Part shown: one piece after another, positions 1-64,000 of the stretch
Numbering within the stretch: the first letter of the stretch is position 1
Layout of the letters: each line of letters starts with the position of its first letter
Assembly: GCA_921293015.1 (NCBI GenBank)
Contig: OV121091.1
Coordinates: 8,027,755 to 8,091,754, forward strand
DNA from: Phorcus lineatus
Taxonomy: Eukaryota > Mollusca > Gastropoda > Trochida > Trochidae
Reading direction: 5' to 3'
Length of the DNA: 64,000 bases
Notes under the pieces: model-generated
Database searches by the model: none
What the model was told of the DNA's origin: nothing
The model's input: the letters and a program-made list of their open reading frames with translations, nothing else
Translations under genes and position numbers: made by a program

Positions 1-783
1 AATCCTGTACTCTTTCGTTCTTCAGATCATCCGCAAGCTTCAAATAACGATCCATAAACTTTTGTGCCAGGTTACCAGCACTATGATGAGGTTTCCGTTT
101 ACGCTTTGTAATCCGAAGGACAGTTTTTCTTCTTCTTGGCCTAGGAGAATCGTCAGTAGTCAAGCTGCTGTCGTCATCTAGACTATCAAATGAGCTCACG
201 GATCGTGTGTCATCGTCATCTCCATAGCTCTGCATTTGCTTCACTAATTCCAGTTTATCAGATACATCCATTGCCGCCACCTCCTTTTGGTTAAGTTTCA
301 TACAGTTAACTTCCGTTGACGATATTATATGCAGGAAGGTCCCCATTCGATGGAAAAACATGGCAATAAACTGTATTAGTAAGGCAATACCAAATATGCC
401 CATGAAAATGAGCGAGAAAGGCTCAATAGTAAGTTGATTGTCAGTTTCAGATGTACAGGGAAGGGGAATAGCTAGACCTTTACCCGCCCTTGCTGCGTTT
501 GTGTATTGCAGAGTGAATATGATGACAATAAACAGTGCATTCATGAGGAAGAACATCAGACTCATCTTGTTTCTCAACTGCAACAGATTAGTCTGCATTC
601 TTATCTTATTGTCTTCGTTAGTCTGAAGTGGAAACAAGTATCTCTCAGTGAGCTCCTTCCAGAATCGGATTTCATCTTGCCCAAGGTAGCGAGTGCGGCC
701 CCGTCCTACATCCGGGTCAGACAGCCAGAAAGGTGAGTACTCCTCGTCAGAGATTTGCGCCTGTTGCTCGTACAATGGGTTGT
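1..783 (-). CDS. Chitin synthase copy A, exon 12, C-terminal exon (cut by window edge)
   Basis: This is the last exon, equal to 43,911-44,693 in copy B. It starts in phase 1 after ATGTTACAG with NPLYEQQAQ, then EEYSPFWLSDPDVG and FWKELTERYLFPL. Two membrane spans follow, around MSLMFFLMNALFIVIIFTLQ and FSLIFMGIFGIALLIQFIAM, then HRMGTFLHIISS. This is the standard end of the membrane part in animal chitin synthases. A charged cytoplasmic tail follows. The stop codon would lie left of the window. Against copy B I saw two silent differences. Confidence 0.95.
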
Positions 784-840
784 CTGTAACATATAAACAA
801 AATTATAAATTCAACTGCCATCATTGACTCATATCTTCAA

Positions 841-1368
841 GATCATGTCACATAACACCTGTACTGCACTGGCCAATTGAAGCAAGAATCAAGTTTAAAG
901 TCCTCTGTATGACATACAAATGTCAAAATAATTCCGCACCATTAGACCTTTCAAAGATGTTAAATGACTATATCCCTGCAAAAACTCTTCGATCACAGAA
1001 TTTGAATTTTATCAAGATACCAAACTATAATCATACCAGTTGTGGACAGAAATCATTCAGTAATGCTGCTCCTCGACTTTGGAATCAACTTCCTCACGTC
1101 ATCAAGATATCACCTTCATTGACTGTTTTTAAATCAAAACTCAAAACTTATCTTTTTTCAAGCTATTATTCATAAACATTACTTCATGAAATTTTCCAAC
1201 TGACTGAATTATCTGACTTTATGTATTATATTACTATTCATATGCTATGATTTATACTCTTCTCTTAGATTTTATTCATGCCAATACTTCACACCATTAC
1301 CTTTTATTCTAACATGTATATGCGCTTTGAGCATGCACCTTCTGTATGGATATAACCTTTATAAATAC

Positions 1369-1402
<34 letters not shown>
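841..1402 (+). mobile_element. CR1-like LINE 3' fragment with (TTA)n tail, copy A intron 11
   Basis: A 5'-truncated LINE, antisense to the chitin synthase gene. It encodes LHWPIEARIKFKVL, then SFSNAAPRLWNQLP and FKSKLKTYLF, the usual C-terminal end of CR1/L2-type reverse transcriptase proteins (compare the same motifs at 34.67-34.97 kb). The coding stretch ends with a stop at 1,173-1,175. A short 3' UTR follows and then (TTA)n at 1,369-1,402, typical of the microsatellite tails of this LINE class. Confidence 0.85.
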
Positions 1403-1466
1403 CATTTCTAATTAATGTGTCTTCGTCTGCACCACTCGCATTTGACAGATTTGCTTAATACCCCCT

Positions 1467-2760
1467 TTACACCAAGCCCGTTCTCAGTACGTTTGGGCTC
1501 GAACTGTCTGACAACTGTCTAAGGACGACGTTGTGCCAACTGTTTACGAACTTTATGAACTGGCTCGGACGTACTAAAAACGGGAAGGTGCTCCAGAACG
1601 TTTAACATGTTGAACGTTCTCCCGTCCTGAAACTGGACGGAGTAAAAACGTACTGAAAACGGGATTGCCGTACTGCGAAGGGAACTGTCGTACTTCGATC
1701 TGACTAAGGACGAGTAAGAACGTTGCGCAGTCGGGAATCGATTGCAATACGTTTGTGCACAGTTTCGACCCCGTTCATCCCGTCTTCAGTCTGGTCTAAC
1801 TCGGTCTCAGTACGACCATAGTCAGTTGTTCTTACGTCCTAATAAGTGTAAAATATTGAAAATGTTCTGATTCCGTTTGTAGTATGTTCTTACACAGTCA
1901 TAAAAGTTCGAAATAAGGTCCTCATTGCGTTCTACTCGTTCTTAGTACATTTGCAAAGTTCTCATACAGTTCTTACTACGTTTGCAGTTCGGTATGTGGG
2001 GACGGGTATAATATACACATGTGTTAATACATTTATCATTCTGGATAGAGAAGTTATAAGAGAAACATGAACCAAATTACAGCTCTCAGTATGATGAATG
2101 TTGGTTTCCTGCAGTTTGTGATGGAAACAGAGAAACAATGTGAAGTGTTGTTTGCTCAAGAACAGAGAAAAAGAACAAGAACATGTTGGGTGAGGACCTG
2201 GCTTAAACCTGAAAAGCGAATAGCTGTCGGATATTATCATCAGCTGATGGAGGAGTTGCGCCTGGATGATCAGGAGTCCTTCTATAACTCCACCCATGTT
2301 TGGCGAACTTCTTGAACGGGCAAGGACGTGCTGGGTATTTATAGAAAACGGGCAAGAACTGGGTGATTTTACAAGATGCAGTGATAACGGAATCAGGACG
2401 TAGTGAAAATGGAAATAACTGTCTTAAAACGAATTAGTCGCAGCTAGGACGGAATTGTGCGTATCAAGAACGAGATTGGTCTAGTTTAGAACGGATATGA
2501 ACTGTCTAAGAACGGAACTGAACTGGTTAAAGACGTCCCGAAAACGAGGCGAACGGGCAATACTATCCAATCTAAACGTGTGAGAAACTGCCTGAGGACG
2601 GGGTAAAGACTAGATGAACGTGCTGAGAACTGTGTATGAACGAACTTGCGTCATATTTGGATAAAATATAACCAATCGTTACTCGTTTCCATCCCGTTTG
2701 AGGCCGTTTTGCTTTTAATTTGGGACGGATTAGGACGTATTGAGACCGACCTTGGTGTAA
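1467..2760 (+). mobile_element. PIF/Harbinger-like element, copy A
   Basis: About 1.29 kb bounded by imperfect inverted repeats. The left end reads TTACACCAAG and the right end CTTGGTGTAA, and similarity continues inward through a CTCARTACGT stretch. In the middle, plus strand, about 2,160-2,310 encodes RTCWVRTWLKPEKR, a variable part and LMEELRLDDQESF. This resembles the N-terminal part of PIF/Harbinger transposases (W-V-x-x-W-L, L-M-x-E-L-R-x-x-D). The DDE domain is absent, so it is non-autonomous. The flanks are made of many short ACGGG/CGTTCT-like words. I did not find a clean target-site duplication. Confidence 0.55.
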
Positions 2761-3379
2761 CTTAGGCATAAAATACTTCGTTTGGCTTGTACTGGTCAAA
2801 TCGGCTTTTTCTTTTCTTGTCACCATTTCAAGTTAATTTAAATTCATCAGGTCGTTTCGCTCTTCAGAAAGTTATCTGATTGTTAGACGGAAAACCACTG
2901 TATTTTCGTTTAGAAAAAAATTCATTTTTCTGATTATCACAAATTTAAAAATATATCTTAACTTTAAGATATCCGCTGTTTTCTATTATATTGAACTCTC
3001 GTTAAATAATTAGGTTTAATACTCTATAAAGGGGATAATCTCAACGATCGTAGGTATTTCACATTTTACATATATATAAGGTCTTGCAAGGAATTTACCT
3101 TCAGTGACATTGCATTTCATATTCTATCACGAAATATTTAGTAAATTTAAAAGAATGATGTTTTTCAATTGTAAAAAAAGTACTACGCATTTAAAAGGTT
3201 TGTCTACTGAAGGGTTTTAATGAAGAAAATAATATTTTAGTTGATACAGTAACTTTAATGAAAACTATATATGACGAAAAAGAAGTTTAAGAAATCAAAC
3301 GTATAAATTATGGAATAAACTTATTGTATCGGGCTGTAATATATAATCACTAGGCTTTGGGGCATGGACTCACTAAATC
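2761..3379. other. Intron 11, AT-rich, nothing recognised (copy B 46,702-47,320)
   Basis: Sequence between the Harbinger-like element and the ~130-bp array. No coding, RNA or repeat feature seen. Confidence 0.5.
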
Positions 3380-4262
3380 TGAAATCCACAATGGCCATTA
3401 CATATTCCGGCTTTCTAACCATTTTCCTCCTTGATAATAAGATGAAAATAGTTTTTTGATTGCGAATTTTGTAATTAATAATCCCTGCTAGGTAAGGAGT
3501 TTGTACAAAACATTTAAGATTTTTAGTCATTTAAATTCTGTTATGAATTCGAAAATACGTTTTTGAGGTTGTGGCCCCTATTACCCTTAGGGTCCAAGGG
3601 TAACCAAATCTATCAATGAAAATCCCAGTTAGCTAGGGAATATTACACATTTAAGCTTTCTGGTCTTTTTCTTTCCTGAAAAGAAGATGAAAATAGTTTT
3701 TAAGGCGTAGCCCCTGTCACCTTTATAAGGGACCAAGGGTCACCAAATTTGTGAATTATGATTAACATTAACCAGGTGGTCTGTACACAACATTTCAGCT
3801 TTCTATGCCCCTTTTCTGGGAAAGACGATGAAAACAGGTTTATAGGGCGTGGTCAAGGAATCATTAGATCTTTTATCTTTAATTCATATCAGCAAAGGAG
3901 TCTCTCAACAACATTTAATTTTTTTAGATGCTTTGCTTGTGATGAAGGAGACAAAAATAGGTTGTATGCGTGGCCCCTTAGCTTCATTTTTGGTAAAATG
4001 GTCATCAATATTAATTCTATTAGTTCTAATCCGCATTATTAAACCACACAACATTTCCGCTTTCTGGGCACTTTGCATCTGGAAAATTAGACATCTGGAA
4101 ATAAGTTTTGAGGGCATATCAAGGGCCACAAGGTCACAAAATTTAAAATCATAATCTCAATTAATCATTGGAATCTATACTCAACATTTCAGCTTTAAAG
4201 GATTTTGTTTCTGAATAAAAATATGAAATTAAGTTTTAAAATTAAGGTCATAGGCCCCTAAT
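3380..4262. repeat. Degenerate ~130-bp tandem repeat (copy A)
   Basis: Roughly seven diverged units. The anchor CATTTCAGCTTTCTG, followed by a GAAGATGAAAATAG-like word and then a GGGTCACCAAAT-like word, recurs near 3,395, 3,510, 3,650, 3,791, 3,912, 4,051 and 4,183. Spacing is about 115-141 bases. The unit is the reverse complement of the 146-bp unit at 39.08-40.26 kb, strongly diverged. Open reading frames here are by-products of the repeats. Confidence 0.75.
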
Positions 4263-5604
4263 AAAGAAATTGATGAAAACATAACTTAAAATGGATAATA
4301 TTATTTATAATGAAATATGAAATTTATCTATGTTAGGAATAAGATTTGTTTTTGTAAATTACTCTGATGAAGACATGAATTCATCGAAAGAATTGTTTTG
4401 TTAAGAAAATAACTATGCACATAACTTTGATGAAAATTGTCTTTGATGAATAAATTGACTGATGAAAACGTTCGTTGATACAAAGATGACCCTGATTTAT
4501 TTAATGATTCAAATGACTAATATATACAACATTTAAGAAATTAATCAATCAACAAGATAAACAAAATCATGATTGAGGCGATGGTTACCAAAACATGATC
4601 ATACGAGGGACAGTCAATAAGTTCGTTGAAGAGGATTTAAAACAGAAGCCAATTGTTGTGATTTGATTCAATTTTTCAATATAATCTTCCTTGACCTCGG
4701 TGCACAGTCTTTGAGACATAAAATGCCCTTGCGGTAGAAGTCTTCTGAATGGTCCCTCAGCCACGCCTTATTACCTCCCTTGAGTTAATCATCATAAATG
4801 TGTGTATCAAATTGCGAAAAAGAAAGAAGTCGCTTGTGTCCGATCTGAACTGTATGGCGAGTGTTTAAGTTCTTCAAAACCACATTGTTGAAATGAAGCC
4901 TGTGCAATACGAACCTTGTGCACTGGATCCTTATCAAAAGAAGTATTGTGACGCTCATATAGAGTATTATGACGCTCATATAGTATTATGTCTCAACATC
5001 ATTATTATTTTGATGGTACAGTTATCTTATCAAGTATCAAATATTGCCTATCTTTAAATTAACAATATCCAAGTTATCCTCGTGCTACGACATTTAGGTT
5101 ACCTCTACTAGGAATAATTTAATCAAAATAGTTATCATACACTCGGCTAGCATTTGGTCAAGGATGGAAACTAAATATTTTGCATTCATATGATAATACC
5201 GGGAACACCTTGACATCAAATATATGTTTTAAAAACGACAGTGGTATTTTCTGATAACAAGATATTTGTTATCTAAGAATCATTTAACCTTAAAAAACCT
5301 TCCTTTGTGTAACAAAGCAAGATCCACTACATGAAAATGGACACATAAGTATATATTCGTTGATACAACTTCAAGCACTTTTTAATATAATTTTTTTCAA
5401 ATCATATCATCTCAACTTGCCTCCTTTCCTAAAAACAGCAATGTTTATTTTTTCAGTGTTTATGATAATGTTTCAGCCCCAATTTCAATTGCTAAAGAAG
5501 GATGGTTTTATAACTATTTCAAAATGACCCTCCCCAAACTTTCGTATTTTTTCTGACCCCCCCCCCCCCCTTGTAATAAATGACCGGTCCCTTATATAAC
5601 TAGT
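4263..5604. other. Intron 11, no recognised gene (copy A; copy B 48,204-49,536)
   Basis: AT-rich intronic DNA. The only structure I see is a two-unit repeat of GACGCTCATATAG at about 4,951-4,982 and a poly-C run at 5,557-5,570 (14 C; 12 in copy B). Copy B has a small replacement near 49,239 relative to 5,300. Confidence 0.6.
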
Positions 5605-5813
5605 ATCCATGTATATTGGACGTGAGATCTACACCTCTGTGCATTCATAAGGCTGTTTTTAGATTTTCATGGAAAACCAGTATTTGTCATATATATATGT
5701 CTTTTGGACATGAAAAGTTAAGATGTTTTGATTTTATATCATTACATATGACATTTAGGTTCGTATCAAAGGTGAATAATATGTTATGAAAATCACGGAG
5801 TGGCATTTTAAGA
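5605..5813. repeat. Dispersed repeat R1, copy A
   Basis: About 210 bp, from TATCCATGTATATTGG to AATCACGGAGTGGC, that recurs at about 49,537-49,745 (same site in copy B). It recurs again, more diverged, at about 60,452-60,665 inside the segment found only in copy B. No coding content; family unknown. Confidence 0.7.
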
Positions 5814-6218
5814 TTAGAAAGAACAACACAGTATTTCCTTCCAATAAATACTAGTGCCAATCCATTTTCTGATTTAAAAGTGTGTTTTTAAACCTTAAAC
5901 AGTGTTATTCTACAAAACTCAAAGTCATTCAACCTTCCACTTCCTTGAGGTACAAAGAGTGGAATGATAACTCAATAGTATGTCATTCAACCTGAAAAAA
6001 ATTTACTGTCCAATATATTTATCTAGGTTCATTACATTGTCACTTCAAGTGACGGTGCTTGTTCTATTTTGGATGGAATAGATTTCTGTCTTTGCTCTCC
6101 TCCATTATGGTCCATTCAACATTGATTCCGTCTTATCTTCACTCACGTTGATGGTGTTAAACGCCTTTCCTGATGTATCATAACAACACTCAGCTATTAG
6201 CTTGACAGCTGAAGATGC

Positions 6219-6445
6219 TTAAAGGGGCAGAATATACTTATATGTTGTTATAAATGGGAAAGATATGTCAAACTTTAAAAATGGTGTTATTATGCGAAGA
6301 ACTACTGGTTGTATCCGAAAATTACCATTGTAATGTTGATCAGTTCAGTATGGTGACAATAAACAGCTTAGAGTTGTATTTTTGTGATCGAAAACCGGAC
6401 AGTGGCGCGCACTAATGACTCAAACGTAATTTCGGAAACTTATAA
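6219..6445. repeat. Dispersed repeat R2 (core GATCGAAAACCGGACAGTGG)
   Basis: This stretch and 12,505-12,700 share a scattered match ending in a strongly conserved core: GTGACAATA, then GATCGAAAACCGGACAGTGG followed by CGCGC and CAAACGTAATTT. Counterparts in copy B lie at about 50,149-50,375 and 56,428-56,623. It does not encode protein. It could be a short non-autonomous element, family not recognised. Confidence 0.65.
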
Positions 6446-7031
6446 ACAGCAGACATAATGGCATATAAGGTATGGTAGTATTTCGCATATCACATAAGTA
6501 GTATCGTAGATTTTGAGCAAGGCCCTGTTACAGTCAAGTTCATAACATCACAATTTTTAAATCATCAAGTAATGACATCACAATGCTATGACGTCATAAA
6601 CATGTAGACAAAGACAACACCACACTGAGTGTTTTAGAGTGGTGCAGTGTCAAGAAATATACATTTTTAATGGAATTGAAATGGAAAATTATTTTGGATG
6701 AAATATAGAATCTCACCATCGTGACTTTTGATATCAATTAAATCAAACGAGTTCAAATAAGTTCGGTTGAAATTAAATTAAGGGGTAAAAATGCACGACA
6801 TTCAACCCAAAAATAAAAAACAGAATGGATTTATCTCCTAATTAACTGACATTAATATTTATGCCAACAACTCTTTGAATCCTTCAGTGACCCCAATTTT
6901 CTTACATATATTAGGAAAACATACACATAAACCTATGACACAAAATATCATTAGATTCCTAAATATTTTATTTTATACGTCGCTCCTTTGAATACATTTT
7001 TTCTTAGCACAGATTGAAGAGCAGGACTTAC
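6446..7031. other. Intron 11 remainder, nothing recognised (copy B 50,376-50,961)
   Basis: AT-rich sequence next to the exon 11 donor. It contains two ATGACATCACAAT/ATGACGTCATAA-like words near 6,570-6,600 but no coding or repeat structure I can name. Confidence 0.5.
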
Positions 7032-7341
7032 GTCTGACGACTCCATCTGCACTCAGACTGCTTATGATTTCCTCCCCTCCGTGTCCCTCCGTCGTCGAAA
7101 CGTCCGCAGCTCCTCCGCCTAACTGCTGCTCTTCTGTCCATCCCCGGTCGTCAGTGATATGGATGGTAGGGGACTGTGGGTTGGTTTCAACGCCTCGTTT
7201 CATCCCTCTCACCGACTGCTCAATTGTTTCCAGTTTCTCGAGCACCGCACTGAACTTGCTGCTCTCCTGGTCAACCCTTGGACGCGGACAGCAGATGCAG
7301 CGAAACAGGTTGCCGAATGAAAAACCATACTCGCTTTCAAC
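7032..7341 (-). CDS. Chitin synthase copy A, exon 11 (Cys cluster and linker)
   Basis: A 310-bp exon starting VESEYGFSFGNLFRCICCPR, with the short Cys-rich patch expected after the SWGTRE segment. A helical stretch around SAVLEKLETIEQSVRGMK follows and could be a short coiled coil. The rest is a low-complexity acidic linker. The acceptor is GAACAG and the donor GTAAGT; it ends in phase 1. Copy B differs by a His to Arg change in the PTI-H-ITDD segment and a silent Val codon. Confidence 0.9.
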
Positions 7342-7485
7342 CTGTTCTCAAAGCAATAAATATTACAATTAAATAAACTGGAATTGTAACTGTAATAACT
7401 GTGTTGTGTTTTGTGCCAAAATGGTACTGTAAAACTGAGCCACAGCGCATCTACAATTGTATTGTTCGCCTAGTAATGTACGCCG

Positions 7486-7539
7486 CCAATGGCTGAAATA
7501 TTGCCCAAGCGGCGATAAACAATAACTCACTCATTCGCC
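7486..7539. repeat. SINE-like tail fragment (also 51,415-51,468)
   Basis: The words GGCTGAAATATTGCC, AAGCGGCGATAAACAATAAC and TCACTCATTC in this order resemble the 3' end of a very common gastropod (abalone) dispersed repeat that ends in CTCACTCACTC. The match is from memory. If right, it is the best taxonomic clue apart from the gene family. Confidence 0.45.
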
Positions 7540-7929
7540 TAGTAGACATAACTTTAAAAGAAAATCTACCACTTGATCTAATAACATACTTAGTATCATA
7601 AGAAATATTGCACAGAAAATGAGATAGAGGCCGGAAAAGGATATATATATATCCATATATGAACTAATTTAGAATTGTTTCCACGGAATCCAGCAAAATA
7701 AAGCCCGAAAAGAAAGCAGAAGGTCCCTACCTTCCATATGCAGTAAGTCATGGCCATGGCAACCAGACGTAATAAATTGAGCAAAAATCTAAAGCTTTTC
7801 ATCCGGATTATTTCGGGCTAGATTTTTGACAATAGCTTTCAGGCAATTATGTTAGTATCATGCTGTGACAGAAGACCTTGAAATCCAAAGAAAACAAAAT
7901 ACTTCTTTTTAGAAAGTCTTTTTTCATTT

Positions 7930-9010
7930 TCATTGATAACGTTCAGGATATCACAATACCCTCCAAAACGAAGTTTATAGTCTGGAGAACAATTGGTTTG
8001 AAGAGTTCAGTAACGGTTGTGGCCTACTCTGTCGTCTCCCAAATATACTCGATAGCATTAAGGTCGGGTTTACACTACTGCAAGTCCAGGACTTGGACAC
8101 TGCGTAAGAATATCGAGCGTTGCCTTGGTAGAACGATAGTCCAGGTCAATGTCTCTGCATAAAACGAAGCAAAACAGTTTGAAAATTTTATCCCTGTACC
8201 GAACAGTATATAAGTTTCCACGTCCATCTGCTCAAAATGAATCTCATACCATGATGCTGACTCGGTCATCTTCATGGACGCACACTAGCGCGTGACGTTC
8301 ACCTCGCCTAACGTGCACTAAATTCCACCAGAAAACCAAATTCCACTACCAATTCCAAATCAAACCCTAATGTGTCTTGTGGTCCATACAAGTCGGTTAC
8401 GGCGGTTAAGAGGTGTCAATATTGATCCATTATAGGGTCTCCGAGCCCCCCAAAAGAAATGTCTTAAAGTTTGTGCAGTTACCCTTCCGTCAAACATCTC
8501 TCTACTTGTGGAGATTGCACTCAATTGTTTAAATCTGAAAGTACAGTTCCCCCACCCTTACTCGTCATGGATGGGCATTGATATCCGTATGGATGAAGTT
8601 ATCCCCGATAGCTCAAGCGTAAGATTTTACGTAGACTTTGAAGATATGATGTACCTTAAACAGATATCAGTCATGGTGTCATTCGCGAGAACATGCACCT
8701 CAGTCTTTCCATCCATGACTAAACCTCCTCCAAACCTGTCAATATCAACAAGGTAATCATGATCCAAATGATGCCCCTGTCTTCCCCTCACACTTACACA
8801 TCTTTCAGTAAAGACGAAACAGTCTTTCAGTAAACGAAACAGAAATCATGCATGAACAACACAGGCCTCCAGTGATGAGCAGTCCAATCTACATGCTCCT
8901 CAGCTTTTTTACGACATGCACCACGATGAGTAGAAGCTAAGGGGATTCGAACACATGGTCGTCTTGCATTCAAACCCCTCTTATTCAGTCGTCTACGCAC
9001 AGTTTGTGTG
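7930..9010 (-). pseudogene. Tc1/mariner-like transposase remnant, copy A intron 10
   Basis: Minus-strand fragments in different frames. From high to low they read VRRRLNKRGLNARRPCVR, then HVDWTAHHWRPVLF (the block before the first catalytic Asp), RFGGGLVMDG, and further on PDLNAIEYIWE (third catalytic motif). A further fragment, PLNRRNRLVWTTRH, lies out of order, so at least two fragments may be nested. Many stops and shifts; not functional. Confidence 0.75.
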
Positions 9011-9735
9011 GAACGTTGACCCCATGCGACTCAAACTTATTTTAATCATTCATTAAATGTATGTTTCGATAAGTTTTTTTCACAACGCCTTTTTATGTTC
9101 AATGGCTCGTAGTCGATGATATATAATACGAGCCAGTAAGTAAATAAACGAACATAAAAATAACATTTTAAGCAGGTACGAACAGTATAAATAGCTAAAT
9201 GATTTTAAAATATATTTCAGTATCAAACTTCATACATGAATATGAATATTATTAGCAGGTTTAAATATCCATCGTTCCATCTAAAAGTCTGGCAGATCCG
9301 CTGTTGGGATTATAGAGAGTCACAACTTACGTTTAAATTTAGCTACTTAATCACAACTCTACATTCAGTTCTGTCCATTTTGGTAGGCAATGAGGAGGTA
9401 CCATTGAAGAAGAGGCTATCATAGGCAACTGAAGCGTGTGCTTCTCTTGATTTTCGATGCACAATATTGTTGCGTTTCTATATTTGTCCATATTCAGGCC
9501 AGAAACATTTTGGAAAACCTTCTAATTAGGTCCTCATTTAAGTTTACCAACATAAATTGTCCTTTCCTATGGTCTTCATTTAAAATGTCCAAACTCAGAT
9601 CAATTCCCTATGAATTTTAACCTAGTATTCCAATGTTTATTTAGTTTTGATAAAAATTAATAAAGAACATAAAATTATGATCCTATAATCATACAATACA
9701 AATGAATGAAAGAGAAATATTGCAAAATGATTTAC
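9011..9735. other. Intron 10, remainder, nothing recognised (copy B 52,939-53,658)
   Basis: AT-rich intron next to the exon 10 donor. The two copies differ here by an 8-bp indel in an ATCCATC word (9,266-9,281 versus 53,195-53,205). Confidence 0.5.
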
Positions 9736-10119
9736 CTTATCTTCATAATTGAACATGTTCAAAAGTGACTGTAATTTCTTCGATTTTATCTTTGTTTGCA
9801 TCTCTTTTACTTTGCTTGGTGCAGCAGGTTGCGCCACCTCTCTAGTGCCCCATGATACAACGTGGATGTTACAGATTGAGTAAATCATCAGTAACATCGA
9901 CATGCTTGGTATGGCCAAAAAGTACAAGGCTCCATGGACGAGGCAAGTCATTTCCATAGGGTGCATGACAGCAGAGATTATAAACACACCAATAATGAAT
10001 ATCATAAAAATTGTTGTTGGTGAGCAAATGCCCTCTCTCTTCATCTCTAGTGCCAGACCCACCACGACGAGCATCATGACGAGGGCATATCCGCCAGATA
10101 ACACAGCCGCAAGTTTCAG
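9736..10119 (-). CDS. Chitin synthase copy A, exon 10 (SWGTRE membrane segment)
   Basis: A 384-bp (128-codon) exon in phase 0 on both sides. It starts LKLAAVLSGGYALVMM after TTGCAG and contains membrane spans around YALVMMLVVVGLAL, TTIFMIFIIGVFIIS and LVHGALYFLAIPSMSMLLM. They are followed by NIHVVSWGTREVA. SWGTRE is the invariant block at the end of the five-span cluster, thought to take part in chitin translocation. A Lys-rich linker ends at NYEDK before GTAAAT. The coding sequence appears identical in copy B. Confidence 0.95.
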
Positions 10120-10854
10120 CTGCAACGAGTAGAAGAATAATTCAAATAATGTTCAACTAATTATTGAAATTCTTAGAGAGACGGACCTGATTTCCGATTT
10201 AATGTAAATAAAATTAAACCAATAAGAGAAATTAAAGAATATTTTAGAAGAAAAAATAACTATCACTGAAGGTATTGCATTAGCGTTTAGGAAGTACATG
10301 TTTTTGTAATTGACGTTTAACATTTCAAAAGCAAAAGAAAAGAAATAAACAAATCCAGATTTCCCAAAGGTATGTCTTTTCAAATTCGAATTATATATCC
10401 TTTTTGTATTTTGAGATTGGGAATTTTGCAATTTATGGAATTGAAAATATGATCGACATCGAAGTTTAGCATTTTGCATGATGCAGCAGATGGCAATTTT
10501 ACATAAACGAGGCAGACTAGGATTGAAAGTAAAGCAAGAGGCATTTTTAGTAGGATTTAGTATGCAGGGTAATGTAACTACTTTAAGGTTGCTTATTATG
10601 AAAAAATAGGATACAAAGCTCAAGAAAAGTTTAAAATTGAAAAACAAAATGGCCACCACAATTGCCAAAAGTGCCAAGGGACCACCAAATATACAATTTA
10701 CGATTCCCATTGATTTAGAAGTCTGTTAACAAGATGTTCAGTATTCTATGTTCAGACTGATCATCCTGGAAGCGATTAGATTAAGCTTGCATTCAATTGG
10801 TTATTAATTGTCTAAAACGATCTTATCTTTAATTGGTGTTAACGCCTTTATGTA
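10120..10854 (-). other. Intron 9 stretch with a 185-codon open frame (copy B 54,043-54,777)
   Basis: Minus strand 10,153-10,710 is open for 185 codons, starts MGIVNCIFGGPLALLAIVVA and is hydrophobic at its N-terminus. It ends just before exon 10. Both copies keep it open with one amino-acid difference. I recognise no family, and the composition is that of translated AT-rich intron. I regard it as chance unless transcripts show otherwise. Confidence 0.3.
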
Positions 10855-12269
10855 AACTGACGGGCAAAAGTTAGTATAACGTTTTCAAATCGTTGTGTAG
10901 AAACATAATGTATCTATATTTCACTGCAATAACGGAAACAAACATTGTGTGTCTTGTTGAAATACTACAAAATGCACGTGATTTCACTGCATGAAGTCAC
11001 GTGATCAATAGCACAAGAAAATGGTAAAACATTACTTTTTCAAATTTTATTAAATGCGCGTGTCACAGAGGGGTATAAATCGGGTCGATTGACGCTGTTC
11101 GATCACAGTCAGTTAACGCAAATACAGGGAGAGCGAGCCATTGGAATGGCTGTTCTCACGTCACTGTAACACTGGTAGTACCCAAGGCAGGCCAAGGAGT
11201 GAACGCCAAGGGTAACTACAGACCGGGAAGACCGTTACATCCGGACAATTCATCTCAGGAACAGGTTTGTGACAGCAACGGCTAAGGCGGAAACAGCACT
11301 GGGACATCGTAGATTGCGAGCTGCTGGTATTATGGCTTATTGGCCCTTCCGCAGCATGGTCCTGACCCTCAGACATCGCCAAAACAGACTTCGATGGGCA
11401 AGACAAGTTTACAGATGGCAAGTGGGACAATGGCAACGAGTTCTGTTTTCTGATGAAAGTCGTTTCACCCTCTACAGAGCTGATGGCAGGGAACGGGTAT
11501 ACCGTCGGGCAGGGGAACGTTTGGCACAGCCATGCCTCAGAGAGGTTCATGCATATGGTGGAGGTGGTGTTATGGTTTGGGGAGATATCTGTGGAAACCA
11601 GAAGTGATCGTGCAAGGAAATCTCAATGCGCGTGGGTATATTGGACAGATTTTGAAGTCAGTTGCAGTACCCTTCATACAGAATCAACCCCAGGGTGTCA
11701 TCTTTCAACAGGACAATGCGAGACCCCACACTGCCAGAGAGACCAGTGACTTTCTGCAGAGAAGTAACGTCGATGTTTTGCCGTGGCCAGTCTACTCACC
11801 GGATATGAATCCTATTGAACACATGGGATCATCTGGACAGACATATCAGAAGACGACAACAAGTTCCACAGAATAGACAACTAGAGCAAGCCCTGACGGA
11901 AGAGTGAAACCGCATTCCCAATAACGTCATCCACTGTTTGACAACATCAATGAGACGTTTGAGGGCATGCATCGACGCAGAGGGTGGCCACATCCGTTAC
12001 TGGCTCTCTTAATAATGAATGATCTATCCAGTTACTCATCAACTTGGCCCCGATATATTCTGTCACGATTGACTCCGAGATAATCGACCCCATGTGTGTT
12101 TGAGGATCAAGATGTCAGAGACGTTTAACAAGGAACTTGCACTTTTTGTTGTTATTTAAATCGTAATTGGTTGTTGATTGTGATGAATTAAAGTTGTGGA
12201 AGAAATGTTGTTGTTTGGCTTTGTTACATGCTGTCAAAAAAGGCATATACTAACTTTTGCCCGTCAGTG
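10855..12269 (+). mobile_element. Tc1/mariner element with intact inverted repeats, copy A
   Basis: A 1,415-bp element flanked by TA on both sides. The termini read ACTGACGGGCAAAAGTTAGT inward from each end (first base A at left, C at right), giving about 24 bp of inverted repeat. The interior carries a broken DD34E transposase on the plus strand. The element sits in intron 9. Confidence 0.92.
11221..12012 (+). pseudogene. Tc1-like DD34E transposase, frameshifted (copy A)
   Basis: Cut-and-paste transposase of the Tc1/mariner superfamily. Motifs in order: RRLRAAGIMA (end of the DNA-binding part), RVLFSDESRFTLYRADGRER (first Asp), GGGGVMVWGDICG, QQDNARPHTARE (second Asp), SPDMNPIEHM (third acidic residue). 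Exactly 34 residues separate the second Asp and the Glu. The frame shifts after GDICGNQK near 11,607, again after IEHM near 11,825, and a Trp codon has become TGA near 11,908. The N-terminal helix-turn-helix is not readable. Not functional. Confidence 0.88.
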
Positions 12270-12504
12270 TATATAGATAACATCATTAAGAGAAACTGAG
12301 AGGTTGAAAAAGTTAGGGTAGCGCCTACAGGGAGGCAGACTAGGACCGATTGTTTCTCGTACATTGTAGTTGTCTCCCTTGCTTAGCTTCTTAAACCAGA
12401 GCGTTACGCTTCTTTATTAGTGCACTAACATGCACTCAGTCACTGTGTGCTTTGGAAGGTTCGACACGACCTCGGAGACATAATATTCGAGTCCCTTACT
12501 TAAA

Positions 12505-12700
12505 GAGCCACTCTGTGAGTTGTTGGAGTCATATATGCCAAACTTAATCAATGGTGTCATTTGATCGCGAAGTATCGACTGTTACCAAAAAGACACATTT
12601 TAAAGCTCATTGTTTTTTACAGTGACAATATGATCGAAAACCGGACAGTGGCGCGCGTCAAATGGTCAAACGTAATTTTGGAGACTTATCTAAAACAGCC
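12505..12700. repeat. Dispersed repeat R2, second locus
   Basis: Second instance of R2 between the Tc1-like element and the tyrosine-recombinase retroelement (copy B at 56,428-56,623). The GATCGAAAACCGGACAGTGG core is perfectly kept while the flank is diverged. Confidence 0.65.
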
Positions 12701-13156
12701 AGGAGGGCAGTTAGGGGTTGATAGTGTTTATTAGGTTATTTAACACCCGGCTCAGATGAGAGACAACGGACTAGACTCGGGCTCAAACATTTGATAAAAA
12801 TCATGGCATGTCAATACGAACCTGGCAGTCATGAAACATCCTAAGAATGAATACAAGTGCTTTGTATAAATAACAAATAATAACGTAAGTATTGCCTTTA
12901 CAGCACATTTCACACAATCCCCTTCATGAAGAGCAAAATTAATTACATGTATCCGAATCCCTAATGAGGGAGACTAAGCACATGGGAGCGGTGGGTGGGT
13001 AAGAAAAAATGTGCTGGCCGTAAAGCCGTATGCTAAATTCAAACTGCCAGGAAGTAAAACTATGCATGCGCAGAGACCGAGCCTTGACCCGTGTTAAATA
13101 TGGATTATGTTGTGAGTTATGTTGAGAGTTGTGTGGAATGTTCTTGAGATTGCACT

Positions 13157-14087
13157 TCAGTGAATATGCTTAACAGAACTGGGGAGAAGAGCTAAACGCT
13201 GGCCGCCCGAAGGCTTGAGATATTTGAACACACAGTCTAGCTTCCAGTCTCCAAGAGTTTGTACTGTGTCCACCGGAACACCCTGAGAGAAGAGCCATGT
13301 TGCCCAGCCTCGTCGAAGGCTATGGGTATTGTACAGTCCTGTATCATAGCCGAGAGCCTATGGGTGGCAAGAGAGGCGACTTCTGAAACTGTGGACAGAT
13401 TGGGGTACCCCTTGACTAATAGCAAACAGAGGCGAGCTAGAGGGAACATGCTTAGTACAGAGATACCAGCGCACCAACGCGGAGGTCGGACACATTGAGA
13501 CAACCTTATACAATGGCCAGCCTGTTACATGGCAACGTTGAGCAAATTGTATGGTCTTAGTTTTCTGAACACTTAGGAAGCATCCCTGACTTGTGAAAGT
13601 AACATCACCACGTGTGATGCCTTGGGGAGCGATAGTTGTCACTGAACTAACACGTAATAGTCCAAAGAAGCAAGTCAATGTCATGCACCAAAATATCAGG
13701 TCCACAATGTCCAGTAGATCAAGTCGACGGTGTAGTTGGCACAGTATGTCAACAGTTATAGGCTGCTTGTAGTTGGGAGCAGCTCCTTTGCTCCTCTTGA
13801 TACCTTTGAGGATTGAAGTAAGTGCAAAGTTTTCTTTGGGGTTGGTAAAGCCTAAGCCATGTGTATCAATCGTAAAATGTTCAGAAACTGCGGGATGGAG
13901 TTGTAAGATTTGTCCCTAGCCAGGAAGGCAGTATTTCTGCAGATAACATTAGGTGATGCTGGGACTGGCCTACAATCACATACAAAACCGCAGATAACAT
14001 AACATGTGAACGATAAGTGCACTTAGTAGAGTCAGCGAAGCACTGTTTCAGCAAGCTAACGATTTCCCTGTCCAGGTGACCAGCCAA
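13157..14087 (-). pseudogene. YR retroelement tyrosine recombinase (copy A)
   Basis: The integrase of the element. The N-terminal helical part reads HLDREIVSLLKQCFADSTK and later NPKENFALTSILKGIKRSKG. The catalytic part has FFGLLRVSS (first Arg), THSLRRGWATWLFSQGV (His-x-x-Arg), TLGDW and FKYLKPSGG (likely nucleophile Tyr). One TAG at 13,358-13,360 lies in frame just before ALGYDTGLYNTHSLRRG, and the frame is also broken near the start. The four catalytic residues are all visible, so decay is light. The gene ends at TGA, 13,157-13,159. Confidence 0.82.
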
Positions 14088-15150
14088 CGACGAATTTGTG
14101 GGTAAAGAAACTGTATGGCACTAACTGACATATGCTTGAGTAAACGATAACCACTAGGGGCATCAAAGGTACCATACCACTCTCTAATTTCCTTAATCAA
14201 TCTGACAAACATACAAGGCTCTGAAAGGCGTGAGATGGCGTCAGCAATCACATTATGCACACCCGGTGTATGCACCGCAATAATGTTGAAACACATGCAC
14301 ACATAGTTTTCAAGGAAAAGAATAAACTTCTTTGCTTTCTTACGATCAAGAGAAAGTATACCAGACATGGAATTAATTTGAACTCCATGAAACGTTAAAC
14401 ACGTCGAAGGCCCTTCCACTTTTGACCAATTGATGTTAAAGTCCAAGTTTCTTAGCAAACGAATTAGTTACAACAAAGCTTGGTTGCAATCCTCCCATGG
14501 GTTTGCAGATCTCCAAAAGTCATCCAAGTAGGTCACAACCGCACATTGTCCTTGTCTCTCAATGTACCTGCTAATTGACTGGGTAAACTTATTGAAGACA
14601 TAAGGTGGGCGACTTGCACCCGTTGGTAGTTTTGTGTCTATCATGTAAGTAGGTTGATCCTGACCTGAGAAGATCCACTTTAACCCTGTAAAAAGGTAAT
14701 TAGAGGGGTGGAGGCGATATGCTTCTGTGAGGTCTACTTTTGCCATGAACTGACCTCTCTGTAGGAGAGACACTGCATCATTCACTGTTTGATAGGAGAA
14801 AAAATCATTAACAACATAAGAGTTTACTGATTTACCAATAGGACGACTGAAATTGTGTATGAGGCGAATGCCATGTTCATCTTTATGGACAACACTAAGA
14901 GCACTGATAATTGTGGGCTTTTCTAGCACAATACGGTAGTTACCAACATTTAGTTCTTCAAGAATGCGACGTTCTAGTAGTTCTGCATTTACCCTTGCAT
15001 TATTTGCTACTTCTGTAGGTACAATATCTGAACGTTTATCACGATCAATAATATCAAAACCATATGTCAAACCATTGATGACCCAGTCCTTATCTAAGTC
15101 ACCCTCTAACATGTCTTCCCAACAATGTAACTTAGCTGAGAGATCACTGG
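14048..15150 (-). pseudogene. YR retroelement reverse transcriptase/RNase H (copy A)
   Basis: The fragment starting HCWEDMLEGDLDKDWVING is followed by IRLIHNFSRPIGKSVNSYVV, AKVDLTEAYRLHPSNYLFTG and the catalytic YLDDF. One TAA at 14,468-14,470 interrupts the frame between NQALL and LIRLLRNLDFNINWSKVEGP. The RNase H core is missing. LDRKKAKKFILFLENYV joins directly to NIIAVHTPGVHNVIADAISR, the C-terminal end of the RNase H domain, so an internal deletion of perhaps 150 codons is likely. Confidence 0.82.
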
Positions 15151-15289
15151 TTGGTTCATATGAATCGGGCGGCCTTACTGAAAATTCTGAAAAGCTGGCT
15201 GAGGAAGGTGCATAGCTTGCTGTGGTTGAGTGAAACCCGTGAGTGTTGGATGCGTGCTTCCTTGGGAGAGGGGGCCATTATATTATTGC

Positions 15290-15405
15290 ACAGATGGTGA
15301 CAGACGAGATCCTGACGACTGGCTATGTGACCACTGGTTGTGACTTGAAGCGAGACAGGTGAGGCACACGTGAGCATACTTGCATTGTTGATAATCGCAA
15401 CACCG

Positions 15406-15440
<35 letters not shown>

Positions 15441-15880
15441 AGTTCCACTTAAGACAAACAGGTTGAGGCTGTGTGTTAGGGTGCAAACGTGGGCCCTGGG
15501 GTTATCTGGGTGAGTGAACAAATCGAGCACCCTTATTGTCCTGTCTTGTCAGAAGCAACTGCATGACATATGTATTATCTGCCCCTCACACAAAGTCAAG
15601 CTCATTTTGCCTTTGTCAGTATTGCCTGTCGTACGACAAGACACTCTGACAAGTGAAAGCTTGCCCCAAAGTAGCTATTTTTACACAATAACCAACGTAC
15701 TGCAATATTTCTGCAGTATCCACACGATCTGTAAGGATCATTTCCCTCAGAATCTTGAACGATGCCTCCATATATTGCAACGGTGATATCTTATGCCTGA
15801 TTTATCCCCCTTGTCAGACTGATGCAGTAAATAATTTGTCAGTTCGCGATATGGTCCCTATGACGTTGTAGAAGGGGCAT
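15290..15880 (-). pseudogene. YR retroelement gag-like gene with poly-G expansion (copy A)
   Basis: The readable part includes MEASFKILREMILTDRVDTA, then YDRQYRQRQNELDF, PVCLKWNSG, and after a run of Gly codons CDYQQCKYAHVCLTCLASSH. The Cys/His spacing of the last segment is the zinc-knuckle-like motif seen in gag proteins of this element class. A 33-base poly-C run (15,406-15,438, poly-G in the gene) splits the motif. Stops lie further upstream, so the gene is dead. Confidence 0.7.
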
Positions 15881-16334
15881 CAAAGGGGTCAAACACTTTA
15901 CCTTGTTTGGTTTTTGTCTTGCCAAAGTTTGGGAAGTCTAACATCGATGCAAGCTCAGTTACCGTAACGTTGTGTTGTTTTGATCGGAAGTCCCCGCATT
16001 GCGCATGCGTGTGGGTAGACCAAATTGACCGTTTGAATCACGACTGGATAACTTCAGATAAACGTATTTGGCGCTTCTCATATTTGAATTCAGATTTGGT
16101 TACCCTATATGGTTTCTGATACGGTTTCTGAGAAAAGCTGCCCCCTTTAACTCGGACGATCGGACGCACTTATGGAAAGAGCTCAAAACACTATCCCCTT
16201 TCCACTTTGTGGTGGTGGGTACTAAATAGACCAGACTTTTAAGACTGATTTGCGGACTTTATTGATTTTCTTTCACATAAAACGACCTTTGGGACTGTCA
16301 TATAATAAAGAATATAAAAAGAAAGCACTTATAC

Positions 16335-16732
16335 CTGAACATTAGATTTACAACAGTAGCAGATGAGCGTGAACAATCCCACCGGCACCATGTTGGAGAG
16401 CAGGGCGGCCAGCAGGTCGAGGGAGGGAAAGGCGGTGTTAACAGCACCAGCAATTAGAAGGAAGATGGTGCCCGGTGTCAACAGAGACGACACAAACAGC
16501 AGCAGCTGATATATCATGTAGAGTGCAGACACGTTCTCATTGATTCTAATTATGTTCCGCCAGTCCGTTAGAAGATCCATTATATTTGCCATAGTCGAAG
16601 GAGACCAACGCCGTCGCTGATTATAAAACTCTTCAAATCCCTCAGGTGCATATGTCAAAGCATCTGCAGCTGCACAGTATTCCACTCTGTAACCTTGTTG
16701 AAGCAGGAGAGTGCAAAGCCATCGGTCTTCTC
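16335..16732 (-). CDS. Chitin synthase copy A, exon 9 (EDRW, QRRRW)
   Basis: This 398-bp exon completes the active site. EDRWLCTLLLQQGYRVEY supplies the catalytic-base motif, and EFYNQRRRW is the product-binding signature of processive chitin synthases. It then enters the second membrane cluster, with hydrophobic spans around SALYMIYQLLLFVSSLL, TPGTIFLLIAGA and MVPVGLFTLICYCC. I place the start after TTTTCTCAG because exon 8 then reads YDQ-GEDRW as in the family. The open frame continues 19 bases upstream by chance. The donor is GTATAA and it ends in phase 0. Translation is identical in copy B. Confidence 0.96.
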
Positions 16733-18297
16733 CTGAGAAAATATCAACCATAATCTGTGATACAAATCAGTAACACTCAATTGTACTCAGAGTTCTTCTC
16801 GGAGTAGGGTAATCTGTCCCTTACTATCATAGTTGTGAATTTTGTTCATATCTCGGAATTTGAAAAAAAAAAGACTCGTAAAGCTTCTCAGTGCTGAATT
16901 TATTGAGTATTAACTGCATCTGACTCTAGAGAAAGGAATGGGGCAAACGGTTTTGTATTTTGATATGAAACTCTTCAATTAAGTCAAACAAAGATCAGAA
17001 GCTTTCCAGAAGCAGTCATCTGAGTATATTTTGAATAAGCAGCAGACAATAGTTCAGCAGTTTAGTTCTTTTCATTTATAAAAAAACCCTCAATTGATTT
17101 TGATATCGCTGTCCCATATCTACAACCATTTATCCACTTAGGTCTAAGAGTATGCCTTAAAGTCCATTTCATGGATAACATCCTTTTTGAATGGTTCATT
17201 ATAAAACCTCCCCCAAACGCACGTCTCCAGCTCATCGTTGTGCATCTCGAGGTAATTGGGCTGTTCATAACTAGAGACCTCTGTTGACCAAATTGTCAAA
17301 CATCTTTTGCATCATTTAATGACAGCCATGCCCTAGTTTGGAGACTACTGGGACATTGCTGGATTGCTGAACATGACATTTGGACATGGTTCAGTTATCG
17401 TATGGCTTTGATAATCTGGGATGAAAATATGTGCATATTCTTTGAAATGGCATCATGACTGGCAATGGTAACAGAGATGAGATTTTGGATGTCTTTGTAA
17501 AACTAAATACTAACGCTATTTGGAACGATTTTACATGACTTTATCTTTATAGATTGCCATGCTTAACCCTATCAAGAGATAGTGGTCAAACATCTTAATT
17601 GCAACAATAAAGCAGATCGAGTGGTCTGTTCGACAGATTTTACATGATCTTAAAATGATAAAACATCTATGAAACATTTTCTAAACTTGATTGGTACAAA
17701 GAAGAACACTAGTATACGGATGGGATACAACATGCGCCTCCTTGGCAGCATGAGATGATGTCAAACTATAGTGCGGACTAGAGGCTTACATTTATGTCAT
17801 TGACACGTTTTTGACGTTTGAGTTTTTGTTATCTCAGCTGTTGGAAGGCCTCTGAGATAATCCCTGTCAATGGTTGTATCTGTCCTTTATCCGCCTATAA
17901 AAAGCTATAAAATTTTATAACTTGCATATCCGTATTGACATTGCACATCGGTCTATTTTATTGGCTTTCGGTTTTGATTCGATGCAAATCATGGCCAATC
18001 AAAGGTTTTGAATTGGTGTTTTGAAGGTAAATCATTAAGATGATACAATTTTGTTCTTTGAAAAATCACAAATCTGATGCAATAATAAATTTGGTGACCA
18101 CTTTCAAAAAACCCTTCGTTGATATGTGAAAAAACACGGTGGAATATAGACAGGTTGGGCTTTATTTAACGTTGTGATAATAAAACAAATTGTTATTTTG
18201 TCAAATCCACATACGAGTTACGTTCAAAGAATAGGCCAATTAGGCATTTTTTCTTTTTACTACTCAAAATTATTACAGCAGGTTTTGAGTACACAAA
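16733..18297. other. Intron 8, no recognised gene (copy A; copy B 61,541-63,357)
   Basis: AT-rich intron without coding signals. Copy B carries a 10-bp insertion near 61,698 and a 242-bp segment at 62,717-62,958 not present here. Confidence 0.6.
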
Positions 18298-19430
18298 GCA
18301 AAAGAAAGAAAAGAAAAAGATAAAATAAGATAAAATAACATCCATACTCACACTCAGTCATACACTTGCGTACTATTTACTGTATATTTCAACTTTTTCA
18401 TTGATTTGATTCATATATAGTGCCATATTTCCTTTCAAAATCATTAAACTGAGCTTTTTTACAATATCGTGCTTTTTCTATTTGATAATAATACCTCAAT
18501 TCTCGTTTAAAATGTAACAATAGTGGTGGTTTATTCTGCAGCTTGCATTTATAAATGTGATATTTAGCAAGTAGCAAAAGTAGATCAAAAGTATCATCAG
18601 TTTGAAATGCTGCTTAACATCCAAAGAGAATCAAATCAACCTGAAGTTTTATATCACCAGTGTGCGCACAGTTTAGTTCAATCCATTTTTAAAGTTTCTG
18701 CCAAAAGTGTTTACTATAACTACAATTCCAAAAAGGATGGAGAATAGACTCGGGCTCCCTTCCACAAAATGTGCAGAGGTTATTGTCAACAGTATGCATT
18801 TTAAACAAAAGTGTATTCACTGGAAAATTCTGTGGAACAGTCTGAGTTGCATCCATCTTAATTTAGGATCATGAGTGGTCTTAAATGGTTTTATAAAGAT
18901 GTCATTCCAATTTGCGTTAATCAAAGTTTCTTCTTCCCATTTTTCAATTATTTTAAATTTTTCTTCACTTTTTTTTTTGGAAATAGTATTTTTTGGATCC
19001 TTTTTTACATGAAAGAAGATTTTTTAAGCAATTACCTATATAATTGGCGCCTAATACCTCAGGCTTTTTTCTATGCATGTAGCTTTGAGATATTTTCCTA
19101 TTGCTTTAAATATTCCAAAAAACTCCATAAAATTTATCTTGTAATATTTTCCACAGAAATGACCAAGTGTCATAATATTTCCATCATCATTCATTAGGTC
19201 ATAGTTACAAACAATGTTATGTTCATGAAACTTCCTGTTGTAAAACGGTTTGCCATTTATAGTTATGTTTCTGTTATACAAGAGTGGTTCCCGGAGGAAG
19301 TCTTCATAAGTAATTGGTTATCATTATGACTATATTTGGCAAAAGCATTTAAGGTATCCTTCCAACATGTATTCAATGTAGAGAATGAGAGCTTAAGTGG
19401 ATAAAGCCAATTAAGCTTAATAACATGTTA
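18298..19430 (-). mobile_element. L1/Tx1-like LINE, ORF2 C-terminal fragment, copy A intron 8
   Basis: Minus-strand text in fragments: NRNITINGKPFYNRKFHEHN and YDLMNDDGNIMTLGHFC, then NTLLFKMHTVDNNLCTFCGR, EPESILHPFWNCSYSKHFW and LLLAKYHIYKCKLQNKPPLL. The C-x2-C...H..WxC arrangement and AKYHIYKCK are typical of the C-terminal region of L1/Tx1-type ORF2 proteins. The likely end is a TGA at 18,398-18,400. At least two internal stops and several shifts; dead. Confidence 0.75.
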
Positions 19431-19470
19431 CACCACCAGAAGGAACACATTTTGATACATCAACACAAAC

Positions 19471-19671
19471 CTTGATCATACTGTACGTAGTGACTGGCTT
19501 CACTTGATAGAGTTGTGTATTTTCTCATAACATTGTCGTCCATAAGAGCAGATGCGCGGAACAAACTGAAGCAGCCAGGACTGCAGAGAACACAGCCGAT
19601 CATATGTTCAGTAGCCTTCTGCAACCAGTGACTCACAGCATACTCGAACTTCTGGTACCAGATCATTGGAC
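19471..19671 (-). CDS. Chitin synthase copy A, exon 8 (catalytic core)
   Basis: A 201-bp exon encoding PMIWYQKFEYAVSHWLQKAT, then EHMIGCVLCSPGCFSLFRAS and YVQYDQ. All are signature blocks of family-2 chitin synthases. It starts in phase 1 (completing Gly) after GGCAG and ends in phase 1 before GTTTGT. A degenerate copy of its own start sits about 40-90 bases upstream in the intron (19,685-19,730). An L1/Tx1-like LINE lies just downstream in the next intron. Confidence 0.95.
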
Positions 19672-20003
19672 CTGCCATAAAGACAATCACTACGTGACTG
19701 ACTGCATACTCGAACCTCCGGTTCATGATCATCGGACAGAAATAGCATATTTTGAAAGAGGTTCATAAGTTGTCAGACTTATTTGCTGAATTTAAGGTTC
19801 AAGGTCCGTTTACTAGTTGTTATATTAACGAAGATCTATTGTTAAAAGCATTATTTTTGTCAACATGGCATACAATCGTTTATGGTCATGGAACGAAATC
19901 AATTAACACAAGACAATTTTTGTCAATTTTTTTAAACAAAACTTAGCACCTAGCACATATACTACATGCTGTTGGTTTTTGCTGTGGGAAGTAGGTAAGC
20001 TAC
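19672..20003. other. Intron 7 of copy A with a partial duplicate of exon 8 start
   Basis: A 332-bp intron. At 19,685-19,730 (minus) the text CGATGATCATGAACC... FEYAVSH parallels the exon 8 start CAATGATCTGGTACC... FEYAVSH, with the FEYAVSH block kept. The rest of the intron shows nothing. Confidence 0.65.
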
Positions 20004-20217
20004 CTGTGCCGATAGGATGGATCCTGCCGCAAGCCGCGCCCACCTTATCATTCTTCTTCATACGGTCGACCAGCAGCTGTACTGCCGAGGGTTTGAAGTC
20101 AACGTCTCCATCTAGGGCCAGTATGTACGTGTTATCCGCTATTGTCTGCTTCCTCCGTACGTCGGGCAGCGGCTGCGCGACCAGACGGTGGCCGAGTAGA
20201 TAATACATATACATGAC
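20004..20217 (-). CDS. Chitin synthase copy A, exon 7 (nucleotide-sugar binding, DGD)
   Basis: This 214-bp exon encodes VMYMYYLLGHRL, then NTYILALDGDVDFKPSAVQL and ending ACGRIHPIGT. LALDGD carries the aspartates expected to bind the UDP-GlcNAc/metal complex, and ACGRIHP is a further conserved block. The acceptor is TTTTCAG and the donor GTAGCT; it ends in phase 1. No frame damage is seen, so the core is intact to this point. Confidence 0.95.
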
Positions 20218-22433
20218 CTGAAAATCAATATCGCTTAATGTCATTCTCAATTCCAACATATGAAACCAATTAACCACTACCTGGTATTTCAAGATAATGA
20301 TTTCGCTTCAAGAGATAACTCTCTGGCTATTTGTGTATGTATAATATGACATTAGATTATACGAATGTGAGAAAGAACACCTTGCCTTATATAGAATATG
20401 TGACATCATATCATGTCCATATAGCTTAGTAAGTCAACTAAGTGAAATACCACTTGGAAATATTCTTGTTTGTTCCGTTTAACGTCTATATGCTGTATTA
20501 CCATTTGGTGATTATGGTAAAATATGTGATTTTAAACAACGCAAAAAAATGTACTCTTACAATTTATAATTTCATCAAATAAGAAATCAAAGTTATACCT
20601 AATGTGGATGCGAAACCTAAATCTCAATATTGTATATACGCAATTTTCACCCTGAGCTACCGCCGCAAGTTCCAAGTTGTGTCGTGTCTGTATTGTCTTT
20701 CCGTTATACATAATAATTGAAATACGTTTTACTTAATTCTTTTGAAGAACCGCGTGTTCAGTTATCAATGAAAATGTTCTAATACAGAAGAAAAGTTCGT
20801 TTGATGAATATTCTTATTTCAGTAGTTATACAAGTCTCCACTTAGAGTCCGGAAAAGTCAACATCAGGCCTAACATACAAACGGCAAACACATCTTCAAA
20901 ACCGACTACATTATAGTCTAAACACAAATCGCCAAAACTGGAATACAAAACCCTCCAAAACCGAATTAATTAAAATAGTTTTACATGGTAGCTTAACAGA
21001 AAAAAGAATGTGAGTTGACGATGACCTTTTGAGTCGTGGAAATAGGATTTGAATGTATAAATAAATGTATGAATAAAACGAGTCCGTGCTAATCACACTA
21101 ACTTTCACTGAGAGCAGAGGTGCGCTTTTCCTTGGAGCTTTTCTTTGGAGATAAATAACGAGTGCTCAAAAGAAAATATACTTTGTGTTTAAGAAAGCGT
21201 GGACAAAAACGAAAAGCATGAACAGAAGGATATTTGATTGATTCAATTCAGTGCATCAACATATGTACACACTTCCAGTCCATACCCAGTCATATGAACC
21301 CTTTGTTTGACACCAAAAGACATGTATCATAATAATCTATAGTTTCACAAAAACAACAAGTTTATTTTCCTTGCTAGATTGTATCGAATGCTTAATAATA
21401 GTGAGTGTGACAGAAGTAGTATACTTAGTGTTCTATATGATTCATGTCTATAGAACTTGTTGGTTGCGGTAAAACGACGACTTTACCGTTATGCTAAGCG
21501 GCCTTTGTCAGGTCAGATATGTGGGGACCTTGCATTAACATTTTGGTAGAAATGGCACGCGGATATTGCTGGATAAATGGGAAGAAAAGAGTTCGTAAAA
21601 CTTCATATTTGCTCACCACAAGTCTCGGTATCGGTTCGTCTCAGGTTTCTCCCCGCCCTATATGTACACCTTATCTAAAGGTGAGAATTTGGTACTTATT
21701 GTTCACCGACTGTAAACACGAGTTCAACATTCATATACGTCACTATTTTTCAAAGACAGATACACTTCGCGTTAGGCCGTTCAGTGTGCTTAAATCCAAT
21801 ATTGACTTCGCAGCCGGTAGACTGTTTGTCTACTTTGAAGGTGTCTTAGTTCTGTCGATGTTGTTGACGTCGCCTACATAAAACGTTTTACTGGGTGAAA
21901 TGACATGATTGGGTGATCATCAGCAGTCGATATGACACCTGATTGAGCACTCCTCTGCTGTATGGCCTGTATCTGTGTCGTTGTAACAGTCTGATGAGTT
22001 GCACATTTCTAGTCAAAGGTTGTGTTCTTTTTACTTTTGTGTTGCTAAGCTGCGTGTTAGTTCTTTTGCACAGTCAACTGTACGTGAATTTCGTGTAACA
22101 TTTGAAAAGGGGAATTCATAATTTTACGTAACTTGTTTCGACCTTTGTTTGAAGATTGGATATGTAATACTTGTGTAAAATGGTTCATTATGGTTTTCTA
22201 TTTAATTTTTTTTTCAAATGTTTATGAAATATTTAAATGCGTGTACCTTTAATATATTCAAAAAATCATTCCTGATACATAAAACTTTTATCTAAAAGAC
22301 TCAAAGGGTTTTCAAAACGCGACACAATGTTAATAAGCTGTTCCTAAAATAAAATTGTTGTCATGAATCTCATACAATGCACGAGGCGTTGTTAGCTAGG
22401 CGGGGCCAACCCTTTTGCCCCATACTACCTTAC
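20218..22433. other. Intron 6 of copy A, no recognised gene
   Basis: About 2.2 kb of AT-rich sequence. A 120-codon open frame at 21,519-21,881 (plus) resembles nothing I know and has no supporting features. Confidence 0.55.
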
Positions 22434-22587
22434 CTGGCTCCATCGCTTCTTATGTCTTATCTTGGCCTTATCTTTCAAGTGCACAACAAGTTTATTTTGT
22501 CCGGGCAGCGTCCATTCTAGACGCCCGCCATACGGCGTGGGGTACTTGGTGGGAGGATCCATCTTCACCTGGGCCTTGTGCACATTG
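22434..22587 (-). CDS. Chitin synthase copy A, exon 6
   Basis: A 154-bp exon that reads PPTKYPTPYGGRLEWTLPGQ, then a basic stretch HLKDKAKIRHKKRWSQ. The PYGGRLEWTLPG and K-x-RHKKRWSQ blocks are standard for the core and lead directly into VMYMYYLLGH of exon 7. The acceptor is TTTCAG and the donor GTAAGG; it ends in phase 0. A 24-bp near-copy of its 3' edge, including the splice donor, lies in the upstream intron at about 22,749-22,772. Confidence 0.93.
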
Positions 22588-23019
22588 CTGAAATAGGGGA
22601 CTGATAGTAATGAGACATGTCAAATCTAGCTGAAACTAAATATTACCTGTCCAATAAGTCCGCAATTACACCTTTGGATAAAGCTTCCTGTTCAGGGGCA
22701 TGCTATGATTTAATTGTTCTCATGTAACGCATTATGTACTATCAAGCAGAACCTTACTTGGCTTCATCGCTTCTAATGCCATATAGTGATCAACGAGAAT
22801 GTTTGGTGTCTCCTCATTATAACTACTCCCATTCTGACTACTCCAAATTTGGATACTCATGTACAGAGATATATACAAATCTGAGGGATGAGTGGCGACT
22901 GATCCTTACGACATTAGAATTTTCTTATCTGTATTTGGTCTGACGCATCTTGTTTCAACATTGAATTTGCTGATGGCTGCTCAAATCTTCCAAAATACGT
23001 TTGCTACCCTACAAAAATA

Positions 23020-23310
23020 TTGACAACAGTAGCAGGTGGTAGTGGATCAGTCCTGGTGCGGGCACAGAAAGTGGACATAAAGGTCAACTAAAGCACGATG
23101 AAGGAAGACGACATACGACCATGACATCATCGACGACACTCTTCTGCCCTTCCTCAATTCCAATCATCAAGTTGATCACATCTACCAGGATAACAACGCC
23201 CGCCCCCATCGTGCTAGGATGGTCACAGACCAAAAGATGCAGCACAACATTGAATCATCGACTGACCAGGTCTACGTGTAGATCTCATTGTCTGGTATGC
23301 GATTGATTGG
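23020..23310 (+). pseudogene. Tc1/mariner-like transposase fragment in intron 5
   Basis: The plus strand reads DIIDDTLLPFLNSNHQVDHI then YQDNNARPHRARMVTD. This is the block around the second catalytic Asp of Tc1-like transposases (QDNARPH). A weak GGSGSVLV-like remnant precedes it and a stop follows at about 23,280. Short, isolated and dead. Confidence 0.7.
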
Positions 23311-25043
23311 TGTATTTCTAAGGGAAAATTAGCAAATCACCTTATGGAGAAATCAGACCACCGTAGGTGAATGGAACAATCGGCTAATGCGATTCATTCA
23401 TTGATTAATCATAAGGATGAGGCGACGTTTTCAAGAAATGTTTCAGATATGGTTTATGTGTAAAATATTCATAAAAATAAAAGACTGAAGATGAATCATT
23501 CACATCAGTTCATTACCAACTGGTTTCACACAAATGTGATTATCAGGGTATATATTATACATATTGTTATTACGCATGTAGCGTTTATACATCAATAGGA
23601 TTTGTTAACTCCGTCAGTGAAAGGGAAAACCTATCAATTTGATCACCTCGAACGACATTATAACACACCATTACGAAGTAGTTGGGGATATCTAGTGGTA
23701 AGCATATCTGTCTGTCCTGTCAATCGTCCTTCTGTCGGCCCTCAGACTTTGTTCCGTACATGATTATGTTATGTAGATGTGCCTTTTGTTTGTTTTGGTC
23801 ATATTGGTGTTCAGAACTCGGACACTAGCTCATTGAATGTAGCAAAATTTGACACATGTAATCATTATGATGTGCATGTCTAACTTTTGTATGTTTAAGT
23901 TCCTCATTTGCAAAATTTAGGCAAAGTTTGCCAGTTTTCCGTAACAATGTTATACATTTAAACATCGTGGATATGCCTAATGATAAGTTATCATTATATT
24001 GAATAATACTTCTGAGACTATTGCAAAATGTATATCGCCTAAACTAAATATACATATAGCCTCACAAAACCTTAAGATGCAAAGATTATGTGAGCGTTTC
24101 TACTACAACATTGTTTTTTAAAACATCTACAACATGATATATGTGAAATAATTAAGATATCACGACAAATTGATGTAATTCTGTTCCCAACGCCCAGTGA
24201 AAAGCAAATTTAAAAGATTCCAGTTCCGTCAAAGATATAGATATTATAATTGAAATTATTGTGCTAGGTGGGTTTGCAAATTACCTCTACGTGCTCTTTT
24301 GACAATTGAAAGGTTATTTTTTCAACGTTTTTTGCAGCGATTTCGACTTTAAATCTAAACGTAAATATGTTTCGCGTTTTTCATGGATCTAGTTAAAACT
24401 AGCTGTATTATAATATGTTCAAAGGTCCGTGACTGCAGCTAGTTCATACCAAATTTGGTTTTGATAAGGCGTTTGTCGTCATTTCGACTAACTAAATTTT
24501 CAACTTTTACACCTATCCTAATTAGTTCGCTTTCTCCGCTATTTGGAATCTTAACAATTGACGAAAATTATGTGTATCTTTCAACCAGATAACTTGTTTG
24601 CACTTTTTTTGCATTTGTAAGAACATACTCGGTGGCGCTTTAATATATATGACCTTTTTGTGTGGTAACCATTTACACCAGATATGTCTATAATGGGTTG
24701 ATTCTTTATCTAAGTTTTGTGGTTTCCTTGTAAACACGACAGTGACTCAATCAAGTAGTCATTTTTCTCCCTACTTCATTGTCACCAATTAATATTAGCA
24801 TTGACTTCTGATCATCAATGTTTGAATGACCTCCTGAAAGATTTCAAAATGATCGGGATAAAAATCCAAAAAAATAAAAGGTTAAATATGGAGACACGCA
24901 CTGTATTTACCCATGGGAACTTTGCAGCTCGCTAACGGTGATGAACACTTCATCCTACTTACAATGCAACATGTACGTCATTATGCTTAGCTACTTGAAT
25001 CTGGTACAACTATATGTGGTACATTTGTTTGTGAGGTACTAAC
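23311..25043. other. Intron 5 of copy A, remainder, no recognised gene
   Basis: AT-rich intron between the Tc1-like fragment and exon 5. I see no coding potential, RNA gene or repeat array. Confidence 0.55.
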
Positions 25044-25152
25044 CTTGCTGCTGTGCTGATGACACTGACCAAACTCTTGACGAACATGTTCACCTGGTAC
25101 TCATACTCATCGTCATCGTACTTCTCGAAGGCATCATCAAAGAATATATGGG
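25044..25152 (-). CDS. Chitin synthase copy A, exon 5
   Basis: A 109-bp exon continuing the core with HIFFDDAFEKYDDDEYEYQV and then NMFVKSLVSVISTAA. HIFFDDAFE is a strongly conserved acidic block in animal chitin synthases. The acceptor is TCCAG and the donor GTTAGT. The phases on both sides (1 in, 2 out) match exons 4 and 6. Confidence 0.93.
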
Positions 25153-25755
25153 CTGGAGCAAAACAACTTTGTAAATCAAACATACGTGTGTAGTATTGCC
25201 TAGCACTTAATATGCCATTATATGGCTTTGTTCCTGCTAGAAACCCTTCTGTAATTGTATCTGTTACTTTGGAAACATGAAACTTGCAGGTATTCAGAGT
25301 ACGCTGATATTCAAATGAAAATTCGGAGCAGCAAAAATTTCTCGCTTAGTGACAGTTACAAGACTTGCTAACTGGCAACTAGACAAAGGGGGATTTATCG
25401 TCGAAAAGATAACTACAAATAAGAAAATGAGATAGATCTATATAACACTTAGTCGATGTATGCTCTTGGCGTTATAACAAGTCCATATCTACCTTAATGT
25501 CAGTTGTGAGTCACGGTAAACGTATTTTCAAATTAAGAGTCGGAAAAAGGAACAAGGTTATAAATTCAAAACGTTTCTATTTTAAGAGGAACCATTGCAT
25601 CATTATAGCTTCCGTCATTTACACGTTGATATGAAAATTAAATTACTAAATTCCTAAACAAAAAAAAAGTTACTCTAACATGATCAGCTGCATGATGAAT
25701 GTTGGGCGTCCTATTCGTCAGTTTAGATTTAAAGACTTTTATTAGGCTTCTTGTC

Positions 25756-25818
25756 GACTTTAATTCGTAATAACGAGACTTTATTTCGTAATAACGAGAC
25801 TTTAATTCGTAATAACGA
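25756..25818. repeat. Three 21-bp tandem repeats in intron 4
   Basis: Three exact-length units of GACTTTAATTCGTAATAACG plus A, with one substitution in the middle unit. The TTCGTAATAACGA core is partly palindromic. The rest of the intron (25,153-26,078) holds nothing recognised. Confidence 0.9.
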
Positions 25819-26078
25819 GTCCTCGAGTATGATATAAAACTCTGTCATGTGTCAGAATTAAATATCAAACTCGAAATTCGTTCTCGTTTAACATCAACTT
25901 GAACACATAATTTATCTCTATTTCTCTATAGGTCTTTTTAAAGAAACATCAGTATTACGCCATGATAATCTAATATCTAACATTGTAATACTTGTTAGAT
26001 CTTAATTGTTTTATCACATTCTAATATATGTCCTGACGTGATCAAACCTCGACATTGTTGCGTAGCTAGAGAAGTTAC

Positions 26079-26158
26079 CTTCAAACTCATAGTAATCAGG
26101 ATCGATGACGTCAAAAAACATAAAGGCATGCTTGCGAGTACACTGGTCTAGATCTAAC
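26079..26158 (-). CDS. Chitin synthase copy A, exon 4
   Basis: A small 80-bp exon encoding LDLDQCTRKHAFMFFDVIDP followed by DYYEFE. The D-x-DQC and DPDYYEFE blocks are family hallmarks within the core. It starts in phase 2 (completing Arg) and ends in phase 1 before GTAACT. The acceptor is TTTTTTCAG. Confidence 0.9.
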
Positions 26159-26229
26159 CTGAAAAAATAAATGTAGTCCATGGAAACATACAAAGTCAAC
26201 TTTTCTTCAAGCAGATGTTCAATAAGACA

Positions 26230-27335
26230 CAGTAAAATGTTGCTTTGAGGTGGACCCAGACGAAGTACCTTATAACCTCAAATTGAATTTGAAAAATTAA
26301 ATGAAAAGGCATTAGAGTGTGATCATTTAACTGGAAAGTGAAAAACCGTACCTCGTTACCTCAACATGTTTCAAACAAAAGAAAGACTGCGTGTTATTTA
26401 CTTCAAGGGGAATGAAGAAGAGGACCTTAAAACCTAAACATGAGTTCATAAAATAGAGATAAAGACATTAGAGTGAAATCTTTTAACTAGAGAGTGGAGA
26501 AGAGTACCTCGTTACTTCCATATGAGGTCAAACAATAGTAAGACCTTGTGTGATCTTCCTGGAGAGAGGAAGATTCCCTCATAACCTACACATCAGTTCA
26601 GACAATAGATATAAAAAGATGCGAGTATGTACTTCTAACTTGAGAGTAAAGAAAAGTACCATATTACCTCCACATGATTTCAGACAATAAAAGACCTAGT
26701 GTGATCTCCTTTTCGAAGAGTGAAGAAGAGTACCTCACAACCTACACATGAGTTCAGAAAATAAAGAGAAAAACATCAAAATGTAATCTTCTAACTGGAG
26801 AGTGAAGAAGAGTGATAATGAGACAATATAAAGACTGCATATGATCGTCTTCCAGGAGAGCGAAAAAGAGGTAATAGTAACCTATACAAGAGTTGAAACA
26901 ATAGAAATGAAGACATCAGAGTGTGTTCTTCTGATTGGAGAGTGACGAAGAGTTCCTCCTTATCTCTGAATGATTTCACAAAATAAAAGACCTTGTGTGA
27001 TTTCCTTCCGGTAGAGTGACACAGAGTACCTCGTAACCTAAATTTGAGTTCAGACATTCGAGATAAAGACATCAGAGTGCGATGACTTAACTTGAAAAAT
27101 AAAAACCTCGTGTGATCTCCTTCTGGGAGAGTGAAGACGAGTACCACGTTACCTCAACATGATATAAGACAAGAGAAAGACCACGCGTGATCTCTTTCCT
27201 GGAAAGTGAAGTATAGTGTTTAACCTACATATGAGTTCAGACAATAGAAAGTGTGATCTTCTAATTGGAGAGTGAGGAAAAGGACCTCGTTACCACCACA
27301 TGAGGTCAAAAAAGGAGAGAGAAACATTGATTTTC
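26230..27335. repeat. Dimeric ~155-bp minisatellite filling intron 3
   Basis: Nearly the whole intron between exons 3 and 4 is an imperfect tandem array. Two related half-units alternate: one with GGAGAGTGAAGAAGAGTACC then CTACACATGAGTTCAGACAA, the other ending ACCTCCACATGA then AAAGACCTTGTGTGATCT. The CTACACATGAGTTC word recurs near 26,433, 26,586, 26,741, 26,880, 27,038 and 27,225. The terminal units approach both splice sites closely. Confidence 0.85.
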
Positions 27336-27406
27336 CCCTTAAAATATATAAGAGTACACATGATTTAAAAACATCTAAAAGAAATACTCAGAAATATGCT
27401 GCCTAC

Positions 27407-27570
27407 CTGAAGAGTGATGTCAACATCTGCACCATTTCCACTTCTGTCTCGTGCCACATGGTTGCACAGACGTAAATCATTGGTGTCACATCAGTCCGGA
27501 GGGAACCCCTTGAACGCAAGGGATGGTTGTTCTCTGTCCCTTCAACAGGTTGAAACATGTGAAGTCCGCG
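27407..27570 (-). CDS. Chitin synthase copy A, exon 3 (start of catalytic core)
   Basis: This exon enters the glycosyltransferase domain. After a variable linker it reads TPMIYVCATMWHETEVEMVQ, the conserved opening of the animal chitin synthase catalytic core (CATMWHE). It begins in phase 0 after TTCCAG and ends in phase 2 before GTAGGC. The reading frame is uninterrupted. The next intron, 26,159-27,406, is almost entirely a minisatellite. Confidence 0.93.
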
Positions 27571-27696
27571 CTGGAATAAAACCTTTTTATCTATATTAAT
27601 CTTTAGCGCTTAGCCTGACTACATTAAATCTAAGTAACCAATACAATTTGAACAGTAACATAGGCTTGACAAGTTAATATACCATCCTCTACTTAC

Positions 27697-27802
27697 TCCA
27701 TGGTCAGCCAGCTTCATTTCTCTGTCTTTATCGTCACGTCGTCGATTAAGGATGAGTGACTGCTCCAAAAATATACCACAGTAGAGAGGTTGAATAAAGA
27801 GT
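27697..27802 (-). CDS. Chitin synthase copy A, exon 2
   Basis: This 106-bp exon joins exon 1 in phase 2, completing an Arg codon. It encodes text beginning LFIQPLYCGIFLEQSLILN and ending in a charged linker RRRDDKDREMKLADHG. PLYCGIFLEQSL is a conserved block between the N-terminal membrane domain and the catalytic core of animal chitin synthases. The acceptor is TTTCAG and the donor GTAAGT, and it ends in phase 0. The short intron to exon 1 (27,803-27,992) shows nothing else. Confidence 0.9.
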
Positions 27803-27992
27803 CTGAAATTTCAAAGTTCATTTCATTGACAATATGGTCTGTATTCAATATCAAGATCCCAAAAAGAACGTTCTTATGTTGCGGCACCAAATGCTTTGCT
27901 TGCTTGATCAGTTAATGTAATGAGGATTGAATAATAGGGTGCATGATTAAGAATTGGATCTTACCGTTTTGTCTTAGATCGGTCCAGCTTAC

Positions 27993-28478
27993 CTCTCTGT
28001 TTGCACCAGCCTCTCAACTCTTGGGAACCACACGTGCACACTGACCCACAGAAAAGAAAACCACCACGCAATGGCTACAGGAACCCAGTAGTCCTTCACT
28101 AAAATCTCTAAATAATTGGAAGAAACGCCGTAAATATCACATGTCCAAAACATTTCGGTTGGCATTGAAGGAATCCATGAGCTGGTGCTGTTAGATTTCC
28201 ACATTTCACAATCTACAATCAAGGTACTGGCAAGAAGAGGTAGCGAGAGTGTAAGGGGTACTGCAAAACTACCTATCTGCAGAAGAATCTTACAGGCCGT
28301 CTTTGCGAATGTGTAACAAAGAAGACAACATCCTATCTGAATAAGCATAACCCAAAAAGGGCTTTCAAAGTACTCGACTGCCTCAACGTTACTGGTTTCG
28401 TATGGGTTCTCTAAGTGTGGACAGGCATAAACAACTCCCCTTACATTGATGTAGAAGCTCCCAAATGCTCGTGAAACT
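27993..28478 (-). CDS. Chitin synthase copy A, exon 1 (most N-terminal exon seen)
   Basis: This exon encodes the membrane region just before the catalytic domain of an animal chitin synthase, a processive enzyme that polymerises UDP-GlcNAc. The text ACPHLENPY, EYFESPFWVM and KTACKI is typical of this part of the family. Three membrane spans are visible, around FWVMLIQIGCC, PLTLSLPLLAS and WVPVAIAWWFSFLW, with an NST glycosylation sequon between the last two. The donor GTAAGC lies at 27,992-27,987 and the exon ends in phase 2. The upstream limit is uncertain. An in-frame TAA lies at about 28,502-28,504 and no convincing pyrimidine tract precedes the candidate acceptor at 28,479-28,481. A Tc1-like remnant starts about 40 bases further upstream, so the exon may be truncated. 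Confidence 0.8.
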
Positions 28479-28518
28479 CTGACTTTACTCGTACAACGAG
28501 TTTAGAGCATAAGTTCGT

Positions 28519-29665
28519 GTAGTTGGAGAAATCAACTTTTAAGGAGGCAACGGTATCGTCTGTTATCTCGAATAAGTGGTTGCATATGAGCTTGAGATTC
28601 AATTAATGCAAGGCGTAGATTATCAACAGGGGAGAGATGGCGAATAATTGGTATGCGGGACAGCAGATTGTCCTGCAGAGTTATTGATAGACAGTTGGGG
28701 TATCACCACATTGTCATCACACGTTTGGTATAAAAACACGTCCAAACCAATGACGCTCGAAAGTAACCTCTGTACGTGAAGACAGAGCACTGATTCGGAA
28801 CGTTAGATGACTTCCCTTCACTAGTGCCCCAGTACTGAGGGATAACTGCATTACCCACAGGAGGGTTTCTATATCAACCGTTCGGAATCCCCTTCGAGCG
28901 GCGGGTTATAGGGCACATAGACTTCTCAAATGTGTGAAATTAACACACTGACACATTAATGAACGTATGAAGGTGGCGTAGAGCGAGGGTGGGTTGGAAT
29001 TTGGCATCATGGCGCCGGATTCATTGGTCTGATGAGTGTAGGATGCTATTGCATATTATGGATGGCCGAATTCGTGTATGGCGACAAGCTAACATCCATT
29101 TCGCACCAAGACATGTTAAACCAACCTATCAGTGTGGTGTTGGCTCTGTGATGATATGGTGTTGTGTCGCCTACGGTTGTAAACTCGACCTTGTGACAGT
29201 TCAAGGTACACTCATTGCTCAGAATTACATACTTCACCCTGTGGTTATTACACATTTTGACAACCACCGTGTTCGTACAAGATCAGTTTACATGGATGAC
29301 GATGTTAGACCCCACAGAGCCAGAGTGGTAACACAGATTCTACTGCGGGAAGCCATAATAATGCTACCGTGGCCTGCTTGCAGTCCCGACTTGAACCCGA
29401 TAGAACATCTATGGGATAATCTTGGTAGCCCTATACGTAGAAGTGATCCTCCTGTTCAAACTGTGGCAGAGTTGGATGCAGCAATGCCTCAGGAGTGGCA
29501 GCAGATTCCTGAACAAGTCATACAGAGACTGATACGTACCATGTCGAGAAGGGTCAATCAAGTTATCAATGCACAAGGGTCATACATTCGCTATTGTATG
29601 ATAATGCAGTTTTTAAATGATTAATGTCTACTTCTCAACCAACTTCAAAAGACTATCTACGGACC
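28519..29665 (+). mobile_element. Tc1/mariner-like element abutting chitin synthase exon 1
   Basis: The transposase described below lies between weak inverted ends: AGTTGG-AGAAATCAAC near 28,520 and, on the opposite strand, AGTTGGTTGAGAAGTAGAC near 29,640. Upstream of the long open part, 28,630-28,740 gives RIIGMRDSRLSCRVIDRQLG, the helix-turn-helix region. The element starts about 40 bases from the first chitin synthase exon seen. The ends are uncertain. Confidence 0.6.
28989..29624 (+). pseudogene. Tc1-like DD34E transposase, C-terminal open part
   Basis: 211 codons open: WRRIHWSDECRM (first Asp), GVGSVMIWCCVAYG, YMDDDVRPHRARVV (second Asp, with DDVRPH for the usual DNARPH), CSPDLNPIEHLWDNL (Glu, 34 residues after the Asp), then a normal C-terminus ending at TAA. 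The N-terminal half (28,625-28,988) is broken by several stops. The family spacing is kept, so this is an inactivated copy younger than the other Tc1 remnants here. Confidence 0.85.
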
Positions 29666-29693
29666 TTTAAGGATTAGTTCCTAATATAATAAA

Positions 29694-30195
29694 ATGCGGT
29701 CCGTATTAACAAACCATGTCGATGAATTTCGCTTGAATAGAATAAACGAGATAAAAGATGAGATTATTAAAGAGTACAACTTTCACATGGCTAAAAGTAA
29801 ATCCATTAAAAAAGCTTTAAACAACACTAATTACTTGTAGTATCGCATTAGGAGCTAGAGGTGTGGGTGTTTTAGCAACTGTTATTATAGCACCAGTTAG
29901 TATCAGAATTACTACTGCTGCGACTATCGTCGGTCTCCTTGGAACAGCGATGAAGGTTGCGTCCAAGAGGTTACGTTCTAAACTTAAAAAACATGAAGAT
30001 GTATGTATTGTCACGAATTCTAAATTAAATACCATTTCGAGCCTTATTTCTAAAGCTTTAGACGATGCCTGTATCTCTAATGAGGAATTTAATCTTATTA
30101 CGGCTGAACATTAAAATTTTTATGAAATGATAAGACAAATTAAATCTCAAAAGATCGACAGAGAAAATATTATAGAAATGTTCAAGAAAGACTAA
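29694..30195 (+). pseudogene. Broken coding fragment of unassigned family
   Basis: A reading frame from ATG at 29,694 gives a charged helical start (RINEIKDEIIKEYNFHMAKS), shifts once near 29,818, and continues ALGARGVGVLATVIIAPVSI, a Gly-rich hydrophobic segment. It then gives KVASKRLRSKLKKHEDVCIV and LNTISSLISKALDDACISNE with EEFNLITAEH. After one TAA (30,112-30,114) the same frame goes on to EMIRQIKSQKIDRENIIEMF and stops at 30,195. The layout (hydrophobic Gly/Ala stretch, basic linker, amphipathic helices) resembles uncharacterised repetitive proteins I recall from cnidarian and molluscan genomes. I cannot name the family. Confidence 0.5.
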
Positions 30196-30654
30196 ACCTT
30201 TTATAAAATAATTCATATTCAAAGTTGAATATGAATTCGATACATATAAGACTTGATATTGATCGGCCCTGGCTGCCACATACAGTTTCTCCCAGGTGAG
30301 AAGTAACCTATTCACTATATGCATACAGGCCTCCCTAACTAGGTCGGGCCGTAGCATTTGTGTAATGGAAGCTGGTGCGAGTTTTCTAGGATTATTATTA
30401 AAAGTCATTTCATGAAAGTTAAGGTCTAAATATCACAAATATGATGTAATCATAGAGAATAACAATTTAAATGAAATATGGTTTTAAATTTAGAATCGGC
30501 TTTATTATGGTATCAATCATATCGCCACATACCCACGTTGAAAATTTCTACACAATCTAGTGTATATAAGCAAGCTGAAAGCATGGAGAGGGCTCATAGC
30601 CCAGGTCCAGGTCAGGCCATATTTGACACACTATCTTAACGGTCGTTGGTCATT
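30196..30654. other. Intergenic, nothing recognised
   Basis: Between the unassigned coding fragment and the hairpin cluster. It contains one perfect short palindrome-like word TTCATATTCAAAGTTGAATATGAA at about 30,211 (not copied in full here as a family) and no genes I can support. Confidence 0.4.
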
Positions 30655-30728
30655 CACTGCAAGGGGGGTAACCATTGAAGTTGCGCTCTAAAAGAACTAG
30701 TTGTACAATGGTTATCTCTCTTGCAGTG
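30655..30728. repeat. Inverted repeat: 23-nt arms, 28-nt loop
   Basis: The left arm at 30,655-30,677 begins CACTGCAAGGGGGGTAACC and the right arm at 30,706-30,728 ends TTGCAGTG. 20 of 23 positions pair. The first of three strong hairpins within 330 bp. Confidence 0.85.
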
Positions 30729-30826
30729 TTGTGATCAATGAGCCCCGCCATGGTGTATTCTTCGGTGAGAATTAGAGCCTCCTCTGGCGTTAGAGAAGAT
30801 AGTGATTCCTCCCCACACTTCCAGTA

Positions 30827-30862
30827 AGTATTCTCACATTTCGATGGTTTGGTGAGAATACT
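30827..30862. repeat. Inverted repeat: 11-nt perfect arms
   Basis: AGTATTCTCAC (30,827-30,837) and GTGAGAATACT (30,852-30,862), perfect, with a 14-nt loop. The same GTGAGAAT word occurs once more unpaired near 30,763. Confidence 0.85.
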
Positions 30863-30916
30863 GAAGATAGGGAGTGATTAGGGATGATGAGTCGAATACA
30901 GTTGGGACCGAACCAG

Positions 30917-30976
30917 TGTGTACCTCCTCTGGGAGTAGAGCGCTGTAAAACTAGTTACTCCCAGAGGAGGTACACA
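30917..30976. repeat. Inverted repeat: 21-nt perfect arms, 18-nt loop
   Basis: The arms at 30,917-30,937 and 30,956-30,976 pair without mismatch; the core is TACCTCCTCTGGGAG. A perfect 21-bp stem is well beyond chance in this sequence. Confidence 0.95.
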
Positions 30977-31034
30977 GGAGGGTATTTTTCAAAAATTTTA
31001 AATAGGGTAAAAAATATTTTGGTCCCGGTGAGGT

Positions 31035-31163
31035 GTATTTCATACATTAAAAATACGTTTGATCTATAACTCCCCCTTTTTTACAGTATTTTTTCATACA
31101 TTAAAAAATACGTGTGTATAAAAAAAAACTTTTTAATGTATTTCATACATTAGCAATACATTA
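31035..31163. repeat. Three spaced copies of a TTTCATACATTAAAAATAC palindrome-like word
   Basis: Copies at about 31,035, 31,086 and 31,137, spaced 50-51 bases. Each begins GTATTT and ends AAATAC, so each can fold on itself. They follow the hairpin cluster directly. Confidence 0.75.
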
Positions 31164-31723
31164 AAAATTTCCCGTGGTCCAGAAACCTCCTTTTACATCT
31201 ACTAAATCTGTAACCAAATAAACAGATCGATGCATTGAGGTGCATATATACGACTGTTGAAATACGATGTTTCAATAAAGGATGCCCATTATAGTCGTTG
31301 TTAGTTTCGCTATGTTTTGTTATATTTCTTTGTGAATGAATAAACAAAATTAATGAGGTAAGTATAATAATATTTACTGTTCCACCACCTTCGACTCCGT
31401 CGTCCCCTAGGCCTGCATGAGTATAATAACATCAATAATCATTAATAATATTTAATAAAGTGATATAATTCGAATTTTATAATATGTCTACGAACCCACT
31501 GTTAAATCTGTCTACGAACTCACCGTGTTTACGAACACGTTTTGTCTACGAAAACACTGGTTCCCTATTACGAGCCAAGCGCCAGCACTCGGCTGCGGCA
31601 GGTCACACTTTTCTCAGCTCCTACGTTTTGCCTGTGTTAACATGGTGTTTCTCAATTTTGGACGCCAGATTTTGGATTCTCCAATCATGAATGGATTCTT
31701 TACCCTATGTTTATGATTTTTAG
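31164..31723. other. Intergenic before the CR1-like LINE
   Basis: Contains a few repeats of the word GTCTACGAA (31,486-31,555), possibly LINE 5' UTR sequence. No gene supported. Confidence 0.45.
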
Positions 31724-33081
31724 ATGAAATTGAAAGAAATGTGGATTTTATTGCCATTTCTTTGTCAAATCCTTATAAACTTTTTGTGCTCAACAAGGAC
31801 TGTTTCAATTAAGCCCCAAGCTGTACCTGTGTTGGGTGGACACCAGCCCCCAGTAGGAGCAATGGTCCTCAATCAAGGAGGGAGCTACAGCAGAGAACAG
31901 CTTCTGTCAACCAGAGACTCGATCAATTTAGACAGCTTCTCTCATTGTCTTCATTGTCAGCTGATCAACACTCTTGTCAATCACAAGAGGAAGCGTTTTA
32001 AGAAACGAGGTTGCTGGGCTGGGAGGAAAGTTAAAAGATTGAATAAAATCTCAACTTCATCTTTTAACACAATAAATAGCAATCCCCAAGTAAAATCTAC
32101 CTCCAATTCTTCGCAAGAGACTGTTAAGGCATGTCTACTAAATGCAAGATCTGTGCACAATAAGGCAAGTGAAATCAATGACTATTTAACTGAATATGAC
32201 ATTGACATTGCTGTTATAACTGAATCATGGCTTAGATCTTGTGATAATGTAATTGTTAATGAACTGGTTCCAACTGGATATTCCTATCTCATGTCAGTCA
32301 GATCAAACAGACAAGGTGGTGGAATTATTGTCATCTACAAGTCTGCCTTTTCTTTTACCCCGACCAATGAATCAATTGGTGTGACATTCTCTAGCCTTGA
32401 GTATCTTGACTTGTGGTTTTCTTACCAAGGAACTCTTGTAAGACTTGTCCCTGTTTATAGGCCACCAGTATCACAGCGGAATAACTTCAGCCAAACATTG
32501 ATACTAAATGAGCTCACTCAACTTTGTGACTTAGCTACTGGTACCACTAATCAACTTATCATACTGGGAGACTTCAATATACATGTTGACGATCCAAAGA
32601 ATTCACACGCTCAACACTTCTCTGACATTCTCTTCACAACAAATCTTGTTCAACATGTGGATGAGACTACTCATCGAAGTGGTCACATTCTAGACTTGGG
32701 GTCATAACGAAAGCTGATGATTCTATTCTCTCCTCTGTCACTGTTGTAGATCATGGGATATCAGATCACTGTAGTGTGTTCTGTGCTTTGAATGTCAGGA
32801 AGCCTGGTCCAATACGAAAGACTGTGATTTATAGAAAGACACGTGATGTTGACATACCTGCATTTAGCGTGGATGTATGTGCAGCACTAAGTGATTGTAC
32901 TTCCCTAAAGACTGGCTCCCCTAATGAGAGTGCTATGTCTTACAATGAGACCTTGTCTAAAGTTTTGGATAAACACGCTCCTTTGAAATCTTCTAAGGTA
33001 GTTATCAGACCTAATGGCTCCTGGATGACAGCAGGAGTTTTTGAAGCCAAACATGAACGACGACATGCTGAAAAAGTATAG
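31724..33081 (+). pseudogene. CR1-like LINE endonuclease part
   Basis: A basic start including RKRFKKRGCWAGRKVKRL is followed by an apurinic-type endonuclease: KACLLNARSVHNKASEINDY, AVITESWL, GGGIIVIYK, VPVYRPP and IILGDFNIHVDD. SDHCSVFCALNV (the final catalytic SDH) comes after a frameshift near 32,697. A stop at 33,079-33,081 precedes the linker to the reverse transcriptase. Motifs are well kept, so decay is moderate. Confidence 0.88.
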
Positions 33082-34969
33082 CGCTCTTCAAGACTTGTTG
33101 TACATCGACAAATATACCAAAATTGCAGGAACAAAGTTAACTCTCTAATCAGAGAATGTAAACTGACTCATATCAGGCAACAGATAACTGATAGTAAGAA
33201 CGATAGTAAAAGACTCTTCACTATTGTTAAGTCCCTAACTGAATCCAAGTGTGGTGTGACATCCAGCAACTCAGCAGCCACTCCTAAGAAGCGAGCAAAT
33301 GATATTGCCTGCTTTTTCGTGGATAAAGTAGATAAGATTGTCGGAAACATTTCCTCAGTGTCCTCTAGTCACGACCCCCTTGAATATGATGAAGCATTCA
33401 AAGGCCCTCTTTTGTTGAGTTTTGAACCAATTACTGAACCATCTCTTTTCACAATGTTACAGGCTGCACCCAATAAGACTTGTTCCAAGGATCCTATCCC
33501 TACTTGGTTGCTCAAGGGTTGTCTCCCCTCTATTGTGCCAGCTGCTTGTAGTGTCATCAACTCGTCCTTGGTAGCTGGAGTCTTCCCACAGTGTTTCAAG
33601 GAAGCTGACCCCAATCCTCAAGAAGCCATCACTCGATCCTAGTAATTTCCGTAACTTAAGACCTGGTCTAATCTTAGTTTCCTCTCCAAAGTTATGGAGA
33701 AAATTGTACTCACTCAGCTTCAGTTCCACATTCATGATCACAGTCTGACAGAACCATTCCAATCTGCCTACAAACAATCTCACAACACAGAAACCGCCTT
33801 AAACAGAGTCCAAAATGACATCTTATTATCCATGGACAGACAGGAAGTGGTCCTACTAGTGCTGCTGGATCTTTCTGCAGCTTTCGATTCCATCAGTCAC
33901 AGCATTCTATTATCGAGGTGACAGCATACCTTTGGCATTTCTGGCACTGTTCTCACTTGGATCAGGTCATACCTAACAGACAGGTCCATGCGCGTACTTG
34001 TTGATGGAATTTCTTCAGCTGCAAAAAATCTTAAGCATGGGGTTCCTCAAGGATCGGTGTTGGGACCAGTTCTATTCACTTGCTACATTCAGCCCCTGGG
34101 TCGCCTTATCAGGAACCACAGTCTAGACTTTCATGGCTATGCTGATGACCAGCAATTGTACATCGCAGTGAAACCATCTGCCGTGGGTTCTGCTATAAAT
34201 CAAATAGAGAACTGCATAGAGAATGTGAGTACCTGGATGGCTGCAAACTATTTAAAACTTAATGGTGACAAAACTGAATTCATGGTAATTGGCACTCAAA
34301 AGCAGCTTGACAAAATAACTGATGTTAAACTTACAATTGACAAAGTTTGTGTGACTCCATCCAAAAATATCAGAAATCTGGGTTTAACGATGAACAGAAC
34401 AATGTCATGTAAACAGCATGTTTTGAATACAGCAAAATCAACGAATTTCCACATATCCAACATAGGTAAAATCCGGAAGTACATTGACACTGAATCCTGC
34501 AAGACTCTTGTCCACTAATATGCCACATCCAGGCTTGACTTTTGCAATTCCCTTATATCAGGATGTGGCCCAATCTCACATTTGCAGCGCATTCAGAACA
34601 AGGCAGCACGCTTGGTTACCCGAACACGACCGGATGTTCACATCACTCCAATTCTTCAGCAACTGCACTGGCTTCCCATCAAACATAGGATCACCTTCAA
34701 AATTCTTGTGTTGACCTTCTGTGCTCTCCGTGTCCACTCGGCTCCTCAGTACTTAAGAACTACTCTCTATGTATCAACCCTGCCGATCTCTACGGTCCTC
34801 TCAACAACTCCAGTTGCATGTCCCATCAACCTCTACCAAACTTAACGATCGTGCCTTCTCTGTTGCTGCCCCTGTCATATGGAACTCCCTGCCATATGAC
34901 CTTAAAAACTGTGAATCTCTAGACTGTTTCAAGAAAGACTTAAAAACATATCTGTTCTCTATCTGCTGA
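33082..34969 (+). pseudogene. CR1-like LINE reverse transcriptase and C-terminal part
   Basis: Segments in order: SKDPIPTWLLKGCLPSIVPA; PFQSAYKQSHNTETALNRVQ; LLDLSAAFDSISHSILL (catalytic Asp); GVPQGSVLGPVLF; HGYADDQQLY (YADD); LKLNGDKTEFM; then LQQLHWLPIKHRITFKILVL and AFSVAAPVIWNSLPYDLKN, KDLKTYLFSI. Frames change near 33,605, and stops lie at 33,921 and 34,518. The catalytic Asp residues are intact. Confidence 0.9.
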
Positions 34970-35080
34970 ATTCCTACATCTCCATGACTTTTGTACATAG
35001 TATCTTATTTTTTTCTTTCCCTCTCCAGCGCCGTTGAGCAGCTCTTGCTGGAAATAAGGCGCTATATAAGTTCATTATTA

Positions 35081-35106
35081 GGTCTTCAGACGAAAGTCGG
35101 AAGACC
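35081..35106. repeat. Hairpin with GAAA loop at left end of composite repeat
   Basis: GGTCTTC-A-GAC, loop GAAA, GTC-G-GAAGACC: a 10-bp stem with one internal mismatch. It overlaps the terminal inverted repeat of the composite element. Confidence 0.85.
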
Positions 35107-35127
35107 TACTGTTATTATCCTGATTAT

Positions 35128-35157
35128 TAAGGATTCAGCAATTTTGCTGAATCCTTA
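35128..35157. repeat. Perfect 14-bp palindrome, 2-nt loop
   Basis: TAAGGATTCAGCAA, TT, TTGCTGAATCCTTA. It is followed by TTGTTATT and a T-rich run that precede the first 1.3-kb unit. Confidence 0.95.
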
Positions 35158-36439
35158 TTGTTATTGGCGTGTTTTATTTTTTTTTGTTTCCACCGATTTT
35201 GTGGACCCGATTTAGGCCAAACCGCTAAAGCTACAACAGCCAAACTTCGCAGTCTGGTAGAACTTCATGAGAAGGGGTTCTAATAAGCTTTTGGGCTTAA
35301 TCGGATTAAGCGTTAAAGGCACAGTACCACTCAAATTTTCAAAAATTAACATGGGATTATTTTTAAAAATGCACTTAGAGACCTGAAACTTTTTTTAAAT
35401 GATAGGCAATTACATTTGGAGGAAAAAAGTAAATCATGGCGACTTCGTAGCATGCATACTTACGCCGCCATATTACCTTTTTTGACTTTTTGAAATTTTC
35501 GGACCCCACGCACCTTTGAGAATCTTCTCCTCCGAAGATACTAGCATCTCAGAGCTGAAAGTTACATATGTTGTAGCTGAAGTACTGAGGAGAAAAGGAT
35601 ACTCTAAACATTTGCTCAAACTTTAATACTTTTTACTCAGCAACCCTTCGAAGTCGGGCGACTTAGCACATGTGAGCATGTTCAAGGGGCGATAACTCAA
35701 AAAGTTAGACTCACAACTGCACTTTTTTCTCAGGAATGTGAAACCACTATGGGCACTTTACAAAGCAATAAAAACATAGGTCGCGAACAGTCATTTCCGT
35801 TCACAATACTCGATCAAAATTGGTAAAAAGTACCTTTTTAAAAATTAACATGGGCTAATTTTTCAAAATGCACTTAGAGACCTGAAACTTGTTTTGAATG
35901 AAGCGTACTAACAGTATCGACAAAAAAGTCAATCATGACGATTTCATAACTATTATAGTTTTTTGGCATTATCAACTTATTTGTTCCAGAAAAAGGTTTT
36001 CATTATTCCACAATTCTTGTGAACACGATTCAGCCAAAACCGCTCAAGCTATTACAGCCAAACTTGCCAGTCTGATAGAACTGCATGAGACGAAGCCACA
36101 ATAAGCTTTTGGGCTTAATCGGCTTAAGTGTTAAAGGCACAGTACGATCCAAAGTTCGAAAAATTAACATGGAAATTTTTTTCAAAATGCACTTAGAGAC
36201 TTGTAATTTGATTTAAACTATAGGCAATTACATCACGAGCAAAAAAGCAAATCACGGCGAATTCCTTAGTAGCATACTTTTTGCACATTATCATCTTCTT
36301 TGCAATAATCGCAATTTCCAGATAAAACATGCCGCTGAAGCTTAATGCATGCACCAATCTTCAGGAAATTTTCAGTGAAGCTAGCTAACATTACTATCTT
36401 TGTACTGAATGTGCTTTTTATGCGCTGAATCCTTTTGTC

Positions 36440-36480
36440 GTCGCTTGCGACTATATATTTTTTTTTTTTTTTTTTTTTTT
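36440..36480. repeat. Short hairpin and T-run at the joint of units 1 and 2
   Basis: GTCGC-TT-GCGAC (36,440-36,451) followed by TATATA and a long T run. The same hairpin recurs at 37,731-37,742 before the third unit. The preceding CTGAATCCTT word is shared with the 35,144-35,157 palindrome arm. Confidence 0.8.
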
Positions 36481-38720
36481 TCTTCCACCGATTTTGTGGA
36501 CCCGATTTAGCCCAAACCGCTAAAGCTACAACAGCCAAACTTCGCAGTCTGGTAGAACTTCATGAGAAGGGGTTCTAATAAGCTTTTGGGCTTAATCGGA
36601 TTAAGCGTTAAAGGCACAGTACCACTCACATTTTCAAAAATTAACATGGGATTTTTTTTCAAAATGCACTTAGAGGCCTGAAACTATTTTTTAAGTGATC
36701 GGCAATTACATTTGGAGGAAAAAAGTAAATCATGGCGGCTTCGTAGCATGCATACTTACGCCGCCATATTACTTTTTTTGACTTTTTGAAATTTTCCGAC
36801 CCCACGCACCTTTGAGAATCTTCTCCTCCGAAGATACTAGCATCTCAGAGCTGAAAGTTACATATGTTGTAGCTGAAGTACTGAGGAGAAAAGGATACTC
36901 TAAATTTGTCCTCAAACTTTAATACTTTTTACTCAGCAACCCTTCGAAGTCGGGCGACTTAGCACATGTGAGCATGTTCAAGGGGCGATAACTCAAAAAG
37001 TTAGACTCACAAAAGCACCATTTTCTCAGGAATGTGAAACCACTATGGGCACTTTACAAAGCAATAAAAACATAGGTCGCGAACAGTCATTTCCGTTCAC
37101 AATACTCGATCAAAATCGGTAAAAAGTACCTTTTTAAAAATTAACATGGGCTAATTTTTCAAAATGCACTTAGAGACCTGAAACTTGTTTTGAATGAAGC
37201 GTACTAACAGTATCAACAAAATAGTCAATCATGACGATTTCATAACTATTATAGTTTTTTTGGCATTATCAACTTATTTGTTCCAGAAATAGGTTTTCAT
37301 TATTCCACAATTCTTGTGAACACGATTCAGCCAAAACCGCTCAAGCTATTACAGCCAAACTTGCCAGTCTGATAGAACTGCATGAGACGAAGCCACAATA
37401 AGCTTTTGGGCCTAATCGGCTTAAGCGTTAAAGGCACAGTACGATCCAAATTTCGAAAAATTAACATAGGACATTTTTTCAAAATGCACTTACAGACCTG
37501 AAACTTGTTTTAAACGATAGGCAATTACAGGAAAAAAGCAAATCACGGCGAATTCCTAAGTAGCATACTTTTTGCACATTATCAACTTCTTTGCAATAAT
37601 CGCAATTTTCAGATAAAACACGTCACTGAAGCTTAATGCATGCACCAATCTTCATGAAATTTTCAGTGAAGCTAGCTAACATTACTATCTTTGTACTGAA
37701 TGTGCTTTTTATGCGCTGAATCCTTTTGTCGTCGCTTGCGACTATATTTATTATTATTATTTTCCACGATTTTGTGGCTCAAATTGCTCTAAAACTACTG
37801 ACGCAAATTCAACGAAACTTTCAGACATGATAGCCTCTGGGCTGAAATTGATACAATTGAAATCCGATTTGCACTTCCGGCCTCCGTTGCAGAGTTACAG
37901 CCCCTTTAAATTTCTAAAATTAACATGGGAAAAAATTTCAAAATGCACTTAGAGACTTGCAACTTGCGTCAAAAGATGTGCAATTGCATTTACAACAAAA
38001 AAGTAAATCATGACAAAGTCGTAGGTCACGTGCTTTAGACGCCATCTTGCTTTTACTGCATTTTTCAGCATTTTTGACCCCACCCGCCTTTGAAAATCTT
38101 CTCCTCTGAAGATACTTGCACGATAGAGCTGAAACTTGCACACAATGCAGCTGATGCATTGTCCTATTCAGGATACTCATCAGAACTGCGTATCTCAAAT
38201 ACTTTTTTCACAGTGACCGCTCGAAAATGTCCAAAACTGCAAAATCGCAAACTTCAAGGGCACATAACTCTAAAACCCAGGTCAGGAATTGCATGATTTT
38301 TACAGGACAGCAAGACCTCATTGACATCCACAAGAATCAATAATAAAGTCGATCGCGAACAGTCATTTCCGGTTTTTATGAAACTTCAAAAAATGCTAAA
38401 TTTCAATTTTCAACAATTTAACATGGGGTCATTTTTCAAAATGAATCTAGAGACTTGTAAATACTTTCAAAAGATGCGCATTTGAATGAAGGCAAAAAAA
38501 GTCAATCATGACGACTTCGTAAGTCACGTGCTTTAGCCGCCATTTTCCTTTTTCTTGAGACTTTGCAGTTCTGACATTCAAAACGCTACTCAAAATGCAC
38601 CTACAGACTTGACAATCGATACAGACAGAGCAGAGTTCAAGGCAAACAGCATCTTACGACAAACAGCATCTTACGACAACGTGCGCGTCTGAAGACCGTC
38701 AGTATTGCCTGGGCAATCAT

Positions 38721-38750
38721 AGTTATTATTATTATTATTATTATTATTAA
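38721..38750. repeat. (TTA)n microsatellite after hairpin ATTGCC-TG-GGCAAT
   Basis: About 30 bp of TTA repeats directly after a 6-bp-stem hairpin (38,704-38,717), closing the composite repeat on its right side. Confidence 0.85.
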
Positions 38751-38883
38751 AGAGTCACCAGACTTGAAATATACCATTTTAACCCCCATTGTCTTAATAG
38801 AAATATGGAGGTATTGAAAATAAGATTACTTACGTCGCGCTCTCAAAATGTCCTAGGCAAGACTACCTTTTTTAAAACTTTTT

Positions 38884-40387
38884 TAGCTCATCAGGTCTGA
38901 AAGACCCGATGGGCTTATGGCATGGCATGGCGTCCGGCGTCCGGCGTCCGTCCATCCGTCCATCCGTCCATCCGTAAACTTTTCACTTTTTCGACTTCTT
39001 CTCCAGAACCAATGACTCTAGAGAGCTGAAATTTTATGTGCATACTCCTTGGCAAATGGGGATTCTAAATTGTAGATTTTGTGACCCCATGACCCCAAAT
39101 GAGGTCACAGGGGTCAAAACATGAAAAACCTATTTTCATCTTCTTCTCCAGTTCCAAAAGGTCCAGAGAGCTGAATAGTTGTGTGTAGACTCCTTGGGCA
39201 CTGGGGATTCTAAATTGTAGGTTTGGTGACCCCATGACCCCAAATGGGGTCACAGGGGTCAAAACCTGAAAAACCTATTTTCATCTTCTTCTCCAGTTCC
39301 AAAAGGTCTAGAGAGCTGAAAAATTGTGTGAAGACTCCTTGGCCAACGGGGATTCTAAATTGTAGGTTTGGTGACCACTTGACCCCCAAATGGGGTCACA
39401 GGGGTCAAAACCTTAAAATCCTACTTTCATCTTCTTCTCCAGTTCCAAAAGGTCTTGATAGCTTAATAGTTGTGTGTAGACTCCTTGGACAATGGGGATT
39501 CTGAATTGTAGATTTTGTGACCCCATGACCCCAAATAAGGTCAGAGGGGTCAAAACATGGAAAACCTATTTTCATCTTCTTCTCCAGTTCCAAAAGGTCC
39601 AGAGAGCTGAATAGTTGTGTGTAGACTCCTTGGGCACTGGAGATTTTAAATTGTAGGTTTGGCGACCCCATGACCCCAAATGGGGTCACAGGGGTCAAAA
39701 CCTGAAAAACCTATTTTCATCTTCTTCTCCAGTTCCAAAAGGTCTAGAGAGCTGAAAAGGTGTGTGTAGACTCCTTGGCCAACGGGGATTCTAAATTGTA
39801 GGTTTGGTGACCCCATGACCCCAAATAAGGTCACAGGGGTCAAAACCTAAAAAAACTAATTTCATCTTTTTCCCTAGTTCCAAAAGGTCTAGAGAGCTGA
39901 AAAGGTGTGTGTAGACTCCTTGGCCAACGGGGATTCTAAATTGTAGGTTTGGTGACCCCATGACCCCAAATGGGGACAAAGGGGTCAAAACCTAAAAAAC
40001 CTAATTTCATCTTTTTCCCTAGTTCCAAAAGGTCTAGAGAGCTGAAAATTGTGTGAAGACTCCTTTAACACTGGGGATTCTAAATTGTAGGTTTGGTGAC
40101 CACTTGACCCCAAATGGGGTCACAGGGGTAAAAACCTTAAAATCTTACTTTCATCTTCTTCTCCAGTTCCAAAAGGTCTTGATAGCTTAATAGTTGTGTG
40201 TAGACTCCTTGGACAATGGGGATTCTGAATTGTAGGTTCGGTGACCCCTTGACCCCAAATGGGCAATGGGCCGTTTTTATTTGATTGTGAATAACTTGGA
40301 CGTTGGGACAGGCTATCTTTCCTACACTGCCCATGACCCCATGGTCTAAACCCAAACACCTATTTCTATCAAAAGTCTGATGAGCTA
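38884..40387. mobile_element. Terminal-inverted-repeat element filled by a 146-bp array
   Basis: TAGCTCATCAG at 38,884-38,894 pairs with CTGATGAGCTA at 40,377-40,387. The left inner part has (GGCGTCC)3 and (GTCCATCC)3 microsatellites near 38,928-38,974. The middle is the tandem array described separately. No transposase is seen, so it would be non-autonomous; superfamily not recognised. Confidence 0.65.
39020..40262. repeat. 146-bp tandem array with higher-order structure
   Basis: The GTGACC word after TTGTAGGTTTG recurs at 39,079, 39,225, 39,371, 39,517, 39,662, 39,807, 39,952, 40,096 and 40,241, a period of 144-146 bp. Three unit types can be told apart: a (GGTCCAGAGAGCTGAATAG, GGGCACTGG), b (GGTCTAGAGAGCTGAAAA, GGCCAACGG) and c (GGTCTTGATAGCTTAATAG, GGACAATGG). 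Their order is a-b-c then a-b-b-b-c. Minus-strand open frames over it are by-products of the repeat. Confidence 0.92.
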
Positions 40388-41589
40388 CAGAGCCCATGGC
40401 TCTATTTTTATATTTGTGGACGAAATCAAACGAAAAAAGCTATTTTTCATTATACTGCTGTCACAAAATCCAAAAACGCCTACTGCTGACAAAAAAAGGA
40501 AAATATATTCCATAGAACATTATAACAAAAGAGATTGGTCAAATATTTATTTGATGGCAAACAAATGTCCTAAAAGTGTGAAGAAAGAGGGTTTTTTTGT
40601 TTTTTGTTTTTTATTCCATTTCATTTGATACATTTTACATGAAAGGGCAATGTACAAATCATTGAGCTTTTATTAGCTATTACAGAACCAGGAGTACAAA
40701 AAACTTCATGATCATTAAATAAAGTGTTCTAATATTGTTCATATTTATTTGTATAAGGTTACTGGTATTTTATGATTGCTTCAATTAAGTACAGCAGGTA
40801 GTTGATTCCACTTCTTAAAGATTCTATCCTATTATTTTTTTCTAGTTATAAATTTTTCAATGTTGTATGTCATCCTACGACATTTAAGAAATCCCTCAAA
40901 AGATAGAACATGTTGTTTAATACTTGAAACATAAATGAATCCTGAAAAGTATGATATGATTAAAAAATGTATTGCGTGAACAAAGTCTAAACATAATAGT
41001 AAATTAGTAAACAAATTAACAATTACAATCTAATGACAAAATACTAGCTACATTAAATGAAAAACATTGACTTTCCATTATGCACTTTCTGAGAGTCAAC
41101 TCTTGAAACAATTATCCATTTGCAATGTGAATGTCCTTGTGAATGTATGGAAGGTATTATCGAAATGGCCGAACATATTGTCTGAAGAGAACTTCAAAAT
41201 GTATAGCTTTTTCAATTGCACAACCAGCACATTTCTCTTCAGTTTGGTCCTATTTCCAAATGTAAGTGCATCTGTTCTATAGACAAGTAGCTGGTGTACC
41301 GATAAGATAAAGAGATTTGGAATATTGTATTGTGATTGCACAATTTTGTCTTTCAGTTCATTTTTTATGAATACCTGTACCAATGTACCAAATGTTTTAC
41401 TTAGTCCTTTATATATTGAAATTGAATGTCAATGAATATCCCTATTAGCTATCTGAAAAATGTTTTCAAACGTCTGAATATATATGTAAAATATTCGTGT
41501 TTTGGAAAAATAAGTTTTATAAGATGATTTATATTGCGCTGTACTCCACACAAAGTGACAAAAACATTAGTTTGTACACTGCCTATCGA
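40388..41589. other. Intergenic, nothing recognised
   Basis: AT-rich DNA between the inverted-repeat element and the Rex1-like LINE, with short chance open frames (for example minus 41,096-41,383) and no motif I know. Confidence 0.5.
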
Positions 41590-42880
41590 CTTAAGATAAG
41601 ATAATCTTTATTGTCCCAAAAGGGAATTTGTTTTGTACAATTACAATTCTCCAGAAATGTGAAGACAAATAATAACATAATATTCAAAACAATTCATGTC
41701 AAAAACAGTTAACATTGACTAGGATAGATAATTTATGTATACATGAAAAACGTGATGCAACATCAGAAGAATCAGACAGAATTTTTCTCTAATGCTGCAC
41801 GGAATGAATGATCGGTGGAACCTGTTTGTTCGAAAAGTCGGCATACGCAGCCTACCCCCAGAAGGTAATGTCGAATATTCCAAGAAAAGTGGATGGGAAG
41901 AATCACTCAAAATTTTGTTTCCTGTTTCAGATAACTGCTGCTCATAAAAACTGCCGATCCTTTCAATAGGAAGCGATAGTCTTAGATGCAGTATTCACGA
42001 TTTTTATCAATTTGTTTCTATTTTGCACAGACAGGTTCCCAAACCAACTTATTAAGTTAGATGTAAGGACGCTTTGAAATAAGGTTCTATAAAACAACAT
42101 CATGATGGTTTGATCGATTTAAAAATATTTCAGTTTCCACAACAAAATGTAAACGTTGTTGTCCTTTCTTATATATTTTCTCAGTATTCTCATTCCAAAA
42201 GAGTTTAGAATCAATGATAGTACCTAAATACTTATATTAATTTACTCTTTCTATATCATTTCAATCAATACACATAGTTTGTAATGTTGACTTTATTAAT
42301 CTAAAATCAATTATCATTTCTTTAGTTTTTTGAATGTTCAAATAAAAAAAATTATATTTACACCAATCCACAAATCTTGATATCTCGGATCTATAGGCAA
42401 GTTCTCACTCTCTAATTAGGCCTACAACTGCAGCGTCGCCAGCAAATTTAATGGTAAAACACGAATCAGCATTTGAAAAACAATCATTTGTGTACAAAAT
42501 GCACGGATTGGCGATACAACACAACCCTGTGGAGCACCAGTGGATGTGCATACAGTTGCTGTCTGTTAGCAAGGAAAGAATGTATCCCTCTAATGATATT
42601 TGAGTTTACATTCATTTGACAAAGTTTATCAATTAACAGATGTGGCTGAATCGTATTAAAAGCAGAGGAGAAGTCAACAAACATTATTCGGACATAGGAA
42701 CTATACTTTTCCAAGTGTTTATAGATGTTATTAAACAGAGTTATTGTTGCATCATCTACTCCACGCCGTGCTCTATAAGCAAATTGATAGGGGTCTAAAA
42801 CGTCTATCACATCCTTTAAAAAGAAATTCTTTACTTTCAGAGCGTGTTTTTCAGGCCATTGGCTAAGGAACTGTTAGAAG
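41590..42880 (-). mobile_element. Rex1-like LINE, 5'-truncated, defective
   Basis: The minus strand encodes the second half of a reverse transcriptase: VLDPYQFAYRARRGVDDATI, YVRIMFVDFSSAFNTIQPHL, then out of frame KFAGDAAVVGLIRE, LNIQKTKEMIID and YKYLGTIIDSK. The C-terminus reads DSSHPLFLEYSTLPSGGRLR. The 3' end is the typical ACAATAAAGATTATCTTATC at about 41,590-41,615 (on the plus strand as GATAAGATAATCTTTATTGT). The YADD-type motif has become FAGD, so it cannot be active. Confidence 0.85.
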
Positions 42881-43182
42881 GATTCAAATTAAGAAAAAAA
42901 CGGGTTCGTGAGAAGCGAAAAAGACGATAAGTTAAGAGATCGTGGGTCGGATACAAGCCGCCATTTTATACCATTCGCCTATCAGGCCTTCAGGTTTGAT
43001 GAGCTAGAAATTCGACTTTATATTTTATTTAAATAACACAATTTCGCATTCCCTCCAAATTTTAAATATGTTATTAATGTTTGCCTTTTGCAAATTACTG
43101 TCAAGCAAATTAAGTTTAGATGGAAAATGACAATATTTCAATATAAGCATGTCATAAGTAAGAAATTGATCTGGAATACTCC
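42881..43182. other. 3' flank of chitin synthase copy B
   Basis: About 300 bp between the Rex1-like LINE and the copy B stop codon. It should contain the 3' UTR (polyadenylation signal at 43,024-43,029). Nothing else is seen. Confidence 0.5.
43024..43029 (-). promoter_or_regulatory. Candidate polyadenylation signal of chitin synthase copy B
   Basis: An AATAAA hexamer on the minus strand about 155 bases after the copy B stop codon, in an AT-rich stretch. It is the first canonical signal I see downstream, so it is a reasonable 3' end for the transcript. This is position and motif only. Confidence 0.45.
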
Positions 43183-44693
43183 TCAAACAGATGTGGTTGT
43201 ATCTGTTGGAGATTGGGGCGCCTCGTCCTGCATGTGCTTCCTGTGCAGCTCAAGTGGCGGAGAGTCCGTGTGGGCTTGTGGTGCTGGTGATGGAGGGGAC
43301 GAGAGGCGCAAACTCCTCACACTGCCCTCTTCACACATCCAGCTTGTGCTCTCCTCATCGCGTCCTTGGGAGGGTGTGTCGCCACTGTCCTGCAGGGAGG
43401 CGTCCATAGACGTTTTGCTCGAGCGTCGTGACAAATCATTGTCAACATCAACATCGATTCGAACAGACTTTTCATCAAGTCTATATGCTCCACGACTTGC
43501 CTCTCTGCTATATTCAGGCAAATCAGCTTCAGCAACTGAACTTAGTTGACCACTGAAACTGTCTTTTAATTTGCTCCACTTTGAAAGAGACGCATCTGAG
43601 TTAGATTTTCGATGTTTTGGAATGGTAAATCCATGGCGTTTTTCTTCCTCAAAATGCTTATTGCCGCCTGCCAAATGGTTATTTTTAGAATTTCCTATCA
43701 CGCCTCTCACGACACTCAGCCAGGGATCATTTTGGTGGTGGTCATTCGCAATATTCGACATTCCAGAACCTCTAACAATACCTGCAATATTTTTCCATTT
43801 TTGAGCTTTGTCCAGCACAATCGTTTTATCTTGTTTGACACTCTTAATGGCTCGCTGACTTTTCTTGACGGATTTTTTTCGTTTTTTAGTACTCATTCTC
43901 TTTGGTGTTAAATCCTGTACTCTTTCGTTCTTCAGATCATCCGCAAGCTTCAAATAGCGATCCATAAACTTTTGTGCCAGGTTACCAGCACTATGATGAG
44001 GTTTCCGTTTACGCTTTGTAATCCGAAGGACAGTTTTTCTTCTTCTTGGCCTAGGAGAATCGTCAGTAGTCAAGCTGCTGTCGTCATCTAGACTATCAAA
44101 TGAGCTCACGGATCGTGTGTCATCGTCATCTCCATAGCTCTGCATTTGCTTCACTAATTCCAGTTTATCAGATACATCCATTGCCGCCACCTCCTTTTGG
44201 TTAAGTTTCATACAGTTAACTTCCGTTGACGATATTATATGCAGGAAGGTCCCCATTCGATGGAAAAACATAGCAATAAACTGTATTAGTAAGGCAATAC
44301 CAAATATGCCCATGAAAATGAGCGAGAAAGGCTCAATAGTAAGTTGATTGTCAGTTTCAGATGTACAGGGAAGGGGAATAGCTAGACCTTTACCCGCCCT
44401 TGCTGCGTTTGTGTATTGCAGAGTGAATATGATGACAATAAACAGTGCATTCATGAGGAAGAACATCAGACTCATCTTGTTTCTCAACTGCAACAGATTA
44501 GTCTGCATTCTTATCTTATTGTCTTCGTTAGTCTGAAGTGGAAACAAGTATCTCTCAGTGAGCTCCTTCCAGAATCGGATTTCATCTTGCCCAAGGTAGC
44601 GAGTGCGGCCCCGTCCTACATCCGGGTCAGACAGCCAGAAAGGTGAGTACTCCTCGTCAGAGATTTGCGCCTGTTGCTCGTACAATGGGTTGT
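43183..44693 (-). CDS. Chitin synthase copy B, exon 12 with stop codon
   Basis: Complete C-terminal exon of 1,511 bp (502 codons plus stop). It starts NPLYEQQAQ after TTACAG. The first third matches the family: FWKELTERYLFPL, two membrane spans, then HRMGTFLHIISS. The remaining 300 or so residues are a cytoplasmic tail with basic clusters (RRRKTVLRITKRKRKPHH; STKKRKKSVKKSQR), Ser/Asp-rich stretches and a Pro-rich end. The protein ends TTSV, which fits a class I PDZ-binding motif. Tail length is variable in the family. The frame is intact. Confidence 0.95.
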
Positions 44694-44750
44694 CTGTAAC
44701 ATATAAACAAAATTATAAATTCAACTGCCATCATTGACTCATATCTTCAA

Positions 44751-45280
44751 GATCATGTCACATAACACCTGTACTGCACTGGCCAATTGAAGCAAGAATC
44801 AAGTTTAAAGTCCTCTGTATGACATACAAATGTCAAAATAATTCCGCACCATTAGACCTTTCAAAGATGTTAAATGACTATATCCCTGCAAAAACTCTTC
44901 GATCACAGAATTTGAATTTTATCAAGATACCAAACTATAATCATACCAGTTGTGGACAGAAATCATTCAGTAATGCTGCTCCTCGACTTTGGAATCAACT
45001 TCCTCACGTCATCAAGATATCACCTTCATTGACTGTTTTTAAATCAAAACTCAAAACTTATCTTTTTTCAAGCTATTATTCATAAACATTACTTCATGAA
45101 ATTTTCCAACTGACTGAATTATCTGACTTTATGTATTATATTACTGTTCATATGCTATGATTTATACTCTTCTCTTAGATTTTATTCATGCCAATACTTC
45201 ACACCATTACCTTTTATTCTAACATGTATATGCGCTTTGAGCATGCACCTTCTGTATGGATATAACCTTTATAAATACTC

Positions 45281-45343
<63 letters not shown>
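44751..45343 (+). mobile_element. CR1-like LINE 3' fragment with (TTA)n tail, copy B intron 11
   Basis: Same fragment as 841-1,402 at the same place in the gene. The coding part (stop at 45,083-45,085) is identical in translation. The TTA tail has expanded to about 64 bp (45,280-45,343) against 34 bp in copy A. Confidence 0.85.
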
Positions 45344-45344
<1 letters not shown>

Positions 45345-45408
45345 CATTTCTAATTAATGTGTCTTCGTCTGCACCACTCGCATTTGACAAATTTGCTTAA
45401 TACCCCCT

Positions 45409-46701
45409 TTACACCAAGCCCGTTCTCAGTACGTTTGGGCTCGAACTGTCTGACAACTGTCTAAGGACGACGTTGTGCCAACTGTTTACAAACTTTATGA
45501 ACTGGCTCGGACGTACTAAAAACGGGAAGGTGCTCCAGAACGTTTGACATGTTGAACGTTCTCCCGTCCTGAGACTGGACGGAGTAAAAACGTACTGAAA
45601 ACGGGATTGCCGTACTGCGAAGGGAACTGTCGTACTTCGATCTGACTAAGGACGAGTAAGAACGTTGCGCAGTCGGGAATCGATTGCAATACGTTTGTGC
45701 ACAGTTTCGACCCCGTTCATCCCGTCTTCAGTCTGGTCTAACTCGGTCTCAGTACGACCATAGTCAGTTGTTCTTACGTCCTAATAAGTGTAAAATATTG
45801 AAAATGTTCTGATTCCGTTTGTAGTATGTTCTTACACAGTCATAAAAGTTCTAAATAAGGTCCTCATTGCGTTCTACTCGTTCTTAGTACATTTGCAAAG
45901 TTCTCATACAGTTCTTACTACGTTTGCAGTTCGGTATGTGGGGACGGGTATAATATACACATGTGTTAATACATTTATCATTCTGGATAGAGAAGTTATA
46001 AGAGAAACATGAACCAAATTACAGCTCTCAGCATGATGAATGTGGGTTTCCTACAGTTTGTGATGGAAACAGAGAAACAATGTGAAGTGTTGTTTGCTAA
46101 GAACAGAGAAAAAGAACAAGAACATGTTGGGTGAGGACCTGGCTTAAACCTGAAAAGCGAATAGCTGTCGGATATTATCATCAGCTGATGGAGGAGTTGC
46201 GCCTGGATGATCAGGAGTCCTTCTATAACTCCACCCATGTTTGGCGAACTTCTTGAACGGGCAAGGACGTGCTGGGTATTTATAGAAAACGGGCAAGAAC
46301 TGGGTGATTTTACAAGATGCAGTGACAACGGAATCAGGACGTAGTGAAAATGGAAATAACTGTCTTAAAACGAGTTAGTCGCAGCTAGGACGGAATTGTG
46401 CGTATCAAGAACGAGATTGGTCTAGTTTAGAATGGATATGAACTGTCTAAGAACGGAACTGAACTGGTTAAAGACGTCCCGAAAACGAGGCGAACGGGCA
46501 ATACTATCCAATCTAAACGTGTGAGAAACTGCCTGAGGACGGGGTAAAGACTAGATGAATGTGCTGAGAACTGTGTATGAACGAACTTGTGTCATATTTG
46601 GATAAAATATAACCAATCGTTACTCGTTTCCATCCCGTTTGAGGCCGTTTTGCTTTTAATTTGGGACGGATTAGGACGTATTGAGACCGACCTTGGTGTA
46701 A
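45409..46701 (+). mobile_element. PIF/Harbinger-like element, copy B
   Basis: Counterpart of 1,467-2,760 with the same ends. A one-base loss near 46,099 shifts the frame of the transposase-like fragment, which is still open in copy A. Otherwise only scattered substitutions. Confidence 0.55.
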
Positions 46702-47320
46702 CTTAGGCATAAAATACTTCGTTTGGCTTGTACTGGTCAAATCGGCTTTTTCTTTTCTTGTCACCATTTCAAGTTAATTTAAATTCATCAGGTCGTTTCG
46801 CTCTTCAGAAAGTTATCTGATTGTTAGACGGAAAACCACTGTATTTTCGTTTAGAAAAAAATTCATTTTTCTGATTATCACAAATTTAAAAATATATCTT
46901 AACTTTAAGATATCCGCTGTTTTCTATTATATTGAACTCTCGTTAAATAATTAGGTTTAATACTCTATAAAGGGGATAATCTCAACGATCGTAGGTATTT
47001 CACATTTTACATATATATAAGGTCTTGCAAGGAATTTACCTTCAGTGACATTGCATTTCATATTCTATCACGAAATATTTAGTAAATTTAAAAGAATGAT
47101 GTTTTTCAATTGTAAAAAAAGTACTACGCATTTAAAAGTTTTGTCTACTGAAGGGTTTTAATGAAGAAAATAGTATTGTACTTGATACAGTAACTTCAAT
47201 GAAAACTATATATGACGAAAAAGAAGTTTAAGAAATCAAACGTATAAATTATGGAATAAACTTATTGTATCGGGCTGTAATATATAATCACTAGGCTTTG
47301 GGGCATGGACTCACTAAATC

Positions 47321-48203
47321 TGAAATCCACAATGGCCATTACATATTCCGGCTTTCTAACCATTTTCCTCCTTGATAATAAGATGAAAATAGTTTTTTGA
47401 TTGCGAATTTTGTAATTAATAATCCCTGCTAGGTAAGGAGTTTGTACAAAACATTTAAGATTTTTAGTCATTTAAATTCTGTTATGAATTCGAAAATACG
47501 TTTTTGAGGTTGTGGCCCCTATTACCCTTAGGGTCCAAGGGTAACCAAATCTATCAATGAAAATCCCAGTTAGCTAGGGAATATTACACATTTAAGCTTT
47601 CTGGTCTTTTTCTTTCCTGAAAAGAAGATGAAAATAGTTTTTAAGGCGTAGCCCCTGTCACCTTTATAAGGGACCAAGGGTCACCAAATTTGTGAATTAT
47701 GATTAACATTAACCAGGTGGTCTGTACACAACATTTCAGCTTTCTATGCCCCTTTTCTGGGAAAGACGATGAAAACAGGTTTATAGGGCGTGGTCAAGGA
47801 ATCATTAGATCTTTTATCTTTAATTCATATCAGCAAAGGAGTCTCTCAACAACATTTAATTTTTTTAGATGCTTTGCTTGTGATGAAGGAGACAAAAATA
47901 GGTTGTATGCGTGGCCCCTTAGCTTCATTTTTGGTAAAATGGTCATCAATATTAATTCTATTAGTTCTAATCCGCATTATTAAACCACACAACATTTCCG
48001 CTTTCTGGGCACTTTGCATCTGGAATATTAGACATCTGGAAATAAGTTTTGAGGGCATATCAAGGGCCACAAGGTCACAAAATTTAAAATCATAATCTCA
48101 ATTAATCATTGGAATCTATACTCAACATTTCAGCTTTAAAGGATTTTGTTTCTGAATAAAAATATGAAATTAAGTTTTAAAATTAAGGTCATAGGCCCCT
48201 AAT
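47321..48203. repeat. Degenerate ~130-bp tandem repeat (copy B)
   Basis: Counterpart of 3,380-4,262 with the same number of units and only a few substitutions, so the array has not changed length since the two copies split. Confidence 0.75.
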
Positions 48204-50961
48204 AAAGAAATTGATGAAAACATAACTTAAAATGGATAACATTATTTATAATGAAATATGAAATTTATCTATGTTAGGAATAAGATTTGTTTTTGTAAAT
48301 TACTCTGATGAAGACATGAATTCATCGAAAGAATTGTTTTGTTAAGAAAATAACTATGCACATAACTTTGATGAAAATTGTCTTTGATGAATAAATTGAC
48401 TGATGAAAACGTTCGTTGATACAAAGATGACCCTGATTTATTTAATGATTCAAATGACTAATATATACAACATTTAAGAAATTAATCAATCAACAAGATA
48501 AACAAAATCATGATTGAGGCGATGGTTACCAAAACATGATCATACGAGGGATAGTCAATAAGTTCGTTGAAGAGGATTTAAAACAGAAGCCAATTGTTGT
48601 GATTTGATTCAATTTTTCAATATAATCTTCCTTGACCTCGGTGCACAGTCTTTGAGACTTAAAATGCCCTTGCGGTAGAAGTCTTCTGAATGGTCCCTCA
48701 GCCACGCCTTATTACCTCCCTTGAGTTAATCATCATAAATGTGTGTATCAAATTGCGAAAAAGAAAGAAGTCGCTTGTGTCCGATCTGAACTGTATGGCG
48801 AGTGTTTAAGTTCTTCAAAACCACATTGTTGAAATGAAGCCTGTGCAATACGAACCTTGTGCACTGGATCCTTATCAAAAGAAGTATTGTGACGCTCATA
48901 TAGAGTATTATGACGCTCATATAGTATTATGTCTCAACATCATTATTATTTTGATGGTACAGTTATCTTATCAAGTATCAAATATTGCCTATCTTTAAAT
49001 TAACAATATCCAAGTTATCCTCGTGCTACGACATTTAGGTTACCTCTACTAGGAATAATTTAATCAAAATAGTTATCATACACACGGCTAGCATTTGGTC
49101 AAGGATGGAAACTAAATATTTTGCATTCATATGATAATACCGGGAACACCTTGACATCAAATATATGTTTTAAAAACGACAGTGGTATTTTCTGATAACA
49201 AGATATTTGTTATCTAAGAATCATTTAACCTTAAAAAACCTCCACTACATGATCCACTACATGAAAATGGACACATAAGTATATATTCGTTGACACAACT
49301 TCAAGCACTTTTTAATATAATTATTTTCAAATCATATCATCTCAACTTGCCTCCTTTCCTAAAAACAGCAATGTTTATTTTTTCAGTGTTTATGATAATG
49401 TTTCAGCCCCAATTTCAATTGCTAAAGAAGGATGGTTTTATAACTATTTCAAAATGACCCTCCCCAAACTTTCGTATTTTTTCTGACCCCCCCCCCCCTC
49501 CTTTGTAATAAATGACCGGTCCCTTATATAACTAGTATCCATGTATATTGGACGTGAGATCTACACCTCTGTGCATTCATAAGGCTGTTTTTAGATTTTC
49601 ATGGAAAACCAGTATTTGTCATATATATGTCTTTTGGACATGAAAAGTTAAGATGTTTTGATTTTATATCATTACATATGACATTTAGGTTCGTATCAAA
49701 GGTGAATAATATGTTATGAAAATCACGGAGTGGCATTTTAAGATTAGAAAGAACAACACAGTATTTCCTTCCAATAAATACTAGTGCCAATCCATTTTCT
49801 GATTTAAAAGTGTGTTTTTAAACCTTAAACAGTGTTATTCTACAAAACTCAAAGTCATTCAACCTTCCATTTCCTTGAGGTACAAAGAGTGGAATGATAA
49901 CTCAATAGTATGTCATTCAACCTGAAAAAAATTTACTGTCCAATATATTTATCTAGGTTCATTACATTGTCACTTCAAGTGACGGTGCTTGTTCTATTTT
50001 GGATGGAATAGATTTCTGTCTTTGCTCTCCTCCATTATGGTCCATTCAACATTGATTCCGTCTTATCTTCACTCACGTTGATGGTGTTAAACGCCTTTCC
50101 TGATGTATCATAACAACACTCAGCTATTAGCTTGACAGCTGAAGATGCTTAAAGGGGCAGAATATACTTATATGTTGTTATAAATGGGAAAGATATGTCA
50201 AACTTTAAAAATGGTGTTATTATGCGAAGAACTACTGGTTGTATCCGAAAATTACCATTGTAATGTTGATCAGTTCAGTATGGTGACAATAAACAGCTTA
50301 GAGTTGTATTTTTGTGATCGAAAACCGGACAGTGGCGCGCACTAATGACTCAAACGTAATTTCGGAAACTTATAAACAGCAGACATAATGGCATATAAGG
50401 TATGGTAGTATTTCGCATATCACATAAGTAGTATCGTAGATTTTGAGCAAGGCCCTGTTACAGTCAAGTTCATAACATCACAATTTTTAAATCATCAAGT
50501 AATGACATCACAATGCTATGACGTCATAAACATGTAGACAAAGACAACACCACACTGAGTGTTTTAGAGTGGTGCAGTGTCAAGAAATATACATTTTTAA
50601 TGGAATTGAAATGGAAAATTATTTTGGATGAAATATAGAATTTCACCATCGTGACTTTTGATATCAATTAAATCAAACGAGTTCAAATAAGTTCGGTTGA
50701 AATTAAATTAAGGGGTAAAAATGCACGACATTCAACCCAAAAATAAAAAACAGAATGGATTTATCTCCTAATTAACTGACATTAATATTTATGCCGACAA
50801 CTCTTTGAATCCTTCAGTGACCCCAATTTTCTTACATATATTAGGAAAACATACACATAAACCTATGACACAAAATATCATTAGATTCCTAAATATTTTA
50901 TTTTATACGTCGCTCCTTTGAATACATTTTTTCTTAGCACAGATTGAAGAGCAGGACTTAC

Positions 50962-51271
50962 GTCTCACGACTCCATCTGCACTCAGACTGCTTATGATTT
51001 CCTCCCCTCCGTGTCCCTCCGTCGTCGAAACGTCCGCAGCTCCTCCGCCTAACTGCTGCTCTTCTGTCCATCCCCGGTCGTCAGTGATACGGATGGTAGG
51101 GGACTGTGGGTTGGTTTCAACGCCTCGTTTCATCCCTCTCACCGACTGCTCAATTGTTTCCAGTTTCTCGAGCACCGCACTGAACTTGCTGCTCTCCTGG
51201 TCAACCCTTGGACGCGGACAGCAGATGCAGCGAAACAGGTTGCCGAATGAAAAACCATACTCGCTTTCAAC
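50962..51271 (-). CDS. Chitin synthase copy B, exon 11
   Basis: Counterpart of 7,032-7,341, with the same splice sites and phases (0 in, 1 out). It encodes the Cys-rich FRCICCP patch, a short helical segment and an acidic linker. Compared with copy A it has Arg for His in the PTI-x-ITDD segment and one silent change next to the donor. Confidence 0.9.
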
Positions 51272-51857
51272 CTGTTCTCAAAGCAATAAATATTACAATT
51301 TAATAACTGGAATTGTAACTGTAATAACTGTGTTGTGTTTTGTGCCAAAATGGTACTGTAAAACTGAGCCACAGCGCATCTACAATTGTATTGTTCGCCT
51401 AGTAATGTACACCGCCAATGGCTGAAATATTGCCCAAGCGGCGATAAACAATAACTCACTCATTCGCCTAGTAGACATAACTTTAAAAGAAAATCTACCA
51501 CTTGATCTAATAACATACTTAGTATCATAAGAAATATTGCACAGAAAATGAGATAGAGGCCGGAAAAGGATATATATATATCCATATATGAACTAATTTA
51601 GAATTGTTTCCACGGAATCCAGCAAAATAAAGCCCGAAAAGAAAGCAGAAGGTCCCTACCTTCCATATGCAGTAAGTCATGGCCATGGCAACCAGACGTA
51701 ATAAATTGAGCAAAAATCTAAAGCTTTTCATCCGGATTATTTCGGGCTAGATTTTTGACAACAGCTTTCAGGCAATTATGTTAGTATCATGCTGTGACAG
51801 AAGACCTTGAAATCCAAAGAAAACAAAATACTTCTTTTAGAAAGTCTTTTTTCATTT

Positions 51858-52938
51858 TCATTGATAACGTTCAGGATATCACAATACCCTCCAAAACGAA
51901 GTTTATAGTCTGGAGAACAATTGGTTTGAAGAGTTCAATAACGGTTGTGGCCTACTCTGTCGTCTCCCAAATATACTCGATAGCATTAAGGTCGGGTTTA
52001 CACTACTGCAAGTCCAGGACTTGGACACTGCGTAAGAATATCGAGCGTTGCCTTGGTAGAACGATAGTCCAGGTCAATGTCTCTGCATAAAACGAAGCAA
52101 AACAGTTTGAAAATTTTATCCCTGTACCGAACAGTATATAAGTTTCCACGTCCATCTGCTCAAAATGAATCTCATACCATGATGCTGACTCGGTCATCTT
52201 CATGGACGCACACTAGCGCGTGACGTTCACCTCGCCTAACGTGCACTAAATTCCACCAAAAAACCAAATTCCACTACCAATTCCAAATCAAACCCTAATG
52301 TGTCTTGTGGTCCATACAAGTCGGTTACGGCGGTTAAGAGGTGTCAATATTGATCCATTATAGGGTCTCCGAGCCCCCCAAAAGAAATGTCTTAAAGTTT
52401 GTGCAGTTACCCTTCCGTCAAACATCTCTCTACTTGTGGAGATTGCACTCAATTGTTTAAATCTGAAAGTACAGTTCCCCCACCCTTACTCGTCATGGAT
52501 GGGCATTGATATCCGTATGGATGAAGTTATCCCCGATAGCTCAAGCGTAAGGTTTTACGTAGACTTTGAAGATATGATGTACCTTAAACAGATATCAGTC
52601 ATGGTGTCATTCGCGAGAACATGCACCTCAGTCTTTCCATCCATGACTAAACCTCCTCCAAACCTGTCAATATCAACAAGGTAATCATGATCCAAATGAT
52701 GCCCCTGTCTTCCCCTCACACTTACACATCTTTCAGTAAAGACGAAACAGTCTTTCAGTAAAGACGAAACAGAAATCATGCATGAACAACACAGGCCTCC
52801 AGTGATGAGCAGTCCAATCTACATGCTCCTCAGCTTTTTTACGACATGCACCACGATGAGTAGAAGCTAAGGGGATTCGAACACATGGTCGTCTTGCATT
52901 CAAACCCCTCTTATTCAGTCGTCTACGCACAGTTTGTG
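51858..52938 (-). pseudogene. Tc1/mariner-like transposase remnant, copy B intron 10
   Basis: Counterpart of 7,930-9,010 with the same fragments. A duplicated-looking TTTCAGTAAAGACGAAAC word at 52,732-52,770 is complete here but has lost two bases in copy A (8,810-8,840). Confidence 0.75.
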
Positions 52939-53658
52939 TGGAACGTTGACCCCATGCGACTCAAACTTATTTTAATCATTCATTAAATGTATGTTTCGAT
53001 AAGTTTTTTTCACAACGCCTTTTTATGTTCAGTGGCTCGTAGTCGATGATATATAATACGAGCCAGTAAGTAAATAAACGAACATAAAAATAACATTTTA
53101 AGCAGGTACGAACAGTATAAATAGCTAAATGATTTTAAAATATATTTCAGTATCAAACTTCATACATGAATATGAATATTATTAGCAGGTTTAAATATCC
53201 ATCTAAAAGTCTGGCAGATCCGCTGTTGGGATTATAGAGAGTCACAACTTACGTTTAAATTTAGCTACTTAATCACAACTCTACATTCAGTTCTGTCCAT
53301 TTTGGTAGGCAATGAGGAGGTACCATTGAAGAAGAGGCTATCATAGGCAACTGAAGCGTGTGCTTCTCTTGATTTTCGATGCACAATATTGTTACGTTTC
53401 TATATTTGTCCATATTCAGGCCAGAAACATTTTGGAAAACCTTCTAATTAGGTCCTCATTTAAGTTTACCAACATAAATTGTCCTTTCCTATGGTCTTCA
53501 TTTAAAATGTCCAAACTCAGATCAATTCCCTATGAAATTTAAACTTAGTATTCCAATGTTTATTTAGTTTTGATAAAAATTAATAAACAACATAAAATTA
53601 TGATCCTATAATCATACAATACAAATGAATGAAAGAGAAATATTGCAAAATGATTTAC

Positions 53659-54042
53659 CTTATCTTCATAATTGAACATGTTCAAAAGTGACTGTAATTT
53701 CTTCGATTTTATCTTTGTTTGCATCTCTTTTACTTTGCTTGGTGCAGCAGGTTGCGCCACCTCTCTAGTGCCCCATGATACAACGTGGATGTTACAGATT
53801 GAGTAAATCATCAGTAACATCGACATGCTTGGTATGGCCAAAAAGTACAAGGCTCCATGGACGAGGCAAGTCATTTCCATAGGGTGCATGACAGCAGAGA
53901 TTATAAACACACCAATAATGAATATCATAAAAATTGTTGTTGGTGAGCAAATGCCCTCTCTCTTCATCTCTAGTGCCAGACCCACCACGACGAGCATCAT
54001 GACGAGGGCATATCCGCCAGATAACACAGCCGCAAGTTTCAG
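53659..54042 (-). CDS. Chitin synthase copy B, exon 10 (SWGTRE)
   Basis: Counterpart of 9,736-10,119, 128 codons in phase 0 on both sides, with the same membrane spans and the SWGTRE block. I found no coding difference from copy A, although the flanking introns differ by SNPs and short indels. Confidence 0.95.
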
Positions 54043-54777
54043 CTGCAACGAGTAGAAGAATAATTCAAATAATGTTCAACTAATTATTGAAATTCTTAGA
54101 GAGACGGACCTGATTTCCGATTTAACGTAAATAAAATTAAACCAATAAGAGAAATTAAAGAATATTTTAGAAGAAAAAATAACTATCACTGAAGGTATTG
54201 CATTAGCGTTTAGGAAGTACATGTTTTTGTAATTGACGTTTAACATTTCAAAAGCAAAAGAAAAGAAATAAACAAATCCAGATTTCCCAAAGGTATGTCT
54301 TTTCAAATTCGAATTATATATCCTTTTTGTATTTTGAGATTGGGAATTTTGCAATTTATGGAATTGAAAATATGATCGACATCGAAGTTTAGCATTTTGC
54401 ATGATGCAGCAGATGGCAATTTTACATAAACGAGGCAGACTAGGATTGAAAGTAAAGCAAGAGGCATTTTTAGTAGGATTTAGTATGCAGGGTAATGTAA
54501 CTACTTTAAGGTTGCTTATTATGAAAAAATAGGATACAAAGCTCAAGAAAAGTTTAAAATTGAAAAACAAAATGGCCACCACAATTGCCAAAAGTGCCAA
54601 GGGACCACCAAATATACAATTTACGATTCCCATTGATTTAGAAGTCTGTTAACAAGATGTTCAGTATTCTATGTTCAGACTGATCATCCTGGAAGCGATT
54701 AGATTAAGCTTGCATTCAATTGGTTATTAATTGTCTAAAACGATCTTATCTTTAATTGGTGTTAACGCCTTTATGTA

Positions 54778-56192
54778 AACTGACGGGCAAAAGTTAGTAT
54801 AACGTTTTCAAATCGTTGTGTAGAAACATAATGTATCTATATTTCACTGCAATAACGGAAACAAACATTGTGTGTCTTGTTGAAATACTACAAAATGCAC
54901 GTGATTTCACTGCATGAAGTCACGTGATCAATAGCACAAGAAAATGGTAAAACATTACTTTTTCAAATTTTATTAAATGCGCGTGTCACAGAGGGGTATA
55001 AATCGGGTCGATTGACGCTGTTCGATCACAATCAGTTAACGCAAATACAGGGAGAGCGAGCCATTGGAATGGCTGTTCTCACGTCACTGTAACACTGGTA
55101 GTACCCAAGGCAGGCCAAGGAGTGAACGCCAAGGGTAACTACAGACCGGGAAGACCGTTACATCCGGACAATTCATCTCAGGAACAGGTTTGTGACAGCA
55201 ACGGCTAAGGCGGAAACAGCACTGGGACATCGTAGATTGCGAGCTGCTGGTATTATGGCTTATTGGCCCTTCCGCAGCATGGTCCTGACCCTCAGACATC
55301 GCCAAAACAGACTTCGATGGGCAAGACAAGTTTACAGATGGCAAGTGGGACAATGGCAACGAGTTCTGTTTTCTGATGAAAGTCGTTTCACCCTCTACAG
55401 AGCTGATGGCAGGGAACGGGTATACCGTCGGGCAGGGGAACGTTTGGCACAGCCATGCCTCAGAGAGGTTCATGCATATGGTGGAGGTGGTGTTATGGTT
55501 TGGGGAGATATCTGTGGAAACCAGAAGTGATCGTGCAAGGAAATCTCAATGCGCGTGGGTATATTGGACAGATTTTGAAGTCAGTTGCAGTACCCTTCAT
55601 ACAGAATCAACCCCAGGGTGTCATCTTTCAACAGGACAATGCGAGACCCCACACTGCCAGAGAGACCAGTGACTTTCTGCAGAGAAGTAACGTCGATGTT
55701 TTGCCGTGGCCAGTCTACTCACCGGATATGAATCCTATTGAACACATGGGATCATCTGGACAGACATATCAGAAGACGACAACAAGTTCCACAGAATAGA
55801 CAACTAGAGCAAGCCCTGACGGAAGAGTGAAACCGCATTCCCAATAACGTCATCCGCTGTTTGACAACATCAATGAGACGTTTGAGGGCATGCATCGACG
55901 CAGAGGGTGGTCACATCCGTTACTGGCTCTCTTGTTAATGAATGATCTATCCAGTTACTCATCAACTTGGCCCCGATATATTCTGTCACGATTGACTCCG
56001 AGATAATCGACCCCATGTGTGTTTGAGGATCAAGATGTCAGAGACGTTTAACAAGGAACTTGCACTTTTTGTTGTTATTTAAATCGTAATTGGTTGTTGA
56101 TTGTGATGAATTAAAGTTGTGGAAGAAATGTTGTTGTTTGGCTTTGTTACATGCTGTCAAAAAAGGCATATACTAACTTTTGCCCGTCAGTG
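54778..56192 (+). mobile_element. Tc1/mariner element with intact inverted repeats, copy B
   Basis: Counterpart of 10,855-12,269, of identical length, with the same TA flanks, inverted repeats and disabling mutations. The final transposase stop is displaced by a codon at about 55,936. Confidence 0.92.
55144..55938 (+). pseudogene. Tc1-like DD34E transposase, frameshifted (copy B)
   Basis: Same broken transposase as in copy A, with FSDESRF, QQDNARPHTA and SPDMNPIEHM in three segments of different frame. The shared frameshifts show the element was dead before the two gene copies separated. Confidence 0.88.
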
Positions 56193-57079
56193 TATATAGA
56201 TAACATCATTAAGAGAAACTGAGAGGTTGAAAAAGTTAGGGTAGCGCCTACAGGGAGGCAGACTAGGACCGATTGTTTCTCGTACATTGTAGTTGTCTCC
56301 CTTGCTTAGCTTCTTAAACCAGAGCGTTACGCTTCTTTATTAGTGCACTAACATGCACTCAGTCACTGTGTGCTTTGGAAGGTTCGACACGACCTCGGAG
56401 ACATAATATTCGAGTCCCTTACTTAAAGAGCCACTCTGTGAGTTGTTGGAGTCATATATGCCAAACTTAATCAATGGTGTCATTTGATCGCGAAGTATCG
56501 ACTGTTACCAAAAAGACACATTTTAAAGCTCATTGTTTTTTACAGTGACAATATGATCGAAAACCGGACAGTGGCGCGCGTCAAATGGTCAAACGTAATT
56601 TTGGAGACTTATCTAAAACAGCCAGGAGGGCAGTTAGGGGTTGATAGTGTTTATTAGGTTATTTAACACCCGGCTCAGATGAGAGACAACGGACTAGACT
56701 CGGGCTCAAACATTTGATAAAAATCATGGCATGTCAATACGAACCTGGCAGTCATGAAACATCCTAAGAATGAATACAAGTGCTTTGTATAAATAACAAA
56801 TAATAACGTAAGTATTGCCTTTACAGCACATTTCACACAATCCCCTTCATGAAGAGCAAAATTAATTACATGTATCCGAATCCCTAATGAGGGAGACTAA
56901 GCACATGGGAGCGGTGGGTGGGTAAGAAAAAATGTGCTGGCCGTAAAGCCGTATGCTAAATTCAAACTGCCAGGAAGTAAAACTATGCATGCGCAGAGAC
57001 CGAGCCTTGACCCGTGTTAAATATGGATTATGTTGTGAGTTATGTTGAGAGTTGTGTGGAATGTTCTTGAGATTGCACT

Positions 57080-58003
57080 TCAGTGAATATGCTTAACAGA
57101 ACTGGGGAGAAGAGCTAAACGCTGGCCGCCCGAAGGCTTGAGATATTTGAACACACAGTCTAGCTTCCAGTCTCCAAGAGTTTGTACTGTGTCCACCGGA
57201 ACACCCTGAGAGAAGAGCCATGTTGCCCAGCCTCGTCGAAGGCTATGGGTATTGTACAGTCCTGTATCATAGCCGAGAGCCTATGGGTGGCAAGAGAGGC
57301 GACTTCTGAAACTGTGGACAGATTGGGGTACCCCTTGACTAATAGCAAACAGAGGCGAGCTAGAGGGAACATGCTTAGTACAGAGATACCAGCGCACCAA
57401 CGCGGAGGTCGGACACATTGAGACAACCTTATACAATGGCCAGCCTGTTACATGGCAACGTTGAGCAAATTGTATGGTCTTAGTTTTCTGAACACTTAGG
57501 AAGCATCCCTGACTTGTGAAAGTAACATCACCACGTGTGATGCCTTGGGGAGCGATAGTTGTCACTGAACTAACACGTAATAGTCCAAAGAAGCAAGTCA
57601 ATGTCATGCACCAAAATATCAGGTCCACAATGTCCAGTAGATCAAGTCGACGGTGTAGTTGGCACAGTATGTCAACAGTTATAGGCTGCTTGTAGTTGGG
57701 AGCAGCTCCTTTGCTCCTCTTGATACCTTTGAGGATTGAAGTAAGTGCAAAGTTTTCTTTGGGGTTGGTAAACCATGTGTATCAATCGTAAAATGTTCAG
57801 AAACTGCGGGATGGAGTTGTAAGATTTGTCCCTAGCCAGGAAGGCAGTATTTCTGCAGATAACATTAGGTGATGCTGGGACTGGCCTACAATCACATACA
57901 AAACCGCAGATAACATAACATGTGAACGATAAGTGCACTTAGTAGAGTCAGCGAAGCACTGTTTCAGCAAGCTAACGATTTCCCTGTCCAGGTGACCAGC
58001 CAA
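57080..58003 (-). pseudogene. YR retroelement tyrosine recombinase (copy B)
   Basis: Counterpart of 13,157-14,087. It carries the same TAG before the THSLRRG block and in addition a 7-bp deletion near 57,770 that shifts the frame between the N-terminal helical part and the catalytic part. Confidence 0.82.
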
Positions 58004-59075
58004 CGACGAATTTGTGGGTAAAGAAACTGTATGGCACTAACTGACATATGCTTGAGTAAACGATAACCACTAGGGGCATCAAAGGTACCATACCACTCTC
58101 TAATTTCCTTAATCAATCTGACAAACATACAAGGCTCTGAAAGGCGTGAGATGGCGTCAGCAATCACATTATGCACACCCGGTGTATGCACCGCAATAAT
58201 GTTGAAACATATGCACACATAGTTTTCAAGGAAAAGAATAAACTTCTTTGCTTTCTTACGATCAAGAGAAAGTATACCAGACATGGAATTAATTTGAACT
58301 CCATGAAACGTTAAACACGTCGAAGGCCCTTCCACTTTTGACCAATTGATGTTAAAGTCCAAGTTTCTTAGCAAACGAATTAGTTACAACAAAGCTTGGT
58401 TGCAATCCTCCCATGAGTTTGCAGATCTCCAAAAGTCATCCAAGTAGGTCACAACCGCACATTGTCCTTGTCTCTCAATGTACCTGCTAATTGACTGGGT
58501 AAACTTATTGAAGACATAAGGTGGGCGGCTTGCACCCGTTGGTAGTTTTGTGTCTATCATGTAAGTAGGTTGATCCTGACCTGAGAAGATCCACTTTAAC
58601 CCTGTAAAAAGGTAATTAGAGGGGTGGAGGCGATATGCTTCTCTGAGGTCTACTTTTGCCATGAACTGACCTCTCTGTAGGAGAGACACTGCATCATTCA
58701 CTGTTTGATAGGAGAAAAAATCATTAACAACATAAGAGTTTACTGATTTACCAATAGGACGACTGAAATTGTGTATGAGGCGAATGCCATGTTCATCTTT
58801 ATGGACAACACTAAGAGCACTGATAATTGTGGGCTTTTCTAGCACAATACGGTAGTTACCAACATTTAGTTCTTCAAGAATGCGACGTTCTAGTAGTTCT
58901 GCATTTACCCTTGCATTATTTGCTACTTCTGTAGGTACAATATCTGAACGTTTATCACGATCAATAATATCAAAACCATATGTCAAACCATTGATGACCC
59001 AGTCCTTATCTAAGTCACCCTCTAACATGTCTCCCAACAATGTAACTTAGCTGAGAGATCACTGATTGGTTCATA
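57964..59075 (-). pseudogene. YR retroelement reverse transcriptase/RNase H (copy B)
   Basis: Same as copy A with YLDDF, the TAA at 58,384-58,386 and the deleted RNase H core. Differences: AKVDLREAYR where A has AKVDLTEAYR, SANSW for SANPW, and a one-base deletion at about 59,031 that takes the upstream HCWEDM segment out of frame. Confidence 0.82.
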
Positions 59076-59199
59076 TGAATCGGGCGGCCTTACTGAAAAT
59101 TCTGAAAAGCTGGCTGAGGAAGGTGCATAGCTTGCTGTGGTTGAGTGAAACCCGTGAGTGTTGGATGCGTGCTTCCTTGGGAGAGGGGGCCATTATATT

Positions 59200-60360
59200 A
59201 TTGCACAGATGGTGACAGACGAGATCCTGACGACTGGCTATGTGACCACTGGTTGTGACTTGAAGCGAGACAGGTGAGGCACACGTGAGCATACTTGCAT
59301 TGTTGATAATCGCAACACCGCCCCCCCCCCCCCCCCCCCCCCGGAGTTCCACTTAAGACAAACAGGTTGAGGCTGTGTGTTAGGGTGCAAACGTGGGCCC
59401 TGGGGTTATCTGGGTGAGTGAACAGATCGAGCACCCTTATTGTCCTGTCTTGTCAGAAGCAACTGCATGACATATGTATTATCTGCCCCTCACACAAAGT
59501 CAAGCTCATTTTGCCTTTGTCGGTATTGCCTGTCGTACGACAAGACACTCTGACAAGTGAAAGCTTGCCCCAAAGTAGCTATTTTTACACAATAACCAAC
59601 GTACTGCAATATTTCTGCAGTATCCACACGATCTGTAAGGATCATTTCCCTCAGAATCTTGAACGATGCCTCCATATATTGCAACGGTGATATCTTATGC
59701 CTGATTTATCCCCCTTGTCAGACTGATGCAGTAAATAATTTGTCAGTTCGCGATATGGTCCCTATGACGTTGTAGAAGGGGCATCAAAGGGGTCAAACAC
59801 TTTACCTTGTTTGGTTTTTGTCTTGCCAAAGTTTGGGAAGTCTAACATCGATGCAAGCTCAGTTACCGTAACGTTGTGTTGTTTTGATCGGAAGTCCCCG
59901 CATTGCGCATGCGTGTGGGTAGACCAAATTGACCGTTTGAATCACGACTGGATAACTGGAGTTGTACTTCAGAACGATCTTCTTTGAGGTTTCTGACGAC
60001 TTTTTTCAATAATAAATGTTGCGCCAGCGATAAGTTTGCCTTGAAATGTTCTTTAACAAGTGGATCATCAAGTAATTTGACGGCACCTGTAGAGTTAAAC
60101 CCTTTATCGGTAAGTTCGGCTATCGTGCCAATGGTGAGTCCCACTATCACACCAGTCCGAGAAACTGTCAGACTGTGAATCTTCATAGCTGACCGATGAA
60201 GCAACGTCAAGCAGGGACTGGTTTTTCTTTTAGAGCTTCTCTTGTTCTTTCTTTCTCCCCATGCTTGATTAGGGGAGTCAGGCCCAAAAAAACCTCGTAA
60301 AAGGGAAACAAGACCCTTAAGGTAAAACGTACTGGCCGCAAAGACGTCTGCTAAATTCAA
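59200..60360 (-). pseudogene. YR retroelement gag-like gene with intact 5' part (copy B)
   Basis: Open from about 60,360 down to 59,863: NLADVFAASTFYLKGLVSLL, then TVSRTGVIVGLTIGTIAELT and LLLKKVVRNLKEDRSEVQL. A frameshift near 59,890 leads to VTELASMLDFPNFGKTKTKQ and on to the zinc-knuckle-like CKYAHVCLTC. The poly-G run here is 22 bases (59,321-59,342), not 33. I infer gag identity from position and the Cys/His motif; the N-terminal part I do not recognise on its own. Confidence 0.6.
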
Positions 60361-60451
60361 ACTGCCAGGAAGTAAAACTATGCATGCCCAGAGACCAAGC
60401 CTTGACCCGTGTTAAATATGGATTACTCTCACATTATTCCGTAATCTATCA

Positions 60452-60665
60452 CATAACTAGTATCCATGTATATTGGGCTTGATATCTACACCTCTGTGCA
60501 TTCATAAGGCTATTTTAAGATTTTCATGGAAAACCAGTATTTGTCACATATATGTCTTGTGGACATGAAAAGATAACATGTTTTGATTTTATATCACCAC
60601 TTATGACATTTGGGTTCGTATTAAAGGCAAATAACATGGTATGAAAATCACAGAGTGGCTCTTTA
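60452..60665. repeat. Dispersed repeat R1, second locus (copy B only)
   Basis: Diverged copy of the R1 repeat, in the same orientation, immediately outside the 5' terminal repeat of the tyrosine-recombinase retroelement. It is absent from copy A because the whole 59,957-60,860 segment is missing there. Confidence 0.7.
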
Positions 60666-61142
60666 ATGTCCATGCTCGAACAGAGCAAAAAAGTGGGAAA
60701 ATGTCAATAACCAAATAATTAGTAAGTTTGCACTTCTCATTTTCAAACATAATCAAGATATTGATACCCTCAAGCGAAACACGAAATATTGTTATTTCAT
60801 CTCAAATGATGTCTTTGAAGATACTTTGAACATAGTAAAATATACAACAAGGGAAATAACTTCAGATAAACGTATTTGGCGCTTCTCATATTTGAATTCA
60901 GATTTGGTTACCCTATATGGTTTCTGATACGGTTTCTGAGAAAAGCTGCCCCCTTTAACTCGGACGATCGGACGCACTTATGGAAAGAGCTCAAACCACT
61001 ATCCCCTTTCCACTTTGTGGTGGTGGGTACTAAATAGACCAGACTTTTAAGACTGATTTGCGGACTTTATTGATTTTCTTTCACATAAAACGACCTTTGG
61101 GACTGTCATATAATAAAGAATATAAAAAGAAAGCACTTATAC

Positions 61143-61540
61143 CTGAACATTAGATTTACAACAGTAGCAGATGAGCGTGAACAATCCCACCGGCACCATG
61201 TTGGAGAGCAGGGCGGCCAGCAGGTCGAGGGAGGGAAAGGCGGTGTTAACAGCACCAGCAATTAGAAGGAAGATGGTGCCCGGTGTCAACAGAGACGACA
61301 CAAACAGCAGCAGCTGATATATCATGTAGAGTGCAGACACGTTCTCATTGATTCTAATTATGTTCCGCCAGTCCGTTAGAAGATCCATTATATTTGCCAT
61401 AGTCGAAGGAGACCAACGCCGTCGCTGATTATAAAACTCTTCAAATCCCTCAGGTGCATATGTCAAAGCATCTGCAGCTGCACAGTATTCCACTCTGTAA
61501 CCTTGTTGAAGCAGGAGAGTGCAAAGCCATCGGTCTTCTC
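61143..61540 (-). CDS. Chitin synthase copy B, exon 9 (EDRW, QRRRW)
   Basis: Counterpart of 16,335-16,732. It carries EDRWLCTLLLQQGYRVEY and EFYNQRRRW and three hydrophobic spans. The translation is identical to copy A. It is the most N-terminal exon of copy B inside the window; exons 1-8 are expected beyond 64,000. Confidence 0.95.
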
Positions 61541-62716
61541 CTGAGAAAATATCAACCATAATCTGTGATACAAATCAGTAACACTCAATTGTACTCAGAG
61601 TTCTTCTCGGAGTAGGGTAATCTGTCCCTTACTATCATAGTTGTGAATTTTGTTCATATCTCGGAATTTGAAAAAAAAAAGACTCGTAAAGCTTCTCTTG
61701 AAACGTCAGTGCTGAATTTATTGAGTATTAACTGCATCTGACTCTAGAGAAAGGAATGGGGCAAACGGTTTTGTATTTTGATATGAAACTCTTCAATTCA
61801 GTCAAACAAAGATCAGAAGCTTTCCAGAAGCAGTCATCTGAGTATATTTTGAATAAGCAGCAGACAATAGTTCAGCAGTTTACTTCTTTTCATTTATAAA
61901 AAAAACCCCAATTGATTTTGATATCGCTGTCCCATATCTACAACAATTTATCCACTTAGGTCTAAGAGTATGCCTTTAAGTCCATTTCATGGATAACATC
62001 CTTTTTGAATGGTTCATTATAAAACCTCCCCCAAACGCACGTCTCCAGCTCATCGTTGTGCATCTCGAGGTAATTGGGCTGTTCATAACTAGAGACCTCT
62101 GTTGACCAAATTGTCAAACATTTTTTGCATCATTTAATGACAGCCATGCCCTAGTTTGGAGACTACTGGGACATTGCTGGATTGCTGAACATGACATTTG
62201 GACATGGTTCAGTTATCGTATGGCTTTGATAATCTGGGATGAAAATATGTGCATATTCTTTGAAATGGCATCATGACTGGCAATGGTAACAGAGATGAGA
62301 TTTTGGATGTCTTTGTAAAACTAAATACTAACGCTATTTGGAACGATTTTACATGACTTTATCTTTATAGATTGCCATGCTTAACCCTATCAAGAGATAG
62401 TGGTCAAACATCTTAATTGCAACAATAAAGCAGATCGAGTGGTCTGTTCGACAGATTTTACATGATCTTAAAATGATAAAACATCTATGAAACATTTTCT
62501 AAACTTGATTGGTACAAAGAAGAACACTAGTATACGGATGGGATACAACATGCGCCTCCTTGGCAGCATGAGATGATGTCAAACTATAATGCGGACTAGA
62601 GGCTTACATTTATGTCATTGACACGTTTTTGACGTTTGAGTTTTTGTTATCTCAGCTGTTGGAAGGCCTCTGAGATAATCCCTGTCAATGGTTGTATCTG
62701 TCCTTTATCCGCCTAT

Positions 62717-62958
62717 TATGAAGCTGTTGAAAGTGATCTTGGTCAAACATCAATACGTTTTGTACATTCTGAACAATGATGTCTGGAAGAAATGCTATAG
62801 TTCTTGTCAAGAGAACCAGTTCATATTTCAAAGTTTCAGGAGATTAACAAAGCACCTGAAGGATGATCTTGATCGAAATAAAGGTATTCTACTCGGAATG
62901 ATCCTTTTTAAACCTTCTCTTACTTGCTTTCTATTGAGGGACGTCAAATAGCTTCTAT
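62717..62958. mobile_element. 242-bp insertion found only in copy B
   Basis: Absent from copy A at 17,896-17,900. It is flanked by CTAT on both sides (one copy of which is in A), and its ends show a short imperfect inverted repeat: TATGAAGCTGTTGA at left, and ATAGAAGCTATTTGA on the opposite strand at right. This looks like a small non-autonomous insertion, though a deletion in A cannot be excluded. Confidence 0.45.
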
Positions 62959-63357
62959 AAAAAGCTATAAAATTTTATAACTTGCATATCCGTATTGACA
63001 TTGCACATCGGTCTATTTTATTGGCTTTCGGTTTTGATTCGATGCAAATCATGGCCAATCAAAGGTTTTGAATTGGTGTTTTAAAGGTAAATCATTAAGA
63101 TGATACAATTTTGTTCTTTGAAAAATCACAAATCTGATGCAATAATAAATTTGGTGACCACTTTCAAAAAACCCTTCGTTGATATGTGAAAAAACACGGT
63201 GGAATATAGACAGGTTGGGCTTTATTTAACGTTGTGATAATAAAACAAATTGTTATTTTGTCAAATCCACATACGAGTTACGTTCAAAGAATAGGCCAAT
63301 TAGGCATTTTTTCTTTTTACTACTCAAAATTATTACAGCAGGTTTTGAGTACACAAA

Positions 63358-64000
63358 GCAAAAGAAAGAAAAGAAAAAGATAAAATAAGATAAAATAACA
63401 TCCATACTCACACTCAGTCATACACTTGCATACTATTTACTGTATATTTCAACTTTTTCATTGATTTGATTCATATATAGTGCCATATTTCCTTTCAAAA
63501 TCATTAAACTGAGCTTTTTTACAATATCGTGCTTTTTCTATTTGATAATAATACCTCAATTCTCGTTTAAAATGTAACAATAGTGGTGGTTTATTCTGCA
63601 GCTTGCATTTATAAATGTGATATTTAGCAAGTAGCAAAAGTAGATCAAAAGTATCATCAGTTTGAAATGCTGCTTAACATCCAAAGAGAATCAAATCAAC
63701 CTGAAGTTTTATATCACCAGTGTGCGCACAGTTTAGTTCAATCCATTTTTAAAGTTTCTGCCAAAAGTGTTTACTATAACTACAATTCCAAAAAGGATGG
63801 AGAATAGACTCGGGCTCCCTTCCACAAAATGTGCAGAGGTTATTGTCAACAGTATGCATTTTAAACAAAAGTGTATTCACTGGAAAATTCTGTGGAACAG
63901 TCTGAGTTGCATCCATCTTAATTTAGGATCATGAGTGGTCTTAAATGGTTTTATAAAGATGTCATTCCAATTTGCGTTAATCAAAGTTTCTTCTTCCCAT
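63358..64000 (-). mobile_element. L1/Tx1-like LINE fragment, copy B (cut by window edge)
   Basis: Counterpart of 18,298-18,940, essentially identical, running out of the window at 64,000. Confidence 0.75.

What the first reader, a model, noticed from the sequence alone, without database searches (positions are those of the whole stretch)
1..64000. 44-kb-period direct duplication of a chitin synthase locus, or two haplotypes in tandem
Seen: 1-18,940 and 43,911-64,000 match base by base through introns and dead transposons, with scattered SNPs, microsatellite changes and few indels. Inference: if real, this is a very young tandem chitin synthase expansion; if not, an assembly has placed both alleles in a row. 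The level of difference fits allelic divergence in a highly polymorphic marine invertebrate as well as a recent duplication.
Basis: partly seen in the sequence, partly recalled or inferred. Interest (0 to 1): 0.7.

Follow-up and report, generated by a model that had tools for sequence, protein, structure and literature searches.

The report
Young partial duplication of chitin synthase
A 43-kb stretch of a topshell chromosome appears copied head-to-tail so recently that the copies differ at about 1 base in 280, but the cut fell inside a chitin synthase gene, so only one of the two gene copies still has its beginning; it is an ordinary, well-resolved young duplication rather than a new pair of working genes.

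Summary
The repeat is real. Window arms 1-18,940 and 43,911-64,000 align base by base (74 substitutions in 18,897 aligned bases), but their ends are only window edges. With 160 kb of flank from the same genome, the unit runs from window coordinate -13,766 to 29,596 (copy A) and from about 29,591 to 76,272 (copy B). The copies abut head to tail at 29,591-29,596. Over 38,639 aligned bases they differ at 137 (0.355%).

The assembly is Phorcus lineatus xgPhoLine1.1, chromosome 11 (HiFi, hifiasm, purge_dups). No N occurs in the 224 kb examined, and the breakpoints share only 2 bp. I judge it a true tandem duplication on the sequenced haplotype. Two alleles in a row is unlikely, but cannot be excluded without reads or the alternate assembly.

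It is not a chitin synthase expansion. The right breakpoint lies in the intron between coding exons 2 and 3. Copy A therefore lacks coding exons 1 and 2, and a 1,479-bp deletion has removed the front of exon 3. Copy B carries an open 14-exon frame of 1,755 codons. Copy A is probably a newborn, 5'-truncated pseudogene.

The parts
1..29596 (.). Copy A of the duplicated unit (the part inside the window; the unit begins at window coordinate -13,766)
   Evidence: self-comparison of 224 kb
29595..64000 (.). Copy B of the duplicated unit (the part inside the window; the unit ends at window coordinate 76,272)
   Evidence: self-comparison of 224 kb
29591..29596 (.). Head-to-tail junction of copy A (right end) and copy B (left end): right-parent sequence runs to ...CGCTATTG, left-parent sequence takes over at TG; 2 bp (TG) shared, a mismatch next to it
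   Evidence: breakpoint sequences compared
1..783 (-). Copy A chitin synthase, start of the last coding exon (it continues left of the window to -727)
   Evidence: exon model carried over from copy B
6996..7341 (-). Copy A chitin synthase coding exon 13
   Evidence: 2 differences from copy B
9736..10119 (-). Copy A chitin synthase coding exon 12
   Evidence: weak PF03142 match of the open frame, below the curated cut-off (E 7e-4)
16335..16732 (-). Copy A chitin synthase coding exon 11, with QRRRW
   Evidence: PF03142 E 7e-11; PDB 7stl chitin synthase E 3.9e-5
19471..19651 (-). Copy A coding exon 10 (5' boundary approximate)
20044..20217 (-). Copy A coding exon 9 (3' boundary approximate)
   Evidence: open frame matches PF00535 below its cut-off (E 5e-4)
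22434..22587 (-). Copy A coding exon 8
25044..25152 (-). Copy A coding exon 7 (boundaries approximate)
26079..26158 (-). Copy A coding exon 6
27407..27508 (-). Copy A coding exon 5
27683..27802 (-). Copy A coding exon 4
27993..28424 (-). Copy A: remaining 432-bp 3' stub of coding exon 3 (962 bp in copy B); the other 530 bp, with the acceptor site, are absent
   Evidence: stub identical to copy B, 0 differences; gap against B 73,620-75,098
28424..28425 (.). Scar of the 1,479-bp deletion in copy A (1 bp of overlap at the ends)
28971..29621 (+). Transposase-like open frame (DDE_3 match in its middle) that runs across the junction, its last 25 bases coming from the other parent; the breakpoint thus lies at or near the end of this element, in the intron between coding exons 2 and 3
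   Evidence: Pfam, breakpoint
43183..44693 (-). Copy B chitin synthase, last coding exon, with stop codon
50926..51271 (-). Copy B coding exon 13
53659..54042 (-). Copy B coding exon 12
61143..61540 (-). Copy B coding exon 11 (coding exons 10 to 1 lie right of the window, up to 79,696)
35081..38722 (.). B-only 3,642-bp repeat-rich insert, set in a TTA repeat
59953..60855 (.). B-only insert of about 0.9 kb with 5-bp target duplication ATAAC; empty site in copy A at 16,048
62714..62954 (.). B-only insert of about 0.24 kb flanked by CTAT; empty site in copy A at 17,895
38988..40263 (.). 145-bp satellite array in copy B (8.8 units, 1,276 bp); the copy A array (-4,633 to -3,648) is 986 bp

Best explanation
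A true head-to-tail tandem segmental duplication of about 43 kb on chromosome 11 of Phorcus lineatus. SHOWN in the assembly: two adjacent copies in direct orientation, one junction, no homology between the two breakpoint regions, 0.355% divergence, and copy-specific insertions and deletions. SHOWN: the right breakpoint lies in the intron between coding exons 2 and 3 of a minus-strand chitin synthase gene, so copy A received exon 3 onwards only, and a 1,479-bp deletion has since cut exon 3 in copy A. INFERRED: the assembly reflects a real chromosome. INFERRED: the duplication arose by end joining or template switching during DNA replication rather than by unequal crossing over between repeats. 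INFERRED: copy B is the working gene, and copy A, which lies downstream of it, is a promoterless partial copy and a pseudogene in the making. INFERRED: it is young, some hundred thousand to two million years if the rate is 1 to 5e-9 per site per year (assumed from memory). It may be fixed or present on only one haplotype.
For: Copy A ends where copy B begins, with a 2-bp overlap and no sequence left over. No N in 224,000 bases, while the assembly has 428 contigs in 78 scaffolds, i.e. about 350 gaps in 958 Mb. Ko et al. [quoted passage not shown] The assembly used 32-fold HiFi reads, hifiasm, purge_dups and manual curation that removed 83 haplotypic duplications; BUSCO duplicated is 0.6% (PMC10444997). 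The 3-kb probe 5,000-8,000 has two full-length matches in the genome, both here, among 40 candidates scored of 8,179. The exon-cutting deletion sits in the copy that lacks exons 1 and 2 anyway, as expected for a redundant copy. Copy B has an open 14-exon frame with GT-AG sites. There are 7 coding differences in 4,110 bases against 130 in 34,529 other bases (Fisher p 0.036), compatible with constraint on at least one copy.
Against: No read or depth data were available, so no molecule was shown to span the junction. No heterozygosity figure for the species was found, so 0.355% cannot be called too low for alleles. Seven structural differences in 43 kb are many for 137 substitutions and would also fit two haplotypes. 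A 2-bp microhomology is expected by chance in about 18% of joins, so it is weak evidence on the mechanism. Copy A shows no stop or frameshift in its 11 remaining whole exons, so decay is not visible beyond the missing 5' end and the exon 3 deletion. Lower divergence in coding sequence fits two alleles too. The genome-wide copy number of the right half of the unit was not obtained.
Confidence: 0.87

Rival explanations
1. Assembly artefact: the two alleles of one locus, one of them carrying the exon 3 deletion, were placed in a row in the primary assembly.
For: Structural differences and scattered substitutions look the same as between alleles. Substitution density is uneven (dispersion 1.84 in 35 one-kb windows, p 0.002), as for alleles with varying coalescence, though gene conversion or constraint would also do this. 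False haplotypic duplications are a known, common error (Ko et al. 2022, passages), and this assembly needed 83 of them removed.
Against: No gap at or near the junction, although scaffold joins normally leave one. The contig would have to jump 43 kb backwards at a point with 2 bp of shared sequence and no repeat. hifiasm, purge_dups and manual curation had been applied.
Confidence: 0.1
2. A true duplication made by unequal crossing over between transposon or satellite copies at the two breakpoints.
For: The right breakpoint lies at or near the end of an old transposase-like element, and the unit holds a 145-bp satellite array.
Against: The 4-kb stretches around the left and right breakpoints have no match to each other at E 1e-3, and the shared sequence at the junction is 2 bp. 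The satellite array is not at either breakpoint.
Confidence: 0.02
3. Both copies are working chitin synthase genes, i.e. a true expansion with copy A using its own new start.
For: 11 whole exons and their splice sites, including the QRRRW exon, are intact in copy A.
Against: Copy A lacks coding exons 1 and 2, the sequence upstream of them, and 530 bp of exon 3 with its acceptor site and (by eye) several membrane segments. No transcript data were available.
Confidence: 0.05

Closest known systems
Tandemly repeated molluscan chitin synthases (Lottia CS2-4 and CS7-8; Zakrzewski et al. 2014, PMC3942024, passages seen)
   Same: Chitin synthase genes of a gastropod lying in tandem; the family is large in lophotrochozoans.
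   Different: Here the duplicate is partial (no exons 1 and 2) and under 0.4% diverged, so it is an incomplete copy rather than an extra gene.
False heterotype (haplotypic) duplication in assemblies (Ko et al. 2022, PMC9516828, passages seen)
   Same: Near-identical adjacent copies with SNPs and indels like those between alleles; part of a gene copied next to itself.
   Different: No gap between the copies; a HiFi, purged and curated assembly. Read depth and k-mers were not testable.
Partial tandem segmental duplication by microhomology-mediated end joining or replication template switching (recalled, from no call)
   Same: Direct orientation, single junction, 2-bp microhomology, no repeats at the breakpoints.
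   Different: Nothing that was tested; 2 bp does not discriminate between the mechanisms.

Membership tests
Tandem segmental duplication (true) | Two copies adjacent, direct orientation, single junction | tested here: met
   A = -13,766 to 29,596, B = 29,591/29,595 to 76,272
Tandem segmental duplication (true) | Junction carried by single molecules, full depth over both copies | not testable with these tools
   no reads held
False haplotypic duplication | Assembly gap between the copies | tested here: not met
   0 N in 224,000 bases around and between the copies
False haplotypic duplication | Half read depth, haploid-specific k-mers, discordant read pairs | not testable with these tools
   no reads held
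Metazoan chitin synthase (Chitin_synth_2 core) | PF03142 core domain | tested here: met
   exon 11 of copy A 7.4e-11; both copies over the cut-off in the genome search
Metazoan chitin synthase | Membrane segments N-terminal and C-terminal of the core | tested here: inconclusive
   judged by eye only, no predictor run: hydrophobic stretches on both sides in copy B; in copy A exons 1, 2 and the front of 3 are missing
Metazoan type II chitin synthase | Falls in the type II clade of a tree | not tested
   no tree built
Non-allelic homologous recombination product | Homologous repeats at both breakpoints | tested here: not met
   left against right breakpoint, 4 kb each: no match at E 1e-3

The most novel reading that the evidence does not exclude
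Copy A, though without the first exons, is transcribed, either by read-through and splicing from copy B just upstream of it or from a new start. It would yield a truncated or alternative-tailed chitin synthase, so that a partial tandem duplication is creating a new isoform only a few hundred thousand years after it arose.
Probability: 0.05. Interest if true: 0.5.

Novelty: new member of a known kind. Interest (0 to 1): 0.2.

Why it matters
Large chitin synthase families in molluscs invite a reading as adaptive expansion. This locus is counted twice by an exon-wise search, yet one copy cannot make the full protein. It is a clean example of how a young tandem duplication can yield a headless gene copy, with the breakpoint resolved to the base, and a caution for gene counts.

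Tried and rejected
Unequal crossing over between repeats: rejected, as the two breakpoint regions share no homology. A larger array: not seen, since 224 kb hold only two copies and the 3-kb probe 5,000-8,000 has only two full-length matches among the 40 candidates scored genome-wide. Insertion in B rather than deletion in A for the 1,479-bp difference: rejected, because the sequence present in B holds the first part of a coding exon that continues in frame into the stub left in A. tblastx of paralogue loci against the 224 kb was too noisy for exon finding, so peptide anchors and a splice-site search were used instead. In that automatic model the boundaries of exons 7, 9 and 10 are probably trimmed (for example the stretch GRIHPIGTG in exon 9), so 1,755 residues is an approximation. 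The last exon alone has no match in Pfam at E 0.01 or in the PDB at E 0.001. A search for the assembly by its size found nothing fitting; the species was found through the mitochondrial length (listing) and confirmed by the exact length of the longest scaffold. Age from a molecular clock rests on assumed rates and is only a range. Copy number of the right half of the unit (probe 23,000-26,000) could not be obtained.

Full report
OBSERVATION. A self-comparison of the window shows window 1-18,940 repeated in direct orientation at 43,911-64,000. The global alignment has 18,897 aligned bases, 74 substitutions and 16 indels.

WHERE IT IS. The window is contig 17, 8,027,755-8,091,754, of a 957,807,699-base, 74-contig genome. 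Contig 1 is 79,430,111 bases, contig 17 is 49,436,478, and contig 74, which carries the one COX1 match, is 19,115. The genome note of the thick topshell Phorcus lineatus (PMC10444997; passages, part 1 of 3 of the text) gives a longest scaffold of 79,430,111 bp, chromosome 11 of 49.44 Mb, a span of 957.8 Mb, and a mitochondrion of 19.1 kb. The window is therefore on chromosome 11 of xgPhoLine1.1. That small difference is unexplained.

EXTENT. 60 kb to the left and 100 kb to the right were fetched. In the joined 224,000 bases (0 N) the repeat is copy A, -13,766 to 29,596, and copy B, 29,591 (in register from 29,595) to 76,272. The copies abut. At the junction the sequence follows the right end of the unit up to ...CATTCGCTATTG and continues as the left end from TG onwards: 2 bp shared, with one mismatch next to it. 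The left and right breakpoint regions, 4 kb each, have no match to one another at E 1e-3, so recombination between repeats is not the likely cause. A 2-bp overlap arises by chance in about 18% of joins and says little about which joining pathway acted.

DIVERGENCE. Seven blocks, leaving out the copy-specific inserts and the stretch with the satellite array (A -4,891 to -3,640), give 38,639 aligned bases, 137 substitutions (0.355%; 90 transitions, 47 transversions) and 24 small indels. One-kb windows are over-dispersed (1.84, p 0.002; 35 windows). Structural differences, seven in all: A-only 3.39 kb with terminal inverted repeats TGTATCATCCCAA and target duplication TATA; B-only inserts of 3,642 bp, about 0.9 kb (target duplication ATAAC), about 0.24 kb (CTAT) and 146 bp; a 1,479-bp deletion in A; and satellite arrays of 986 against 1,276 bp. 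These fit independent changes in two copies after duplication. They would fit two alleles as well.

THE GENE. Exon 11 matches PF03142 (7.4e-11) and the solved chitin synthase 7stl (3.9e-5). Other exons match weakly or not at all on their own: exon 9 (PF00535) and exon 12 (PF03142) are below the curated cut-offs, and the last exon has no Pfam or PDB match. The gene is on the minus strand. In copy B a 14-exon open frame with GT-AG sites runs from 79,696 to 43,183 (1,755 codons, boundaries of exons 7, 9 and 10 approximate). Whether a further exon lies upstream is unknown: the first exon found starts right after a possible acceptor site. Coding exons 1 and 2 (79,398-79,696 and 78,635-79,082) lie beyond the end of the unit at 76,272. 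Copy A therefore starts within the intron before exon 3, and its exon 3 is further cut: 432 of 962 bp remain (0 differences), and the other 530 lie in the 1,479-bp deletion. The other 11 exons of copy A keep their frames and splice sites. 3,678 bases were compared, with 7 differing codons, 4 silent and 3 not. Including the stub, coding divergence is 0.17% against 0.38% elsewhere (Fisher p 0.036); one constrained copy, or two, would both give this.

REAL OR ARTEFACT. Ko et al. 2022 (PMC9516828, passages) list half depth, gaps between copies, discordant pairs and one-copy k-mers as marks of false duplication. Only the gap could be tested, and there is none, in an assembly with 428 contigs in 78 scaffolds built from 32-fold HiFi reads with purge_dups and curation. 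An artefact would need a contig that jumps back 43 kb at a point with almost no shared sequence. I therefore put the artefact at about 0.1. A duplication carried on only one of the two haplotypes is within my best explanation.

FAMILY CONTEXT. PF03142 gives 36 exon matches at 19 places in the genome by my grouping, copies A and B included; not all were checked to be chitin synthases. Among 18 of these loci compared at the DNA level the next closest pair, C17 41.19 and 41.24 Mb, is 90% identical over 2,716 bases; for the other pairs listed the best piece is at most 680 bases long and at most 83% identical. Tandem chitin synthases are known in Lottia (PMC3942024, passages). The PMC library searched holds no paper with both Phorcus and chitin synthase.

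VERDICT. Most likely a real and young (assumed rates: about 0.4 to 1.9 million years) tandem duplication that copied part of a gene. What looks like a chitin synthase expansion is one whole gene plus one headless copy downstream of it. It is ordinary in kind but resolved to the base.

Noticed in passing
G000:C17:41188921 and 41242139 (L030, L029): A second, older tandem pair of chitin synthase exons 53 kb apart on the same chromosome, 90% identical over 2,716 bases. The match at 41,188,921 reads through one TAA; whether that lies inside the exon was not checked (in copies A and B the same flag is a TAA just past the donor of exon 11).
   Followed up: partly
window 31724-34966: LINE-like element with endonuclease (PF03372, PF14529) and reverse transcriptase (PF00078) matches in separate open frames; present in both copies.
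   Followed up: partly
window 38988-40263: 145-bp satellite array with a higher-order period of 436 bp; a diverged relative lies inverted at 3551-3841 and 47492-47782.
   Followed up: no
window -12790 to -9402 (left flank, L013/L014): A-only 3.39-kb element with terminal inverted repeats TGTATCATCCCAA, 4-bp target duplication TATA and only one open frame of 80 codons or more, 85 long: probably a non-autonomous DNA transposon that moved after the duplication.
   Followed up: partly
window 35081-38722: B-only 3.6-kb insert made largely of 1.3-kb and shorter internal repeats; related repeats occur beside the chitin synthase locus on contig 39 (L054).
   Followed up: no
window 5592-5826, 49528-49741 and 60453-60666: A repeat of about 220 bp, 93-96% identical to 38 other places (40 candidates scored of 8,179); a further copy lies inside the B-only 0.9-kb insert. 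Probably a recently active short element.
   Followed up: no
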